Shown: piece by piece, positions 1 to 45,831 of the stretch | Position numbering within the stretch: position 1 is the first letter of the stretch | Layout of the letters: each line of letters begins with the position of its first letter | DNA from: Bacillota bacterium | GTDB lineage: Bacteria; Bacillota; Dehalobacteriia; UBA4068; UBA4997 | Direction of reading: 5' to 3' | Length of the DNA stretch: 45,831 bases | NCBI GenBank assembly: GCA_021769035.1 | Contig: JAETTP010000015.1 | Span: 1-45,831 of the forward strand | The notes under the pieces: model-generated | What the model saw: the letters and a program-made list of their open reading frames with translations, nothing else | What the model was told of the DNA's origin: nothing | Databases searched by the model: none | Position numbers and translations under genes: made by a program

Positions 1-57
1 CAACCTGCATAGGGGTCCTGAGGTATTCCCGTACCTCAGCCCTACCGCTCTTTTATT
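1..57 (+). ncRNA. 3' half of a structured small RNA (copy 1, cut by window edge)
   Basis: This segment matches the 3' half of the complete RNA at 1364-1468. It holds the stem TGAGGTA/TACCTCA with a changed loop, then ACCGCT (44-49) and a U-rich tail. ACCGCT is the right half of the terminal stem, and its 5' partner lies outside the window. Loop bases differ between copies while stem bases are kept, which suggests selection on structure. I do not recognise the RNA family. Confidence 0.5.
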
Positions 58-110
58 ATCTCAACATAATTAGTATAAACTATTTTCTGGCATTTTGCAA
101 CAACTTTTTT
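1..110 (+). repeat. Direct repeat of about 110 bp, copy 1
   Basis: This is nearly identical to 1412-1520, with only a few substitutions and a one-base indel. The repeat covers the 3' half of the small RNA and about 50 bp of AT-rich DNA downstream of its terminator. The two copies bracket the par-like locus and the hypothetical gene at 630-1145. Confidence 0.85.
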
Positions 111-163
111 CAAATTAGAGCGGTTTATTTTTGGCCGGTAAAAATTTTTTGCAATGTCAGCGA

Positions 164-192
164 TTGACAAAATCGGTCAATCATATTACAAT
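164..192 (+). promoter_or_regulatory. Promoter of par-like toxin mRNA, locus 1
   Basis: TTGACA (164-169) and TACAAT (187-192) are separated by 17 bp. The start site should lie near 199. The leader has CTCCC (205-209), which can pair with GGGAG (227-231) inside the ribosome-binding site, as in the 5' upstream helix that limits fst translation. Confidence 0.85.
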
Positions 193-239
193 ATAAATGT
201 CATTCTCCCTATACCTGGTGGCGGAGGGGAGGTGAACTT

Positions 240-329
240 ATGAATTTGCTATTTAACATATTAATGGACGTCTTGGTAGGTATAGCCACTCACTATATCT
301 GCAAATGGTTGGACAAACGCAACGGGTAG
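240..329 (+). CDS. Small hydrophobic type I toxin, Fst-like (locus 1)
   Basis: The ORF encodes 29 residues beginning MNLLFNILMDVLVGIA and ending in a charged tail with W-L-D-K-R-N-G. A hydrophobic helix followed by a basic/polar tail is the layout of Fst/Ldr-family membrane toxins. The ribosome site GGGGAGGTG (226-234) is strong and may be sequestered by an upstream helix. The mRNA ends in the shared terminator at 367-414, and an antisense RNA starts on the opposite strand inside a copy of this gene's own start region. A paralogue sits at 9783-9872. Assignment rests on peptide form and locus architecture, not on a database match. It could instead be a small membrane regulator. Confidence 0.75.
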   Translation: MNLLFNILMDVLVGIATHYICKWLDKRNG

Positions 330-366
330 GAGAGGACCAGCCTCGGCTTGTTTTGTGCCGATTTAA

Positions 367-414
367 ACAAAACAATAACCCCTTGGTGGTGCAACACCGA
401 GGGGTTTTGTTTTT
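367..414. terminator. Bidirectional terminator shared by toxin mRNA and antisense RNA
   Basis: The hairpin is built on ACCCCTTGGTG and CACCGAGGGGT, flanked by A-rich sequence on the left and T-rich sequence on the right. It can therefore end transcripts coming from either side. The two convergent RNAs overlap here. Confidence 0.85.
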
Positions 415-447
415 GGTGAACTTATGAATCTATTAGTTATTTAACAT
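367..447 (-). ncRNA. Antisense antitoxin RNA of par-like locus 1 (RNA II-like)
   Basis: An RNA of about 80 nt starts near 447 from the minus-strand promoter at 454-482 and ends at the shared terminator. Its 5' part is complementary to the toxin translation start because the DNA carries a direct repeat of it. GGTGAACTTATGAAT occurs at 231-245 and again at 415-429, and TATTTAACATAT at 250-261 and 438-449. This is the DRa/DRb arrangement of par from plasmid pAD1. Pairing would block toxin translation. Confidence 0.8.
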
Positions 448-453
448 ATCTAT

Positions 454-482
454 ATTATAGCACCAATATTGAGATGTGTCAA
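454..482 (-). promoter_or_regulatory. Promoter of antisense RNA, locus 1
   Basis: On the minus strand, consensus TTGACA (477-482 reversed) and TATAAT (454-459 reversed) have 17-bp spacing. Between here and the next gene, about 483-629, I see nothing further that I can support. Confidence 0.85.
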
Positions 483-629
483 CTGTTTACTTAAACAAAA
501 AGTTCATCTTATTTGCTGGGCGTTTAGTTTTTCAATTAAAGCGTTTTCGCTTTGGCCATTTGCGATACCTTGTTTGGGGTGGAGGGAGCCGGCGGTTCCT
601 GGCTCTCATCTTTGAAAACGCCGCTGTAA

Positions 630-1145
630 TTATTCGTCGATATGGATCACGGCACTGTCAGAAACAATGAGTAATAAAACGTAAATGGCGATAATAATAA
701 GCTCTATGTTCAGCGTGGCATTGATATAACCGCCGTTGACTTCTCTTGCGTGTTCGCGGGCGTTGGGGCTGAAAAAAGTTAAATCGGTGTAAATAAGCAT
801 GTCCGTGGCGGAACCCATATTTCCATATTGAATTGGCAAATGGGCCAAACTGTTTACCGTGTGGCCCATTTGAATGGCAAAATTCAGCAAATTGATATAA
901 CATTCAATAGCATTTTGGCTTGGCAGTTCAACCTCAGTTCTTCTGAGCATAATTGTGTTCTGCTTTAAGGTAAATGAAAGCGGTTTTTGATTGTCAATCG
1001 TTAAAGTGGTTGTGCAGTCGGCCGGAATGAAAATTCTGTTAGTTAAGGAAAAGGAAACGCCAACCACGTTGCTGTTAGCAAAGACGCTAAGGCCGGTGGT
1101 TCTAAAAAAACTTTCAATATCTGAAAGCGTGTAATCTTTAATCAT
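630..1145 (-). CDS. Hypothetical protein with C-terminal membrane segment
   Basis: I do not recognise this 171-residue protein. It begins MIKDYTLSDIESFFRTTGLS, has a beta-rich middle, and ends with one hydrophobic segment (IELIIIAIYVLLLIVSD) that looks like a C-terminal membrane anchor. The frame stays open upstream to 1301, but that part is a GC-rich, Pro/Arg-rich stretch that looks non-coding, so I start at the ATG at 1145. A GAAAGGA motif lies upstream at a rather long distance, so the start is uncertain. The gene lies between the two copies of the 110-bp repeat. Codon use is more AT-rich than in the housekeeping genes, which hints at acquisition. Confidence 0.5.
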   Translation of the reverse strand: MIKDYTLSDIESFFRTTGLSVFANSNVVGVSFSLTNRIFIPADCTTTLTIDNQKPLSFTLKQNTIMLRRTEVELPSQNAIECYINLLNFAIQMGHTVNSLAHLPIQYGNMGSATDMLIYTDLTFFSPNAREHAREVNGGYINATLNIELIIIAIYVLLLIVSDSAVIHIDE

Positions 1146-1328
1146 AGGGCAGCAAAATATCCTTTCATTATCTTCAGCAGCCTTTGGGCTTTTGGGGCGG
1201 TGAGGGGGCCGCCCCAGCCTTGGGCCGCCAAGATAATAAAATGCGTGTGCAGGCATAGTCACCCACACACGCACAGAAATTTCATTCCAAAGCGTCACCA
1301 CACAACCACGGAATACCAGAAAAAACTC

Positions 1329-1357
1329 TTGTAAAGAAAGCTAAAATGTTATATAAT
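1329..1357 (+). promoter_or_regulatory. Promoter of structured small RNA
   Basis: TTGTAA (1329-1334) and TATAAT (1352-1357) are 17 bp apart. The predicted start, near 1364, falls right at the 5' strand of the RNA's closing stem. Confidence 0.75.
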
Positions 1358-1363
1358 AGGTTA

Positions 1364-1468
1364 TAGCGGTGCTGCGATGTAATAAAAGCAGTTGTGTATG
1401 GTTGGCTTGCGCAACCTGCATAGGGGTTTGAGGTATAGCCGTACCTCAGCCCTACCGCTCTTTTATTA
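1364..1468 (+). ncRNA. Compact structured small RNA of unknown family (copy 2, complete)
   Basis: This is an RNA of about 100 nt with paired ends: AGCGGT (1365-1370) pairs with ACCGCT (1454-1459), and a U-rich tail follows, so the closing stem doubles as the terminator. Inside are three hairpins: CTGC/GCAG, GGTTG/CAACC, and a long one with TGAGGTA/TACCTCA extended by AGGG/CCCT. The shape is a four-way junction. No ORF or ribosome site is present. It does not match the SRP, tmRNA, 6S or RNase P motifs I know. A second copy is cut by the left edge of the window. Confidence 0.6.
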
Positions 1469-1520
1469 TCTCAACGTAATTAGTATAAACTATTTTTTGG
1501 CATTTTGCAACAACTTTTTC
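1412..1520 (+). repeat. Direct repeat of about 110 bp, copy 2
   Basis: Partner of 1-110. Identity continues about 50 bp past the RNA's U-tail and stops near 1520, where the sequences diverge. Confidence 0.85.
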
Positions 1521-1556
1521 TTATATATTGGAAATTTTATTTTTTCATAACTAATT

Positions 1557-1598
1557 AAGCCAGCCGCAAAGCCGAAAGGAGCGACTGGTTTATTTTTT
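1557..1598 (+). terminator. Rho-independent terminator
   Basis: AAGCCAG pairs with CTGGTTT, with an inner stem closed by a GAAA loop, and TTTATTTTTTTC follows. It sits directly before the next promoter and insulates it from upstream transcription. Confidence 0.65.
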
Positions 1599-1600
1599 TC

Positions 1601-1629
1601 TTGACATCGACAAATTTAAGTATTAAAAT
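1601..1629 (+). promoter_or_regulatory. Promoter of second small-peptide mRNA (locus 3)
   Basis: TTGACA (1601-1606) and TAAAAT (1624-1629) are separated by 17 bp. Transcription should start near 1636. Confidence 0.8.
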
Positions 1630-1635
1630 ATAGAC

Positions 1636-1809
1636 AGGCACCACATAAGTTGGTAGGCACCGCAGGGGCATTATTTTTTTTGTTCTTAATTAACAAATTG
1701 CACCTGCGGTATTTGTTCACACTAAGCTCTGGCAGCGGCCTTTGGCCTTGCCAATCGCTAAGTGTTCACCGAACGGCTGGCCAATATTCTCCCGAAAGGG
1801 GGTGAGGCT
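1636..1809 (+). promoter_or_regulatory. Long structured 5' leader of small-peptide mRNA
   Basis: This leader of about 175 nt precedes a 24-codon ORF. Visible structure includes a nested hairpin built on GGCAGCGGCC-TTT-GGCCTTGCC, bounded by ACACT and AGTGT. A helix CTCCC-GAAA-GGGGG captures the ribosome-binding site (about 1788-1803). Sequestration of the start region is typical of type I toxin mRNAs that need processing before translation. The segment 1742-1771 has a diverged match at 37231-37260. Confidence 0.6.
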
Positions 1810-1884
1810 ATGATTCGGATAACTCTGCATTTTGGATTTATTACAATATCCATTGAGTTAGACCGAAGAAAAACCCGCCACTAG
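1810..1884 (+). CDS. 24-residue peptide, candidate type I toxin of a second family
   Basis: The peptide starts MIRITLHFGFITISIEL and ends in a basic tail (DRRKTRH). A strong ribosome site (AAAGGGGGTGAGG) precedes the ATG. The last codons lie inside the left arm of the terminator, so the C-terminal residues TRH are tied to terminator sequence. A convergent antisense RNA starts at about 1957. The peptide is unrelated to the Fst-like pair at 240 and 9783. I infer a toxin from size, composition and architecture only. A leader peptide or small regulatory peptide remains possible. Confidence 0.55.
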   Translation: MIRITLHFGFITISIELDRRKTRH

Positions 1885-1907
1885 GTCAGAGTGACAGGTT
1901 TTTTTAG
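1869..1907. terminator. Bidirectional terminator of locus 3
   Basis: AAACCCGCCACT and AGTGACAGGTTT form a stem with A-rich and T-rich flanks, so it can act in both directions. It closes the peptide mRNA from the left and the antisense RNA from the right. Confidence 0.8.
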
Positions 1908-1957
1908 TACAAAAATCTCAACACAAAGGCCAGCCGCTTATCAGTGGTGCCTTTCTT
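1873..1957 (-). ncRNA. Antisense RNA of locus 3
   Basis: An RNA of about 85 nt runs from a consensus minus-strand promoter to the shared terminator. Its 5' end folds into a hairpin with AAGGCACC and GCGGCTGGCCTT. The same hairpin, in the same position relative to a promoter, occurs in the orphan RNA at 9997-10087. It overlaps the 3' end of the peptide mRNA. Confidence 0.7.
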
Positions 1958-1963
1958 AATAAT

Positions 1964-1992
1964 ATTATAGTTCACTTAGGCCAATTTGTCAA
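1964..1992 (-). promoter_or_regulatory. Promoter of locus 3 antisense RNA
   Basis: On the minus strand, TTGACA (1987-1992 reversed) and TATAAT (1964-1969 reversed) have 17-bp spacing, a perfect consensus. It sits just upstream of, and divergent from, nadE. Confidence 0.85.
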
Positions 1993-2026
1993 TAAAAAAT
2001 TTTACTTTTGAAAGGAACTGAGGATT

Positions 2027-3712
2027 ATGAAAATAGCCCTTGCGCAAATCAAGGTTCGGGCCGCCCGGCCTGACCTGAACTATCAGACAATGCTGGATTT
2101 TTGCCGCCGCGCCGCTGAGCAGCAGGCGGATTTAATTGTGCTGCCGGAGCTGGCCGTCAGCGGCAGCTTTTTGGGCCAGGCTTGGGCCAGCCCAGGCTTG
2201 CTGAGCGAATTTCAGAAATACAACCAGAAATTGATTGCCGAAACCGCCAACTTGAGCGAGGCCGTGGTGGTGTTTGGCAGCGTTGGCCTGGTGAAAGGCC
2301 CGGACGGCAGCCAAAGCCCCACCAGCGCTATTTACGTGGCCCAAAACGGCCAGCAGTTGTCCTCGCCGGTGGGTAGCTTTCAGGCCCAAGTACGCGGGAA
2401 GCAGTTGGATTTTGCCCTGCTCACCGAGCAGCAGGCCCAGCCGGCCGCTCCGCTGGTGCTGAAGCTTTCCACCTCCTGCTTTGTGCAGGACAAAACGCCG
2501 CAGTTTTACCAAAGCTTTGCCGCTTTTGCCAAAACCTACGCCAAGACGTTGGTTTACGTGAACCACGTTGGCGTGCAGGACGCGGGCAAGCCGGTTTACG
2601 TTTACGACGGCGGCAGCGCAGTTTTTGGCCCGGAGGGTGATTTGCTGGCCCGCGCGCCGCAGTTTGTGGAGGATTTGCTGATTTTTGATACGGAAGCCAC
2701 ACATACCCCGCAAGACCTGCCGGAAACCGACACCACCGCCGCCCTTTACACCGGGCTGGTGCAGGCAATCCGGGAATATTCCGCCAATCTGGGCGTGGAG
2801 CGGGCCGTCATCGGCCTTTCCGGCGGCATTGATTCCTGCCTGAATGCTTGCCTGCTGGTGGCGGCTTTGGGCAAGGAGAATGTGCTGGGTTTGAATATGC
2901 CCTCCCGCTACAACAGCGAGGCCACGCGGGAATGTGCGGCCAAGCTGGCCGAGAATTTGGGCATTCGCTACGAGATTTTGCCTATTCAGCCGGCCGTGGA
3001 CGCTTTGGCGGAGCAGTTTGCCGGCATAAACCTGCCGCTTTCCGAGGCGGCGTTGGAGAATGTGCAGGCCAGGCAGCGCGGAGCGGGTTTGCTGGCGGCT
3101 GCGGCTGCGGCCTTTGGCGGCGCGGTTATCTGCAACGGCAACAAAAGCGAGCTGACCGTGGGTTATTTCACGATGTACGGCGACGCGGCGGGTTACTTTG
3201 CGCCGCTGGGCGACCTTTGGAAGTGTCAGGTTTACGAGCTGGCTAAATATGTTTACGAGGCAACCGGTTTGATTCCGCTGGCGGCCTTGGAAATGAAGCC
3301 CAGCGCGGAGCTTTCCGAGGCCCAAAGCATTGAAGCGGGCCTGGGCGATCCAATCCATTACGACTACCACGATTATTTGTTCCGCAGTTGGGTGGAATGG
3401 GGGCATGACATCACCGACACCCTGACCTTTTACGATCAGGGCCGCCTGCCGGAGGTGACGGGCTGCGGCACGGAGCAGCTGCGCCAGCTGTTCCCGGACG
3501 ATATTGCCTTTTTGGAGGATTTGGAGCATTGGTGGCAGCTTTATCGCGGGTTGGCGGTGGCGAAGCGTTTGCAGGCCCCGCCGGTGCTGTCCCTCTCCCG
3601 CCGGGCTTTTGGCGGCGACCTGCCGGAGAGCCAGACGGGCTGCTGGCTGGACGGCGAATATCTCACCTTGAAAGCTAAGCTGCTGGCGAAAGCGGATAAT
3701 ATGGCGTTTTAG
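2027..3712 (+). CDS. nadE: NAD+ synthetase with a degenerate nitrilase domain
   Basis: This enzyme amidates nicotinate adenine dinucleotide to NAD in the cytoplasm. The synthetase half (about 245-561) is intact, with the P-loop SGGIDS at 265-270 and the usual C-terminal region near RRAFG. The N-terminal half keeps the nitrilase fold and its Glu (LPEL, E41). However, the conserved segment carrying the catalytic Lys is absent, and the position of the catalytic Cys (normally CED) reads LLTEQ (about 131-135). At 561 residues it is somewhat shorter than typical glutamine-dependent enzymes of about 640. I infer it uses free ammonia or an outside glutaminase. It starts at ATG after GAAAGGAACTGAGG. 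The next gene follows after 33 bp without a terminator, so they may be co-transcribed. Confidence 0.9.
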   Translation: MKIALAQIKVRAARPDLNYQTMLDFCRRAAEQQADLIVLPELAVSGSFLGQAWASPGLLSEFQKYNQKLIAETANLSEAVVVFGSVGLVKGPDGSQSPTSAIYVAQNGQQLSSPVGSFQAQVRGKQLDFALLTEQQAQPAAPLVLKLSTSCFVQDKTPQFYQSFAAFAKTYAKTLVYVNHVGVQDAGKPVYVYDGGSAVFGPEGDLLARAPQFVEDLLIFDTEATHTPQDLPETDTTAALYTGLVQAIREYSANLGVERAVIGLSGGIDSCLNACLLVAALGKENVLGLNMPSRYNSEATRECAAKLAENLGIRYEILPIQPAVDALAEQFAGINLPLSEAALENVQARQRGAGLLAAAAAAFGGAVICNGNKSELTVGYFTMYGDAAGYFAPLGDLWKCQVYELAKYVYEATGLIPLAALEMKPSAELSEAQSIEAGLGDPIHYDYHDYLFRSWVEWGHDITDTLTFYDQGRLPEVTGCGTEQLRQLFPDDIAFLEDLEHWWQLYRGLAVAKRLQAPPVLSLSRRAFGGDLPESQTGCWLDGEYLTLKAKLLAKADNMAF

Positions 3713-3745
3713 ACAAATTTATTCATAAGGAAAGGTGATAGTAAA

Positions 3746-4975
3746 ATGAAGAAAAAATTGTTGATGACCTTGCTGGTGCTGACGCTGGCCCTGGCTGTGC
3801 CGGCGCAGGCTTTGGCAGCTGAAGCGCCGGTGTATCTGGAGGGAGAGCGGGTGGCCACGGCCCTGGAGCAGGGCGGTTCCACTTTTTTGCCGTTGCGCAC
3901 CATGTTTGAAACCGTGAATGCCACGGTGGAATGGGACGAGCCCCAGCAGAAGATTACGGCCACGCTGGCTGACGGCAGCCGGTTGATTATGCAGATTGGC
4001 AGCCCGGAGGCCACTTTGCTGCGAGCTGGCGGTGGCGAGATGGGCTATCAGGTGGAGCCGCAGGCTTTTGTGCAAAATGGCGTCACCTATGTGCCGCTGC
4101 GTTTTGTAACCGATACGGTGCTGAGCATGGAGCTGGACTGGCGGGACGGCGCGGTTTACCTGGCTTATCCTAAACTGACTTATCAACAGGGTGGCGAGGT
4201 TTACAGCTTTAATCCGGCCAACGGCGAGCTGACCCTGAACGGCCAAAAGCTGGGGCGTTGCCGGGTGCCGTATGACAACAATGTGGATATTGTTTACAAT
4301 CAGCTGAAGGTGAGTAAAACGGCGGCCGGGGGTTGGCTGTTGGATTTGCAGGGCATTGTGCGCGGCGCGCTGACCAGCAGCATGCACACCAATGCCTGGC
4401 TGAGCGCGGACGGCCAGCAAAGCGCGGCGGCCCTGGCCAACAGCCTGCGGCCGGAGCTGGAGCCGGCGGCTTACGTTTGGCAGCTGGACGGCCAGATTTG
4501 GCTGAATGGCAACAATGAGCTGGTGCAGATTGACGAGGCGGCCGGGCAGGTGCAGCGGCATAACCTGGGCCAGTGGCTGAGCAGCGTTTTGCCGGGCCAG
4601 GAGGAGGCCGTTTGCTGCTGGCAGGACGGGCATTTTGCGGTGCTGGGCAGCGGAAGCACTTTTGTGGTTTATGATATGCAGGCGGGCGTGGGCCGGGCGG
4701 CGCCGCTGCTGACGGAGGAGATGAAAGCGCAGGTTTTGCCACTGCTGAAAGACAGCCTGACGGAGAACTTTACGGCGGACAATTACTGGGCGAATTTTGG
4801 CAATGTGCAGGCGTTGAACATTCAGGACCCGGTGCCTTACGCGGAGTTTGTGGGGGCGGAAAATGGCGTTTGGCAGTTTGTCGTTAAATGCACCTACTAT
4901 GATTTCAGCCAGGAGCCTAACTATCAGACAAAGGCTTTCCCGGTGAAGATTGTGATTGAAGAGCTGATGAAGTAA
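3746..4975 (+). CDS. Exported protein with copper-amine-oxidase-like N-terminal domain (paralogue A)
   Basis: A 409-residue secreted protein. Residues 1-25 are a signal peptide ending A-L-A-A. Residues about 27-140 form the copper amine oxidase N-terminal-like domain common in Clostridia cell-surface proteins, with VYLEGERVATALEQ, FLPLRTMFE and YVPLRFVTDT motifs; it carries no oxidase active site. From about 145 comes a beta-rich C-terminal domain of unknown role (PKLTYQQGGEVYSF, LNGQKLGRC, IWLNGNNELVQID, VYDMQ, APLLTEEMKAQ). That domain is shared with the genes at 5145, 7673 and 10820. Start chosen after GGAAAGGTGATAG, a ribosome-site context reused in all these paralogues. A terminator follows. 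Confidence 0.8.
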   Translation: MKKKLLMTLLVLTLALAVPAQALAAEAPVYLEGERVATALEQGGSTFLPLRTMFETVNATVEWDEPQQKITATLADGSRLIMQIGSPEATLLRAGGGEMGYQVEPQAFVQNGVTYVPLRFVTDTVLSMELDWRDGAVYLAYPKLTYQQGGEVYSFNPANGELTLNGQKLGRCRVPYDNNVDIVYNQLKVSKTAAGGWLLDLQGIVRGALTSSMHTNAWLSADGQQSAAALANSLRPELEPAAYVWQLDGQIWLNGNNELVQIDEAAGQVQRHNLGQWLSSVLPGQEEAVCCWQDGHFAVLGSGSTFVVYDMQAGVGRAAPLLTEEMKAQVLPLLKDSLTENFTADNYWANFGNVQALNIQDPVPYAEFVGAENGVWQFVVKCTYYDFSQEPNYQTKAFPVKIVIEELMK

Positions 4976-4993
4976 AGATTGCAGAATTTAATG

Positions 4994-5030
4994 AACAGCA
5001 CCTTGGCGTTTGGGCGGGGTGCTGTTTTTT
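4994..5030 (+). terminator. Rho-independent terminator after paralogue A
   Basis: AACAGCACC pairs with GGGTGCTGTT and runs into TTTTTT. Confidence 0.85.
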
Positions 5031-5040
5031 AGGAACAATT

Positions 5041-5080
5041 AACAAAGCCGCTCCATTTGGAAAGCGGCTTTGTTATTATT
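5041..5080. terminator. Second, near-perfect hairpin terminator
   Basis: AACAAAGCCGCT and AGCGGCTTTGTT form a 12-bp stem followed by ATTATT. It lies 10 bp after the first terminator and can act from both strands. It fully separates the nadE unit from the next operon. Confidence 0.75.
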
Positions 5081-5144
5081 GCTTTTTTGGCCGTTATCTG
5101 TTAAACTATAAGTAAATATTTTAATAGGGAAGGTGATGGTGACG

Positions 5145-6437
5145 ATGAAGAACAGGTTTAGGTTGGTGTTGGTTGTGTTGGCCCTGGTTTGGGCCTGGCC
5201 GGCGGCGGCTCTAGCGGCCAATGTGCCGGTTTATCTGGAGGGGGAGAGAGTGGCCACGGCGGTGGAGCGCGGCGAGAACTATTATATGCCGCTGCGGCCG
5301 ATGTTGGAACATTTTGGCTATCAGCCTAAGTGGGATGACAAGGAACAAATGCTAAGCGCCGTGATAGATGATGGGGAAATCCTATATGTTTGGCCGGGCA
5401 GGCGGGATTATGAAATTGATTGCAGCAAAAGTTCCGGCGGTTATCATATTATGCAGGGAATTGACGGGGTGCCGGCGGCCTTGCTGATTGGCGGCCAGGT
5501 TTATATGGAGTGCTATTATGTGTCCTGCTTTTTGCCGTTGGATTATACTGTGGCTGATGACGGCAGTGCGATTAACTATACATATTACTATCCTCATGTG
5601 GCCGGAGTGGACGAGGAAACCTGGCAGAGGTTGGATTTGGCAACTCACACCGGCCAAGTGCTGCTGGAGGGTGCGGAACTGGCAACGCTGGAGCTGCCTA
5701 TTTATGACACATCTTCGGAAGAAACTCAATTTGTGGGTTTGCATACGCCGGGCGGGAATTATTTGGTGCGGTATGGTTATGATGGTTGGCGAATTCGGGA
5801 GGAAAATTTTTATAGAAAAACCTTGAGGTCTAATTATTTTATAAATATGGGCAATGACAAGGTGTATCAGGCTGACGCTGTTGATTACACTGATTGGACG
5901 GATTTTGTTTTTTACTCCAGCCCGACAGGCGAAATTTGGCTGAGCGGCGACAAGGGCATTTGGCGGTTGGAGGACAAGCCGGGCGCGGACGCCAAGGCGG
6001 AGTTTTTGCAGCTTTTGCCTAAGGTGCAGGCGCTGGGCCTGCCGCTTCAGCACGCCTATTGCTACTGGACGGACGGCCGCTACATGCTGCTGGGCGATTT
6101 GCAGCGTTTTGCTTTTTATGATATGCAGGAGAACAAGGGGTTGGATTTGACTCCGCTGCTGCTCTCTGACGGTTCGGCGGATTTGATTAATCAGTTTTTG
6201 GTCAATAATGCGCCGCAGTTTTATACGGAGGCCGTGCTGGCGGAGTTTTGGCAGCGCTTAAATCAGTTTCCCACCACCGACTGGGAAGTTTCGCAGCCGT
6301 GGCTGCGTTTTGACCACTGCACAGAGGGCGTTTTGTATTTTGAGCTTTCTTATATCAGCTACGCCAATGCGCCGCATAGTAATCGTGGCTCATATACGGT
6401 TAGCATTGGTTTGCAGCAGTTAAAGGAGATGTTATAA
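5145..6437 (+). CDS. Exported protein with copper-amine-oxidase-like domain (paralogue B)
   Basis: This is a 430-residue paralogue of the gene at 3746. It has a signal peptide (about 1-26) and an N-terminal amine-oxidase-like domain (VYLEGERVATAVERG, YMPLRPMLE). The C-terminal domain keeps the shared landmarks CYWTDGRYMLLG, FYDMQ and LDLTPLLL. The second half of the N-terminal domain is diverged: the usual YVPLRF repeat is replaced by VYMECYYVSCF. I start at the ATG at 5145, because upstream GTG/ATG codons fall inside the ribosome site GGGAAGGTGATGG. It heads a four-gene unit; the next ATG follows the stop codon directly. AT content is higher than in its neighbours. Function unknown, probably surface or periplasm-side sensing. 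Confidence 0.75.
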   Translation: MKNRFRLVLVVLALVWAWPAAALAANVPVYLEGERVATAVERGENYYMPLRPMLEHFGYQPKWDDKEQMLSAVIDDGEILYVWPGRRDYEIDCSKSSGGYHIMQGIDGVPAALLIGGQVYMECYYVSCFLPLDYTVADDGSAINYTYYYPHVAGVDEETWQRLDLATHTGQVLLEGAELATLELPIYDTSSEETQFVGLHTPGGNYLVRYGYDGWRIREENFYRKTLRSNYFINMGNDKVYQADAVDYTDWTDFVFYSSPTGEIWLSGDKGIWRLEDKPGADAKAEFLQLLPKVQALGLPLQHAYCYWTDGRYMLLGDLQRFAFYDMQENKGLDLTPLLLSDGSADLINQFLVNNAPQFYTEAVLAEFWQRLNQFPTTDWEVSQPWLRFDHCTEGVLYFELSYISYANAPHSNRGSYTVSIGLQQLKEML

Positions 6438-7640
6438 ATGAAGAAACATTTTTTGGCGCTGCTTTTTACGTTGGCAATGCTGGCGCTGGCCGGCTGTGTG
6501 GACGACGGGCCTACGACGATGGTTGACCTGCGCTTTGACGGGGGCGACTCCCTGGCCCTGCGCCAGGGCTGGTATCTGGAGGACGGCTCCTGCCTGCTTT
6601 ACGGCGATTATGTGGGCGCAAAGGGGCGGCAAGGCCGTTTGTACTGGCTGGACAAGCCGGGCGAGGAGCCGGCTTGCGTGTGGCCGCAGGCGAGGGATTG
6701 GTTCGCTTTGGAGGACGAGCTGCTGGCTTACTATCTGCCGGGGCAGCAGACGGCGGTGCTGAGCAACCAGACGCGGCATGAGTTTTTGCTGGTGGACGTA
6801 ACGCCGGGTAAAACCTACGACACGCCGCAGGGAAACCGGCAGGAGGTGGCTCTGCCGCGCGTTAAGTTGCAGGGTGATTTGGAGCTTTGCCTGTGGCTGG
6901 GCCAGGACGACTATCTGCTGGGGCGCAGCGTTTACGGCGAGGATGGCGAGCCGCGGGCGGTGCAGCTGAGCCATCTTTATGGCACGCAGGGCCATGAAAT
7001 TCCGCTTGAAGAGCTGCCGGGCCGGATTTGCGACGTTAAGGTGGACCAGGAGCGCAACCGTTTGCTGGTGCTGAGCAATTTGGGTACTCTGCTGACGGTG
7101 GATTTGAATGATTTGTCCAGATTTAGAACACGGACTGATGAGTGCGCCCAGGAGTGGCCCACACCTAGCCCATTTAACGAGTATCTTGGCGTGTGGCCGG
7201 TGCAGGCGGCCGAGGGCGATTATCTGGTGCTGGAAAGCGGCTGTGAGGACGGAATTTACTATCAGGTGGTGGATTTGGACGGCGGCGAGCGGGGCGTTTA
7301 CAAAGCGGCGACGGAAAAGGGCGGCGGCCTGCTGGCGGCTTACGGCCACGCCATTTACGTGGCGGAATATTCGCCGGAGGAGGCGGTGGCCGATACTGAC
7401 GTTTTGCCGGGCGCGCATTATGAGCTGATGATGTTTGATTTTGCCAGCTGGGAGGCGGAGCCGATTGTCAGCGGCGACTACGGCGGCCAGCCGCAGGAAA
7501 ACCGGGATTTCCCGCAGCGTTTTGGCCCGGCCAGCGGCGCTATCAGCCCGGACGGAGAGGAAATGCTCTGGTTCTGTTGGGAATATGTTACGGCGCGATA
7601 CCATTTCCCGAATAGTATTCCTGTGGGCGGCTTTAGATAG
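6438..7640 (+). CDS. Lipoprotein, probable beta-propeller
   Basis: A 400-residue protein with a lipoprotein signal (LALAGC, lipidated Cys at about 19). Repeated beta-strand patterns include LYGDYVGAKG, LLVLSNLGTLLTVDL, YYQVVDLDGG, MMFDF and a TolB-like SPDGEEMLWF near the end. This suggests a WD40/TolB-type propeller on the outside of the cytoplasmic membrane. Its start codon abuts the preceding stop (TAAATG), so it is translationally coupled to paralogue B. It is not obviously homologous to the amine-oxidase-like proteins, but lies within their operon and may work with them. Substrate unknown. Confidence 0.7.
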   Translation: MKKHFLALLFTLAMLALAGCVDDGPTTMVDLRFDGGDSLALRQGWYLEDGSCLLYGDYVGAKGRQGRLYWLDKPGEEPACVWPQARDWFALEDELLAYYLPGQQTAVLSNQTRHEFLLVDVTPGKTYDTPQGNRQEVALPRVKLQGDLELCLWLGQDDYLLGRSVYGEDGEPRAVQLSHLYGTQGHEIPLEELPGRICDVKVDQERNRLLVLSNLGTLLTVDLNDLSRFRTRTDECAQEWPTPSPFNEYLGVWPVQAAEGDYLVLESGCEDGIYYQVVDLDGGERGVYKAATEKGGGLLAAYGHAIYVAEYSPEEAVADTDVLPGAHYELMMFDFASWEAEPIVSGDYGGQPQENRDFPQRFGPASGAISPDGEEMLWFCWEYVTARYHFPNSIPVGGFR

Positions 7641-7672
7641 TTGGATATTGAGATTGGAATGGAGTGATAGTA

Positions 7673-8917
7673 ATGTGTTATATTATTAGGAAAAAGCTTG
7701 TGGCGGTTGTGTTTGGGGCCTTGCTGCTGGCGCTGGCAATGCCGGGGCTGGCGCAGGCTAGGGTGGCCGGCGTGCCGGTATATCTGGAGGGAGAGCGTTT
7801 GGCGGCCTCGGCCTTGGAGCAGGACGGCGTGGCTTATCTGCCGCTGCGCACTATTTTTGAAGCCCTGGGGGCGGAGGTGCAATGGGAGGAGGACGGCCAG
7901 CGGATTACCGCCGCGCTGGCCAACGGCAGCGTGATGTATATGCAGGTGAACCAGCCGGAGGTGCGGATTGCTTTTGCGGACGGCGCGGGCAGTGAGTTTC
8001 AGATTGAAAACCCGCCCTTTATGCGCCGGGGCACGGTTTACGTGCCGCTGCGGTTTGTGGCGGAGGAAACGCAATATCAGGTGGAATGGGTGCAAAACCA
8101 GGTGCGCCTGACTGCCCCTAAGCTCCGCTGGGAAACTTACACGCTGAACCAGGTAAACGGGCGTCTGGAGGAGCAGACCGCCGGCTATCTGGGCACGCTG
8201 GATTTGCCCTCTATTGTGGCGCCGCACAGCTGGTATCCGTTGTGGGACTTTAAGGTGGAGCGCACGGCGGCGGGGAATTATCTGTTTCAGGCGGGCGGCA
8301 GCGGCAGCGGCGCGCTGAGCTTTACTTACAGCCTGGCGGCCTTTTTGCCGGCGGGGCGGCCGGAGGCGGCGCGCACTTGCCGAACCCATTTGATTATGGG
8401 CGATTTGCCGCAGCCTTTCCGGTTGGGCGATAATATTTGGCTGTCCGACGAGGAGGTTGGCGTGGTTTGTATTAACGACCGAACCGGCGAGGTGACGGAA
8501 TACGAGGCGGCGGCTATTTTTCAGGATGAGTATGCCGACGCGCTGTGTTACTGGACGGACGGGCGTTTTTTGCTGCTGGATAACGGCGGCTGGTATCTTT
8601 ACGACGTGCAGACCGAGCAGCTGCGGGATATGGCGGCGGAGCTTTTGACCCCAGAGCTTAAAGCCGAGGTGGACAGATTATGTCTGGGTGAAAACCCCAG
8701 CGAGGAGGAGCGCGAGCTGCACGAGAAATATTACTGGCCTTATCTTAACTGGACGCTGCCGATGAGCGACCCGATTCCGGCCATTTGGTTTGTGGGCGCT
8801 GAGGGGCGGGAGCTGCATTTTACTCTGCACGCTTCCTACTGGCCGCAGCCGGAACCCGGCGTGACAATGAACATTACCTCGACTGATTTCCCGCTGGTCT
8901 ATCAGTTGCCGGAATGA
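7673..8917 (+). CDS. Exported protein with copper-amine-oxidase-like domain (paralogue C)
   Basis: A 414-residue paralogue of the genes at 3746 and 5145. The N-terminal signal starts MCYIIRKKLVAVVFG and ends near AQA. It is followed by the amine-oxidase-like domain (VYLEGERLAASALEQDG, YLPLRTIFEALGAEV, YVPLRFVAEET) and the shared C-terminal domain (NIWLSDEEVGVVCIND, CYWTDGRFLLLDNGG, LYDVQ, LLTPELKAEV). The ATG at 7673 is preferred over the GTG at 7664, which overlaps the GGAGTGATAG ribosome site shared with the other paralogues. Third gene of the unit beginning at 5145, 32 bp after the lipoprotein gene. Confidence 0.8.
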   Translation: MCYIIRKKLVAVVFGALLLALAMPGLAQARVAGVPVYLEGERLAASALEQDGVAYLPLRTIFEALGAEVQWEEDGQRITAALANGSVMYMQVNQPEVRIAFADGAGSEFQIENPPFMRRGTVYVPLRFVAEETQYQVEWVQNQVRLTAPKLRWETYTLNQVNGRLEEQTAGYLGTLDLPSIVAPHSWYPLWDFKVERTAAGNYLFQAGGSGSGALSFTYSLAAFLPAGRPEAARTCRTHLIMGDLPQPFRLGDNIWLSDEEVGVVCINDRTGEVTEYEAAAIFQDEYADALCYWTDGRFLLLDNGGWYLYDVQTEQLRDMAAELLTPELKAEVDRLCLGENPSEEERELHEKYYWPYLNWTLPMSDPIPAIWFVGAEGRELHFTLHASYWPQPEPGVTMNITSTDFPLVYQLPE

Positions 8918-8937
8918 GTTTGCGGAGGGGATAGTGT

Positions 8938-9570
8938 ATGAAGAAAATTCCGACTAGCGTTAAGGCCTGTTTGGCGATGTTTTGGCTGGGGATTTTGGCG
9001 GGTGTGGTCTGCCGCCTTTCCGACCTGTTTCCTTATGACAGCTTGTGGAGCCTTTCCTCTATCGCCACCCTGTTTGGCTTTTGGATTGCCAGTGCCGGGG
9101 CGATTACCTGGCTGAGCAGCTCCAACGGCGGCGCTTTTTTGAATGTGTTCCTTTATCTGTTTGGTATGACGGGCAGCTTTTACGGCCTGAAATATCTGCT
9201 TGATGTGGTGGCGCAAGAGCCGGAGCTGCATTTTCAGACCAGCCTGTTTTTGCTTTACACCCTGCTTTCTTTGTTTTGTGCCTTTGGCTGCTTTGTGCTG
9301 TTTTGCTGGAATCGGGGCGGCTTGCTGGGCTCTGTTTTATACGCCCTGCCGGCCGGCGGCCTGCTGGCGGAGGCGGCGGCGTGCTTGCTGGTGCTGCTGA
9401 GCCGGCGCATGCTGCTGGGGCAGACCTTGTTTGATTTTGCCTTTGGGCTGCTGTTTGGCGTGGGGCTGTTCCGCCAGGCGAGCAACAAAGTGGTTTACAT
9501 TTTAACCTTGCTACTGGTGGCGATAGTGGTTTTCTTTAAGGTTTATCAGCCGTTTTTGCTGACGGTGTGA
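8938..9570 (+). CDS. Multi-pass membrane protein, unknown
   Basis: A 210-residue integral membrane protein with about six hydrophobic segments. Examples start at ACLAMFWLGILAGVVC, ATLFGFWIASAGAI, FLLYTLLSLFCAFGCF, DFAFGLLFGVGLF and VYILTLLLVAIVVFF. I do not recognise a family. It is the last gene of the unit starting at 5145 and lies 20 bp after paralogue C, with GGAGGGGATAG before its ATG. Co-transcription suggests a membrane partner for the exported proteins. A terminator follows at once. Confidence 0.7.
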   Translation: MKKIPTSVKACLAMFWLGILAGVVCRLSDLFPYDSLWSLSSIATLFGFWIASAGAITWLSSSNGGAFLNVFLYLFGMTGSFYGLKYLLDVVAQEPELHFQTSLFLLYTLLSLFCAFGCFVLFCWNRGGLLGSVLYALPAGGLLAEAAACLLVLLSRRMLLGQTLFDFAFGLLFGVGLFRQASNKVVYILTLLLVAIVVFFKVYQPFLLTV

Positions 9571-9591
9571 GGGCAGATTTTGGCAAAATTA

Positions 9592-9628
9592 AAGGCGGCA
9601 TTTTGTTGAAAAATACCGCCTTGATTTT
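9592..9628 (+). terminator. Terminator of the 5145-9570 operon
   Basis: AAGGCGG and CCGCCTT form a stem followed by GATTTTCTT. It sits directly before the antisense promoter of par-like locus 2. Confidence 0.7.
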
Positions 9629-9629
9629 C

Positions 9630-9658
9630 TTGACAATATGGGTTGGTTGGGATATAAT
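9630..9658 (+). promoter_or_regulatory. Promoter of antisense RNA, par-like locus 2
   Basis: TTGACA (9630-9635) and TATAAT (9653-9658) have 17-bp spacing. Confidence 0.85.
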
Positions 9659-9664
9659 ATAAAT

Positions 9665-9744
9665 ATGTTAAATAATTAATCTGTTCATTTGAACACCAAA
9701 ACAAAACCCCTCGGTGATGCAAGCACCAAGGGGTTTTTGTTTTG
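9665..9744 (+). ncRNA. Antisense antitoxin RNA of par-like locus 2
   Basis: An RNA of about 80 nt convergent with the toxin gene at 9783-9872. Read on the toxin strand, its DNA carries CAAATGAACAGATT and TTTAACATA, which also occur at the toxin's start region. The 5' part of this RNA therefore pairs with the toxin ribosome site and start codon. These pairing blocks differ from those of locus 1 but match within the locus. Confidence 0.8.
9699..9744. terminator. Bidirectional terminator of par-like locus 2
   Basis: AACCCCTCGGTG and CACCAAGGGGTT form a stem with A-rich left and T-rich right flanks. It closely resembles the terminator at 367-414. Confidence 0.85.
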
Positions 9745-9782
9745 TTTAATTCGGCACAAAACAAGCCGAGGCTGATCTTCTC

Positions 9783-9872
9783 CTACCTGTTGCGTCCGTC
9801 CAACCATTTGCAAATATAGTGAGTTACTATACCTACCAAGACATCCAATACTATGTTAAACAATCTGTTCAT
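9783..9872 (-). CDS. Small hydrophobic type I toxin, Fst-like (locus 2)
   Basis: The ORF encodes 29 residues beginning MNRLFNIVLDVLVGIV and ending THYICKWLDGRNR. It is a clear paralogue of the peptide at 240-329, with the central VGI-THYICKWLD block conserved. The ribosome site is GGGGAGGTG and the leader contains the same CATTCTCCC segment able to mask it. The locus is inverted relative to locus 1. The toxin runs leftward and the antisense RNA rightward, with a shared terminator between them. As for locus 1, toxin function is inferred from architecture and composition. Confidence 0.75.
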   Translation of the reverse strand: MNRLFNIVLDVLVGIVTHYICKWLDGRNR

Positions 9873-9919
9873 TTGCGCACCTCCCCTCTGCCACCAGGTA
9901 TAGGGAGAATGACAGTTGT

Positions 9920-9948
9920 ATTATAAAACTTTTGCCGAATCTTGTCAA
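9920..9948 (-). promoter_or_regulatory. Promoter of toxin mRNA, par-like locus 2
   Basis: On the minus strand, TTGACA (9943-9948 reversed) and TATAAT (9920-9925 reversed) have 17-bp spacing. Confidence 0.85.
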
Positions 9949-9961
9949 CCGAATTTGCCAG

Positions 9962-9990
9962 TTGACAAAATAAATTTAGAATGATATAAT
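9962..9990 (+). promoter_or_regulatory. Promoter of orphan antitoxin-like RNA (locus 4)
   Basis: TTGACA (9962-9967) and TATAAT (9985-9990) have 17-bp spacing. It diverges from the toxin promoter of locus 2, with only 13 bp between the -35 boxes. Confidence 0.85.
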
Positions 9991-9996
9991 AATATA

Positions 9997-10087
9997 AAAG
10001 GCACCGTAAGTAAGCGGCTAGCCTTTCAGATTTTGTTTACTTATTATTTAAACCGCTACTAATGGGCGTTAGTGGCGGTTATTTTTA
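9997..10087 (+). ncRNA. Orphan antitoxin-like small RNA (locus 4)
   Basis: An RNA of about 90 nt. Its 5' hairpin (AAAGGCACC ... AAGCGGCTAGCCTTT) matches the antisense RNA of locus 3, and its terminator has the same design (AACCGCTACT/AGTGGCGGTT). On the opposite strand no toxin-like ORF remains. Only the terminator-encoded Arg-His-stop ending can still be read, and the XRE gene occupies the place of the toxin mRNA. It may act in trans on locus 3 or be a relic. Confidence 0.65.
10051..10087. terminator. Terminator shared by orphan RNA and the XRE gene
   Basis: AACCGCTACT and AGTGGCGGTT form the stem, with ATTTTTAT on the right and an A/T-rich left flank. It lies just beyond the stop codon of the minus-strand XRE gene. 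Confidence 0.75.
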
Positions 10088-10100
10088 TGTGTAGGCAAAT

Positions 10101-10385
10101 TTATTTATCTTCCGTGTGTTTGCGAACTCTTCCTTGCCCGATGGGCACATCTATGGGTTCGTCAATATGCACGCCTATTTTTTTCAGGTAATCATCGCGG
10201 CCTAACAGAAAATCTGTGGGCACGTCCAGAATATCGGCAATTTTAACCAACTTATCTAAGGTTGGTTTTTTTGTGCCTGCTTCATAAAACTGATAAGTGC
10301 GCAATTCGATATCTAATAACTCCGCCATATTTTGTTGGGTATACTGATTTTTTATACGTAAATTTCGCAATCTTTTGTTTAGCAT
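10101..10385 (-). CDS. XRE-family helix-turn-helix regulator
   Basis: A 94-residue DNA-binding protein with a Cro/C1-type helix-turn-helix at about residues 5-60 (QQNMAELLDIELRTYQFYEAG, LVKIADILDVPTDFLLGR). A short charged C-terminal tail follows. AGGAG is placed 7 bp before the ATG. It diverges from a 72-residue gene at 10484 across a 98-bp AT-rich control region with overlapping promoters. That is the usual layout of an autoregulated repressor and its target. Likely controls itself and the divergent gene. Confidence 0.85.
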   Translation of the reverse strand: MLNKRLRNLRIKNQYTQQNMAELLDIELRTYQFYEAGTKKPTLDKLVKIADILDVPTDFLLGRDDYLKKIGVHIDEPIDVPIGQGRVRKHTEDK

Positions 10386-10403
10386 TTTTTTCTCCTAAAA
10401 CAC

Positions 10404-10433
10404 TTGACATATATTAACAGTATACGATATAAT
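10404..10433 (+). promoter_or_regulatory. Promoter and probable XRE operator region
   Basis: TTGACA (10404-10409) and TATAAT (10428-10433) have 18-bp spacing and drive the gene at 10484. On the minus strand, TTGATA-N16-TAATAT overlaps it and drives the XRE gene. The spacer holds the palindrome GTATAC, and ACGTA is repeated downstream; these are candidate operator elements. Confidence 0.65.
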
Positions 10434-10483
10434 ATCAATAATATATACGTACTTATAGAACGTAGAAAAGGGAGGCTAAAACA

Positions 10484-10702
10484 ATGGCGGAAATTACATT
10501 AGAAGAAGTGGCCCATCAGTTTGACGAGTTATATTTTAAAATGGAGGCGGTAAACAGTTTGGCTTATGCTATGACGTTGGCAAGCAACAGCGACTGCGTG
10601 GCCAGTGATTTAAATGGAGCCTTAAAGGTGTTGAGCGACGAAACAAGGTACGTATTTGACAAGGTGGACGGTCTTTATACAGGATTATATAAAAACATTT
10701 GA
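10484..10702 (+). CDS. Small acidic protein divergent from XRE regulator
   Basis: A 72-residue acidic, helical protein (MAEITLEEVAHQFDELYFKM ...) that I do not recognise. AAGGGAGG precedes its ATG. Small helical proteins next to XRE repressors are common in phage remnants and accessory modules, and a comparable pair occurs at 36493-37227. It could be a partner or antirepressor, but nothing in the sequence proves it. Confidence 0.6.
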   Translation: MAEITLEEVAHQFDELYFKMEAVNSLAYAMTLASNSDCVASDLNGALKVLSDETRYVFDKVDGLYTGLYKNI

Positions 10703-10756
10703 ATACAAAAAGCCAAAGTTAAAGATGAGAAATAGGTAAATAATCGCCACATATGA

Positions 10757-10785
10757 TTGCTTTTTGTGAAAATATTTGTTAAAAT
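10757..10785 (+). promoter_or_regulatory. Promoter of lipoprotein gene at 10820
   Basis: TTGCTT (10757-10762) and TAAAAT (10780-10785) have 17-bp spacing. Confidence 0.6.
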
Positions 10786-10819
10786 ATAGGCAAATGTTGA
10801 ATAGGTTGGTGATAGTGAA

Positions 10820-11683
10820 GTGAAAAGGTTGTTGGGATTGCTGTTGGCGGCGTTGCTGTTTTTTTTGGCTGGCTGTGCCGAGCAGGGGGAGGGCCCTAAG
10901 CTGACCTATCGACAGGACGGGGAGCTTTACACCTTGGATTTGGCCAGCAATGTTTTGCAGCTGAACGGACAAAAGCTGACGCGCTGCGATTTGCCGGAGC
11001 TGAACAGCGACGGAGAGGAGCGGCTGTGCGAATTGTGGGTGGAGCGCACGCCGGACGGTAATTATCTGCTGATTTTGGACGGGTTTGGCAGTGGCGCGCT
11101 GACTTACGGGCTGCGCTGTTTTTGTTGGGTGAGCGCCGAAAACGGCGAGAATTGGGCGGTGCTTTACAGGGCGTTTTCCAATGAGGAAATGCCGCAAACG
11201 GCCTGCTACACGGAGGGCCGGGCCTGGCTGAGCGGCAGCGACAGGCTGCTTTGCATTGACGAGACCACCGGCAAGCGGACGGTTTACCCGGTGGCGTATA
11301 GCTGGTGGACGGACGGCGAGCTGGTGCTGACCGGCGGCGCTTCCGGTTTTAGTCTGGGCGAGCTTGATGGGGAGCGGAGTTTTGATTTGACTCCCTTGCT
11401 GCTGACGGAGGAGGTTAAGGCGCAGGCGGAGGAGCTTTTGCGCGATAATGACCCGCGGGCCTATTCTACACTGGAGGATTTTGAATTTTTCTGGAATTGT
11501 TTGGGCCGAACCGAGTTGTTTGGCACCTCTGACCCAGTACCGTATCTGGTTTTTGTTGGAGCGCAGGAGGGTAAACTGGATTTTGAGCTGCGCTGTCATT
11601 ATTACAGCACAACGGAAAATTGCACGGACACGGCTTGTTTTCCGCTGAGTTTGGATTTGAGGGAAATTGCGGAAATGTTGTAA
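10820..11683 (+). CDS. Lipoprotein with the C-terminal domain of the amine-oxidase-like family (paralogue D)
   Basis: A 287-residue lipoprotein: MKRLLGLLLAALLFFLAGC gives a lipobox with Cys19. Right after the lipobox comes the domain found at the C-terminus of the exported proteins at 3746, 5145 and 7673. Shared landmarks are PKLTYRQDGELYTL, LNGQKLTRC, AWLSGSDRLLCID, WWTDGELVL, FDLTPLLLTEEVKAQ and DPVPYLVFVGAQ. The copper-amine-oxidase-like domain is missing, so membrane attachment by lipid replaces it. GTG start after GGTTGGTGATAG, the family's ribosome-site context. Confidence 0.75.
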   Translation: MKRLLGLLLAALLFFLAGCAEQGEGPKLTYRQDGELYTLDLASNVLQLNGQKLTRCDLPELNSDGEERLCELWVERTPDGNYLLILDGFGSGALTYGLRCFCWVSAENGENWAVLYRAFSNEEMPQTACYTEGRAWLSGSDRLLCIDETTGKRTVYPVAYSWWTDGELVLTGGASGFSLGELDGERSFDLTPLLLTEEVKAQAEELLRDNDPRAYSTLEDFEFFWNCLGRTELFGTSDPVPYLVFVGAQEGKLDFELRCHYYSTTENCTDTACFPLSLDLREIAEML

Positions 11684-11707
11684 TTGTATTTTGTATAGAG
11701 GTGTAAA

Positions 11708-12220
11708 ATGAAAGTTGATTTAGTAAAAATTACAAGGGCGGATTTAAAAAGTTATAAGGCGGCTTTGCAGGAGGCCTTTCAGAAGGGGTTTGAGGATAGG
11801 TTTGGTAAAACGGAGGAAATAATTCTTCCGGAAAAGGATATTGAACAATCGTTAAATGCCAAGGGGGCGGTTGCCTATAAGGCGCTTGTTGACGGGGAAA
11901 TGCCGGGCGGGGCTGTTGTTATAATTGATGAAGAAACGCAGCACAATTCTTTGGATTTTCTTTTTGTGAAAGATGGCTTTCAAGGTAAGGGGATAGGGAA
12001 AGCAATTTGGTTTGAAATTGAAAGGCTGCACCAAAAAACGGTTGTTTGGGAAACCTGCACGCCCTATTTTGATACGCGGAATATTCATTTTTATGTAAAC
12101 GTTTGCGGATTTCAGATTGTTGAATTTTTTAACATTAAGCATCCAATGCCTGATAGGCCAGCGGATTTTATTGGTGATGGGAACGAGGGAATGTTTGAAT
12201 TTAGGAAGCAAATGCAATAA
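11708..12220 (+). CDS. GNAT-family N-acetyltransferase
   Basis: A 170-residue cytoplasmic acetyltransferase. The acetyl-CoA binding signature is visible as VKDGFQGKGIGKAIWFEIE (about 88-106). The C-terminal strands (IHFYVNVCGFQIVEFF) match the typical 'longer side chain, odd Tyr' region of the fold. The substrate cannot be told. AGAGGTGT lies before the ATG; the gene is 24 bp after the lipoprotein gene and may be co-transcribed. Its AT-rich codon use differs from the GC-rich genes on both sides, suggesting a recent arrival. Confidence 0.8.
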   Translation: MKVDLVKITRADLKSYKAALQEAFQKGFEDRFGKTEEIILPEKDIEQSLNAKGAVAYKALVDGEMPGGAVVIIDEETQHNSLDFLFVKDGFQGKGIGKAIWFEIERLHQKTVVWETCTPYFDTRNIHFYVNVCGFQIVEFFNIKHPMPDRPADFIGDGNEGMFEFRKQMQ

Positions 12221-12222
12221 GG

Positions 12223-12309
12223 AATTTTCCTGTTAAATATGCGCTTGCTTTAACAGCGGAGGAATTGGAAAAGATTTTGGCCGCTTATATTAAGGGTTTG
12301 GAGCAGTAG
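12223..12309 (+). pseudogene. Remnant of a gene 3' end
   Basis: Directly after the acetyltransferase, an open frame without a start codon reads NFPVKYALALTAEELEKILA and continues to a TAG. It has coding-like composition, so it is probably the C-terminal remnant of a lost gene. The family cannot be determined from about 28 residues. Confidence 0.3.
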
Positions 12310-12328
12310 CAATTTTTCAATAAAACAT

Positions 12329-12364
12329 AAACACCCCCGCGTCAGCAACGCGAGGGTGTTTTGC
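12329..12364. terminator. Terminator between acetyltransferase and serA
   Basis: AACACCCCCGCG and CGCGAGGGTGTT form a long stem followed by TTGCTATTT. It can serve both the plus-strand gene and the minus-strand serC-serA unit. Confidence 0.8.
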
Positions 12365-12383
12365 TATTTAAACGATAATTAAG

Positions 12384-13286
12384 TTAGGCTTGGGGGAACA
12401 TTTCCAGAATGTGGGAAACGATTTCATCACCAATGCGGGCCTGGGCCTCCTGAGTGGAGCCGCCGATGTGCGGGGTGACGGAAACGCGGGGATGTTGGCA
12501 GAGGGCCTCATTTTTGGTGGGCTCTTCAGCGTAAACGTCCAGCGCAGCGCCGGAGATTTTGCCACTATCCAGGGCGGCCAGCAGGGCGGCTTCGTCAATC
12601 AGGGCGCCGCGGGAGGTGTTGACTAGATAAGCGCCGTCTTTCATTTGGGCCAGGGTTTCTGCATTGATCAGCGGCGGCTCGCCTTTGGCGGCCGGCACGT
12701 GCAGGGAAACGAAATCAGCCTGCGCCAGCAGCTCTGCCTGGGGCACGATTTCCGGCGCTTGCACAAAGGGGTCGGCGGCGATTACTTTCATACCAATGGC
12801 CTGGGCCATTGCTGCCAGGGCACGGCCGATGCGGCCATAGCCGATGATACCTAGGGTTTTGCCGCCCAGCTCAACGCCCTCGTACTTCTTTTTGTTCCAT
12901 TCGCCTTGGCGCATGGTGTGATTGGCGATGGCGATGTAACGGGCCAGTGCAAACATATGGCCCAGGGCCAGCTCCGCCACGGAACGGCTGGAGGCAGCGG
13001 GAGTGTTGCGCACCCGAATTCCGTGCTCCTCGGCGTAAGCAACGTCGATATTGTCAACGCCTACGCCGCCGCGGATAATCAGCTTGAGGCGGCCGGCGGC
13101 TGCGGCTGCGTCGATAATCGGCTCCCGCACTTTGGTGGCGGAACGCACCACCAGTACGTCATAGTTTTTTACCTGCTCGGCCAGTTGGTCGGCTTCATAG
13201 AATTGTTGGTCTACCTGATAGCCCAGGTTCTGCAATTTTTCAACGGCGGCTGCTTCCATGCCGTCGGCTGCTAATATTTTTATCAT
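12384..13286 (-). CDS. serA: D-3-phosphoglycerate dehydrogenase, short form
   Basis: First step of serine synthesis: 3-phosphoglycerate to 3-phosphohydroxypyruvate with NAD. Residues about 1-95 and 280-300 form the substrate domain, and about 96-280 the NAD domain with GYGRIG (149-154). The catalytic triad region is seen in NTSRGALIDE, AEEP and TPHIGGSTQEA. At 300 residues it lacks the ACT and intervening domains of long forms, so it is probably not serine-inhibited through ACT. It lies 60 bp downstream of serC on the same strand. The gap holds a hairpin with AAAAGCTC/GGGCTTTT. Confidence 0.92.
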   Translation of the reverse strand: MIKILAADGMEAAAVEKLQNLGYQVDQQFYEADQLAEQVKNYDVLVVRSATKVREPIIDAAAAAGRLKLIIRGGVGVDNIDVAYAEEHGIRVRNTPAASSRSVAELALGHMFALARYIAIANHTMRQGEWNKKKYEGVELGGKTLGIIGYGRIGRALAAMAQAIGMKVIAADPFVQAPEIVPQAELLAQADFVSLHVPAAKGEPPLINAETLAQMKDGAYLVNTSRGALIDEAALLAALDSGKISGAALDVYAEEPTKNEALCQHPRVSVTPHIGGSTQEAQARIGDEIVSHILEMFPQA

Positions 13287-13346
13287 TATAATTAATATCT
13301 CCTTTTGAAAAGCTCACTAGTTGCTATTGGGCTTTTTTAGTAATTT

Positions 13347-14441
13347 TTATTTGTTGTTTTTCTCAAAATCGGTCATAAATGCCAGCAATGCGTCAATGCC
13401 CTCTTCCGGCATTGCGTTGTAAATGGAGGCGCGCATGCCGCCCACAGAGCGGTGACCTTTCAGGTTTGAGAGGCCGGCGGCGGCGCTTTCCTTGGCGAAT
13501 TTAGCGTCCAAATCAGGGTCGTCGGTGCGGAAAGTGACGTTCATGATCGAACGGGATTCCTTCTGGGCCACCGGCTTAAACAGCTGGCTGTGATCCAGGT
13601 AGTCATAAACCCTCGCCGCTTTTTTGCGGTTGATTTCCGCCAGGGCCTCCAGGCCGCCGATGGATTCAATCCACTCCAGCACCAGCTTGCAGATGTAGAT
13701 GGGATAGCAGGGCGGGGTGTTGTACATGGAATCGTTTTCGGCGTGGGTTTTGTAGGTGAGCATTGTGGGCGTGCCGGGCAGGGGCTCCTTGAGCAAATCT
13801 TCCCGCACGATGACGATGGTGACGCCGGCAGGGGCCACGTTCTTTTGCGCGCCGGCGTAAATCAGGCCGAAGCGGCTGACGTCAACAGGCTCCGAGAGAA
13901 TGCAGGAGGACATGTCGGCCACCAGCGGCACGGAGCCGGTTTCCGGAATGTAAGGGTACTTGGTGCCGAAAATGGTGTTATTGAAGCAGATATGCACATA
14001 ATCGGCGTTGGCGGAGAGCTGAAGCTCCTCCTGCTTGGGCACCCGTACGAAGTTTTCCGCCTTGGTGGAGGCGGCCAGGTGAATGTTGGGCGTGAACTTT
14101 TGGGCTTCCTCATAGGCTTTTTTGGCGAAATTGCCGCTGACTATGTAATCAGCTGTGGCCTCAGGGGAGGAAAGCAGGTTCATTGGCACCATGGCAAATT
14201 GGGTGGAAGCGCCGCCTTGCAGGAACAGCACGCGGTAATTGTCCGGAATGTTCAGCACCTTGCGGAAAAGTGATTCGGCAGAATTGATGATTTCTTCAAA
14301 ATATTTTGAACGATGGCTCATCTCCATCACTGACATACCTGAACCGTTGTAGTTTAAAAGCTCTGCTGCGGCTTTTTCCAGCACGGGCAATGGCAGCATG
14401 GACGGCCCGGCGGAGAAGTTGTAAATACGATTGGTGTTCAT
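13347..14441 (-). CDS. serC: Phosphoserine aminotransferase
   Basis: A 364-residue PLP enzyme converting 3-phosphohydroxypyruvate and glutamate to phosphoserine. Family features are the N-terminal YNFSAGPSMLP, the phosphate/PLP region QGGASTQFAMVP, and the lysine segment YAGAQKNVAPAG. The C-terminus has GHRSVGGMRASIYNAM. AAAGGAGAT precedes the ATG. It is the promoter-proximal gene of serC-serA; the phosphatase serB is not in the window. Confidence 0.95.
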   Translation of the reverse strand: MNTNRIYNFSAGPSMLPLPVLEKAAAELLNYNGSGMSVMEMSHRSKYFEEIINSAESLFRKVLNIPDNYRVLFLQGGASTQFAMVPMNLLSSPEATADYIVSGNFAKKAYEEAQKFTPNIHLAASTKAENFVRVPKQEELQLSANADYVHICFNNTIFGTKYPYIPETGSVPLVADMSSCILSEPVDVSRFGLIYAGAQKNVAPAGVTIVIVREDLLKEPLPGTPTMLTYKTHAENDSMYNTPPCYPIYICKLVLEWIESIGGLEALAEINRKKAARVYDYLDHSQLFKPVAQKESRSIMNVTFRTDDPDLDAKFAKESAAAGLSNLKGHRSVGGMRASIYNAMPEEGIDALLAFMTDFEKNNK

Positions 14442-14493
14442 TGGATTATCTCCTTTTAAAGAATTTAGACTTCGTTGCGAGGTCTATTAGTTT

Positions 14494-14522
14494 ATTTTAA
14501 CATTTATTGGCCGGCTTGGCAA
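14494..14522 (-). promoter_or_regulatory. Promoter of serC-serA
   Basis: On the minus strand, TTGCCA (14517-14522 reversed) and TAAAAT (14494-14499 reversed) have 17-bp spacing. The leader is about 45 nt, too short for a T-box. Confidence 0.65.
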
Positions 14523-14545
14523 GGCTTTTGAGGATAAAAGGGAAA

Positions 14546-14583
14546 GAAAAATAGCCGAACCTCTTTGATTTGGGTTCGGCTAT
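14546..14583. terminator. Terminator of the spore coat unit
   Basis: TAGCCGAACC and GGTTCGGCTA form a 10-bp stem. On the minus strand it is followed by TTTTTCTTT, so it ends the coat gene transcript. Confidence 0.8.
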
Positions 14584-14607
14584 AAGTTCTTGTTTGTTTG
14601 CTGCGGC

Positions 14608-14874
14608 TTAACCCTGGGCCTGGCCGCAGCAGAATTTTTGTTTTACGGTGTTGATTTTGTTTTGTTCCGCTTGCTCCGGGGCGTACCAGCCTTTGGCTGA
14701 CATTTTGTTGTAGATATTGTCCTGAATGGACAAGGAATTGTTGAGGGCGCTGTTGAACGTTTGGTGAACGTTGGCCGTTGAGGATTCAATCGTGCCGTGC
14801 AAGAAAAGGTCGCAGACGCCTTTTTCCAGCAACAGCATGTTTTCCATCAGGTTTTTGTCATTGTTGTTTGGCAT
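14608..14874 (-). CDS. Spore coat protein, CotF family
   Basis: An 88-residue protein matching the coat F domain: helical, with LLLEKGVCDLFLHGTIESS in the first half and the hallmark KMSAKGWYAPEQAEQNKI near the end. Such proteins are laid down in the spore coat in the mother cell. It is the second gene of a two-gene unit, 17 bp after the 57-residue gene. GGAGGACTC lies before the ATG. It implies a spore-forming organism. Confidence 0.85.
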   Translation of the reverse strand: MPNNNDKNLMENMLLLEKGVCDLFLHGTIESSTANVHQTFNSALNNSLSIQDNIYNKMSAKGWYAPEQAEQNKINTVKQKFCCGQAQG

Positions 14875-14891
14875 GTGGGTGAGTCCTCCTT

Positions 14892-15065
14892 TTATAAAAG
14901 GCTTAAAAAACTTTGGTAGATTTGCTGGTTCTGCTGGGCCATTTGCTGCACGCAGGTTTTAAGCTCGGCGTCTTGCAGCTGGCCTAGGGTTTCCTGGCAT
15001 TTGTTTTGGAAATACTGGGCGTGGCCAAGGGCGTCTTCGATATAGAGCAGTTCTTTGCTTGTCAT
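14892..15065 (-). CDS. Small spore-coat-associated protein
   Basis: The gene encodes 57 residues starting MTSKELLYIEDALGHAQYFQ, rich in Gln and helical throughout. Short proteins of this pattern occur beside cotF-type genes in Clostridia and are annotated as coat-associated. AGGAGGT is well placed 7 bp before the ATG. It lies upstream of and in the same unit as the CotF-family gene. Its promoter would lie within 15066-15127, back to back with the phage-like cluster. I see CATAAAAT there but cannot assign a sporulation sigma factor. Confidence 0.75.
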   Translation of the reverse strand: MTSKELLYIEDALGHAQYFQNKCQETLGQLQDAELKTCVQQMAQQNQQIYQSFLSLL

Positions 15066-15126
15066 GGTTTTACCTCCTGTGTTTGAATAATCCTAGTTTG
15101 GCCGGTTGCTTGGGATTTTATGCAAG

Positions 15127-15161
15127 ATGTCCTGGAATGTCCGCCTAAATAATGCTAAAAT
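15127..15161 (+). promoter_or_regulatory. Special promoter element upstream of terS (copy 1)
   Basis: ATGTCCTGGAATGTCCG (15127-15143) contains TGTCC twice, exactly 10 bp apart, and TAAAAT follows (15156-15161), 13 bp after the second TGTCC. No sigma-A -35 box is present at the right place. The same 17 bp, the same spacing and the same -10 box recur at 16839-16873. This fits a dedicated activator or alternative sigma factor, as PBSX uses for its late operon. Confidence 0.75.
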
Positions 15162-15198
15162 ATTAACATCAAAAAATATCAAAAAAGGAGGGGTTGCT

Positions 15199-15447
15199 TT
15201 GGCGGAAAAGGGCCGGCGGGCAGTGGCCTGCAAAACGGAGATTATGCAGTTTTTGACGGAGGTGATGCGCGGCGAGGTGGCGGACGGCGCTGGAGCCAAG
15301 GAGCCGCAGCCGCCCAAGGTGAGCGAACGCACCAAAGCGGCGGAGCTTTTGGGCAAAAGCCAGCATATTTTTGGCGATAAAGCGGCGAAAGATAAGACGG
15401 CGGATAAGTTGCTTGAGGTGCGCATTTGGGGCGAGGAGGATTTGTGA
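15199..15447 (+). CDS. Phage terminase small subunit
   Basis: An 82-residue protein starting at TTG 5 bp after GGAGGGG. The frame is open upstream without a ribosome site. It carries the end pattern of small terminases (RTKAAELLGKSQHIF), and its stop overlaps the terL start region. It lacks the N-terminal helix-turn-helix of full-length relatives such as XtmA, so DNA recognition may be relaxed, as would suit non-specific packaging. Identified mainly from the C-terminal motif and its position before terL. Confidence 0.7.
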   Translation: MAEKGRRAVACKTEIMQFLTEVMRGEVADGAGAKEPQPPKVSERTKAAELLGKSQHIFGDKAAKDKTADKLLEVRIWGEEDL

Positions 15448-15449
15448 TA

Positions 15450-16682
15450 ATGGAGGAGATTTATTTGCCGGCGGTGGTGGGCGGTGGCTATGGCGATTTT
15501 TGGCATTTTAAGGGGCGGTATCGCGTGGTGAAGGGCAGCCGGGCTTCTAAGAAGTCTAAGACGGCGGCCCTGAATTTTATTTGGCGCTTGGTGCAGCTGC
15601 CGGAAACTAATTTGCTGGTGGTGCGCAAGACTTATCGCTCCTTGCGTGATTCCTGCTATGCGGAATTGTGTTGGGCTATTAATCGGTTGGGTTTGACGGC
15701 GGCCTGGCAATGCCGGGAGGAGCCTTTGGAGTTGACCTATCTGCCGACGGGGCAGAAAATTTTTTTCCGGGGCTTGGACGACCCGCAGAAGATTACCTCC
15801 ATTGTGGCGCGCGTGGGTAGCATTTGCTTTTTGTGGCTGGAGGAAGCCTTTGAGGTGAACCGGGAGGAGGATTTTGCCATTTTAGATGAGAGTATCCGCG
15901 GGGAGGCCCCTTTTAAGCAGCTGACGTTGACTTTTAACCCTTGGAATGAGCGGCACTGGCTGAAAAAACGTTTTTTTGACTGCGGGCCTGACCCGGAGAT
16001 TTTGGCTAAGACGGTGGATTATCGCTGCAATGAGTTTTTGGACGCGGCCGATTTGCAGCTGTTTGCCAATATGGCCCGGCAGAACCCCAGGCGTTATCGG
16101 GTGGCGGGCCTGGGCGAATGGGGCGTGAGCGAGGGGCTGATTTTTGAGAACTGGCGCGAGGCCGATTTTGACTGGCGGGAGCTGGCGGCTCGGCCGGGCG
16201 TGCGGCCGGTTTTCGGCCTGGATTTTGGCTATGTGAACGACGAAACGGCCTTGTTCTGCGGCCTGGCGGAGGCGGCGGAGCGGCGGCTTTACGTTTTTGA
16301 TGAGATTTATCAGCGGGGCATGAGCAATGAGCAGATTTTTGCCGAAATTAACCGGCGGGGTTACGCTAAGGAAAGTATTCGGGCGGACAGCGCCGAGCCT
16401 AAAAGCATTGACCGCCTGTGGGAGCTGGGCCTGCGGCGGATTAAGCCGGCCCGCAAGGGCCCGGACAGCGTGCGGCACGGGATTGACTTTTTGCAGGACT
16501 TTGAAATTGTGGTGGCCCCGCGTTGCCGCAGCTTTTTGGCGGAGATTGCCGCCTACTGCTGGCAGGTTGACAAGGAGGGGCGCATGTTGAATGTGCCGGT
16601 GGATAGGAATAACCACCTGATGGACGCGATGCGGTATGCAATTGAGGAAATTGCTTCGGGAGAAACGTTTAGTTTTGAATGA
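15450..16682 (+). CDS. Phage terminase large subunit
   Basis: A 410-residue DNA-packaging motor of the PBSX XtmB/terminase_3 type. The ATPase half has a phosphate-binding loop KGSRASKKSKTAA near the N-terminus and a Walker B region ICFLWLEEAFEV. The nuclease half shows the RNase H-like acidic residues in FGLDFGYVNDETAL, IRADSAEPKS and NHLMDAMRYAI. All key acidic residues are present, so the enzyme should be active. ATG chosen 10 bp after GAGGAGG; a GTG at 15444 is possible. A palindromic repeat follows. Confidence 0.9.
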   Translation: MEEIYLPAVVGGGYGDFWHFKGRYRVVKGSRASKKSKTAALNFIWRLVQLPETNLLVVRKTYRSLRDSCYAELCWAINRLGLTAAWQCREEPLELTYLPTGQKIFFRGLDDPQKITSIVARVGSICFLWLEEAFEVNREEDFAILDESIRGEAPFKQLTLTFNPWNERHWLKKRFFDCGPDPEILAKTVDYRCNEFLDAADLQLFANMARQNPRRYRVAGLGEWGVSEGLIFENWREADFDWRELAARPGVRPVFGLDFGYVNDETALFCGLAEAAERRLYVFDEIYQRGMSNEQIFAEINRRGYAKESIRADSAEPKSIDRLWELGLRRIKPARKGPDSVRHGIDFLQDFEIVVAPRCRSFLAEIAAYCWQVDKEGRMLNVPVDRNNHLMDAMRYAIEEIASGETFSFE

Positions 16683-16803
16683 CAAAAGCCCACTAGCACC
16701 TCATCTGCTTTGTCATCAGCTTATGCGCCTCGTCAACGTACTTCAGTACACCTCCTCGGCTTATAAGTTGATTCCGCGCATTTGAGGCACTATTGAGCTT
16801 TTG
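16683..16803. repeat. Large nested palindrome, MITE- or terminator-like
   Basis: Outer arms CAAAAGC (16683-16689) and GCTTTTG (16797-16803), then CCTCA/TGAGG, TGCG/CGCA, TCAAC/GTTGA and a tip GTAC-TTCA-GTAC fold into one long stem. TTTTTTG follows, so it can end the terS-terL transcript. The whole is about 120 bp with no ORF, resembling dispersed palindromic repeats or a small non-autonomous element. Confidence 0.6.
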
Positions 16804-16838
16804 TTTTTTGGTAAAAAATTTTAGGCCGAACCGCAAAC

Positions 16839-16873
16839 ATGTCCTGGAATGTCCGATTATACCGTGTTAAAAT
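16839..16873 (+). promoter_or_regulatory. Special promoter element upstream of portal gene (copy 2)
   Basis: ATGTCCTGGAATGTCCG (16839-16855) and TAAAAT (16868-16873) repeat the element at 15127-15161. Spacing to the start codon is also nearly the same, at 44 versus 43 bp from the -10 box. Confidence 0.75.
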
Positions 16874-16911
16874 GGTAGCATAGAAAAAGATGAATTACGG
16901 AGGAATTACAA

Positions 16912-18474
16912 ATGAAGAGTTTGACAGACGTTTGCCGCAGGCTGAGTGAGGCCGGCGGTTTTTTGACTGAAAGGAATATAAAAGCGGCGTTCCCTTTGGA
17001 AAACGCCGCTTTTATTATGCCTGAAAGACCGCTGGAGGGGGATTTGGATTTGCAGTTTTTGAGCTGGGAGCTGGGCTGCTGGCTGGATAGCCCGAAGCGG
17101 CGTTGGATGGAAACCGGCGAGGCCTACTTTGCCGGACGGCAGGATATTTTGCAGCAGCAGCGGCAGATTTTGGGCCGGGACGGTCAGCTGGAGGCGGTGC
17201 ATAATTTGCCGAATAACCGGCTGGTGAATAATCAATATGCTAAGCTGGTTAATCAGAAAACTAACTACCTGCTGGGCCAGCCCCTGACCTGGGAATGCGA
17301 CCGGCCGGAATATGCCGCGGCCTTGGGGCGGGTGTTTGACCGGCCTTTTATGCGGCTTTTGAAGCGGCTGGGTAAGGATTGCTACAATCAGGGGATTGCT
17401 TGGCTTTATCCTTATGTGGGAGCGGACGGGCGTTTACATTTTGCCCGCTTTGGCGGCCGGGAGATTTTGCCCTTTTGGGCGGACGCGGAGCATACCCGCC
17501 TGGAGGCGGCCCTGCGGCTTTTCAGCCGGCAGCTTTGGCGCAAAGGCCGCTTGCAGACGGTTTGGGGCGCGGAGCTGTTTGGCCCGGACGGGCGGCAGCT
17601 TTTTGGCTGGGACCCGGCCAAGGGCCGCCTGACCCCTTGGGCCTGGCCGGCGGCGGGCGAGAGCGGCGCGCGCTGCGCCTACCTGAGCCGGCAGCCGCAA
17701 GGAGCAGACGGTGGCCGGCAGGCCTTTAACTGGCAGCGCGTGCCTTTGGTGGCTTTTAAGCTTAACGAGCGGGAGCAACCCCTGATTTGCCGGGTGAAAG
17801 GCTTGCAGGACGCTTTGAACACAATGCTTTCCGGCTTTGAGAATGTGTTGCAGGAGGATGCGCGCAATTCTATTTTGGTGATTAAGAATTACGACGGCAC
17901 GGATTTGGCGGAGTTTCGGCATAATTTGGCGGCCTTTGGGGCGGTGAAGGTGAAAACCGTGGACGGCGCGGAGGGCGGCATTGACACCCTGAGCGTGCAG
18001 GTGGACGCCGGCAACTATCAGGCTATTTTGGAATTGTTGCAGCGGGCGATTATTGAAAATGGCTTGGGCTTTGATTCTAAGCTTGAGCACTCCTATCGGG
18101 CGGCCAATGAATTGAATATTAAATCTATGTACAGCGATATTTGCCTGGACGCTAACGACTTGGAAACGGAATGGCAGGCGGCGTTGCATGATTTGCTCTG
18201 GTTTGTGAACAGCTATCTGGCTTTCAGCGGGCAGGGCGATTTTTTTGACTGCGGCTGCCGTTTTATCTTTAATCGTGATATTACGCTGGACGAGAGCGAG
18301 GCCATTGACAACTGCCTGAAATCCTTGGGGCTGTTATCGCGCCGCTCCGTTGTGGCCCAGCACCCTTGGGTGGACGATGTGGAAAAGGAGCTGGAGCGAA
18401 TGGCGGAGGAGGAGGTTGCGTTTGCGGACAAGGCGACGGATAGGGCAACAGGTAAGGCCGCGGATAAGGGGTGA
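16912..18474 (+). CDS. Phage portal protein, SPP1 gp6-like
   Basis: A 520-residue portal that forms the dodecameric DNA channel at one capsid vertex. Family landmarks are YFAGRQDIL (about residue 74), NRLVNNQYAKLVNQKTNYLLGQ, GFENVLQEDARNSILVIKNYDG and the C-terminal FNRDITLDESEAI with a charged tail. The ATG at 16912 follows CGGAGGAATTAC. An in-frame ATG at 17017, after a terminator-like hairpin, would remove 35 residues not usual for the family. The gene starts its own transcription unit. The Mu F-like minor head protein that normally follows a portal is absent. Confidence 0.88.
   Translation: MKSLTDVCRRLSEAGGFLTERNIKAAFPLENAAFIMPERPLEGDLDLQFLSWELGCWLDSPKRRWMETGEAYFAGRQDILQQQRQILGRDGQLEAVHNLPNNRLVNNQYAKLVNQKTNYLLGQPLTWECDRPEYAAALGRVFDRPFMRLLKRLGKDCYNQGIAWLYPYVGADGRLHFARFGGREILPFWADAEHTRLEAALRLFSRQLWRKGRLQTVWGAELFGPDGRQLFGWDPAKGRLTPWAWPAAGESGARCAYLSRQPQGADGGRQAFNWQRVPLVAFKLNEREQPLICRVKGLQDALNTMLSGFENVLQEDARNSILVIKNYDGTDLAEFRHNLAAFGAVKVKTVDGAEGGIDTLSVQVDAGNYQAILELLQRAIIENGLGFDSKLEHSYRAANELNIKSMYSDICLDANDLETEWQAALHDLLWFVNSYLAFSGQGDFFDCGCRFIFNRDITLDESEAIDNCLKSLGLLSRRSVVAQHPWVDDVEKELERMAEEEVAFADKATDRATGKAADKG
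16978..17018 (+). other. Terminator-like hairpin inside the portal gene
   Basis: AAAAGCGGCGTT (16980-16991) and AACGCCGCTTTT (17002-17013) form a perfect 12-bp stem with a 10-nt loop, followed by ATTAT. It encodes residues 23-34 of the portal frame. Transcription from the upstream element must pass through it. Translation from 16912 would melt it, so it may act as an attenuator. Confidence 0.5.
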
Positions 18475-18479
18475 GTTTG

Positions 18480-19427
18480 GTGCAGCTGGATTTGCTGATT
18501 TGGGACGGCCGGCAGTGGTTGCAGCCGGCCTGGCTGGCCGGAGCGCGTTTGCAGCGGACGGCTAATGCCGCGGCGGTTTTGGATTTTTGCGTGGTTAAAA
18601 ACGGCCTGCTGAATTTTTTGGAGGGCGCGCCGGTCTATCTGCTGGCGGATGGCAAGCCGGTTTTTAAGGGCCGGGTTTTTGCTAAGCGGCGCAGGCAGCC
18701 GGAATTGATTTCGGTGCGGGCTTATGACCAGCTGCGTTTTTTGCAGAACCGTGACTGTTGCAGTTTTCGGGATTTTACGCCGGCTGATTTGCTGAAGCGG
18801 GTGTGTGCGGAAAACGGCTTGCAGGTTGGCCGGCTGGCCGACTGCGGCCTGCGCCTGCCCGCCCGCAGCTTTGATAACCGACGCTACTTGGATATGCTGG
18901 CGGCCGTTTTGCAGGAGGTGTATCTGGCCAAGGGCCGCCGCTATTTTGTCTATGATGAGGCCGGAGCGATTTGCCTGCAAAGCTGCTGGGATTTGCGAGT
19001 GAATATTTTGCTGACGGAGAACTGCCTGGGCGGTTGGGAATATGCGACCTCGATTGACGAGGGCGTTTGCAATCGGGTTAAGGTGATTTACGAGGACAAG
19101 CGCAAGGGCGAGCGGCGGCAGTTTGTGGCGGAGAATGCGGAGCGGATTGCCGACTGGGGTCCTTTGCAGCGGGTGAGCAAGAGCGCGGACGCGCAGGAGC
19201 AGACCCAGGCCAAGGCGCGGGAGCTTTTGCAGCAGGGCTGCCGGCGGCAGGAAAATTTGCTGGTGCGGGACGCGCCGGGCGATTTGCGGGTGCGCGGCGG
19301 CAGCATGGTTGGCGTGCGGCTTAATCTGGGCGAGCAGCTGGTGGATTGCTGGGCCTTGGTTAAGCGGGCGGAGCATAGGTTTGTGGACGGAAATATTTTA
19401 ATGGATTTGAGCTTAGAAGTGCAATAG
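18480..19427 (+). CDS. Phage baseplate hub protein, XkdQ/gpD-like
   Basis: A 315-residue protein of the XkdQ/YqbQ and late-control-D type. An N-terminal beta domain (GAPVYLLADGKPVFKGRVF) is followed by the hub fold (SVRAYDQLRFLQ, LLKRVCAENG, NRRYLDMLAAVLQE) and a long C-terminal region ending LVKRAEHRF. It forms the centre of the baseplate at the tube tip. GTG at 18480 is preferred since AAGGGGTGA provides the ribosome site; GTG at 18471 overlaps it. In PBSX this gene follows xkdP, but here it directly follows the portal gene. Confidence 0.8.
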   Translation: MQLDLLIWDGRQWLQPAWLAGARLQRTANAAAVLDFCVVKNGLLNFLEGAPVYLLADGKPVFKGRVFAKRRRQPELISVRAYDQLRFLQNRDCCSFRDFTPADLLKRVCAENGLQVGRLADCGLRLPARSFDNRRYLDMLAAVLQEVYLAKGRRYFVYDEAGAICLQSCWDLRVNILLTENCLGGWEYATSIDEGVCNRVKVIYEDKRKGERRQFVAENAERIADWGPLQRVSKSADAQEQTQAKARELLQQGCRRQENLLVRDAPGDLRVRGGSMVGVRLNLGEQLVDCWALVKRAEHRFVDGNILMDLSLEVQ

Positions 19428-19491
19428 CGGCTCATCTGAACTGATTTGGTTGGATTGTTCATATATTTTGTATGGAGGAGATGATAGGGGA

Positions 19492-19938
19492 ATGTATCAT
19501 TATTTTATTGGGGATATGGAGCTGCCGCTGGCGCCGGAAAAATATACCCTGCGCTTGCCGCCGGCAAATCAGACTGTGCGCCTGGCCGACGGGCGGGAGC
19601 TGAACCTGCTGCGGCCGCTGGGGCTGCGGGAAATCAGCTTTGAGCTGCTGCTGCCCTACTTTGAGGACAGCCCGCTGTTGCGGGACGGGGTGGCGGTGCA
19701 TAAGCCGATTTACTATCTGAACCGGCTGGCCGAATGGGCCGAGAGCGGCGAGCCGCGACGCTTGATTATTTACCGCTCCTTGCCGAGCGGCGAGGAAATT
19801 TTTAATACCAGCCTGCTGGTGAGCCTGGAGGAATATCAGGTTTTGGAGGCGGCCGACCTGGGTTTTGATGTGCGCGTGAGCCTGCGCCTGAAGGAATATC
19901 AGGAAAAAATTTGCCAGAAATATGTGGGCAGCCTGTGA
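19492..19938 (+). CDS. Phage tail protein, XkdP-like without LysM
   Basis: A 148-residue protein beginning MYHYFIGDMELPLAPEKYTL. The LPLAPEKYTL...NLLRPLGLREISFELLLPY pattern is that of the baseplate/tail-tip proteins related to XkdP. The C-terminal LysM domain of XkdP is missing. GGAGGAG lies 11 bp before the ATG. It would join hub and tube in a contractile tail. The order hub, then this gene, is reversed relative to PBSX. Confidence 0.65.
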   Translation: MYHYFIGDMELPLAPEKYTLRLPPANQTVRLADGRELNLLRPLGLREISFELLLPYFEDSPLLRDGVAVHKPIYYLNRLAEWAESGEPRRLIIYRSLPSGEEIFNTSLLVSLEEYQVLEAADLGFDVRVSLRLKEYQEKICQKYVGSL

Positions 19939-19965
19939 GGGCGGTTGAGAAAGGAGGCGCTGGAA

Positions 19966-20328
19966 TTGCAAACAGCGATGTTGGCGGAGGCCATTGCCAG
20001 CCTGGCGAAGCGGACGGCGGACAGCGAGGCGGCGGTGAATTTTGCTTTCGGCAAGGTTATGCAGGAATATCCTTTGCAGGTTATGCTGGAGCAACGCCTG
20101 CTTTTGCAGGAGGAGCAGCTGATTTTGACCGAAAATGTGATTGGCGCGGCCAGCCTGCGCACGGACAAGGAAATTTATATCCGGGAAAAGATTTACGACG
20201 TTTTTCATAATCTGGAGGCCGGTGACCGGGTGCTGCTGGCTAATGTGCAGGGCGGACAAAGCTGGGTGATTTTAAGCAAATATTATGCTACGGAGCTGGA
20301 CGAGCTTTTGGAGCAGAATGGTGGATAA
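19966..20328 (+). CDS. Phage tail protein, XkdR/DUF2577-like
   Basis: A 120-residue protein with a helical N-terminal half (LAEAIASLAKRTADSEAAV) and a C-terminal beta segment LEAGDRVLLANVQGGQSWVI. That resembles the OB-like core of DUF2577 proteins, baseplate parts next to the hub. TTG start at 19966 chosen because AAAGGAGG lies 8 bp upstream; the in-frame TTG at 19945 has none. The family call rests on one motif and on position. Confidence 0.5.
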   Translation: MQTAMLAEAIASLAKRTADSEAAVNFAFGKVMQEYPLQVMLEQRLLLQEEQLILTENVIGAASLRTDKEIYIREKIYDVFHNLEAGDRVLLANVQGGQSWVILSKYYATELDELLEQNGG

Positions 20329-20358
20329 AACAAAGTGGTTGAGGAGGTGCGGCCTTTT

Positions 20359-21357
20359 ATGGATTGGCAGGACGCGGAATGGCAGGATTTTTGGACGGAG
20401 TGGCGGCGTTGGCTGGCCTGGGAAAGCGAATGGCGGGTGGCGGAGCAGCAACAGGCCGAGCAACTGGGTTTGCTGCCGGCAATGCCGGTAAATCCGGCGC
20501 AGTTGGCGCAAGCGGCTGGGTTGACGGAGGGGGCCGGGTTGGAAGCGGCGGATTGGCGTTTGCTTTTGGGCGGCGGGCGGGCGGAGGCTTTTGGGCGGCA
20601 AGAGTTTGTTGGGCGGAGCCGGGAGGCGCGCCGGTCAGCGTTGAGCCGCCAAAGCAGCAAACGGTTGGCGGGGTTGACCGGGCCGGCGGTGTTTGATAAA
20701 GCGGCGGCCTATACGGCAGCGGGGAGAGAGGTGGGAGGGTTGGCCGGGCAGACGATAGCGCGGCCGCTGGAGAAAACTAACAAAATCAGGAATTGGCGCC
20801 CTGAGCCGCAAAGCCGGGCCGGCAAGCGGACGACGGAGAGGGCGGAAGCGGCTGGAGCAGTGGGCGAAACACTGACGGCGGAACAAGAGGCGGCAGCGGA
20901 GCAAGAGCCAGCGGCAGTAGGGCAAAAGCCCCTGCGGGTGAATTTGCGCAGCCGTTTGGCGGACAAAGTGGACAAGCCGGAAATCGCCGAGATTGCTTGG
21001 CCCGAAATGCCGAAAATGCCGGATTTGGCGGAAGTGCAAAGTATCGAAATTGCGGAAGCCTATAAAACGGCTGAAATGGCTGCCGGCGATAATCGGTTGC
21101 CCGAATGGCCGGAGGCCGAGTTGGCAGGAGAGGGTGGCGCTTTGAGTTTGACGGTACGGGAAAGTGAAAATGAAGCGCAGACTGCGTTGGCTGATTTGGC
21201 CAGGCGGCCGGAAAAGCCCCGCAAAGCGGAGGAAGCCGGGCGGGCGGATCTGTTTGCGCCGCAGGGCGGCGTCGATGTGGGCGCGGTGGCGGAGGCCGTG
21301 GCGGAAATCCTCTGTGCGGAGATTGAGGCGCAGTTGGGAAGCGTTTCTTTTGTGTGA
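20359..21357 (+). CDS. Phage-cluster protein of unknown function, Ala/Glu-rich
   Basis: A 332-residue protein with a tryptophan-rich start (MDWQDAEWQDFWTEWRRW) and a long low-complexity body rich in Ala, Glu, Arg and Pro. I see no known domain. ATG chosen 9 bp after GAGGAGGTG. It lies directly before the tail chaperone gene. In PBSX the tape measure lies on the other side of the chaperone, and no long tape measure exists in this cluster. This could be a short replacement, but it has no clear transmembrane or coiled-coil pattern. Confidence 0.6.
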   Translation: MDWQDAEWQDFWTEWRRWLAWESEWRVAEQQQAEQLGLLPAMPVNPAQLAQAAGLTEGAGLEAADWRLLLGGGRAEAFGRQEFVGRSREARRSALSRQSSKRLAGLTGPAVFDKAAAYTAAGREVGGLAGQTIARPLEKTNKIRNWRPEPQSRAGKRTTERAEAAGAVGETLTAEQEAAAEQEPAAVGQKPLRVNLRSRLADKVDKPEIAEIAWPEMPKMPDLAEVQSIEIAEAYKTAEMAAGDNRLPEWPEAELAGEGGALSLTVRESENEAQTALADLARRPEKPRKAEEAGRADLFAPQGGVDVGAVAEAVAEILCAEIEAQLGSVSFV

Positions 21358-21396
21358 AGTTTTAGGGCGAAAGAATTTAAGCGGGAGGTGAATTTG

Positions 21397-21789
21397 ATGG
21401 ACGGAAAATTGCGGGCCTTTTTGGCGGAGGGGGCCAAACGGGAGCATGTGCGGGTGGCCCTCTCCGACCGGTTTGTGGACGAGGCGGGGCAGCCGCAGCT
21501 TTGGGAGCTGGCCCCGCTTTGCGCAGAGGACGTGCAGCGGCTGTTGAGCGAGCCGGGAGCGGAAAGCGGCCGGCCGGGCCGGCTGCTGTTGCAGCTTTTG
21601 GCGGCCAGCGTGGTTTGGCCGGATTTGCAGGAGGCGGAATTGCAGGACAGTTGGGGCGCTTTGGGTGCGGAACAGCTGCTTTTGCGTATGCTCTCCCCGG
21701 GGGAGTTTGCGGCCTTGCAGCGGGCCTTTGTGGAGCTGAATTTGCAGGGGCGCAGCTTGAGCGAGCAGGTGGCGCAGGCAAAAAACTGA
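21397..21789 (+). CDS. Phage tail assembly chaperone, XkdN-like (frame 0 product)
   Basis: A 130-residue protein with the XkdN pattern: LRAFLAEGAKREHVRVALSD, then RFVDEAGQPQLWELAPL and EDVQRLL. It acts as the short form (gpG-like) chaperone that coats the tape measure during tail assembly. GGGAGGTG lies before the ATG; the GTG at 21388 is part of that ribosome site. Its last codons GCA-AAA-AAC-TGA contain a slippery heptamer leading to the extended product. Confidence 0.8.
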   Translation: MDGKLRAFLAEGAKREHVRVALSDRFVDEAGQPQLWELAPLCAEDVQRLLSEPGAESGRPGRLLLQLLAASVVWPDLQEAELQDSWGALGAEQLLLRMLSPGEFAALQRAFVELNLQGRSLSEQVAQAKN

Positions 21790-21820
21790 TTGCGGCCGGT
21801 GATTGGGAGGCGGCGGCCGC
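21780..21820 (+). promoter_or_regulatory. Programmed -1 ribosomal frameshift site
   Basis: The heptamer A-AAA-AAC (21780-21786) is correctly phased for the zero frame (GCA AAA AAC) and followed at once by TGA. Five nt later a stem GCGGCCG (21792-21798) / CGGCCGC (21814-21820) can stall the ribosome. Slippage leads into the downstream frame. Confidence 0.85.
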
Positions 21821-21947
21821 GGTGGCGGCTTTGCTGCGCTGGGGCTGGCGGCCGGCGGACTTTTTGCAGCTGCCGGAGCCGGAAAGAGCCTTGGTGATTG
21901 CCGGCCTGCAATGGGAAATGGCTGTTTTGCGGAAAGGAGGTGATTGA
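21786..21947 (+). CDS. C-terminal extension of tail chaperone made by -1 frameshift (gpGT-like)
   Basis: After slippage translation continues LIAAGDWEAAAAVAALLRWG for 53 codons to TGA at 21945-21947. The fusion product, starting at 21397, is about 183 residues. This frame has no ribosome site of its own near its beginning. A G/GT pair made by frameshifting is conserved in long-tailed phages, where the T part contacts the tail tube protein. Confidence 0.8.
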   Translation: MIAAGDWEAAAAVAALLRWGWRPADFLQLPEPERALVIAGLQWEMAVLRKGGD

Positions 21948-21995
21948 GAACCTTTTAAGATAGGGAGGTTTGGCGGAAAGGAGGTGTTTGAGAAA

Positions 21996-22448
21996 ATGAA
22001 AGAGGTGTTGCAAAAGCTGTTTGGCGATGTGGTGACGGAGGAGAATTTGCTGGAATTTGGCCGGCTTTTTGTCAGCCGGGCGGCTTTTGAGCGTTTGCAG
22101 CGGGAAACGGCGGCCGACCGCTTGCTTTTGCAGGCCGGAGCGAAGAACCTGACCGCGGCCAAGGCCCTGTTGGCTTGGCAGGAGATTGATTTGCAGGCGC
22201 AGGATTGGCAGGAGGGCCTGGCGGAGCAGGTGCGGGCCTTGCAGAAGGAGCCGGAAACGGCTTTTTTGTTTGCCAGAGAGTTTGACGGGCAGGACTGCGG
22301 CTGGCTGGGCCTGGCCCCGGCGGCGGCAAACGGCCCCCTGGAGGAAGCGGCGGCGGGTGCGGATTGGCGGCTGGCGCAGGCGGAGGGAGATAGTTTGACA
22401 TCTATCCGCTTGAAGCAGCGGGCTGCCAGAGAGCATAACTTGCTTTGA
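21996..22448 (+). CDS. Phage scaffolding protein, GP20-like
   Basis: A 150-residue, highly charged helical protein starting MKEVLQKLFGDVVTEENL, with coiled-coil-like heptads (FERLQRETAADRLLLQAGA, ALLAWQEIDLQAQDW). It has the layout of minor structural protein GP20, which acts as internal scaffold during procapsid assembly. It sits directly upstream of the capsid gene as expected. ATG at 21996 lies 8 bp after AAAGGAGGTG. Confidence 0.75.
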   Translation: MKEVLQKLFGDVVTEENLLEFGRLFVSRAAFERLQRETAADRLLLQAGAKNLTAAKALLAWQEIDLQAQDWQEGLAEQVRALQKEPETAFLFAREFDGQDCGWLGLAPAAANGPLEEAAAGADWRLAQAEGDSLTSIRLKQRAAREHNLL

Positions 22449-22528
22449 TAGAATGACTGATTAAGGCGGCGGGCGGGTTGGGGCGAGTACATTTTATTAT
22501 ATCTAAATATGAAAGGATTGATTGCATA

Positions 22529-23584
22529 ATGACACAGGTTAGTAATATGGGAACAGTTTGGAATTTGCCGAATTACGCGGGCGAACTTTTTTGCGCGGAC
22601 GCTATGCAGACCCCGCTTTTGGCGATGATTGGCGGACTTTCCGGCGGCCGGCAGACCACGAATTTTGAATTTCCGACCGCGGTGCTGTTTGACTACCCGG
22701 AGGCAGTGCAGCCGGCTATCTCCGAGGAGGCCGCAGCTACGGCCCCGCAGGCGACGATGGCCGCCCGCAGCCAGGAAAGTAATGTGGTGCAAATTCACCA
22801 GGAGGTTATTAATTTGACCTACGCCAAACAAAGCAACAGCGGGCGTATGCAGGGGTTGAACACCGCCATGCCGGAGGCTGACGCTTTGGCCGAGGAGCGA
22901 GCTTTCCAGGTGCAGCACAAGCTGATTAAGATTGCCCGCGATGTGGAGCACAGCTTCATCAATGGCAAATTTCAGCGCTCTACCGGCAGCAGCGTGGCCA
23001 ACAAAACCCGCGGCTTGCTGGAGCTTTGCAGCGCCGGCACTACCTTGGACGCTAAGGGCGCTAAGCTGAGCCGGGCGATGTTGCAGCAGATTTTCCGCGA
23101 GATGGCCGACAACGGCGCTTACTTTAGCAATATGGTGATGTTTTTGCCGGCCTATCAGAAGCAGGCCCTCTCCGAGCTGTTCAGCCAGCAGCTGGCCGGC
23201 TCCGCCGTTTATATGCCCAGCCAGCGCAATGTGGGCGGGGTGAATATCAGCGAGCTGGAAACTGACTTCTGCCGCCTGGGCGTTTGCTGGGACCGTTTTA
23301 TGCCGGCGGATAGTATTTTGATTGTGGACGTGGCCCACGTGGCCCCGGTTTTTCAGGCTGTGCCGGGCAAGGGCGTGCTGTTTGAGGAGGAGCTGGCTAA
23401 AACCGGCGCGGCGGATAAAATTCAGCTTTACGGCCAGATTGGGTTGGCCCATGGGCCGGCCTTTTTGCATGCTTCGATTACCGGACTGGACTGTGGCGCG
23501 ACGGCCGGAGGCACAGGCGGCACTGACGGCACAGGCGGCGCGGGTGGCGCAGGCGGCAATGACAGCGAAACGGAGAATTCCTGA
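22529..23584 (+). CDS. Phage major capsid protein, SU10/DUF5309-like
   Basis: A 351-residue HK97-fold capsid protein of the SU10 head protein type. The N-terminal region reads TNFEFPTAVLFDYPEAVQPA, and the E-loop/P-domain has VVQIHQEVINLTYAKQSNSG and DVEHSFINGKFQ. The C-terminal half has VDVAHVAPVFQ. The tail is a Gly/Thr-rich stretch (about 324-346) made of GGTGG-like repeats that may project from the capsid. ATG after GAAAGGATT; the stop overlaps the next ATG. This is the most abundant product expected of the cluster. Confidence 0.82.
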   Translation: MTQVSNMGTVWNLPNYAGELFCADAMQTPLLAMIGGLSGGRQTTNFEFPTAVLFDYPEAVQPAISEEAAATAPQATMAARSQESNVVQIHQEVINLTYAKQSNSGRMQGLNTAMPEADALAEERAFQVQHKLIKIARDVEHSFINGKFQRSTGSSVANKTRGLLELCSAGTTLDAKGAKLSRAMLQQIFREMADNGAYFSNMVMFLPAYQKQALSELFSQQLAGSAVYMPSQRNVGGVNISELETDFCRLGVCWDRFMPADSILIVDVAHVAPVFQAVPGKGVLFEEELAKTGAADKIQLYGQIGLAHGPAFLHASITGLDCGATAGGTGGTDGTGGAGGAGGNDSETENS

Positions 23585-24099
23585 TGTTGGCGGAGCTGCG
23601 GGAACGGCTGCTGGGCTTGGGCTATCAGTTTGCGGTCAGAGAGGCTGCTGAGGCTGGCGATATTGGCGAGGATAGCGATGCGGGCGAAAAATCCGGGGCT
23701 GCTGAAACGGCGCAGGCCGAGGAGTGCGCTTTGCACCTGGCCCTGCGCCGGGCTTTGAGCTATGCCCAGAATATTTGCAGCCTGCCGGAATTGCCGGAGC
23801 AAGCCGGGGAGGCTGGCGAGGAAGTGCGCTGGCCGACCGCCTGGCCGACGCTTTTGCGAGAGCCGGTTTTGGATTTGGCGGCGGCCTACTTTTTGCAGGC
23901 GCGTTTGGCCCTGCGCCCGGAGGAACTGGCGGTGATGCCGGTGGTGACCTCCCTGCGCCTGGGCGACGCGGCCCTGGGCTTTGCCGGCGGCAGCCAGAAA
24001 ACCGGCACCGACGCTTTGAGCCGGGCGGAAAGCTTGTGTAACTATCTGTTGCAGACGGCGTGGAGCGCCTTTTGCGGTTGGCGAGGGATTTTATGGTGA
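23584..24099 (+). CDS. Phage head-tail connector protein
   Basis: A 171-residue protein placed directly after the capsid gene, overlapping its stop (TGATG). It has an all-helical pattern (LALRRALSYAQNICSLPELP, EPVLDLAAAYFLQ, SRAESLCNYLLQTA) of gp6/YqbG-like adaptors that join portal and tail. An acidic, low-complexity insert (about 20-45) is unusual. Family call by position and helix pattern. Confidence 0.65.
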   Translation: MLAELRERLLGLGYQFAVREAAEAGDIGEDSDAGEKSGAAETAQAEECALHLALRRALSYAQNICSLPELPEQAGEAGEEVRWPTAWPTLLREPVLDLAAAYFLQARLALRPEELAVMPVVTSLRLGDAALGFAGGSQKTGTDALSRAESLCNYLLQTAWSAFCGWRGILW

Positions 24100-24488
24100 G
24101 CAAAATGAATAATACTTTTTACGCTGCGGCGGGGCGGCAGCTGGCCCGGCTGTTTGACGGCCGCTGCCGGGTTTATCGCTTGGCGGTGCGCCGGCTGGGG
24201 CCGGACGGGCCTTGCGTTGGCGACGCCTGGCAGGAGGCGGCGGGCGAGGTCTGGCCGTGCCATTTGGCGTTTTTGCAGCAGCCGCCGGCGGAATCTGCGA
24301 CGGACGGCTGCCCGGTGGAGGCCCGCTGCCGCTTGTTTTGGCCGCGGGATTTGCCGGGGCTTTCGCCCGGCAGCCGCTTGCAGGTGGAGCAGCAGGGACA
24401 GGTTTTTGAACTGGTTTGCAGCGGTTTTCCGGTTGCTTACCCGACGCATTGGGAGGCGGAGCTGCGTTTGCTGCCGGAGGGAGCTTGA
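24093..24488 (+). CDS. Phage head-closure/minor structural protein
   Basis: A 131-residue beta-rich protein (CRVYRLAVRRLGPD, VEARCRLFWPRDLPGLSPGS, LQVEQQGQVFELVC) in the slot where PBSX-like phages encode the head-closure or stopper protein. ATG at 24093 overlaps the previous stop; 24105 is an alternative. Identity is mainly from position and length. Confidence 0.55.
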   Translation: MVSKMNNTFYAAAGRQLARLFDGRCRVYRLAVRRLGPDGPCVGDAWQEAAGEVWPCHLAFLQQPPAESATDGCPVEARCRLFWPRDLPGLSPGSRLQVEQQGQVFELVCSGFPVAYPTHWEAELRLLPEGA

Positions 24489-24509
24489 GGCGGAGAAAGG
24501 AGGAGGCTT

Positions 24510-25031
24510 TTGCGGGATTTTTTGCAGGCTTTGGCTAAGAGGCTGAGCCAGCTTTTTGAAGAGCAGTGGCCGGTCTATCTGGGCCGGCTTTGGCAGGGCG
24601 AAAAAACGCCCTGCTTTTATCTGCCGCCGCCGGAATTGCAGCGGCGGCTTTTGCCCTGCGGCCGGGTGCGCCGGGAGATTGCTTTGGAGCTGCATTTTTA
24701 CGCGGGTAAGCTGCCTAAGCTGGGAGAGAGCGGCGAGCCGAGCCAAAACGGCGAATTGGTGCTAAGCCGGGAGCAGGTGGCGGAGAAGCTGCTGCGGGGC
24801 TTGGCGGCCTTTGCCGGCGGGCAGCGGGCTTATCGCGGCTGGGATTTGCGCTGTGATGTGGCCGGCGGCGCTGCGAACCAGCCGGGCCGGGAATATTTGC
24901 GGCTGCGGGGGCGTTATGTGTTTTATACCACGATGGAGCTGGAGGCGGCCGACGGCCTGAGCGATTGGCCTGAGGCGGCGGAATTGATGAGCTATTTCAA
25001 TATTAATACTGAAGTGAAAGAGGAGGAATGA
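24510..25031 (+). CDS. Phage tail terminator/completion protein
   Basis: A 173-residue protein starting at TTG, with AAAGGAGGAGG just upstream. An alpha/beta pattern (FLQALAKRLSQLFEEQWPVY, PCFYLPPPELQRRLLP, REIALELHFYAG, REYLRLRGRYVFYTT) matches the family that caps the tail tube next to the sheath gene in PBSX-like clusters (DUF6838-like). Its stop overlaps an ATG, but the sheath gene is better started at 25034. Confidence 0.6.
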   Translation: MRDFLQALAKRLSQLFEEQWPVYLGRLWQGEKTPCFYLPPPELQRRLLPCGRVRREIALELHFYAGKLPKLGESGEPSQNGELVLSREQVAEKLLRGLAAFAGGQRAYRGWDLRCDVAGGAANQPGREYLRLRGRYVFYTTMELEAADGLSDWPEAAELMSYFNINTEVKEEE

Positions 25032-25033
25032 CA

Positions 25034-26416
25034 ATGGCGTTTGGTGGAGGCAGTTTTGTGACGCAGAATAAAATTCTGCCGGGGGTTTACGTGAATGTGA
25101 ACCAGCAGAGCAAGGTGGGCTCCGCCCTCTCCGACCGAGGGGTGGCCGCCTTGGGTTTGGAATTGGACTGGGGCCCGGACGGCGAGCTGTTTTATCTGGA
25201 GGCGAGCGAGTTCCGCAGCCGGGCGCAGATCCTGTTTGGTTACGCTTACGGCGACCGGCATTTGCAGGGCCTGCGCGATTTGTTTCTGCATGCAGCGGGC
25301 TGCTATTTTTACCGTTTGAACAGCGGGGAGCGGGCGGCTTGCAGCCTGGCGGAGGCCCGCTTTAGCGGCGTGCGCGGCAACGCCCTGCTGGTTACGGTGG
25401 AGGCGGCCGAGAACAGAGAGGTTGGCGAAAGCGAGGCTGGCGAAAATGAGAGCGGTGTGGTTGTCGCGTCTGGCGAATCCGGCAATACGGAGGCGGCGAC
25501 GCAGTTTGTGGTGACTTCTTGGCTGGACGGGCAGGAGGTTGACCGACAACAGGTGAAAAGCGCGGCTGAATTGCTGGATAACGATTATATCTGTTGGAAA
25601 GGCGGGGCGACGTTGCAGGCGGGATATTTGTCTTTTAGCGGCGGCTCCAATAAAGCTAAGGTGGGCGCGGAGGATTATCAAAAGCTGTTGGAGGCCTTGG
25701 GCGAATGCGAATTTAATGCTTTGGGCTGCCTGAGCTGCGAGCTGGCCGTGCAGAATTTGTTTGTGCAATATACCAGAGAGCAGCGGGAGGACAACGGCCG
25801 CAAGTTTCAGACCGTGCTTTACAACTGCGCGGCCAACTACGAGGGGGTTATTAACCTGGGCAGCAAGGCCTTGGCCGAGGATTTGCCGGAAAGCGGCCTG
25901 GTTTTTTGGCTGCTGGGCGCAGAAGCCGGCTGCGCGGTGAATGCGACGCTGACCAATGCGGTTTACGATGGGGAAATTAAGGCCGAGGCCACCGCCAGCC
26001 AGCGCGATTTGCAGCAGGCTTTGCTGGAGGGCAGCCTGGTTTTGCACCGCCTGAACGGCGAGCTGCGCGTTTTGGAGGACGTGAACTCCTTGCAGAATTG
26101 GCAGGAGGGCGGCTTGGAGGACCGCCGTTTTAATCAAACGGTGCGCGTGCTGGACCAGATTGTTTTGGATTTGGCCGCTTTGTTTTATCAACGTTACTTG
26201 GGGATTGTGCCTAATGATAATGCTGGGCGAATCAGCCTGTGGAGCGACGTGGTGGCTTACTATCGCAAGCTGGAGGGCTTGCGGGCCATTGAAAGCTTTG
26301 ACCCGGCTGACGTCACGGTGGCCCAGGGCGAAAACAAAAAGGCCGTGGTGATTTCCTCGTATTTGAACGTGACCAATGCGATGTCGCAGTTATATTTGAC
26401 GGTGACCTTTAATTAA
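25034..26416 (+). CDS. Contractile tail sheath protein, XkdK-like
   Basis: A 460-residue sheath subunit. The typical start MAFGGGSFVTQNKILPGVYV and the C-terminal fold FNQTVRVLDQIVLDLAALFY ... VISSYLNVTNAMSQLYLTVTF are both present. A Glu/Ser-rich insert at about 130-160 (ENREVGESEAGENESGVVV) is longer than in usual relatives and probably lies on the surface. ATG at 25034 is 7 bp after AGGAGG. It shows that the particle has a myovirus-type contractile tail. Confidence 0.9.
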   Translation: MAFGGGSFVTQNKILPGVYVNVNQQSKVGSALSDRGVAALGLELDWGPDGELFYLEASEFRSRAQILFGYAYGDRHLQGLRDLFLHAAGCYFYRLNSGERAACSLAEARFSGVRGNALLVTVEAAENREVGESEAGENESGVVVASGESGNTEAATQFVVTSWLDGQEVDRQQVKSAAELLDNDYICWKGGATLQAGYLSFSGGSNKAKVGAEDYQKLLEALGECEFNALGCLSCELAVQNLFVQYTREQREDNGRKFQTVLYNCAANYEGVINLGSKALAEDLPESGLVFWLLGAEAGCAVNATLTNAVYDGEIKAEATASQRDLQQALLEGSLVLHRLNGELRVLEDVNSLQNWQEGGLEDRRFNQTVRVLDQIVLDLAALFYQRYLGIVPNDNAGRISLWSDVVAYYRKLEGLRAIESFDPADVTVAQGENKKAVVISSYLNVTNAMSQLYLTVTFN

Positions 26417-26428
26417 GGAGGGGTGAAA

Positions 26429-26896
26429 ATGGGAGTGACTATGAACGCCTGGGACGCGCTCTCCGCCGGGTTGGCAGAGTGCTATGTGACGATTGACGGC
26501 CGACGTTATCGCTTTATGCAGGCGATTAATCTGGAGGCCAGCATTGAAAAGAAAAAAATGCAGGTGCCGGTGCTGGGCCGCATGGGCCGCGGCAACAAGG
26601 GCGTGGGCTGGAGCGGCAGCGGCAAGGCGACTTTCCACTATAACAGTAGCTTGTTTCGGGAACTGTTATACCGCTTTAAGGAAAGCGGCGAGGATATGTA
26701 CTTTGATATTCAGATCACTAATGAGGACCCGGTGAGCAGCGTGGGCCGCCAGACCGTGATTTTGAAGGATTGCAACCTGGACGGCGGCGTGCTGGCGAAA
26801 TTCAGCGCGGAGGACGAATATTTGGAGGAAGAGCTGCGCTTTACCTTTGAGGATTTTGAAATCCCTGAAAAGTTTAGCGAGCTGGTGGGTATGTGA
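26429..26896 (+). CDS. Tail tube protein, XkdM-like
   Basis: A 155-residue tube subunit: AWDALSAGLAECYVTIDGRR, then the conserved KKKMQVPVLGRMGRGNKGVG and GKATFHYNSSLFRELLY. It stacks in hexamers inside the sheath. Length and motifs are standard. ATG at 26429 follows AAGGAGGGG. A GC hairpin CCCGGCC-GGAGA-GGCCGGG lies right after its stop and may stabilise or separate the mRNA. Confidence 0.9.
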   Translation: MGVTMNAWDALSAGLAECYVTIDGRRYRFMQAINLEASIEKKKMQVPVLGRMGRGNKGVGWSGSGKATFHYNSSLFRELLYRFKESGEDMYFDIQITNEDPVSSVGRQTVILKDCNLDGGVLAKFSAEDEYLEEELRFTFEDFEIPEKFSELVGM

Positions 26897-26900
26897 AAAG

Positions 26901-26919
26901 GCCCGGCCGGAGAGGCCGG
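26901..26919 (+). other. Strong intercistronic hairpin after tube gene
   Basis: A 7-bp GC-only stem, CCCGGCC and GGCCGGG, with a 5-nt loop and no U-run. It could set a 3' mRNA end for the highly expressed sheath-tube message or dampen baseplate expression. Confidence 0.45.
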
Positions 26920-26941
26920 GAAAACTGCGAGGTGATTTGAT

Positions 26942-27328
26942 TTGGCGGAGCTGAAAACGGTGCAGGAGGCGCGAACCTGGGCTTTGAACGATTTGGACGG
27001 CGAGGCTGGCGGGGCTGGCAGTTTTTTGCAGGGCAGCTGCGAGGGCTTGGCGGCCCTGCGACAGGCCGTGTTTTTGCTTTTGCAGACGGAGCGCGGCCGC
27101 TGGCCGGTTTTTTCCGCCGGGTTTGGCGTTGACCTGCTGGGGCTGGTGGGACAACCGGCGGCTTATGTTATCCCGGAGGCGGAGCGGCGTTTGCGCGAGG
27201 CCCTTTTGCAGGACGACCGGGTGCTGGCCGTGGAGGAATTCCGCTTTGCCCAGCAGGGCCGCAGACTGGCGGTTAGCTTTTTGGTGCGCAGCGTTTACGG
27301 CGATTTGCAGGCGGAGGTGGAGATATAA
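26942..27328 (+). CDS. Baseplate wedge protein, XkdS/DUF2634-like
   Basis: A 128-residue protein with the gp25-like wedge fold: ALRQAVFLLLQTERGRWPVF, then FGVDLLGLVGQ and ERRLREALLQDDRVLAVEEF. It starts at TTG, 8 bp after GAGGTGAT. In PBSX this gene is separated from the tube gene by xkdN to xkdR; here it follows the tube gene directly. Confidence 0.8.
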   Translation: MAELKTVQEARTWALNDLDGEAGGAGSFLQGSCEGLAALRQAVFLLLQTERGRWPVFSAGFGVDLLGLVGQPAAYVIPEAERRLREALLQDDRVLAVEEFRFAQQGRRLAVSFLVRSVYGDLQAEVEI

Positions 27329-27346
27329 AGGGGGCGAACTTAAAGA

Positions 27347-28420
27347 ATGTACGAAAATATGACGTATGAGAATATATTGGCTGGCATGCTGGAGCGAGTG
27401 CCCAGCCCGGTGGACAAGCGAGAGGGCGCTTTGCTTTGGGACGCTTTGGCCCCGGCGGCCTTTGAACTGGCCCGGCTTTACGAGGCTTTGGAGCTGGTTT
27501 TGCAGGAGGGTTTTGCGGACACGGCCTCCCGCGCCTACTTGATTTTGCGGGCCCGGGAACGGGGGCTTAGCCCCCGGCCGGCCAGCCCGGCCACGGCCCT
27601 GGGCCTGATTGAGGCGCAAACGGAGGTGGCCCTGGGCAGCCGTTTTTGCTGTGAGCGTTTTAACTGGCGCGTGACCCGCAGCCTGGGCGAGAACCTTTTT
27701 GAACTGGAATGTGAAGAGGCGGGCAGCGAGCCCAATGCTTATCTGGGGCGCATGGTGCCGCTGGAATATCTGAATGGTTTGAATAAGGCGGAGTTGCAGC
27801 GGCTGATTGTGCCGGGCCAGGACGAGGAGAGCACGGAGGACTTCCGGGCCCGGTACTTGCGGGATTTGGTGGAGCAGCGTTTTGGCGGCAACGTGGCGGA
27901 TTACGTGGCTAAGGCGGAAAGCATTGCCGGCGTGGGCGCGGCCAAGGTGCAGGCGGCCTGGAACGGCGGTGGCACGGTGCGCCTGCTTTTGCTGGACGAA
28001 AGCTTGGGCGTGCCGGAGGCGGCTTTGGTGGAGAGAGTGCAGCAGCTTTTTGACCCCACGGGCTTGGCGGCCGGCCAGGGCGCCGGTTTGGGACTGGCCC
28101 CGATTGGTCATGTGGTGACGGTGGCGGCGGCGGAGGCCAGGGTGGTGAACGTGGCTTTGCAGCTGACCCTGCGCGAGGGCTGGCAGGCAGCCGATGTGGT
28201 TGCCGCCGTGCGCGGCTGCGTGGAGGGCTATCTGGCGGATTTGCGGGCGGAATGGGCTGCAGCCGAGCATTTAACGGTGCGCGTCAGCCAGTTGGAGGCG
28301 CGCATTTTGCAGGTGCCGGGGGTTTTGGACGTGAGCGACCTGACGCTGGCCGGCGCGGCCGCTAATTTGCAGCTGGGCGAGGTGGAAATTCCGGTGAGGG
28401 GGCAGGTAGATGTCCGATAG
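27347..28420 (+). CDS. Baseplate J-like protein, XkdT
   Basis: A 357-residue baseplate protein. N-terminal YENILAGMLERVPSPVDKRE, middle LILRARERGLSPRPASPATA, then DEESTEDFRARYLRDLVEQRFGG; all are hallmarks of the baseplate J family. It links wedges around the hub. The end overlaps the next gene by 11 bp. Ribosome-site spacing at the ATG is long, so the exact start is not certain. Confidence 0.88.
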   Translation: MYENMTYENILAGMLERVPSPVDKREGALLWDALAPAAFELARLYEALELVLQEGFADTASRAYLILRARERGLSPRPASPATALGLIEAQTEVALGSRFCCERFNWRVTRSLGENLFELECEEAGSEPNAYLGRMVPLEYLNGLNKAELQRLIVPGQDEESTEDFRARYLRDLVEQRFGGNVADYVAKAESIAGVGAAKVQAAWNGGGTVRLLLLDESLGVPEAALVERVQQLFDPTGLAAGQGAGLGLAPIGHVVTVAAAEARVVNVALQLTLREGWQAADVVAAVRGCVEGYLADLRAEWAAAEHLTVRVSQLEARILQVPGVLDVSDLTLAGAAANLQLGEVEIPVRGQVDVR

Positions 28421-29027
28421 GCTTGTGGAAGCATATAATGCTAATGAAAACGGAAGCAGTGGGCCGGCGGAAAGCTTTGCCGCAAATGCCGGCGTGCTGG
28501 CGGGATATCTGCCGGATTTTCTGGTTAATATTCGGGATCTGGGGCAGGTTTTGCAGGTGGAGCAGCCTTATTTTCAGCAGGCTTGGCAGGCGGTGGGGCA
28601 GGCCTTGGCGGAGCAGTATATTTTGGGGGCCGGCGAGTGGGGCCTGGGACGCTGGGAGCAGCTTTTGCATTTGGAGGCCCCGGAAAGCCTGAGCCTGGAC
28701 GAGCGGCGGCAGGCCTTGCTTTTGCGCCTGAATGAACAGCTGCCCTTTACTGTGATCCGCTTGCGGGAGCTTTTGGCGGCGGCTGCGCCGGCCGGGCAAT
28801 ATACTATGGTTTTGGACGAAAAGAATTATGTGCTGCATGTTTATATTACGCTGGCGGCCAAAGGCTGCCTGCCGGCTTTGCGCGCGCTTTTGCAGCGGGT
28901 GGCCCCGGCCAACCTGAGCTTGCATTTGCAGCTTATGTTTAATACGCACGGCAAGCTGGCGAAATTTACGCATCAGCAGCTGAGCCAATGGAGCTGCTGG
29001 GCGATTAGAGAGGAGGTTTTGGACTGA
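28410..29027 (+). CDS. Phage tail protein, XkdU/YmfQ-like
   Basis: A 205-residue protein of the DUF2313 (YmfQ) type, the link between baseplate and tail fibre. Characteristic runs are LAGYLPDFLVNIRDLGQVLQ, YILGAGEWGLGRWEQLL, LDERRQALLLRLNEQLPFT and the C-terminal beta segment. It overlaps XkdT and its stop overlaps the next ATG, so the three are translationally coupled. Confidence 0.8.
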   Translation: MSDRLVEAYNANENGSSGPAESFAANAGVLAGYLPDFLVNIRDLGQVLQVEQPYFQQAWQAVGQALAEQYILGAGEWGLGRWEQLLHLEAPESLSLDERRQALLLRLNEQLPFTVIRLRELLAAAAPAGQYTMVLDEKNYVLHVYITLAAKGCLPALRALLQRVAPANLSLHLQLMFNTHGKLAKFTHQQLSQWSCWAIREEVLD

Positions 29028-30091
29028 TGGCGACATATACGACGAATTATCAGCTGAAAAAGCCGAGTGCGGCGGATTACTACAATATTAAGGATTTTAA
29101 TGACAACGCCGACTTGATTGACAGCAAGCTGAAGCTGGGCGAGGACGCTAAAGGCCTGGCGGAAAGCTTGCAGACCGCGCAGCAGACTATGCAGACGACG
29201 GTTAATGGGCTGGTTTTGAAAGCGGTGATTTCCGTGGTGATTTGGGCGCCCCCGAACACGCAGGTGGTTTTGCAGCAGATTGGCGGCAACGGCGCTTTTT
29301 CCGGCATGGTGGGCAGTTCTATGGAGTTGCAGGCTGCTTTGGGCGCTTTGGGCAAATGGCGCGTTACCTATGTTTACGCCGGCAAAAGCTACAATAAGGA
29401 ATTTTTGGTGGAGCATATTGGCCAGACCATTGTGGTGGCCGCGCCGACGCTGGCGGCTGCGCCCTGGGCTTACATCGCTAAGCTGGCGGAGGCCGGCCGG
29501 GCCCGCGAGGCTTTTATGCTGGGCGACAGCAAAAGCGTGAGCAGCAACCTGGGCAACTACGACGTGCAGATTATCGGCTTTGGGCAGGATTATCTGGCGA
29601 CGCCGACTGTGGGGAACGAAACCGCCGGGCTGACCTTGCAGATGAAGAGCAGCACGCCGCATAATTACGCTTTTGACCCCAGCAGCACCTTTGACGGCGG
29701 TTGGGCTAACTGCCTGTTGCGGAGCACTACCCTGCCGGCGGTGCTTGGCAGCCTGCCAAGTGATTTGCAGACCGTGCTGAAGCCGGTGCGCAAATATACC
29801 AGCAACAGCGACAGCGGCGCGGGCCAGACCACCACCGATAAGCTGTTTTTGCTCTCCGAATATGAGCTTTACGGCGCTTGTGCGCTCTCCAATCCACAGC
29901 ACTACAATGTGTTTTACGAATATTATCAGGCGGGGCATGCGGCCAACAAAAATTACAGCTACTGGCTGCGCAGTCGGGTGAAGGGCGCAGGCAACGAGGC
30001 CTATCCGGTGGTGGCGGTGACGGGTTACTTGCAACCCTCCTCCTATCGTGCGGACAGTAAATATGGCTTGTGCTTTGCTTTTTGTGTGTGA
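29027..30091 (+). CDS. Tail fibre/receptor-binding protein with a C-terminal DUF6273-like lectin fold
   Basis: A 354-residue protein. The first 60 residues (TTNYQLKKPSAADYYNIKDF) are the usual tail-fibre attachment start. The C-terminal 180 residues hold the DUF6273-type pattern (KLFLLSEYELYG, NYSYWLRSRVKG, and a final GLCFAFCV). That C-type-lectin-like fold is often used for ligand binding and sometimes varied by diversity-generating retroelements. No reverse transcriptase or template repeat is visible in the window. AGAGGAGG precedes the ATG. It would determine which cells the particle binds. Confidence 0.75.
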   Translation: MATYTTNYQLKKPSAADYYNIKDFNDNADLIDSKLKLGEDAKGLAESLQTAQQTMQTTVNGLVLKAVISVVIWAPPNTQVVLQQIGGNGAFSGMVGSSMELQAALGALGKWRVTYVYAGKSYNKEFLVEHIGQTIVVAAPTLAAAPWAYIAKLAEAGRAREAFMLGDSKSVSSNLGNYDVQIIGFGQDYLATPTVGNETAGLTLQMKSSTPHNYAFDPSSTFDGGWANCLLRSTTLPAVLGSLPSDLQTVLKPVRKYTSNSDSGAGQTTTDKLFLLSEYELYGACALSNPQHYNVFYEYYQAGHAANKNYSYWLRSRVKGAGNEAYPVVAVTGYLQPSSYRADSKYGLCFAFCV

Positions 30092-30127
30092 TTTATTTAG
30101 TTTTGACTTGATAGGGAGGAATGAGGA

Positions 30128-30340
30128 TTGACAATTTTGCAGAGATTGGCCCGCTTGTTGGACGTGAAAAGTCTGGTGACGCTGGCTTTGGTGTTGGTTT
30201 TGTGTGTGATGACCCTGAGCGGCCGCGAGGTGAGCGAGCTTTTTGGCAGCGCGGTGATGTTGGTTTTGGGCTTCTTCTTCGGCAAGAATGTGCGCACGGA
30301 GGGGGAGCGCACCGACGAGAATAATCTGGGAGGAAAATAA
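30128..30340 (+). CDS. Small holin-like membrane protein
   Basis: A 70-residue protein starting at TTG, 8 bp after GGGAGG. Two hydrophobic stretches (LVTLALVLVLCVMTL and LFGSAVMLVLGFFFG) are followed by a charged tail, the form of small holins that release endolysin. The next gene, a cell-wall hydrolase, begins right after its stop, supporting a lysis cassette. Confidence 0.7.
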   Translation: MTILQRLARLLDVKSLVTLALVLVLCVMTLSGREVSELFGSAVMLVLGFFFGKNVRTEGERTDENNLGGK

Positions 30341-30958
30341 ATGCAATATCCATTTAAAAAGTTCCGCTTGGGCACTCGTTATGGCACGGTGGGCCGGCTT
30401 TGGCAGGCCGGCTGGCACAGCGGACAGGATTTTATCTCCACTGCGGCGGGCGGCGACGGTTTGGTTTATCCGCTTTACGCCGGGCAGGTGCAAAAGGTGG
30501 GCCGCGGCGGCGCTTATGGCAACTGCGTTTACGTTAAGCATGCGGACGGCTACCTAACGCTTTACGCCCACCTGCGCACGGTTTACGTGCGGGCGGGCCA
30601 GAAGGTGAACGAGGACGCCGTTTTGGGCGTGGAGGGTGCGACCGGCAATGTGACTGGCCGCCACCTGCACCTGGAGGTGCACAAGGGTGAATATCGTTAT
30701 CCGGCGGGGATTGACCCTTTGCAGTTTTTGCGCGAGGGGATTGCCGCCGAAAAAGAAAGAGAGGAGGCGACAGAGGTGGAAAAGCAGATTAAGCTGCGTT
30801 TGAACGGTGTGGAAAAAACTGTGGCCGCCATTGAAAAGGACGGACATAATTACGTGCGTTTGCAGGATTTGCGCGACGCGCAAATTGGCGTGGATTACGA
30901 CGCGGCGGCCGGCTTGCCGGTGATTACAGCTTTGGCCAAAGAATCGAAAAAAATTTGA
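30341..30958 (+). CDS. M23 peptidase endolysin with a copper-amine-oxidase-like C-terminal domain
   Basis: A 205-residue murein endopeptidase. The zinc site is seen as HSGQD (about 26-30) and HLHLEV (about 108-113), and a YGNCVYVKHADG strand fits LytM-type enzymes. Residues about 145-205 (LRLNGVEKTVAAI, GHNYVRLQDLRDA, VDYDAAAGLPVI) form a short copper-amine-oxidase-N-like domain, probably a wall-binding module. It has no signal peptide, as expected when a holin gives access. This is the last gene of the phage-like cluster. Confidence 0.82.
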   Translation: MQYPFKKFRLGTRYGTVGRLWQAGWHSGQDFISTAAGGDGLVYPLYAGQVQKVGRGGAYGNCVYVKHADGYLTLYAHLRTVYVRAGQKVNEDAVLGVEGATGNVTGRHLHLEVHKGEYRYPAGIDPLQFLREGIAAEKEREEATEVEKQIKLRLNGVEKTVAAIEKDGHNYVRLQDLRDAQIGVDYDAAAGLPVITALAKESKKI

Positions 30959-30987
30959 CAATAGGGGCTGTAATAATTTTTTTTATG

Positions 30988-30996
30988 TGGTATAAT
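30988..30996 (+). promoter_or_regulatory. Extended -10 promoter
   Basis: TGGTATAAT is an extended -10 box with no good -35. The predicted start site coincides with the ATG at 31002, implying a leaderless message. Confidence 0.5.
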
Positions 30997-31001
30997 AAAA
31001 T

Positions 31002-31238
31002 ATGCTAAATTTTATAAATAAGAAAAAGCTGCGGCGTTGGTTGAATTTTGCTTTGCGCCATTTTGCGGCCGGTATATTTCGGGGCATGGGTTTTGCGCTG
31101 GGCTTCTTTTTGCTCAGCGCTCTGGCCTTGTATCTTTTGAACCTGCTGGTGGATTTGGGAATCCCGGTTTTGGGCGATTTCATTGCTCAGCTGCTGTTTT
31201 ACGTGCAGGAGGTGCAGCGGGTGAAAGGTTTGGGTTAA
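31002..31238 (+). CDS. DUF5665-like membrane protein
   Basis: A 78-residue protein with a basic N-terminus (MLNFINKKKLRRW) and one long hydrophobic region (GMGFALGFFLLSALALYLLN), followed by PVLGDFIAQLLFYVQEV. This is the pattern of the uncharacterised DUF5665 family found near lspA in Bacillota. No ribosome site precedes the ATG, and the -10 box is only 5 bp upstream. It either starts from a leaderless mRNA or uses a later start. It lies 28 bp before lspA. Confidence 0.7.
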   Translation: MLNFINKKKLRRWLNFALRHFAAGIFRGMGFALGFFLLSALALYLLNLLVDLGIPVLGDFIAQLLFYVQEVQRVKGLG

Positions 31239-31266
31239 TTATTCTTTGGGAAATTGAGGTTGTTTG

Positions 31267-31716
31267 ATGATTTTTGTGTTGATTATTGGGCTGGGCTTGC
31301 TGCTTGACCAGCTTAGCAAATGGCTGGTGGTGCAAAACCTGCCCTTGGGCGGCAGCGTGGAGGTTTGGGGGCCCGTTTTGCAGCTGCACCACGTGCGGAA
31401 CACCGGCGCGGCCTGGAGCCTTTTCAGCGACAGCACCTTTGGGCTGGCCGTGTTTTCCGTGCTGCTTTTGGCCCTGCTGGCCGTTTGGTTTTTTTTGACC
31501 CCCGGCAAAACCCGCGCCGGCCGCGGCCAACGCCTGGCCCTGAGCGTGGTGATGGCCGGGGCCTTGGGGAATATGGTTGACCGCTTCCGTTTGGGCTATG
31601 TGGTGGATTTTTTGGAGCTGCCGCATTGGCCGGTTTTTAACGTGGCGGATATGCTGCTGTGCTGCGGGGTGGCCGGACTGGCCTTGTTGCTGCTGTTTGA
31701 GGGGAAGCTGAAATAA
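31267..31716 (+). CDS. lspA: Lipoprotein signal peptidase
   Basis: A 149-residue membrane aspartyl protease (signal peptidase II) that cleaves prolipoproteins, such as the two lipoproteins in this window, before the lipidated Cys. Four hydrophobic segments are seen, with conserved motifs LLDQLSKWLV, NTGAAWSL, GNMVDR (101-106), VVDF and FNVAD (124-128), which carry the active-site aspartates. ATG at 31267 is preferred to the TTG at 31264. It is the first of a housekeeping run with the RluD-type gene. Confidence 0.95.
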   Translation: MIFVLIIGLGLLLDQLSKWLVVQNLPLGGSVEVWGPVLQLHHVRNTGAAWSLFSDSTFGLAVFSVLLLALLAVWFFLTPGKTRAGRGQRLALSVVMAGALGNMVDRFRLGYVVDFLELPHWPVFNVADMLLCCGVAGLALLLLFEGKLK

Positions 31717-31768
31717 GAAAAACCGAAATAAACGTAAATATAAAATTAACATATTTTAGGAAGATTTT

Positions 31769-32704
31769 ATGAACGAGTTACATTTTTTGATAACGGAGGC
31801 GGAAGCCGGCCAGCGGATTGATTTGTTTTTGACGGCTTATGCGGCGGAGGGGCAATCGCGCTCCTTTTGGCAGAAGCTGCTGAAGCAGGGCGGCGTGCTG
31901 GTGCGGCCGGCCGGACTGCCGAAAGCCGCGGCGGCCAAGCCGAACTACACCCTGCGGGCCGGGGACGAGCTTTGGGCCAGCCTGCCGGAGCCGGAGCCCT
32001 TGCAGGCGGAGCCGGAGGATATTCCGCTGGCGGTGGTGTTTGAGGACGCCGACCTGCTGGTGGTGAATAAGCCGCGGGGCATGGTGGTGCACCCGGCGGC
32101 CGGCAACTGGCAGGGAACGCTGGTGAACGCCCTGCTGGCCCATTGCCGCGACCTTTCCGGGATTAACGGGGTTTTGCGGCCGGGCATTGTGCACCGCCTG
32201 GACAAGGATACGACGGGCCTGATTATTGTGGCTAAAAGCGACCGCGCCCACCAAAAGCTGGCCGAGGAATGGCATACGGGAGCGGTTAATCGCTGGTATC
32301 TGGCTTTGCTGCATGGGAGCATGGCGGAGCCCGGCGGCACCATTGACGCACCACTGGGCCGCAGCTCCAAAGACCGCAAGAAGATGGCTGTTCTGCCGGG
32401 CGGCGGGCGGCGGGCTGTGACGCATTATCAGGTTTTGGAGCGCCTGGGCGGCTACACCCTGGTACGCTGCAAGCTGGAAACCGGGCGGACGCACCAAATC
32501 CGGGTGCATATGAAATATTTGGGCCACCCTTTGGTGGGTGATAAGCTTTACGGGCCGCGGAATACGCCCGATGTCGGGCTGCTGCTGCATTCCGCGCGGT
32601 TGCAGTTTGTGCACCCAATCAGTGGGGAAACGATTGAGCTTGAGGCCCCGCTGCCGGCGGATTTTGCCGCTTTCTTGGCGGATCTGAGAAAGGCGGAGGC
32701 CTGA
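31769..32704 (+). CDS. rluD: RluA/RluD-family pseudouridine synthase
   Basis: A 311-residue enzyme that makes pseudouridine in 23S rRNA. The N-terminal S4-like RNA-binding region (about 12-75) is followed by the catalytic domain with HRLDKDTTGL, Asp145 being the catalytic residue. Also present are VVNKPRGMVVHPA and the ending RTHQIRVHMKYLGHPLVGD. Neighbourhood lspA-rluD is common in Bacillota. The symbol reflects family; the modified positions are not proven. Confidence 0.88.
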   Translation: MNELHFLITEAEAGQRIDLFLTAYAAEGQSRSFWQKLLKQGGVLVRPAGLPKAAAAKPNYTLRAGDELWASLPEPEPLQAEPEDIPLAVVFEDADLLVVNKPRGMVVHPAAGNWQGTLVNALLAHCRDLSGINGVLRPGIVHRLDKDTTGLIIVAKSDRAHQKLAEEWHTGAVNRWYLALLHGSMAEPGGTIDAPLGRSSKDRKKMAVLPGGGRRAVTHYQVLERLGGYTLVRCKLETGRTHQIRVHMKYLGHPLVGDKLYGPRNTPDVGLLLHSARLQFVHPISGETIELEAPLPADFAAFLADLRKAEA

Positions 32705-32735
32705 TTTGTGATTTTGGCGTGAGGAGGAACGGAAA

Positions 32736-34064
32736 ATGAGCGAGCCTAATTTGTTCAGCGGGCAGGCGGACGCCAACCGCCGCCGGGCAGAACCCCTGGC
32801 GGCCCGCATGCGCCCCCGCAGCTTGGCGGAATATGTGGGGCAGGAGCAGATTTTGGGGCCGGGGCGTTTGCTGCGCCGGGCCATAGAGGCCGACCAGTTG
32901 TCATCGCTGCTGTTTTACGGGCCGCCGGGAGTGGGCAAGACCTCTCTGGCGCGGGTGATTGCCAACACCACCAGCAGCAGCTTTAAGCAGCTTTCCGCCG
33001 TGGGCACCGGCGTGGCGGAGCTGCGGGCCGTTTTGCAGGCGGCCCGGCAAAATCTGGAGCTCTACAATATGCGCACGGTGTTGTTTATTGACGAAATCCA
33101 CCGCTTTAACAAGGGACAGCAGGACGCTCTACTGCCGGCGGTGGAGGACGGAACGGTTATTTTGATCGGTGCAACCACCGAAAATCCCTATTTTGAGGTG
33201 AACGGGGCGCTGCTCTCTCGCTCCCGCATTTTCCGTTTGGAGCCTTTGCAGAAGCAGCATATTCGGGCCCTTTTGCTGCTGGCCCTGCGCGACAAGGAGC
33301 GGGGTTTGGGCAATTTTCAGGTAGATATGCAGGAGGAGGCCTTGCTGCACATTGCCGACGCGGCGGCCGGGGACGCCCGCAACGCCTACAACGCGCTGGA
33401 GCTGGCCGTGCTGACGACCGCCCCGGCGGCGGACGGCCTGCGGCATATTACCCTGGAGGTGGCGGCGGAGAGTATTCAGCAGAAGGCTTTGCATTACGAT
33501 AAGCAGGGGGATAATCACTACGATGTGATTTCCGCTTTTATCAAGAGCATGCGCGGTTCCGACCCGGACGCGGCCCTGCATTATCTGGCGCGAATGATTC
33601 GGGCCGGCGAGCAGCCGGAATTTATCTGCCGGCGGATTATTATTTGCGCGGCGGAGGACGTGGGCTTGGCTGACCCGCAGGCGCTGCAAGTGGCCACGGC
33701 CTGCATGGACGCGGTGCATTTTGTCGGCTGGCCGGAGGCGCGGATTCCCTTGGCCCTGGCCGCGGTTTACGTGGCGCGGGCCCCCAAAAGCAACAGCGCC
33801 TACTTGGGGATTGACGCGGCCCTGGCTGATGTGGACAAGCTGGGCGATTTTGCCGTGCCGCGCCACCTGCGCGACAGCAGTTATCCGGGCGCTAAGCAGT
33901 TTGGCCATGGGGCCGGTTACAAATATGCGCATGATTTTGGCGGTTACGTGCAGCAGCAGTATCTGCCGGACGAACTAAAGGGCCGGAAGTATCTGAACCC
34001 AACCGGCAACGGAGCCGACCAGACTGCGCCTTGGTTTGCGGATCAGAAACAGGGCCGGGATTAA
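32736..34064 (+). CDS. rarA: Replication-associated recombination protein RarA (MgsA) ATPase
   Basis: A 442-residue clamp-loader-like AAA+ ATPase acting at stalled replication forks. It shows the start [20 protein letters not shown], Walker A GPPGVGKT (62-69), Walker [12 protein letters not shown], sensor 1 [13 protein letters not shown] and the C-terminal RarA domain ([33 protein letters not shown]). It appears complete. GGAGGAAC lies before the ATG. Confidence 0.93.
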
Positions 34065-34078
34065 GCTGGGGTATTAGT

Positions 34079-34113
34079 CGATATATTAATGTCGATATAT
34101 TTAATATAGAAGA
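34079..34113 (+). promoter_or_regulatory. Tandem repeats upstream of apgM
   Basis: TCGATATATTA occurs at 34078 and again 15 bp further as TCGATATATTT. These AT-rich direct repeats lie before a TATAAT-like box near 34137, so they may be an operator. No clear -35 is visible. Confidence 0.35.
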
Positions 34114-34173
34114 AAAATTGTCTAATTGGGAAATGTTTATAATAGAAGAGAAAGATAAGGAGCGGATTTTAGT

Positions 34174-35397
34174 ATGAAATACATAGTTATATTGGCGGAC
34201 GGCATGGCGGATTGGCCCTGCCCGCAGTTGGACGGCAAAACGCCGATGACGGTGGCGAACAAGCCGCACATTAACGCGATGGCGGGCGGCGGCATTTGCG
34301 GCCTGTGCCAGACGGTGCCGCCGGAATTTGCGCCGGGCTCCGACGTGGCGAACCTTTCGATTATGGGCTACGCGCCGCAGGAGTTTTATCGCGGGCGTTC
34401 CTCCTTGGAGGCGCTTTCCGCTGGGGTGCCGCTGGGCGAGGGCGACTTGAGCCTGCGGGCTAATTTGGTGCAGCTCTCTGACGAGCCGGACTTTTTGCAG
34501 CGCACGATGGTTGACTACTCCGGCGGGGATATTGCCACCGAGGATGCTTGCGAGCTGATTGCCGCTGTGGCGGCGGAGCTGGACACCGATTTGGTGCAGC
34601 TGTTTCCCGGGGTTTCCTATCGGCATATTTTGCTGCGGCGTGGAGCGGCGGCGGACGCTACCACTTATACCCCGCCGCACGATATGATGGGCGAGAGGGT
34701 GGCCGACCGCCTGCCGCAGGGCCCTGGCGCGGCCGAAATGCTGGAGTTTATGCGCCGGGCCAGCGAGATTTTGGCCCGCCAGCCCTACAACCTGGCTAAG
34801 GCCGCTAAGGGCGAGGGCTTTGCTAACGCTTTGTGGCTTTGGGGGCCGGGCACCAAGCCGCTGCTGCCTAATTTTCAGCAGCGTTGGGGCAAAAAGGGCG
34901 GCGTTTTGAGCGCGGTTGACCTGCTGCGCGGCATTGGTATTGCGGCGGGAATGGATATTTTGCATTTGTCTACCGCGACCGGGCGGCCGGAAACGGACTT
35001 CCGCGGCAAGGGCGAGGTAGCGGCGGCCTACTTGCAGGGCGGCGCGGACTTTGTTTACGTGCATGTGGAGGCCCCGGACGAGAGTGGCCACCAAGGTCTG
35101 CTGGACAAGAAAATCAGCGCAATTGAGCGGATTGACCAGGAAACTATTCCGCCGATTTTGGACGCGCTGGCGGCGATGGGCGAGGATTATCGGATGTTGG
35201 TTTTGCCAGACCATTTTACGCCGCTGGAGATCCGCACCCACGCGCGGGACGCGGTGCCTTTTGTGCTGTTTGACAGCCGCCACCATAAATTGGACAACCC
35301 GGTGGTGCACGACGAGGCCCGCGCGGCGGCCCAGGGCCTGCTTTTGCCGAACGGCCCCTGCCTGTTGGAGAAGCTGTTTGATGAAAATGTCTTTTAA
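34174..35397 (+). CDS. apgM: Cofactor-independent phosphoglycerate mutase, archaeal type
   Basis: A 407-residue metalloenzyme of the alkaline phosphatase superfamily that interconverts 3- and 2-phosphoglycerate. Motifs are the N-terminal metal site LADGMADWPCPQLDGKTPM, the nucleophile region SDVANLSIMGY, and the C-terminal metal sites YVHVEAPDESGHQG and LVLPDHFTPLEIRTHA. It serves glycolysis/gluconeogenesis and, through 3-phosphoglycerate, the serine pathway at 12.4-14.4 kb. AAGGAG precedes the ATG at a slightly long distance. Confidence 0.9.
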   Translation: MKYIVILADGMADWPCPQLDGKTPMTVANKPHINAMAGGGICGLCQTVPPEFAPGSDVANLSIMGYAPQEFYRGRSSLEALSAGVPLGEGDLSLRANLVQLSDEPDFLQRTMVDYSGGDIATEDACELIAAVAAELDTDLVQLFPGVSYRHILLRRGAAADATTYTPPHDMMGERVADRLPQGPGAAEMLEFMRRASEILARQPYNLAKAAKGEGFANALWLWGPGTKPLLPNFQQRWGKKGGVLSAVDLLRGIGIAAGMDILHLSTATGRPETDFRGKGEVAAAYLQGGADFVYVHVEAPDESGHQGLLDKKISAIERIDQETIPPILDALAAMGEDYRMLVLPDHFTPLEIRTHARDAVPFVLFDSRHHKLDNPVVHDEARAAAQGLLLPNGPCLLEKLFDENVF

Positions 35398-35466
35398 GAT
35401 ATTGACAAACTATGTTGGGTAGTTAAATATTAAAATTTTTTATAATGAGAGTTTGTGTAGATTGGA

Positions 35467-36174
35467 ATGAACAATAATAGTTTTAGGCAGGGTTTAAGAG
35501 ATGGCGTGCCCATTGGGCTGGGCTACTTTTCCGTGGCTTTTACCTTTGGTTTGGCGGCTGTGGCGGCCGGCCTGCCCCTTTGGGGACCGATTTTGATTTC
35601 TATGAGCAATGTGACCTCCGCCGGGCAGTTTGCCGGCTTGCAGGTGATCGCCGCCTGCGGCACCTTTGTGGAGTTGGCCTTGTCCCAGCTGATTATTAAT
35701 ATGCGTTACGCTTTGATGAGCCTTTCCCTCTCCCAGAAGCTGGACGGGACGGTGCGCCTGCGCGACCGCTTTTTGATTGCCTTTGTGAATACGGACGAGG
35801 TTTTTGCCGTGGCGGCCGGCCGGCCGGGCGAGGTTGGCCGGGCTTATATGTTTGGCCTGATTTGCGCGCCCTACTTTGGCTGGGCCGGCGGCACGGTGCT
35901 GGGCGCGGCGGCCGGCGATTTTTTGCCGGCCTCGGTGGCCTCGGCTTTGGGCATTGCGATTTACGGCATGTTTTTGGCGATTATTATCCCGCCGGCTAAG
36001 CAGAACCGGGCCATTGTGGCGGTTATTCTGCTGGCGGTGGCTTTAAGCTGCCTTTTGCAATGGGCGCCGATTTTCGCCGGCCTGGGCAGCGGCTTTGTAA
36101 TCATTATCTGCACTCTGCTGGCGGCCGCCTTTGCGGCCTGGAAATTCCCGATTAAGGAGGCGGCTGATGAGTGA
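35467..36174 (+). CDS. azlC: Branched-chain amino acid exporter large subunit, AzlC (pair 1)
   Basis: A 235-residue membrane protein with about seven hydrophobic segments. The AzlC landmarks are GVPIGLGYFSVAFTFGLAA, SAGQFAGLQVIA and INMRYALMSLSLSQKL. With AzlD it exports branched-chain amino acids or analogues. No good ribosome site precedes the ATG. It overlaps azlD by 8 bp, a coupled pair. A second, diverged pair lies at 38455-39479. Confidence 0.88.
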   Translation: MNNNSFRQGLRDGVPIGLGYFSVAFTFGLAAVAAGLPLWGPILISMSNVTSAGQFAGLQVIAACGTFVELALSQLIINMRYALMSLSLSQKLDGTVRLRDRFLIAFVNTDEVFAVAAGRPGEVGRAYMFGLICAPYFGWAGGTVLGAAAGDFLPASVASALGIAIYGMFLAIIIPPAKQNRAIVAVILLAVALSCLLQWAPIFAGLGSGFVIIICTLLAAAFAAWKFPIKEAADE

Positions 36175-36496
36175 GTTGAGCAACGGTCTGCTTTTGGCTT
36201 ATATTGGCGTGATGGCTTTGGTAACTTATTTAATCCGTTTGCTGCCGCTGGTGTTGTTTACCCAGAAGATTAATAATGTTTTTGTGCGCTCCTTTTTATA
36301 TTACGTGCCTTATGCCGTTTTGGGGGCGATGACGGTGCCGGCCATTTTTACCTCCACCAGCAGTGTGATTTCCGCCGTTTTGGGCGGTTTGACGGCGGTG
36401 TTTTTCGCCTATCGTGAGAAGAGCCTGCTTTTTGTGGCCGTGGCGGCCAGCCTGGTGGCGTTTTTGGTGGAGAGGGTTTTGGAGGTGTTGGTTTAG
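36167..36496 (+). CDS. azlD: AzlD-family small subunit (pair 1)
   Basis: A 109-residue membrane protein with four hydrophobic segments. It has the AzlD motif VTYLIRLLPLVLF near the start and YVPYAVLGAMTVPAIF in the middle. AAGGAGG is 7 bp before the ATG, inside azlC. Its stop codon overlaps the stop of the minus-strand gene beyond, without a terminator between. Confidence 0.85.
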   Translation: MSELSNGLLLAYIGVMALVTYLIRLLPLVLFTQKINNVFVRSFLYYVPYAVLGAMTVPAIFTSTSSVISAVLGGLTAVFFAYREKSLLFVAVAASLVAFLVERVLEVLV

Positions 36497-36738
36497 GCTT
36501 GTCTTAATACTTTGATGTAATTGTTTAGTTTTTTTAGGGATTCTTCCATTTCCTGCAATATGTGTATGCAGGGCCATAAGGCGTTGGCGTTTCGATAGGC
36601 CCATTCTGGATAGTTTTGAAAGGCCTCATATATGGCTTGCAGCAAGCTGGCCAGGCTTTGGGTTTGATCGGCCAGGTCGTATAGGCAATCCGTTAAATCG
36701 TTTAAGGAATTGCACTTTTCAGGATTGGTTTCAAACAT
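36493..36738 (-). CDS. Small helical protein divergent from XRE regulator
   Basis: An 81-residue acidic helical protein starting MFETNPEKCNSLNDLTDCLY; no known family recognised. The ATG at 36738 has GGGAGTG upstream; the frame extends to 36792 but without support. It has a consensus promoter that overlaps the divergent XRE promoter. It parallels the XRE/small-protein pair at 10101-10702, though the two small proteins show little similarity by eye. Confidence 0.55.
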   Translation of the reverse strand: MFETNPEKCNSLNDLTDCLYDLADQTQSLASLLQAIYEAFQNYPEWAYRNANALWPCIHILQEMEESLKKLNNYIKVLRQA

Positions 36739-36771
36739 TGATTGCACACTCCCTTGCCATTGAATAATCCA

Positions 36772-36839
36772 ATTATAAATTAATTTTTTCAATTTGTCAA
36801 GGTGTGTTTCTTGATTTATCCACTTTTTTTTGATATTAT
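36772..36839. promoter_or_regulatory. Divergent promoters with shared operator
   Basis: On the minus strand, TTGACA (36795-36800 reversed) and TATAAT (36772-36777 reversed) have 17-bp spacing. On the plus strand, TTGATT (36811-36816) and TATTAT (36834-36839) also have 17-bp spacing. The inverted repeat TCAAG-N8-CTTGA (36797-36814) overlaps both -35 boxes and is a good operator candidate for the XRE protein. Confidence 0.7.
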
Positions 36840-36861
36840 ATGAATTGCGAGAGGTAATTTT

Positions 36862-37227
36862 ATGAATTTGGGTGACAGAATAAAAACCATATTATGGGAG
36901 AATAATCTGAAGCAAAAAGACTTTGCGGCTGAAATTGGCGTGACTGAAAGCCATATATCCAAACTGATTAATGACCCCAAGGTTGGTTTGTCTAAATCTC
37001 TGGCGGCGCTTATTGAATCAAAATATGGTTACAGTGCAAAATGGATACTTGACGGAGTGGAGCCAAAATTTAAGCAGGTTAGTGAGGAGCGTAATTTGTC
37101 CGAGCTGCACCAGAGGGCGATTACCAAATTGGAGAAAATGAGCGAGAAACAGGTTGTGGCTGTTTTGGCTTTCATTAACGCATTGGAGGAAGTGGAGAAA
37201 ATTTTTTCAGAAAACGGGGAAGCATAA
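36862..37227 (+). CDS. XRE-family helix-turn-helix regulator with C-terminal helix
   Basis: A 121-residue regulator. The helix-turn-helix lies at about 16-40 (QKDFAAEIGVTESHISKLIN), followed by LAALIESKYGYSAKWILDG as in phage-type repressors. A C-terminal helical part (about 85-115) may serve dimerisation. GAGAGGT precedes the ATG. It probably represses itself and the divergent gene through the inverted repeat between them. Confidence 0.85.
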   Translation: MNLGDRIKTILWENNLKQKDFAAEIGVTESHISKLINDPKVGLSKSLAALIESKYGYSAKWILDGVEPKFKQVSEERNLSELHQRAITKLEKMSEKQVVAVLAFINALEEVEKIFSENGEA

Positions 37228-37230
37228 ATG

Positions 37231-37260
37231 GGACTTACCAATCGCTAAGTGTTTACGCAA
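37231..37260 (+). repeat. Diverged copy of the locus 3 leader segment
   Basis: GGACTTACCAATCGCTAAGT (37231-37250) and the ten bases after it match 1742-1771 at about 25 of 30 positions. It is a short relic of the small-peptide mRNA leader, lying next to an XRE gene. The orphan RNA at 10 kb also lies next to one. Confidence 0.55.
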
Positions 37261-37306
37261 AAAGGGGACGGTTGTTTTGTTTGAACAACTGTCCCCTTAA
37301 TTTTTT
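37257..37306. terminator. Palindromic terminator, REP-like
   Basis: AAGGGGAC-GGTTGTT and AACAACT-GTCCCCTT form a long stem followed by AATTTTTT. It ends both the XRE gene and, from the other strand, the gene at 37319. The GGGGACGGTT core resembles dispersed palindromes known in Clostridia. Confidence 0.75.
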
Positions 37307-37318
37307 GTGAAATCTTAA

Positions 37319-38260
37319 TTAAGCTTTAATGTTCATTGTCGGCGGGTTGGGGGCCGGGGCCGGCGCGGCGGCATAAGCGGCGCGGCCGGCTTGCCGGCGG
37401 GCCCGACGCACCTTGCGTAGCTCAGGCGAGTCGGTGTAATCGGCGCGGTTGGCTGTGCCAGTGGCGGCGGCCGGTTTTACGCCGACGGTTTGGCTGGTTT
37501 GGCCGGTGGTCGGTTTATAAGCTGCTGTCTGGTCGCCTGTGGACTCAGTGTCAACCGCCGGCTTTTCGGTGGTGTCCGGATTGAGTTCCAGGTCGACGTC
37601 CGGCTGCTGCGGTTTGCTCGGCTTTTGGTCCGGCTTCGGCTTTTTGTGAACCTGCTGTTTTTCCTTTTCCTCCTTGTGGGCTTTGGCCTGCTCTGCTTCG
37701 GTGGGCAGGCGATTGTACTCGCCGCTGCTCACAAAGGCCCGCGTGCTGGCTTCTATTCTGTCGCAACGCATTTTTTCCTGCATGCAGATTTCCAGCTTTT
37801 TCTCCAGCGGGATTTTGGAATTGTGTTGGACGGAGCCGACGATGGCCATTGAGGAGGCCAGGTGCGTCATTTTCAGGCGCTGCACTTCCTCCTTGGTGCG
37901 GCATTGGCGGAGCTTTTGCTCAAAAGCCTTTTGCTCCTGCTCACTGGAACGCAGTTTTTCGTAAGCCTGCGGATTTTTGGCTTGCAGATACTGCCGTTCC
38001 TTTTGGGTCAGCTTTTTGCCGGCATAGATTTTTTGCATGATGTTGTTCAGCTTTTTTTTGCTTTGCTCGTCATCATCATCTTGGTTGCCGTAAAGGCTGC
38101 TGCGGGATTTTTTTAGCGTTTCCTGGGCGGTGCTGAGCCATTCGTCCAGCGACTTTTTGTGGCTGGTGTAATCGCCGCTTTGCTGTTTAAGATTCCACTG
38201 CGTCTGCAACTTCATGGTTTTGGTGTAGGTGTTGACCGACCCCATGATTGAGAGGCTCAT
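37319..38260 (-). CDS. Hypothetical charged protein with Pro/Lys-rich C-terminus
   Basis: A 313-residue protein. The first about 200 residues are helical and charged (SLDEWLSTAQETLKKSRSSL, MQKIYAGKKLTQKERQYLQ, KTHL-type segments with EEVQRLKMTHLASSMAIVGS). The rest is low complexity, rich in Pro, Lys, Thr and Ala. Proteins with a similar helical core occur in Clostridia without a known role. It has no signal peptide or membrane segment. ATG at 38260 follows AAAGGAGG; the frame is open further upstream to 38356 but crosses the promoter. Confidence 0.65.
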   Translation of the reverse strand: MSLSIMGSVNTYTKTMKLQTQWNLKQQSGDYTSHKKSLDEWLSTAQETLKKSRSSLYGNQDDDDEQSKKKLNNIMQKIYAGKKLTQKERQYLQAKNPQAYEKLRSSEQEQKAFEQKLRQCRTKEEVQRLKMTHLASSMAIVGSVQHNSKIPLEKKLEICMQEKMRCDRIEASTRAFVSSGEYNRLPTEAEQAKAHKEEKEKQQVHKKPKPDQKPSKPQQPDVDLELNPDTTEKPAVDTESTGDQTAAYKPTTGQTSQTVGVKPAAATGTANRADYTDSPELRKVRRARRQAGRAAYAAAPAPAPNPPTMNIKA

Positions 38261-38308
38261 AGAAATTCCTCCTTTTTTCAGACGGTAAAATTTAGCGTAT
38301 TCACTATA

Positions 38309-38337
38309 ATTATATTCCTGCGACGGACATTTGTCAA
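38309..38337 (-). promoter_or_regulatory. Promoter of the gene at 37319-38260
   Basis: On the minus strand, TTGACA (38332-38337 reversed) and TATAAT (38309-38314 reversed) have 17-bp spacing. Confidence 0.8.
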
Positions 38338-38454
38338 TATTTTTGTGAGGGTGCAATTTATATAATAGGAATAATTTGTGAAGATAATCTTGCTTTTTTT
38401 GTATTTTTATAATATAATATGAAAATAATTCAGAGAGTTTGGGAGGAATGGCGA

Positions 38455-39153
38455 TTGAAAATGCGGGCTTTTAGGGCGGCCCTGCCCTACACGCTGCCGA
38501 TTGCGGTGGGCTTTTTGTTTTTGGGAGTGTCCTACGGCTTTTTAATGCGCAGCTTGGGCTTCTCCTTTGTGTATCCAATGCTGATGAGCCTGTTTATCTT
38601 TGCGGGCTCTATGGAGTTTGTGGCGGCACATTTGCTGCTGCTGCCTTTTAACCCCTGGCGCGCTTTTGGCCTGGCTTTGATGGTGAACGCCAGGCATTTG
38701 TTTTATGGCATTTCAATGTTGGATAAATATAAGGGGCTGGGCTGGAAAAAGCCTTACTTGATTTTTGGTATGTGCGACGAATCATTTACCATTAACTGCA
38801 CCGTGCAGCCGCCGGCGGACGTGGACCGCGGCTGGTTTATGTTTTTTGTGACCCTGCTAAACCAGCTTTACTGGGTGGGCGGCGCCACCCTGGGCGGTCT
38901 TTTGGGTTACATAATTAAGTTCGACACTACCGGCATTGATTTTGTGATGACGGCCCTTTTTGTGGTGATGTTTTTGGGCCAGTGGGACGAGGCCAAGGAA
39001 CACCGGCCGGCCCTGGTGGGGTTGGGCTGCGCCTGCCTGTGCCTGCTGCTTTTTGGTAGCGACAATTTTGTGTTGCCGGCTATGGCCCTGATTGTTTTGT
39101 GTTTTACGCTGGATCGCAAGCGGGCCGAGAATAAGCAAAGGGAGGCGGCCTGA
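38455..39153 (+). CDS. azlC: Branched-chain amino acid exporter large subunit, AzlC (pair 2)
   Basis: A 232-residue membrane protein of the AzlC family ([52 protein letters not shown]). It is clearly diverged from the copy at 35467. TTG at 38455 is chosen because GGGAGG lies 8 bp upstream. The ATG at 38419 sits right after TATAAT boxes and has no ribosome site. Its stop overlaps the azlD start (TGATG), so the two are coupled. Confidence 0.87.
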
Positions 39154-39479
39154 TGACGATTACTCAGCAAATTGTGACTATTTTGGCGGTGGTGGCCGGC
39201 ACGATGCTGACGCGCTTTTTGCCTTTTTTGATTTTTCCGGAGGGACGCAAGCCGCCTAAGTATATAACTTATCTGGGGACGGTTTTGCCTTATGCGGTTA
39301 TTGCCTTGTTGGTGGTTTACTGCCTGCGGGAGGCGGTTTTTGCCAGCCTGCACGGTTTGCCGGAACTGTTGGCGATTGCCTTTATTGTTTTGTTGCACAG
39401 GTGGCGAAAAAATACGTTGCTGAGCATTGCCGGCGGCACGGTTTTTTATATGCTGCTGGTGCAGAATGTTTTTGGTTAA
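39153..39479 (+). CDS. azlD: AzlD-family small subunit (pair 2)
   Basis: A 108-residue membrane protein with four hydrophobic segments and the AzlD pattern [20 protein letters not shown] followed by [16 protein letters not shown]. It pairs with the preceding AzlC. A strong terminator follows. Confidence 0.87.
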
Positions 39480-39499
39480 ATTAGATAATAAAACGAAGC

Positions 39500-39545
39500 G
39501 AACGCCGCTCGGCCTGTTGCACAGGCGGGCGGCGTTCATTTTGTT
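39500..39545 (+). terminator. Terminator after azlCD pair 2
   Basis: GAACGCCGC with GGCCTG and CAGGC with GCGGCGTTC form a long stem followed by ATTTTGTT. Confidence 0.8.
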
Positions 39546-39658
39546 CTCTTTGTTCATTTTTTTGTAATGGTTCGGCGGGCGAGGATTTAATGTAAATCTT
39601 TTTAGGAACAATTTAAGGCGAAAGACGTCGCCTTAATTACCTGCGGCACGGCAGCAGA

Positions 39659-40123
39659 TTATTTCCCGTTATCTACCACGGCTGGGGATACTTCGTAAAT
39701 ATTTTTGACTTCCTTGAGCACATAATGTGTGATGGTGCCGGAAACTCCGGGAATTTCTTTCACAAAACGGTGCAAATCCTCCAGCTCCTCCGAGGATTTA
39801 CAGCAGATTTTCAGGTTGAAATCAAAATCACCTGTTAAATAGTAGCAATCTACGATGTTGGGATTGCTTTGTACGGCTTCCACAAAGCTATCGTAAAAAC
39901 GCGGGTGCTCCAGGCGAACCTCCATAACTGCCAGAACATCATAGCCTAGCTTGCGTGAATCCAACAACACGGTGTACTGTTTTACCACGCCGTTTTCCTC
40001 CAGCTTGTGAATTCTGTCCAGCACCGCAGACACCGAAAGGTGGATGCGCTTGCTGATGCTGGAGGCCGTTTCACGTCCGTTATCTTGCAAAATTTTTAGT
40101 ATGACTAAATCAATGTTATCCAT
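39659..40123 (-). CDS. Lrp/AsnC-family transcriptional regulator
   Basis: A 154-residue regulator. An N-terminal winged helix-turn-helix (DLVILKILQDNGRETASSIS, LSVSAVLDRIHKLEENGVV) precedes the ligand-binding RAM domain (about 65-145, with DCYYLTGDFDFNLKI and IPGVSGTITHYVLKE). Such proteins sense amino acids. The adjacent azlCD exporter genes, on the other strand, are plausible targets. It has its own promoter at 40207-40235 and a leader of about 77 nt. Confidence 0.9.
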   Translation of the reverse strand: MDNIDLVILKILQDNGRETASSISKRIHLSVSAVLDRIHKLEENGVVKQYTVLLDSRKLGYDVLAVMEVRLEHPRFYDSFVEAVQSNPNIVDCYYLTGDFDFNLKICCKSSEELEDLHRFVKEIPGVSGTITHYVLKEVKNIYEVSPAVVDNGK

Positions 40124-40206
40124 ATGCTATTCATCCTTTGTTTTGAAACAAGCCGTCAATGTCAAATTATCTCCCTCTTTCACTAAAAATCCGAACCTTA
40201 ATTTAT

Positions 40207-40235
40207 ATTTTAACATATTTAGGGGATTTTGTAAA
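40207..40235 (-). promoter_or_regulatory. Promoter of the Lrp-type gene
   Basis: On the minus strand, TTTACA (40230-40235 reversed) and TAAAAT (40207-40212 reversed) have 17-bp spacing. Confidence 0.65.
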
Positions 40236-40257
40236 CATAATTTTTAGATTTTTGCAA

Positions 40258-41184
40258 CTATTTTAAAAATCCGCTGATAATCTGAGCTTCGGCTTCGGCC
40301 TCCGTCAGCCCCAAGGTTTGCAGCTTCAAAATCTGTTCCCCAGCGATTTTGCCGATGGCTGCCTCGTGGATTAAACTGGCGTCGGAATGATTGGCAGAAA
40401 TTTCCGGTATGGCGGAAATTTGGGCTTCGTCCATAATAATGCCATCACATTCCGAATGGCCGCTGCAAGGAGCGTTGCCCACAATGTTGGAGCAAAAAAT
40501 CTGCCGGCTTTTTCCGGCGGCCACGCTGCGGGAGGACACGCTGCAAGAGGCTCCGGCGCCGTTCATCTCCACGTTGAAGTGGGTTTCCGCCAGCTGGTGG
40601 CCGTGCGTCATAATCTTTTCTTTAATCACCAGAGTGGAGCCGGCTTGCAGGATAGCGTCGGTGCGGCGGATAGTGGAGTCCACACCCTTGATTTGGACGG
40701 TTTCCATTTCCAGATAAGCGCCCTCGGCCAGCTCCGCCACGGTGTGCGGATTCATAATCCGTTGGCCGGAGCCGTCGCCTTCGCCATAGTGCTTTTCTAT
40801 ATAGCGGACGCGGGCGTTTGCACCGACGAAAAAGCGGTGCAGGCCGTCGTGCTCGGCCTTTTCCGCGCCGGCGTTGTGGATGCCGCAGCCGGCCACGATG
40901 ATTACGTCGGCATTTTCGCCGATGTAAAAATCGTTATAGACGGTTTCCGTCAGGCCGCTTTGGCTGAGCACCACCGGGATATGGACGCTCTCGTTTTTGG
41001 TGCCGGGCTTGATGTGAATATCAATGCCGGGCTTGTCCTGCTTGGTTTCAATTTGGATATTGGCGGTGCTGCGCCGGCCGGCCCCCTCGCCGTTTAAGCG
41101 CAGGTTGTAGGCGCCGGTGGGTATGTCGTGCAGGTCGGCCACGGCGGCCAGCAAATTTTGGGTGATGGCGTCTGGCTTAGTCAT
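40258..41184 (-). CDS. SufB/SufD-family Fe-S scaffold protein, short form
   Basis: A 308-residue protein covering the beta-helix core and C-terminal end of SufB/SufD: VIIVAGCGIHNAGAEKAEHD, then HSECDGIIMDEAQISAIPEI, HEAAIGKIAGEQILKLQTLGL and EAEAQIISGFL. It lacks the long N-terminal part of typical SufB (about 470 residues). Only sufC accompanies it; sufS, sufU and a second SufB/D are absent. This matches the two-gene minimal SUF-like system (SmsCB) rather than the full SUF operon. ATG at 41184 has GGAGG upstream and overlaps sufC by 8 bp. Confidence 0.85.
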   Translation of the reverse strand: MTKPDAITQNLLAAVADLHDIPTGAYNLRLNGEGAGRRSTANIQIETKQDKPGIDIHIKPGTKNESVHIPVVLSQSGLTETVYNDFYIGENADVIIVAGCGIHNAGAEKAEHDGLHRFFVGANARVRYIEKHYGEGDGSGQRIMNPHTVAELAEGAYLEMETVQIKGVDSTIRRTDAILQAGSTLVIKEKIMTHGHQLAETHFNVEMNGAGASCSVSSRSVAAGKSRQIFCSNIVGNAPCSGHSECDGIIMDEAQISAIPEISANHSDASLIHEAAIGKIAGEQILKLQTLGLTEAEAEAQIISGFLK

Positions 41185-41905
41185 TGCGGTTTCCTCCTTT
41201 GCAGGCGCTGTATTTGTAATCAATGTTTAACAGGCAGGGCAGGATTTCGCTTTGCGGGCCGCGCTGCACAATTTGGCCGCCGGAGAGCACCACCAGCTCG
41301 TCGGCGATAGCCAAAATCCTCTCTTGGTGGGAGATGACGATGATACTGGCCTGGCTTTGTTTGCGCATATTGGCGAAAACGTCGATTAAGTTGTTGAAGC
41401 TCCAGAGGTCGATGCCGGCCTCCGGCTCGTCGAACAGGGAAAGCTTGGTTTGGCTGCCGCGGGCCAAAATGCCGGCGATTTCAATGCGCTTTAGCTCGCC
41501 GCCGGAAAGCTTGCCGTCTACCTCGCGGTTGACGTAATCGCGGGCGCAGAGGCCTACCTCGGAAAGGTACTGGCAAACGTCGGCGGTGGACATCTTATGG
41601 CCGGCTGCCAGCGAGATTAAATCGGCCACGGTGAGGCCTTTGAAGCGCACCGGCTGCTGGAAAGCGAAGCTTACTCCCAGCTTGGCCCGCTCTGTGATAC
41701 CCAGTTGGGTTATATCCTGGCCGTTGAAAATGATTTGGCCGCCGCTGGGCTTTTCTATGCCCATAATCAGGCGGGCCAGCGTGGTTTTGCCGCTGCCGTT
41801 GGGGCCGGTGATGACTATAAAACGGCCGTCGGGCAGTTGCAGGTTGACGTCCTGCAATATCTGTTTGCCCTCCACGGCGAATGAGATATTTTTAAGCTCA
41901 AGCAT
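41177..41905 (-). CDS. sufC: SufC-type ATPase of Fe-S cluster assembly
   Basis: A 242-residue ABC-type ATPase that powers the SufB/D scaffold in the cytoplasm. Walker A GPNGSGKTT (34-42), signature KLSGGELKRIEIAG, Walker B LSLFDEPEAGIDLWS and switch His VISHQERIL are all present. It is coupled to the downstream SufB-like gene by overlap and overlaps focA upstream by 8 bp. Confidence 0.92.
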   Translation of the reverse strand: MLELKNISFAVEGKQILQDVNLQLPDGRFIVITGPNGSGKTTLARLIMGIEKPSGGQIIFNGQDITQLGITERAKLGVSFAFQQPVRFKGLTVADLISLAAGHKMSTADVCQYLSEVGLCARDYVNREVDGKLSGGELKRIEIAGILARGSQTKLSLFDEPEAGIDLWSFNNLIDVFANMRKQSQASIIVISHQERILAIADELVVLSGGQIVQRGPQSEILPCLLNIDYKYSACKGGNRND

Positions 41906-42560
41906 TTGTTTCTCCTTTCAGCTTGTCCCTGGCGATCCGGCAGAGGGGCAGCAGCAGACCGCCGGCAGCGTTGCCCAGCGTCATCAGCAGCAGCCAGGCC
42001 CAGGTGTGGGCTTGCCCCCAAAGACCGGCCATGGAAAAGTAAAACATGTTGGCTACACAGTGTTCAAAGCCGCAGAGAATGAAAACGGAAACCCCGAAAA
42101 AGAGCCCCAGATACTTGCCCAGCTCATGCCCGTTGGAACGGAAGCCCTCCACGGCTATATACATCAGGACGTTGCAGAAAACGGCCAGAATGAAGATACT
42201 CAGCGGGCCGTCGGCCAGCTTGGTTGCACAGAGGCCGGCAGCTTTTTCCGCAAAGGGGCCGGCTAGCCGGGTGAGGCTGAGCAGATTGGCCACCAGCCAG
42301 GCCCCCACCAGGTTGCCCAGCCATACTAGCAGCAGAAACAGCAGATAAGCCGGGCGGAAGTGATTGTCCGGGGCATAGCCCACCTTGCCGGTGAACAGAT
42401 TGAAGCCGTTTACGCAGACGGTGAACAAGCCCACCGTGAAGAACAAGGCCCCCAGGATTTTGTTATCCAGGGCCAGAAAGATCGCGCCGCCTAGGGCGAT
42501 GGCCAGGCCGGCCAGCACGGCGTAGAGAAAATCAGCCAGCAGGCTTTTGGCGTTGCTCAT
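41898..42560 (-). CDS. Formate/nitrite transporter family protein
   Basis: A 220-residue channel protein of the FocA/NirC family with about six hydrophobic segments. Family patterns are FYAVLAGLAIALGGAIFLAL, GKVGYAPDN, LVWLGNLVGAWLVANL and the half-repeat CNVLMYIAVEGFRSNGHELG. It would carry formate, nitrite or hydrosulfide across the membrane. Its presence between ybaK and sufC in one operon is unusual. Hydrosulfide supply to cluster assembly is a possible link, by inference only. Confidence 0.85.
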   Translation of the reverse strand: MSNAKSLLADFLYAVLAGLAIALGGAIFLALDNKILGALFFTVGLFTVCVNGFNLFTGKVGYAPDNHFRPAYLLFLLLVWLGNLVGAWLVANLLSLTRLAGPFAEKAAGLCATKLADGPLSIFILAVFCNVLMYIAVEGFRSNGHELGKYLGLFFGVSVFILCGFEHCVANMFYFSMAGLWGQAHTWAWLLLMTLGNAAGGLLLPLCRIARDKLKGETNA

Positions 42561-43069
42561 TGGGCGTCCTCCTGCCAGCCCTTGCAGACGTTGACCCAGC
42601 TTTGGGCTTGGCTGAGCTGCTCCAGCTCCGGCAGACTGAGGCGCACGGCGCTGTTGCTGCTGCCGGCGGCCGGATAGACGGTGGCGAAGCGTTTTAGGGA
42701 ATCGTCCAGATAAACAGCTACGCCGGGGTTTAGGGCAAAGGGGCAGACGCCGCCCACCGCGTGGCCAATCAGCGGCTCCGCTTGCTCGGCCGGCAGCATT
42801 TTGGCTTTGAAGCCGAACTGCTGCTTGAAGCGGGAGTTGTCCACCTTGGCGTCGCCGGCAGCCACCACCAGCAGGCAGCGGAAGCCTTGTTCAGCCAGGG
42901 CGCTGGCCTCCGGCACGGCAAAGCCCAGGCTTTTGGCAATGTGGGCCGGTTGGCAGCCAACCGCCTGCGCGGCCAGCTCCACCGTGGCGCTGGCCCCGGG
43001 CTCGGCAAATTCCAGCAGGCGGTCAGCATAGCCCTGCTGGTCCAAATATTGTTTAACTTTTTCTATCAA
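42557..43069 (-). CDS. YbaK/EbsC-family aminoacyl-tRNA deacylase
   Basis: A 170-residue protein of the trans-editing family that hydrolyses mischarged Cys- or Pro-tRNA. Core patterns: AQAVGCQPAHIAKSLGF, LLVVAAGDAKVDNSRFK, PLIGHAVGGVCPFAL and VYLDDSLKRF. It starts at TTG, 9 bp after GGAGG. First gene of a four-gene minus-strand operon, each overlapping the next, ending with the SufB-like gene. Confidence 0.9.
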   Translation of the reverse strand: MIEKVKQYLDQQGYADRLLEFAEPGASATVELAAQAVGCQPAHIAKSLGFAVPEASALAEQGFRCLLVVAAGDAKVDNSRFKQQFGFKAKMLPAEQAEPLIGHAVGGVCPFALNPGVAVYLDDSLKRFATVYPAAGSSNSAVRLSLPELEQLSQAQSWVNVCKGWQEDAQ

Positions 43070-43152
43070 TTTAGTATACCTCCAATTTGTGACAATATCT
43101 ATCGAACAGGCGTTTTTAGCGAAATTTTCTATTGCCTAGTTGATTGCTATAT

Positions 43153-43182
43153 ATTTTAACCTATCAGCAGGTAATTTGTCAA
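43153..43182 (-). promoter_or_regulatory. Promoter of the ybaK-focA-sufC-sufB-like operon
   Basis: On the minus strand, TTGACA (43177-43182 reversed) and TAAAAT (43153-43158 reversed) have 18-bp spacing. The leader is about 77 nt. Confidence 0.7.
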
Positions 43183-43234
43183 GCTTTTGTGAGCCGAGCC
43201 GGATAAATTTTGACTAAGTTTTGCAAAAAAATGA

Positions 43235-43263
43235 TTGTAGTGCTGTGTTTTGTATGCTATAAT
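43235..43263 (+). promoter_or_regulatory. Promoter of glgB
   Basis: TTGTAG (43235-43240) and TATAAT (43258-43263) have 17-bp spacing. Confidence 0.7.
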
Positions 43264-43272
43264 AGAAGAAAA

Positions 43273-43300
43273 TGGGGGACAGACCCCAGTTAGTTCCCCA
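43273..43300 (+). promoter_or_regulatory. Alternative hairpins in the glgB leader
   Basis: TGGGG (43273-43277) can pair with CCCCA at 43284-43288 or with CCCCA at 43296-43300. The two hairpins exclude each other. The core GGGGGACAGACCCC also resembles dispersed palindromic repeats of Clostridia. Either a small leader switch or a repeat relic. Confidence 0.4.
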
Positions 43301-43347
43301 AAAGAAATGTTTAACGTAGTTAAATACAAATTAATGGGGGTATGCTT

Positions 43348-45255
43348 ATGAACGGAAGCAGAATAATTGCCGCCGAGGAGGCTTTTCTGTATAATCAGGG
43401 TACTTATTTTCATGCCTATAACAAGCTGGGCGCGCATAGGATGGAAATGGACGGCCAGGCGGGCTGGGGTTTTGTGGTTTGGGCCCCGGCGGCCATTAAC
43501 GTTTGGCTGGTGGGCGATTTTAACGGCTGGCAGAGCGAGGGCTTTGCGATGCAGCCTCTGCCGGGCGGCTTTTGGCAGCTTTTCACCACTGCGCCCCAGC
43601 TGGGCGACCTTTACAAGTTCCGGCTGCAAACCAAACACGGAAGGCTGCTTTACAAGGCGGATCCGTTTGCCTTTGCGGCGGAAAAACGCCCCGGCACGGC
43701 CAGCAGGCTGGCGGATTTGACCTACGCCTGGCAAGACGCGGATTGGCTGGCCAAACGCCGCCGCGGCAGCCACTTTGAAAAGCCGCTGAACATCTACGAA
43801 ATGCACCTGGGCAGTTGGCGGCGCAAGGAGGGCACGGAGGACAACCCGGAGGGCTTTTTGTCCTATCGGGAATTGGCGGAACAGTTGCCGGAATATCTTC
43901 AGAAAATGGGCTACACCCATGTGGAGCTTTTGCCGGTGATGGAGCACCCCTTTGACGGCTCCTGGGGTTATCAGATTACCGGATACTTTGCCCCCACCAG
44001 CCGCTACGGCGGGCCGCAGGATTTTATGTATTTGGTGGATTGCCTGCACCGGGCGGGCATTGGCGTGATTTTGGACTGGGTGCCGGGCCATTTTTGCCGC
44101 GATGAGCACGGGCTGGTGCAGTTTGACGGCGGCAACCTCTACGAGGCGGAGGAGCATGTGGAATGGGGCACTTACAAGTTTAACTTCCGCAAGCAGGAAG
44201 TTTTGAGCTTTTTAATCAGCAACGCCATCTTTTGGCTGGACGTTTACCACGTGGACGGCTTGCGCTGCGATGGCGTGAGCAGCATGATCTATCTGAACTA
44301 CGGCGTAGGCGACGACGAGCCGCACCGCTTTAACGAAAAAGGCGGCGAGGAGGATTTGGCGGCGGTGGCTTTTTTGCAGAAGCTGAACCAGACCGTCAGT
44401 CAATATTATCCCGATGTTTTCACGGTGGCCGAGGAGAGCACCGCCTGGCCGCTGGTGACTTACCCGCCGGCAGACGGCGGCTTGGGCTTCCATTACAAAT
44501 GGGATATGGGTTGGATGAACGACACCCTTAAATATATGTCAATAGATTTCCCGGGGCGGTTTTATAATCACCGCCTGCTTACATTTTCAATGATGTATGC
44601 TTTTAATGAGAACTTTGTGCTGCCGCTTTCTCACGACGAGGTGGTGCACGGCAAGCACTCTCTGATTGGCCGTATGCCGGGCGATTACTGGCGACAGTTT
44701 GCCAACCTGCGCCTGCTTTATCTTTATCAGATGACGCACAGCGGCGCTAAGCTGAATTTTATGGGCAACGAGATGGCCCAGTTTATCGAATGGCGTTTTG
44801 CGGAGCAGCTGGAGTGGTTTTTACTGGATTACGAAAAGCATGCGCAATATCAGCATTTTGTGAGCCAGCTTAATCAGCTTTATCTGCGGGAGCCCTCTCT
44901 CTGGCGGCAAAACTATAGCTGGGACGGCTTTAAGTGGTTGGAGGCGGACAATGCGGAGCAATCGGTGCTGCTGTTTTTGCGCAGCCGCCTGCCTTTTGAC
45001 CGGGCCGGGCGCGGCGATTACACCTTGGTGGTGCTGAACTTTTTGCCCGAAACCTATCAGGAATATGAGGTGGGCGTGCCGGAGGCCGGCGATTATCTGG
45101 AGATTTTTAACAGCGATGCGCCGGAGTTTGGCGGCAGCGGCAAGCTGAACCCCGGCCGCCTGAAGGCGGAAAAGCAACACCGGCACGGCCAGCCTTACGT
45201 TTTGAAGCTGAACGTGCCCCCGGTGGGCGGCCTGATTATTAAATCGGTTAAGTGA
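43348..45255 (+). CDS. glgB: 1,4-alpha-glucan branching enzyme
   Basis: A 635-residue GH13 enzyme that adds alpha-1,6 branches to glycogen. An N-terminal CBM48-type domain (about 20-115, GFVVWAPAAINVWLVGDFN) precedes the catalytic barrel: LLPVMEHPFDGSWGYQITGY, then YHVDGLRCDGVSSM with the nucleophile Asp, FTVAEEST with the acid Glu, and LPLSHDEVVHGKHSL with the third acidic residue. A C-terminal beta domain follows. ATG at 43348 is 7 bp after GGGGG; 43342 is possible. glgP follows 83 bp later. Confidence 0.95.
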   Translation: MNGSRIIAAEEAFLYNQGTYFHAYNKLGAHRMEMDGQAGWGFVVWAPAAINVWLVGDFNGWQSEGFAMQPLPGGFWQLFTTAPQLGDLYKFRLQTKHGRLLYKADPFAFAAEKRPGTASRLADLTYAWQDADWLAKRRRGSHFEKPLNIYEMHLGSWRRKEGTEDNPEGFLSYRELAEQLPEYLQKMGYTHVELLPVMEHPFDGSWGYQITGYFAPTSRYGGPQDFMYLVDCLHRAGIGVILDWVPGHFCRDEHGLVQFDGGNLYEAEEHVEWGTYKFNFRKQEVLSFLISNAIFWLDVYHVDGLRCDGVSSMIYLNYGVGDDEPHRFNEKGGEEDLAAVAFLQKLNQTVSQYYPDVFTVAEESTAWPLVTYPPADGGLGFHYKWDMGWMNDTLKYMSIDFPGRFYNHRLLTFSMMYAFNENFVLPLSHDEVVHGKHSLIGRMPGDYWRQFANLRLLYLYQMTHSGAKLNFMGNEMAQFIEWRFAEQLEWFLLDYEKHAQYQHFVSQLNQLYLREPSLWRQNYSWDGFKWLEADNAEQSVLLFLRSRLPFDRAGRGDYTLVVLNFLPETYQEYEVGVPEAGDYLEIFNSDAPEFGGSGKLNPGRLKAEKQHRHGQPYVLKLNVPPVGGLIIKSVK

Positions 45256-45338
45256 ACAGGAAAATAGCCCTGTGCTTTGATAAAAATTAATTAATTTATA
45301 TAAAATAGTTTCCAAGATGGTTTATAGGAGGTAGATAA

Positions 45339-45831
45339 ATGATGTTTAAGAACACCGAGGAATTTATTAAGGAATATCACAGTGAGTTTTTGCGTTCCGT
45401 GGGCGAATCCTTTGAAAGCAGCGATCCCTGGCAGAAGTATATGGCGCTTGCCCGCTTGATCTGCACCAAAGCGATGCATCAATCAGTGCTGACGCAGCAG
45501 CGTCAGTTGGCCAGCGGCTCCAAACGGGTTTACTACTTTTCTATGGAATTTTTGATTGGCCGCCTGCTGAAAAACTATCTGATTAATCTGGGCATTGAAG
45601 ACCTGGTGCGCGAGGGCTTGGAGCAAATGGGCGAGGATTTGGATGATTTGTGCAATTACGAGCCGGACCCCGGCCTGGGCAACGGTGGTTTGGGCCGCCT
45701 GGCCGCTTGCTTTTTGGATTCTCTGGCTAGCCAGGGCTATGCCGGCTACGGCATGGGCCTGCGCTACGACTACGGCCTGTTCCGCCAGAAGATTGTGGAC
45801 GGCCGTCAGACTGAGCAGCCCGACGCTTGGC
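45339..45831 (+). CDS. glgP: Glycogen phosphorylase, N-terminal part (cut by window end)
   Basis: The visible 164 residues begin MMFKNTEEFIKEYHSEFLRS and contain the family blocks RVYYFSMEFLIGRLL and EPDPGLGNGGLGRLAACFLD, ending in GYGMGLRYDYGLFRQ. The enzyme releases glucose-1-phosphate from glycogen. TAGGAGGT is well placed before the ATG. No terminator is visible between glgB and glgP, so they are probably one operon. The PLP-binding C-terminal half lies outside the window. Confidence 0.95.
   Translation, partial: MMFKNTEEFIKEYHSEFLRSVGESFESSDPWQKYMALARLICTKAMHQSVLTQQRQLASGSKRVYYFSMEFLIGRLLKNYLINLGIEDLVREGLEQMGEDLDDLCNYEPDPGLGNGGLGRLAACFLDSLASQGYAGYGMGLRYDYGLFRQKIVDGRQTEQPDAW

Follow-up and report, generated by a model that had tools for sequence, protein, structure and literature searches.

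A vertically inherited contractile phage-like gene cluster as a candidate gene transfer agent in Candidatus Avidehalobacter-like bacteria

A compact cluster of genes for a contractile-tailed particle lies within the 45,831 nucleotides analysed here (contig JAETTP010000015.1, the whole stretch being called the window), and the question that it raises is whether such a particle serves a phage, the killing of other strains or the transfer of host genes. As the cluster is vertically inherited and lacks viral copying functions, it is probably a bacterial machine that packages, and perhaps passes on, host DNA. The evidence strongly supports a domesticated particle that packages DNA and is inherited vertically; gene transfer is a likelier role for it than killing, although unproven. 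That the cluster is a domesticated contractile phage working as a gene transfer agent (GTA) is considered probable. This candidacy, put forward in a preliminary description of the same DNA, is upheld by conservation, selection and gene content; actual DNA transfer remains an inference, as was said there, and neither particles nor packaged DNA nor transfer have been observed in this genus.

The particle cluster occupies positions 15128-30958 of the window in an operon-like arrangement, all on the + strand, with the genes named by profile or position:

15128-15161, +, promoter 1, TGTCCTGGAATGTCCG and -10 box TAAAAT (15156), before terS; the 16-mer is repeated before the portal gene
15199-15447, +, small terminase TerS, 82 aa, without N-terminal helix-turn-helix (HTH); Terminase_2 positions 52-138 of 141 only
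15450-16682, +, large terminase TerL; Terminase_3 5.8e-50, Terminase_3C 1.1e-24
16840-16873, +, promoter 2, TGTCCTGGAATGTCCG motif and -10 box TAAAAT (16868), before the portal gene
16912-18474, +, portal; SPP1_portal 7.8e-64
18471-19427, +, baseplate hub, XkdQ-like; YQBQ 5.1e-69
19450-19938, +, XkdP-like protein; phrog_380 2.5e-23 and gene order
19945-20328, +, XkdR-like protein; DUF2577 3e-16
20335-21357, +, short tape measure protein, 340 aa; position by the chaperone, similar length in eight species, C-terminal motif resembling that in phage tape measures
21388-21947, +, XkdN-type tail chaperone with -1 frameshift; Phage_TAC_5 1e-17
21780, +, chaperone -1 frameshift site A AAA AAC, leading into the 21501-21947 frame
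21984-22448, +, scaffold; Phage_scaffold 7.7e-07, under the Pfam cut-off
22529-23584, +, major capsid protein; SU10_MCP 1.7e-60
23584-24099, +, head-tail connector candidate 1; position, no profile match
24060-24488, +, head-tail adaptor; phrog_615 1.5e-05
24510-25031, +, tail terminator; Phage_tail_terminator_8 2.8e-04
25028-26416, +, tail sheath; Phage_sheath_1 1.3e-22, phrog_279 1.2e-92
26423-26896, +, tail tube; DUF2001 1.1e-47
26942-27328, +, sheath initiator (gp25/XkdS-like); Sheath_initiator 3.6e-20
27347-28420, +, baseplate J (XkdT-like); Baseplate_J 3.7e-45
28410-29027, +, baseplate gp48 (XkdU-like); Phage_Mu_Gp48 1.4e-22
29027-30091, +, tail fibre or receptor-binding candidate; DUF6273 6.1e-09, model resembles a tail-collar fibre protein
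30128-30340, +, holin candidate; small, hydrophobic, 5′ of the endolysin, no profile match
30341-30958, +, endolysin, M23 peptidase; Peptidase_M23 2.2e-20

A complete compact contractile particle, from terminase to endolysin, is thus encoded in about 16 kb, and the GTA trait of phage-derived structural and packaging genes in a host chromosome is fulfilled. Profiles and position agree with the modules listed previously (terminase, portal, scaffold, capsid, connectors, sheath, tube, baseplate, receptor-binding protein, holin and endolysin), the tape measure having been left unnamed. The block of hub, XkdP-like, XkdR-like, tape measure and chaperone genes sits between portal and scaffold, an order unlike that of PBSX. 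The best solved-structure matches to the fibre model span short beta-domains only, and no effector gene was seen in the cluster. On the 3′ side the genes for DUF5665 (31002), lspA, rluD and rarA follow, which sets the right edge before DUF5665-lspA. Of the position between cotF/serC and lspA first proposed, the lspA side holds in all species; the left neighbours cotF, serC and serA are kept only in the closest species.

Profile searches found no integrase or replication genes in the window, the cluster or the flanks checked, and the repeat search found no att-like direct repeats framing the cluster, the clearest long repeat in the listed families being the doubled promoter. The initial claim that these are lacking was borne out, and as far as the cluster, the checked flanks and framing repeats are concerned, the GTA trait of having no own integration, excision and replication functions is fulfilled. 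GC and GC3 of the cluster track those of the flanks in each species (GC3 from 0.58 to 0.76 between species), in agreement with the flank-like, GC-rich codon style already described. Neither of two possible GTA signatures, raised GC and carbon-cheap proteins, was seen, the element being equal to its flanks and not cheaper.

The cluster was observed as a single, colinear copy in eight of the nine species of the genus (Candidatus Avidehalobacter-like), always beside DUF5665-lspA-rluD and with capsid identities of 75-100%. The genome is that of an uncultured gut bacterium of Clostridia type, and Candidatus Avidehalobacter gallistercoris and Peptococcaceae MAGs are among the named records with this capsid. 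Seven species, that of the window included, have the cluster continuing into DUF5665-lspA-rluD-rarA on one contig, the first cluster genes of G002, up to part of terL, sitting on a second contig; in G003 the cluster is divided over two contigs and the lspA junction is present. G005 was rejected as a true absence: its assembly lacks rluD as well as TerL, capsid and baseplate J, so the locus is probably unassembled there and uninformative. Six outgroup genomes, from the family and the order, have an empty site: DUF5665-like-lspA-rluD occurs in them without the element, mostly preceded by pyrB- and ileS-like genes (both names judged by eye from sequence). A search of 43 genomes of the class found the capsid in no further genus, and one of 398 genomes of the phylum, a distant one, had it.

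Vertical descent was observed in the trees of concatenated element and flank proteins from the eight species, which had one topology with support of 0.97-1.0. For the closest pair, G000/G006, the dS of the element (0.31-0.93, tape measure aside) spans that of the flanks (0.34-0.55), and dN/dS of the element genes was 0.01-0.34 with the exception of the tape-measure ORF (0.51). The closer pair G001/G007 was consistent with this, and in the more distant pair G000/G001 the chaperone reached up to 0.5. The structural ORFs checked were open, the few flagged stops lying outside genes, at alignment ends. The chaperone signal GCA AAA AAC TGA does not vary among the eight species, even though protein identity drops to 50-57% in the distant ones, and it is argued from this that selection acts on assembled tails and not merely on single proteins. 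Vertical descent under purifying selection, another GTA trait, is fulfilled. Conserved position together with purifying selection had been set beforehand as the test of domestication; the test was passed in eight species, and domestication is supported by a single colinear lspA locus, congruent trees, equal dS, low dN/dS and the lack of mobility genes.

The reported lack of a helix-turn-helix in TerS is real and lineage-specific. TerS starts at TTG 15199 and the -10 box in the window ends 37 bases before this start, so no HTH is hidden upstream and its absence is not a start-site error. TerS is reduced to its C-terminal part in the window species, G006, G001 and G007, while a longer TerS with an N-terminal HTH region is present in G004, G002 and G008 (profile-confirmed for G002). 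In G003 terL comes immediately after the promoter and no TerS ORF intervenes, although this is one draft genome and terS elsewhere is not excluded. As three species keep the full TerS, loss of specificity is not universal. An HTH-less small terminase is a proposed GTA trait (PMC6854486), and the small terminases of RcGTA and FpGTA are reported to lack this DNA-binding domain (PMC6854486; PMC12946183). The trait varies within one genus here, and the series in close relatives (full, HTH-less, missing beside terL) offers a natural experiment in the loss of packaging specificity.

The main rival, judged unlikely and not excluded, is a domesticated PBSX-like particle in which random host DNA is packaged without being delivered and the contractile tail kills related strains. 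PBSX packages random host DNA of 13 kb and its B. pumilus relative 9 kb, both being bactericidal (PMC8347963), and the cluster has, by profiles, a contractile tail with PBSX-type proteins. A particle that only kills would however gain little from capsid, terminase and the reduction of TerS. The fibre, moreover, is vertically inherited under purifying selection (dN/dS 0.11-0.23), whereas a device for killing strains might, by inference, be expected to change fast.

The 16-mer TGTCCTGGAATGTCCG was observed before both terS and the portal gene, with the -10 box 12 bases further on, and the relatives have variants at both places, in G003 before terL. A strict promoter pattern gave 15 matches in the nine genomes and 0 in the reversed control. 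Of these, ten fell at the element and the other five, in replication and sheath regions, on contigs that carry prophage genes, which indicates that this promoter type is common to local prophages. The motif and the related tail proteins of same-genome prophages are what speaks for a prophage, ordinary or decaying, or for a satellite, with integrase and replication genes elsewhere or supplied by promoter-sharing resident prophages. This reading is strongly disfavoured and very improbable given one chromosomal site in eight species, congruent trees, dS equal to that of the flanks, intact ORFs and the lack of att repeats and mobility genes in the searches described. A contractile particle that serves some other end (host lysis, for instance, or toxin delivery) without functional DNA packaging is compatible with the holin and endolysin and with a particle function not yet observed, but is scarcely tenable when TerL, portal, capsid and scaffold are conserved under purifying selection and the cluster holds no effector gene.

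An unlinked, divergently transcribed pair, encoding an HTH-Peptidase S24 protein of LexA/CI type and a sigma-70 region 4 protein that weakly resembles RinA/ArpU, is present in all nine genomes; homologues of the sigma-like protein also occur in outgroups lacking the element. The pair is a candidate switch, without direct evidence for its action on the promoters. It recalls PBSX, where late genes are driven by the sigma-like factor Xpf (PMC8347963). Two XRE genes of the window, at 10101 and 36862, were rejected as regulators, the latter being in no relative region tested and the former in that of G006 only.

The place of the tape measure is taken in all eight species by an ORF of 286-340 aa with a body that does not align and some 25 C-terminal residues that do (G008 excluded from this alignment). 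A 374-aa version is found in an uncultured contig whose capsid is 86% identical. Tape measures are 696-911 aa in related phage contigs (704-911 aa in L160, L171, L173 and L151) and 278-299 aa in two other compact cluster types, and those of the phage contigs and compact types close with a similar D-x-D motif and, after it, a helix. No family profile matched the ORF. Its structure model shows confident helices only towards the ends and is weak between them (mean pLDDT 50), and the naming of the 340-aa ORF rests on position and the short C-terminal motif. On sequence grounds a short tape measure is well supported, and a tail near 45-50 nm is inferred at 0.15 nm per residue.

If the cluster works as a GTA, a stress or DNA-damage signal would, perhaps through the host-encoded S24 repressor and sigma-like pair, activate the two promoters. 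TerS and TerL without a specific DNA-binding domain would load random host DNA into small heads and short contractile tails would join the filled heads. The producer would then be lysed by holin and M23 endolysin, and the tail would hand the DNA to relatives. On uptake of such DNA by recipient cells the genomes offer only a ComEC domain, present in eight of the nine and common anyway.

Compact clusters also occur outside the genus. IMG/VR contigs L117-L119 (capsid 66%) carry the same protein families in a cluster of about 12-13 kb, which is flanked by cellular-looking genes for an SLH/PGA_cap protein and a ricin-type lectin. Another arrangement with a 278-299 aa tape measure is seen in L158, L162, L163 and L164, bordered in L162 by a CAAX-protease-like gene. 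Both may be further GTA-like elements, perhaps of independent origin, and it is suggested that some IMG/VR contigs labelled viral are chromosomal. In the capsid tree the short-tape-measure clusters lie close to the Avidehalobacter clade and away from the phages with long tape measures, at moderate support (88-93%); a single clade of all such clusters is not claimed because of this support and the siphovirus-like L144 at the base of the group. An undescribed family of short-tailed contractile GTAs in several uncultured lineages, hidden in viral databases, is offered as a tentative proposal with somewhat less than even support; it would be genus-wide in Candidatus Avidehalobacter, with a host-encoded LexA-like/sigma-like switch and a TerS DNA-binding domain being lost lineage by lineage. 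A genus-wide inherited contractile GTA would, if true, mean that a whole clade can keep a tail-contracting particle for its own use, and the cluster supplies loci to seek in faecal-particle sequencing.

Among known systems the cluster resembles PBSX in its contractile particle, its XkdN/P/Q/R/K/M/S/T/U-type genes and its place in the host chromosome. It does not have the PBSX gene order with a long tape measure: hub, P, R, tape measure and chaperone have moved before the scaffold, the capsid is of SU10 type, and the tape measure has about 300 aa against 1423 aa in the PBSX-like region of B. pumilus (PMC8347963). The cluster measures 16 kb against about 33 kb for the PBSX type, and differs also in its reduced TerS and in having the candidate repressor and sigma-like factor outside. 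The cluster is rearranged also against two PBSX-like prophages of ordinary type in this genome, on contigs C65 and C45, which keep the order sheath-tube-chaperone-tape measure-P-Q-R. The uncultured contractile phage contigs L160, L171, L173 and L151 (the first three from 40-44 kb contigs) have capsids about 60-67% identical and portal, sheath, tube and baseplate families in common with the cluster, but the canonical order, unlike the cluster. RcGTA (Rhodogtaviriformidae) is alphaproteobacterial and without contractile sheath, whereas sheath and baseplate J are present here. PBSX and FpGTA are the only known Gram-positive GTA-type systems according to a 2026 gut study (PMC12946183). Like the cluster, FpGTA of Faecalibacterium belongs to a Gram-positive gut anaerobe, is near-ubiquitous in its genus and has a TerS without obvious DNA-binding domain (PMC12946183); it is however podovirus-like with 40 nm heads and two loci, whereas the cluster described here is contractile and confined to one.

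The portal gene contains a 58-nt palindromic repeat (window 16959-17016, AAAAGCGGCGTT...AACGCCGCTTTT) that keeps the reading frame, and the repeat is present in the portal genes of the window's own genome (G000) and its congener G006 and absent from that of a second relative, G001. About a dozen more copies were found in the genome, one of which lies between genes on C79, a prophage contig, and has a stem that covaries. An inverted repeat also lies in the intergenic stretch separating terL and portal (window 16684-16803), a stretch kept in G000 and G006 and not in the remaining species.

To the left of the cluster, the nadE-serA interval holds an array of secreted, apparently paralogous proteins (window 3746-8917 and 10820-11683), whose first member carries an N-terminal domain of the copper amine oxidase type. 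In another relative, G003, the cluster's left flank, which lies upstream of terL at about 690-870 of locus L030 read in reverse, differs from those of the other species and, as judged by eye only, resembles the gene for a signal recognition particle RNA (GTCAGGGTCGGAAGGCAGCAGC).

Elsewhere in G000, on contig C58 (locus L263, 1784-3019), a LexA-like repressor of the S24 type and a protein resembling sigma region 4 are encoded divergently, separated by a strong promoter and GTTAC/GTAAC-like repeats, and the pair occurs genus-wide.

Compact contractile clusters with very short tape measures were also seen in IMG/VR 'viral' contigs (L117-L119, L153, L158, L162-L164 and L182), where cellular genes flank some of the clusters, and these contigs are possibly chromosomal.

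Follow-up and report, generated by a model that had tools for sequence, protein, structure and literature searches.

What controls the genes of a phage-like particle in a Bacillota genome is a question raised by a 17-mer, ATGTCCTGGAATGTCCG, which stands in identical form at the heads of both the packaging and the structural operon. The window analysed here is the entire contig C3 (45,831 nt) of the genome designated G000, an assembly of 2.23 Mb in 117 contigs, and the exact duplication described in the initial annotation was confirmed; a third copy is absent even when three mismatches are allowed (shuffle mean 0.06). Same-strand exact repeats of 17 nt number 43 in the window and belong to several families; the duplication by itself is a weak case, and it is the positions of the two copies and their conservation that carry weight (Table 1). 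Searches of the window against Rfam and for tRNAs found nothing. An intergenic stretch repeated at 29-109 and 1439-1519, about 1.4 kb apart, flanks a minus-strand frame.

The geometry of the two sites was also as first described. Each copy holds two TGTCC half-sites in direct repeat 10 bp apart, one helical turn, TAAAAT (15156-15161 and 16868-16873) lies 13 nt past the second TGTCC, and the start codons follow 43 nt (TTG, 15199) and 44 nt (ATG, 16912) on from the first base of TAAAAT. The reported lack of a sigma-A -35 was right in that only a weak TGGAAT (3/6 bases, 17 bp spacing) occupies that place, but the extended -10 (TGn) present at both sites had been overlooked. As no inverted repeat came up in the stretch before element 2, no terminator is claimed there.

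Table 1. Features of the particle cluster and its candidate regulator. Positions refer to the window unless another contig is named.
Feature	Position	Strand	Evidence or remark
Element 1, ATGTCCTGGAATGTCCG	15127-15143	+	half-sites TGTCC 15128-15132 and 15138-15142; orthologous sites in relatives
Extended -10 TGC-TAAAAT, predicted packaging promoter	15153-15161	+	TG, TA invariant in 15/15 aligned cluster promoters
terS (small terminase), TTG start	15199-15447	+	phrog_51, E 2.2e-6; Terminase_2 under cut-off
terL (Terminase_3)	15426-16682	+	PF04466, E 5.8e-50
Element 2, same 17-mer	16839-16855	+	half-sites 16840-16844 and 16850-16854; kept before portal in 7/8 genomes
Extended -10 TGT-TAAAAT, predicted structural promoter	16865-16873	+	TG invariant across aligned cluster promoters
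Portal (SPP1_portal), heads structural operon	16912-18474	+	PF05133, E 7.8e-64
Terminator-like hairpin 1 with T-run, in portal frame	16934-16959	+	promoter-proximal hairpin at 7/7 portal sites
Terminator-like hairpin 2, 14-bp perfect stem with T-run	16978-17015	+	G000 and G006 only
Remaining structural genes: YqbQ-like, XkdN-like, scaffold, SU10-type capsid protein, sheath, tube, baseplate, fibre, M23 peptidase	18471-30958	+	profile matches
X, candidate activator, 135 aa, orphan, unlinked to cluster	C58:2612-3016		divergent from CI-like repressor, host genes beyond

Judged by portal matches, the particle cluster is present in eight of the nine genomes of the genus Candidatus Avidehalobacter, gut bacteria placed by NCBI in the Peptococcaceae, and its gene order from packaging to tail is common to the cluster-bearing genomes. 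Downstream, lspA-rluD was found in all seven genomes whose downstream flank was read (G000, G006, G007, G001, G004, G002 and G008), and the upstream flank (cotF) is common to G000, G006, G007 and G001. Comparison of G000 with G006 or G007 gave dN/dS values of 0.01-0.18 for terL, portal, capsid, sheath, tube and baseplate J, indicating purifying selection on these six genes. Its capsid, terminase and contractile tail genes occupy a constant chromosomal position, a PBSX-like state, and give the cluster the marks of a domesticated phage-like particle held at a single locus across the genus. A particle kept in this way under purifying selection is probably useful to the host, whether for gene transfer, for killing or in some other role. 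The order of the tail genes is unusual (18471-21789), with the YqbQ-like gene, neighbouring tail genes and a 340-aa protein of unknown kind between portal and capsid; the interval from tube (26896) to baseplate (26942), the expected place of a tape measure, holds no gene, and the 340-aa gene may encode a very short tape measure.

The element is as widely kept as the cluster, preceding the packaging genes in all eight cluster-bearing genomes and the portal in seven of them. It stands before terS in G000, G006, G007, G001, G004, G002 and G008, in degenerate form in the last, and in G003 before terL and an XkdN-like gene, not before portal. Over these 16 cluster sites, positions 2, 4, 6 and 11-14 of TGTCnTnnnnTGTCCG are invariant and bases 7-10 vary (GGAA, GTTT, TGTT, TGAA); such conservation of the half-sites around a drifting middle argues for the direct-repeat reading more strongly than the window alone. 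Across 23 sites, some of them degenerate, TGTC-N6-TGTC-like direct repeats of the kind seen with Ltr-type regulators end 13-14 nt before a -10 box, the spacing from TGTCC being 13 nt at 14 sites and 14 nt at nine. In the 15 aligned cluster promoters (the alignment leaves out terS of G002) the TG, TA and AT of the extended -10 (TGnTA..AT) are all invariant, and the box reads TGnTATAAT in G004, G002 and G008.

Searches beyond the cluster, which the initial annotation had called for in the form TGTCC-N5-TGTCC-N13-TAAAAT, point to a tiny, phage-related regulon. The 15-mer TGTCCTGGAATGTCC occurs three times in exact form in its own genome, twice in the window and once on contig C79, and in none of the other genomes among the 61 searched. 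On C79, where TAAAAT follows at 14 nt, the copy is flanked by a Sak4-like and a DUF669-type gene (phrog_2698; the name DUF669 was taken from annotated relatives) of a prophage that carries RusA, AAA, helicase and primase genes, a phrog_36 regulator and its own terL, so that the third core copy does not precede a particle gene. Allowing up to three mismatches, TGGAATGTCC-N13-TAAAAT gave 29 matches in this genome against 16 for the reversed control; only the window sites matched perfectly, the C79 site differed by its spacing, and there were 26 others. Neighbours of the 15-mer at two mismatches on C27 and C28 were discarded, having no -10 in place.

At the level of the class, the relaxed pattern TGTCNTNNNWTGTCYG-N11..13-TANNNT had 13 matches in eight of 43 genomes, all of this genus, and none in the 34 class genomes outside it; its reversed control had two matches in the 43. 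Within the genus, a search at three mismatches found 21 places (reversed control, 4), comprising nine at the cluster, six at prophages or tail clusters and six others that were read and judged unrelated. In sister species, copies also stand at prophage tail, late and regulator genes. Because the relaxed pattern is confined to the genus and the half-sites are near-invariant, the element can be read as the mark of a dedicated particle regulon, very small and phage-related; the regulon first proposed is supported for the particle operons, but must be widened to take in prophage genes. So narrow a regulon speaks against a LexA-type direct-repeat box, which was also considered.

More distant relatives added little to this distribution. 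Relatives of TerL in genome contigs occupied 77 loci, in which the element pattern accounted for nine sites, all in L279-L283 and all of this genus; four poor matches in L321, L324 and L331 were rejected, and the 72 loci beyond L279-L283 held no convincing element. Nor was the element seen in the upstream regions of the 22 (out of 33) portal relatives inspected. Among viral contigs, the exact 15-mer occurred in 20 stretches, all of which were read and treated as chance, and the core with a -10 in 67, of which only those of L081, L147 and L150 were promoter-like; these three are the DUF669 promoter of related prophages. The core was found upstream of three of 26 DUF669 relatives (L081, L082 and L083). 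The first TGTCC had been considered essential, a view weakened by L082, which has TGGCA there, yet all 16 cluster sites retain its G and C. In an unrelated viral contig (L010, 4102-4125), GCAAAGATGTCCTGGAATGTCCG is intergenic, ahead of a near-perfect palindrome, with a GCAAA extension and no TAAAAT; this doubtful case may be a coincidence or may be distantly related to the box.

The prophages of the genus indicate what kind of site this could be. In them short direct repeats come immediately after a phrog_36-type regulator gene, together with a -10 like that of the cluster, the repeats being TTGTCCG-TT-TTGTCCG and then TGTGCTATAAT on C79 (G004:C17 is alike), TTGTTCG-TT-TTGTTCG on C65, TTGTCCGAAAGTGTCC on G006:C1, TTCG-type on G007:C35 and G001:C13, four 10-bp CRTACA repeats on C114, and GATACCAAAT behind a regulator-like gene of the viral contig G061. 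Their spacing is 9 or 10 bp and their -10 boxes are mostly of the TGTGnTA type. Because prophage regulators adjoin like repeats and a -10, we read the cluster element as a late-activator site even though it has no such gene beside it. Ltr of Phi13 and its kin (RinA, ArpU, Alt), late activators of Gram-positive phages, are described as regulators of about 130 aa encoded just upstream of their own late promoter, which in the account of Phi13 has three 18-bp repeats and a partial one beside the regulator gene (PMC13123087). The genus prophages share this layout, and the cluster resembles it in its direct repeats upstream of the -10 and in the control of packaging and structural genes, but differs in that it uses a pair of half-sites spaced 10 bp, has two promoters and is not linked to its candidate regulator. 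A regulator gene directly upstream of the promoter is present in the genus prophages and absent from the window cluster, which we therefore do not file as a standard Ltr module.

That candidate, X, is encoded in all nine genomes of the genus (52-82% identity outside G000), in each case adjoining the CI gene. It matches Sigma70_r4 (PF04545; 35.2 bits against a cut-off of 24.1) and the phrog_36 transcriptional regulators (E 7.6e-26), and falls below the curated cut-offs of the RinA/ArpU families (TIGR01636, 23.8 vs 31.9 bits; TIGR01637, 16.1 vs 43.1 bits). In its structural model (mean pLDDT 80.5) the C-terminal part resembles sigma region 4, for example that of 3vfz (TM 0.72 by target length, with no significant E-value). 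At 135 aa and with a sigma-region-4-like helix-turn-helix, X resembles Ltr, RinA and ArpU in size and predicted fold, and the comparison with PBSX and its factor Xpf made at the outset has found a counterpart in this Xpf/Ltr-type protein. The C-terminal helix of X differs between clades, and the half-sites hardly do. We consider X the most likely cognate activator of the cluster element, to which it would bind.

The divergent neighbour of X combines a helix-turn-helix with an S24 peptidase in which Ala-Gly at 86-87, Ser119 and Lys157 are invariant in all nine genomes; we take these to have the catalytic roles of their counterparts in LexA, and CI is thus predicted to be a LexA-like self-cleaving repressor. 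By eye, the X promoter reads TTGAC-N17-TATATT in eight of the nine genomes (TATCAT in G003) and is overlapped in G000 by an inverted repeat; the element is absent from it. The operator-like inverted repeat of CI, TAACAAA...TTTGTTA, is in turn absent from the window at up to three mismatches. In G005 neither portal nor element was detected, though the CI-X pair is present; this may be an assembly without the cluster, or X may have other targets.

Taken together, the best explanation, and one we hold to be probable, is that a late promoter with a housekeeping-sigma extended -10, for which the element serves as activator site, drives both operons under X and CI. In place of a -35, such a promoter would have the direct pair TGTC-N6-TGTCCG, whose half-sites are separated by one helical turn and end 13-14 nt ahead of the -10. 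RNA polymerase would be recruited by a sigma-region-4-like late activator (Ltr/RinA/Xpf kind) bound to this pair; terS-terL would depend on one copy, and portal with the other structural genes on the second. The strong promoter of X would be kept silent by CI until DNA damage led to cleavage of this repressor, whereupon X would accumulate and transcription would start at both promoters together, placing the particle under SOS control. The same element before both operons, kept across the genus, bears out the shared control first envisaged, and the packaging and structural genes are accordingly predicted, from this arrangement, to be co-induced.

The initial annotation had left the choice between a special activator and an alternative sigma factor. 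For the latter, TGGAAT/TGTCC would be the -35 and TAAAAT the -10 of an ECF-like factor, a reading that draws on the placement of the element at the -35 position, on the sigma region 4 of X and on the TGGAATGTCC part being the best kept in the prophage DUF669 promoters. In Pfam, however, X yields region 4 only and no region 2 (core and -10 binding), the -10 in G004, G002 and G008 is of the canonical extended housekeeping type, and a varying middle beside a kept outer half-site suits an activator with two sites. We consider an ECF-like factor unlikely; because all 15 aligned cluster promoters carry the extended -10, an alternative sigma factor is not needed, and the special activator, with X as candidate, stands.

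Prophage genes are usually under CI-type repression, and since the element overlaps the -35 position it could instead be a repressor operator over a weak promoter. Its repeats are direct, however, not inverted, the only conserved CI has the different operator-like repeat noted above, and no good -35 remains for an unassisted promoter, although this last point is softened by the ability of an extended -10 to function without a -35. An operator is, on balance, improbable. A further candidate for the activator's role, in place of X, is a late regulator of a prophage (C79 type) that would work in trans at the domesticated cluster: the regulators of C79 and G004:C17 adjoin TTGTCCG repeats (9 bp spacing) that resemble the cluster element, making cross-binding possible, and on G007:C35 the element itself lies upstream of such a prophage-type regulator gene. 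Against this, the element is present in G002, G003 and G008, where the regulator has only weak matches in G002 and G008 and none in G003. Because good orthologues are limited to G000, G006, G007, G004 and G001, a C79-type regulator cannot serve all element-bearing species, and we think it very unlikely to be the activator.

Control of the cluster by X and CI, as preferred here, has parallels in other particles. PBSX of Bacillus subtilis, a contractile phage-like particle that has been domesticated, has capsid and terminase as well as a repressor (Xre) and a positive factor, and its regulators and particle genes are contiguous. Particles of this type package random host DNA and do not propagate themselves. 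The present cluster is like PBSX in its YqbQ-like and XkdN-like genes, capsid and terminase, but has its candidate switch on another contig and a different gene order. Pyocins, which are not known to have capsid or terminase, are by description similar to CI, X and the element in arrangement, with a different box. In the R and F pyocins, the self-cleaving repressor PrtR and the activator PrtN are reported together with a conserved P-box before the particle cluster (PMC8609362), and Xpf of PBSX has been called sigma-like (PMC4243946). The Caulobacter gene transfer agent is likewise a domesticated particle under activators, described as GafYZ, one of the two with a sigma-like helix-turn-helix, and with a terminator near the start of its cluster (PMC11150451). 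As set out there, it differs in the GafZ site, an inverted repeat between -10 and -35, and in the participation of IHF (PMC11150451).

A terminator-like hairpin raises the further reading that the regulator is mainly a Q- or GafZ-like antiterminator and that only modified polymerase passes a promoter-proximal terminator. Such a hairpin lies within 300 nt of the -10 at all seven portal sites, compared with 26 of 200 random 300-nt control windows (score of at least 19), and X is weakly Q-like (phrog_79, E 8.6e-4). These seven sites represent only about three independent lineages, however; the hairpin lies within the translated portal frame in G000, G006, G007 and G001, some prophage hairpins have no good T-run, and none of the seven terS sites has a hairpin, although the G003 site before terL does. 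Antitermination as the main role of the regulator has, in our estimate, a low probability; as a second layer at the portal, added to activation by X, it is possible. In the window both hairpins (16934-17015) lie no further into portal than codon 35, and the second encodes an insert missing from G007 and G001.

The DUF669 promoters of C79, G006:C1 and the viral contig G061 retain TGGAATGTCC, from which the late repeats beside these prophages' own regulators differ (TTGTCCG, TTGTCCGAAAGTGTCC and GATACCAAAT, respectively). This suggests that the prophages respond to the X of their host, with common descent of the promoter as the plain alternative. A wider picture, which we offer as tentative and rather doubtful, is that a domesticated prophage has been split genus-wide, the CI-X switch being separated from the locus of the particle genes, that X is an activator and at the portal also an antiterminator, and that resident prophages carry the host's X box before their DUF669-type replication-module gene and so wake with particle production. 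If the box is indeed shared in this way, mobile phages would be tapping the control of a domesticated one. Among the papers listed by a literature search on domesticated-prophage late promoters, no report of such an arrangement was found. The element offers a handle on the timing of particle production, in the form of a promoter pair with a candidate activator and a candidate switch responsive to DNA damage, and a sequence signature for finding the rest of the regulon.

Sheath, tube and baseplate genes also occur in further tail clusters of the genus, at L371 (G007:C35, 1-10584), L369 (G006:C32, 6600-15200), L047 (C65) and L233 (C45). These may be prophages or tailocins, and several of the genus's further tail clusters are preceded by the element or by late repeats.
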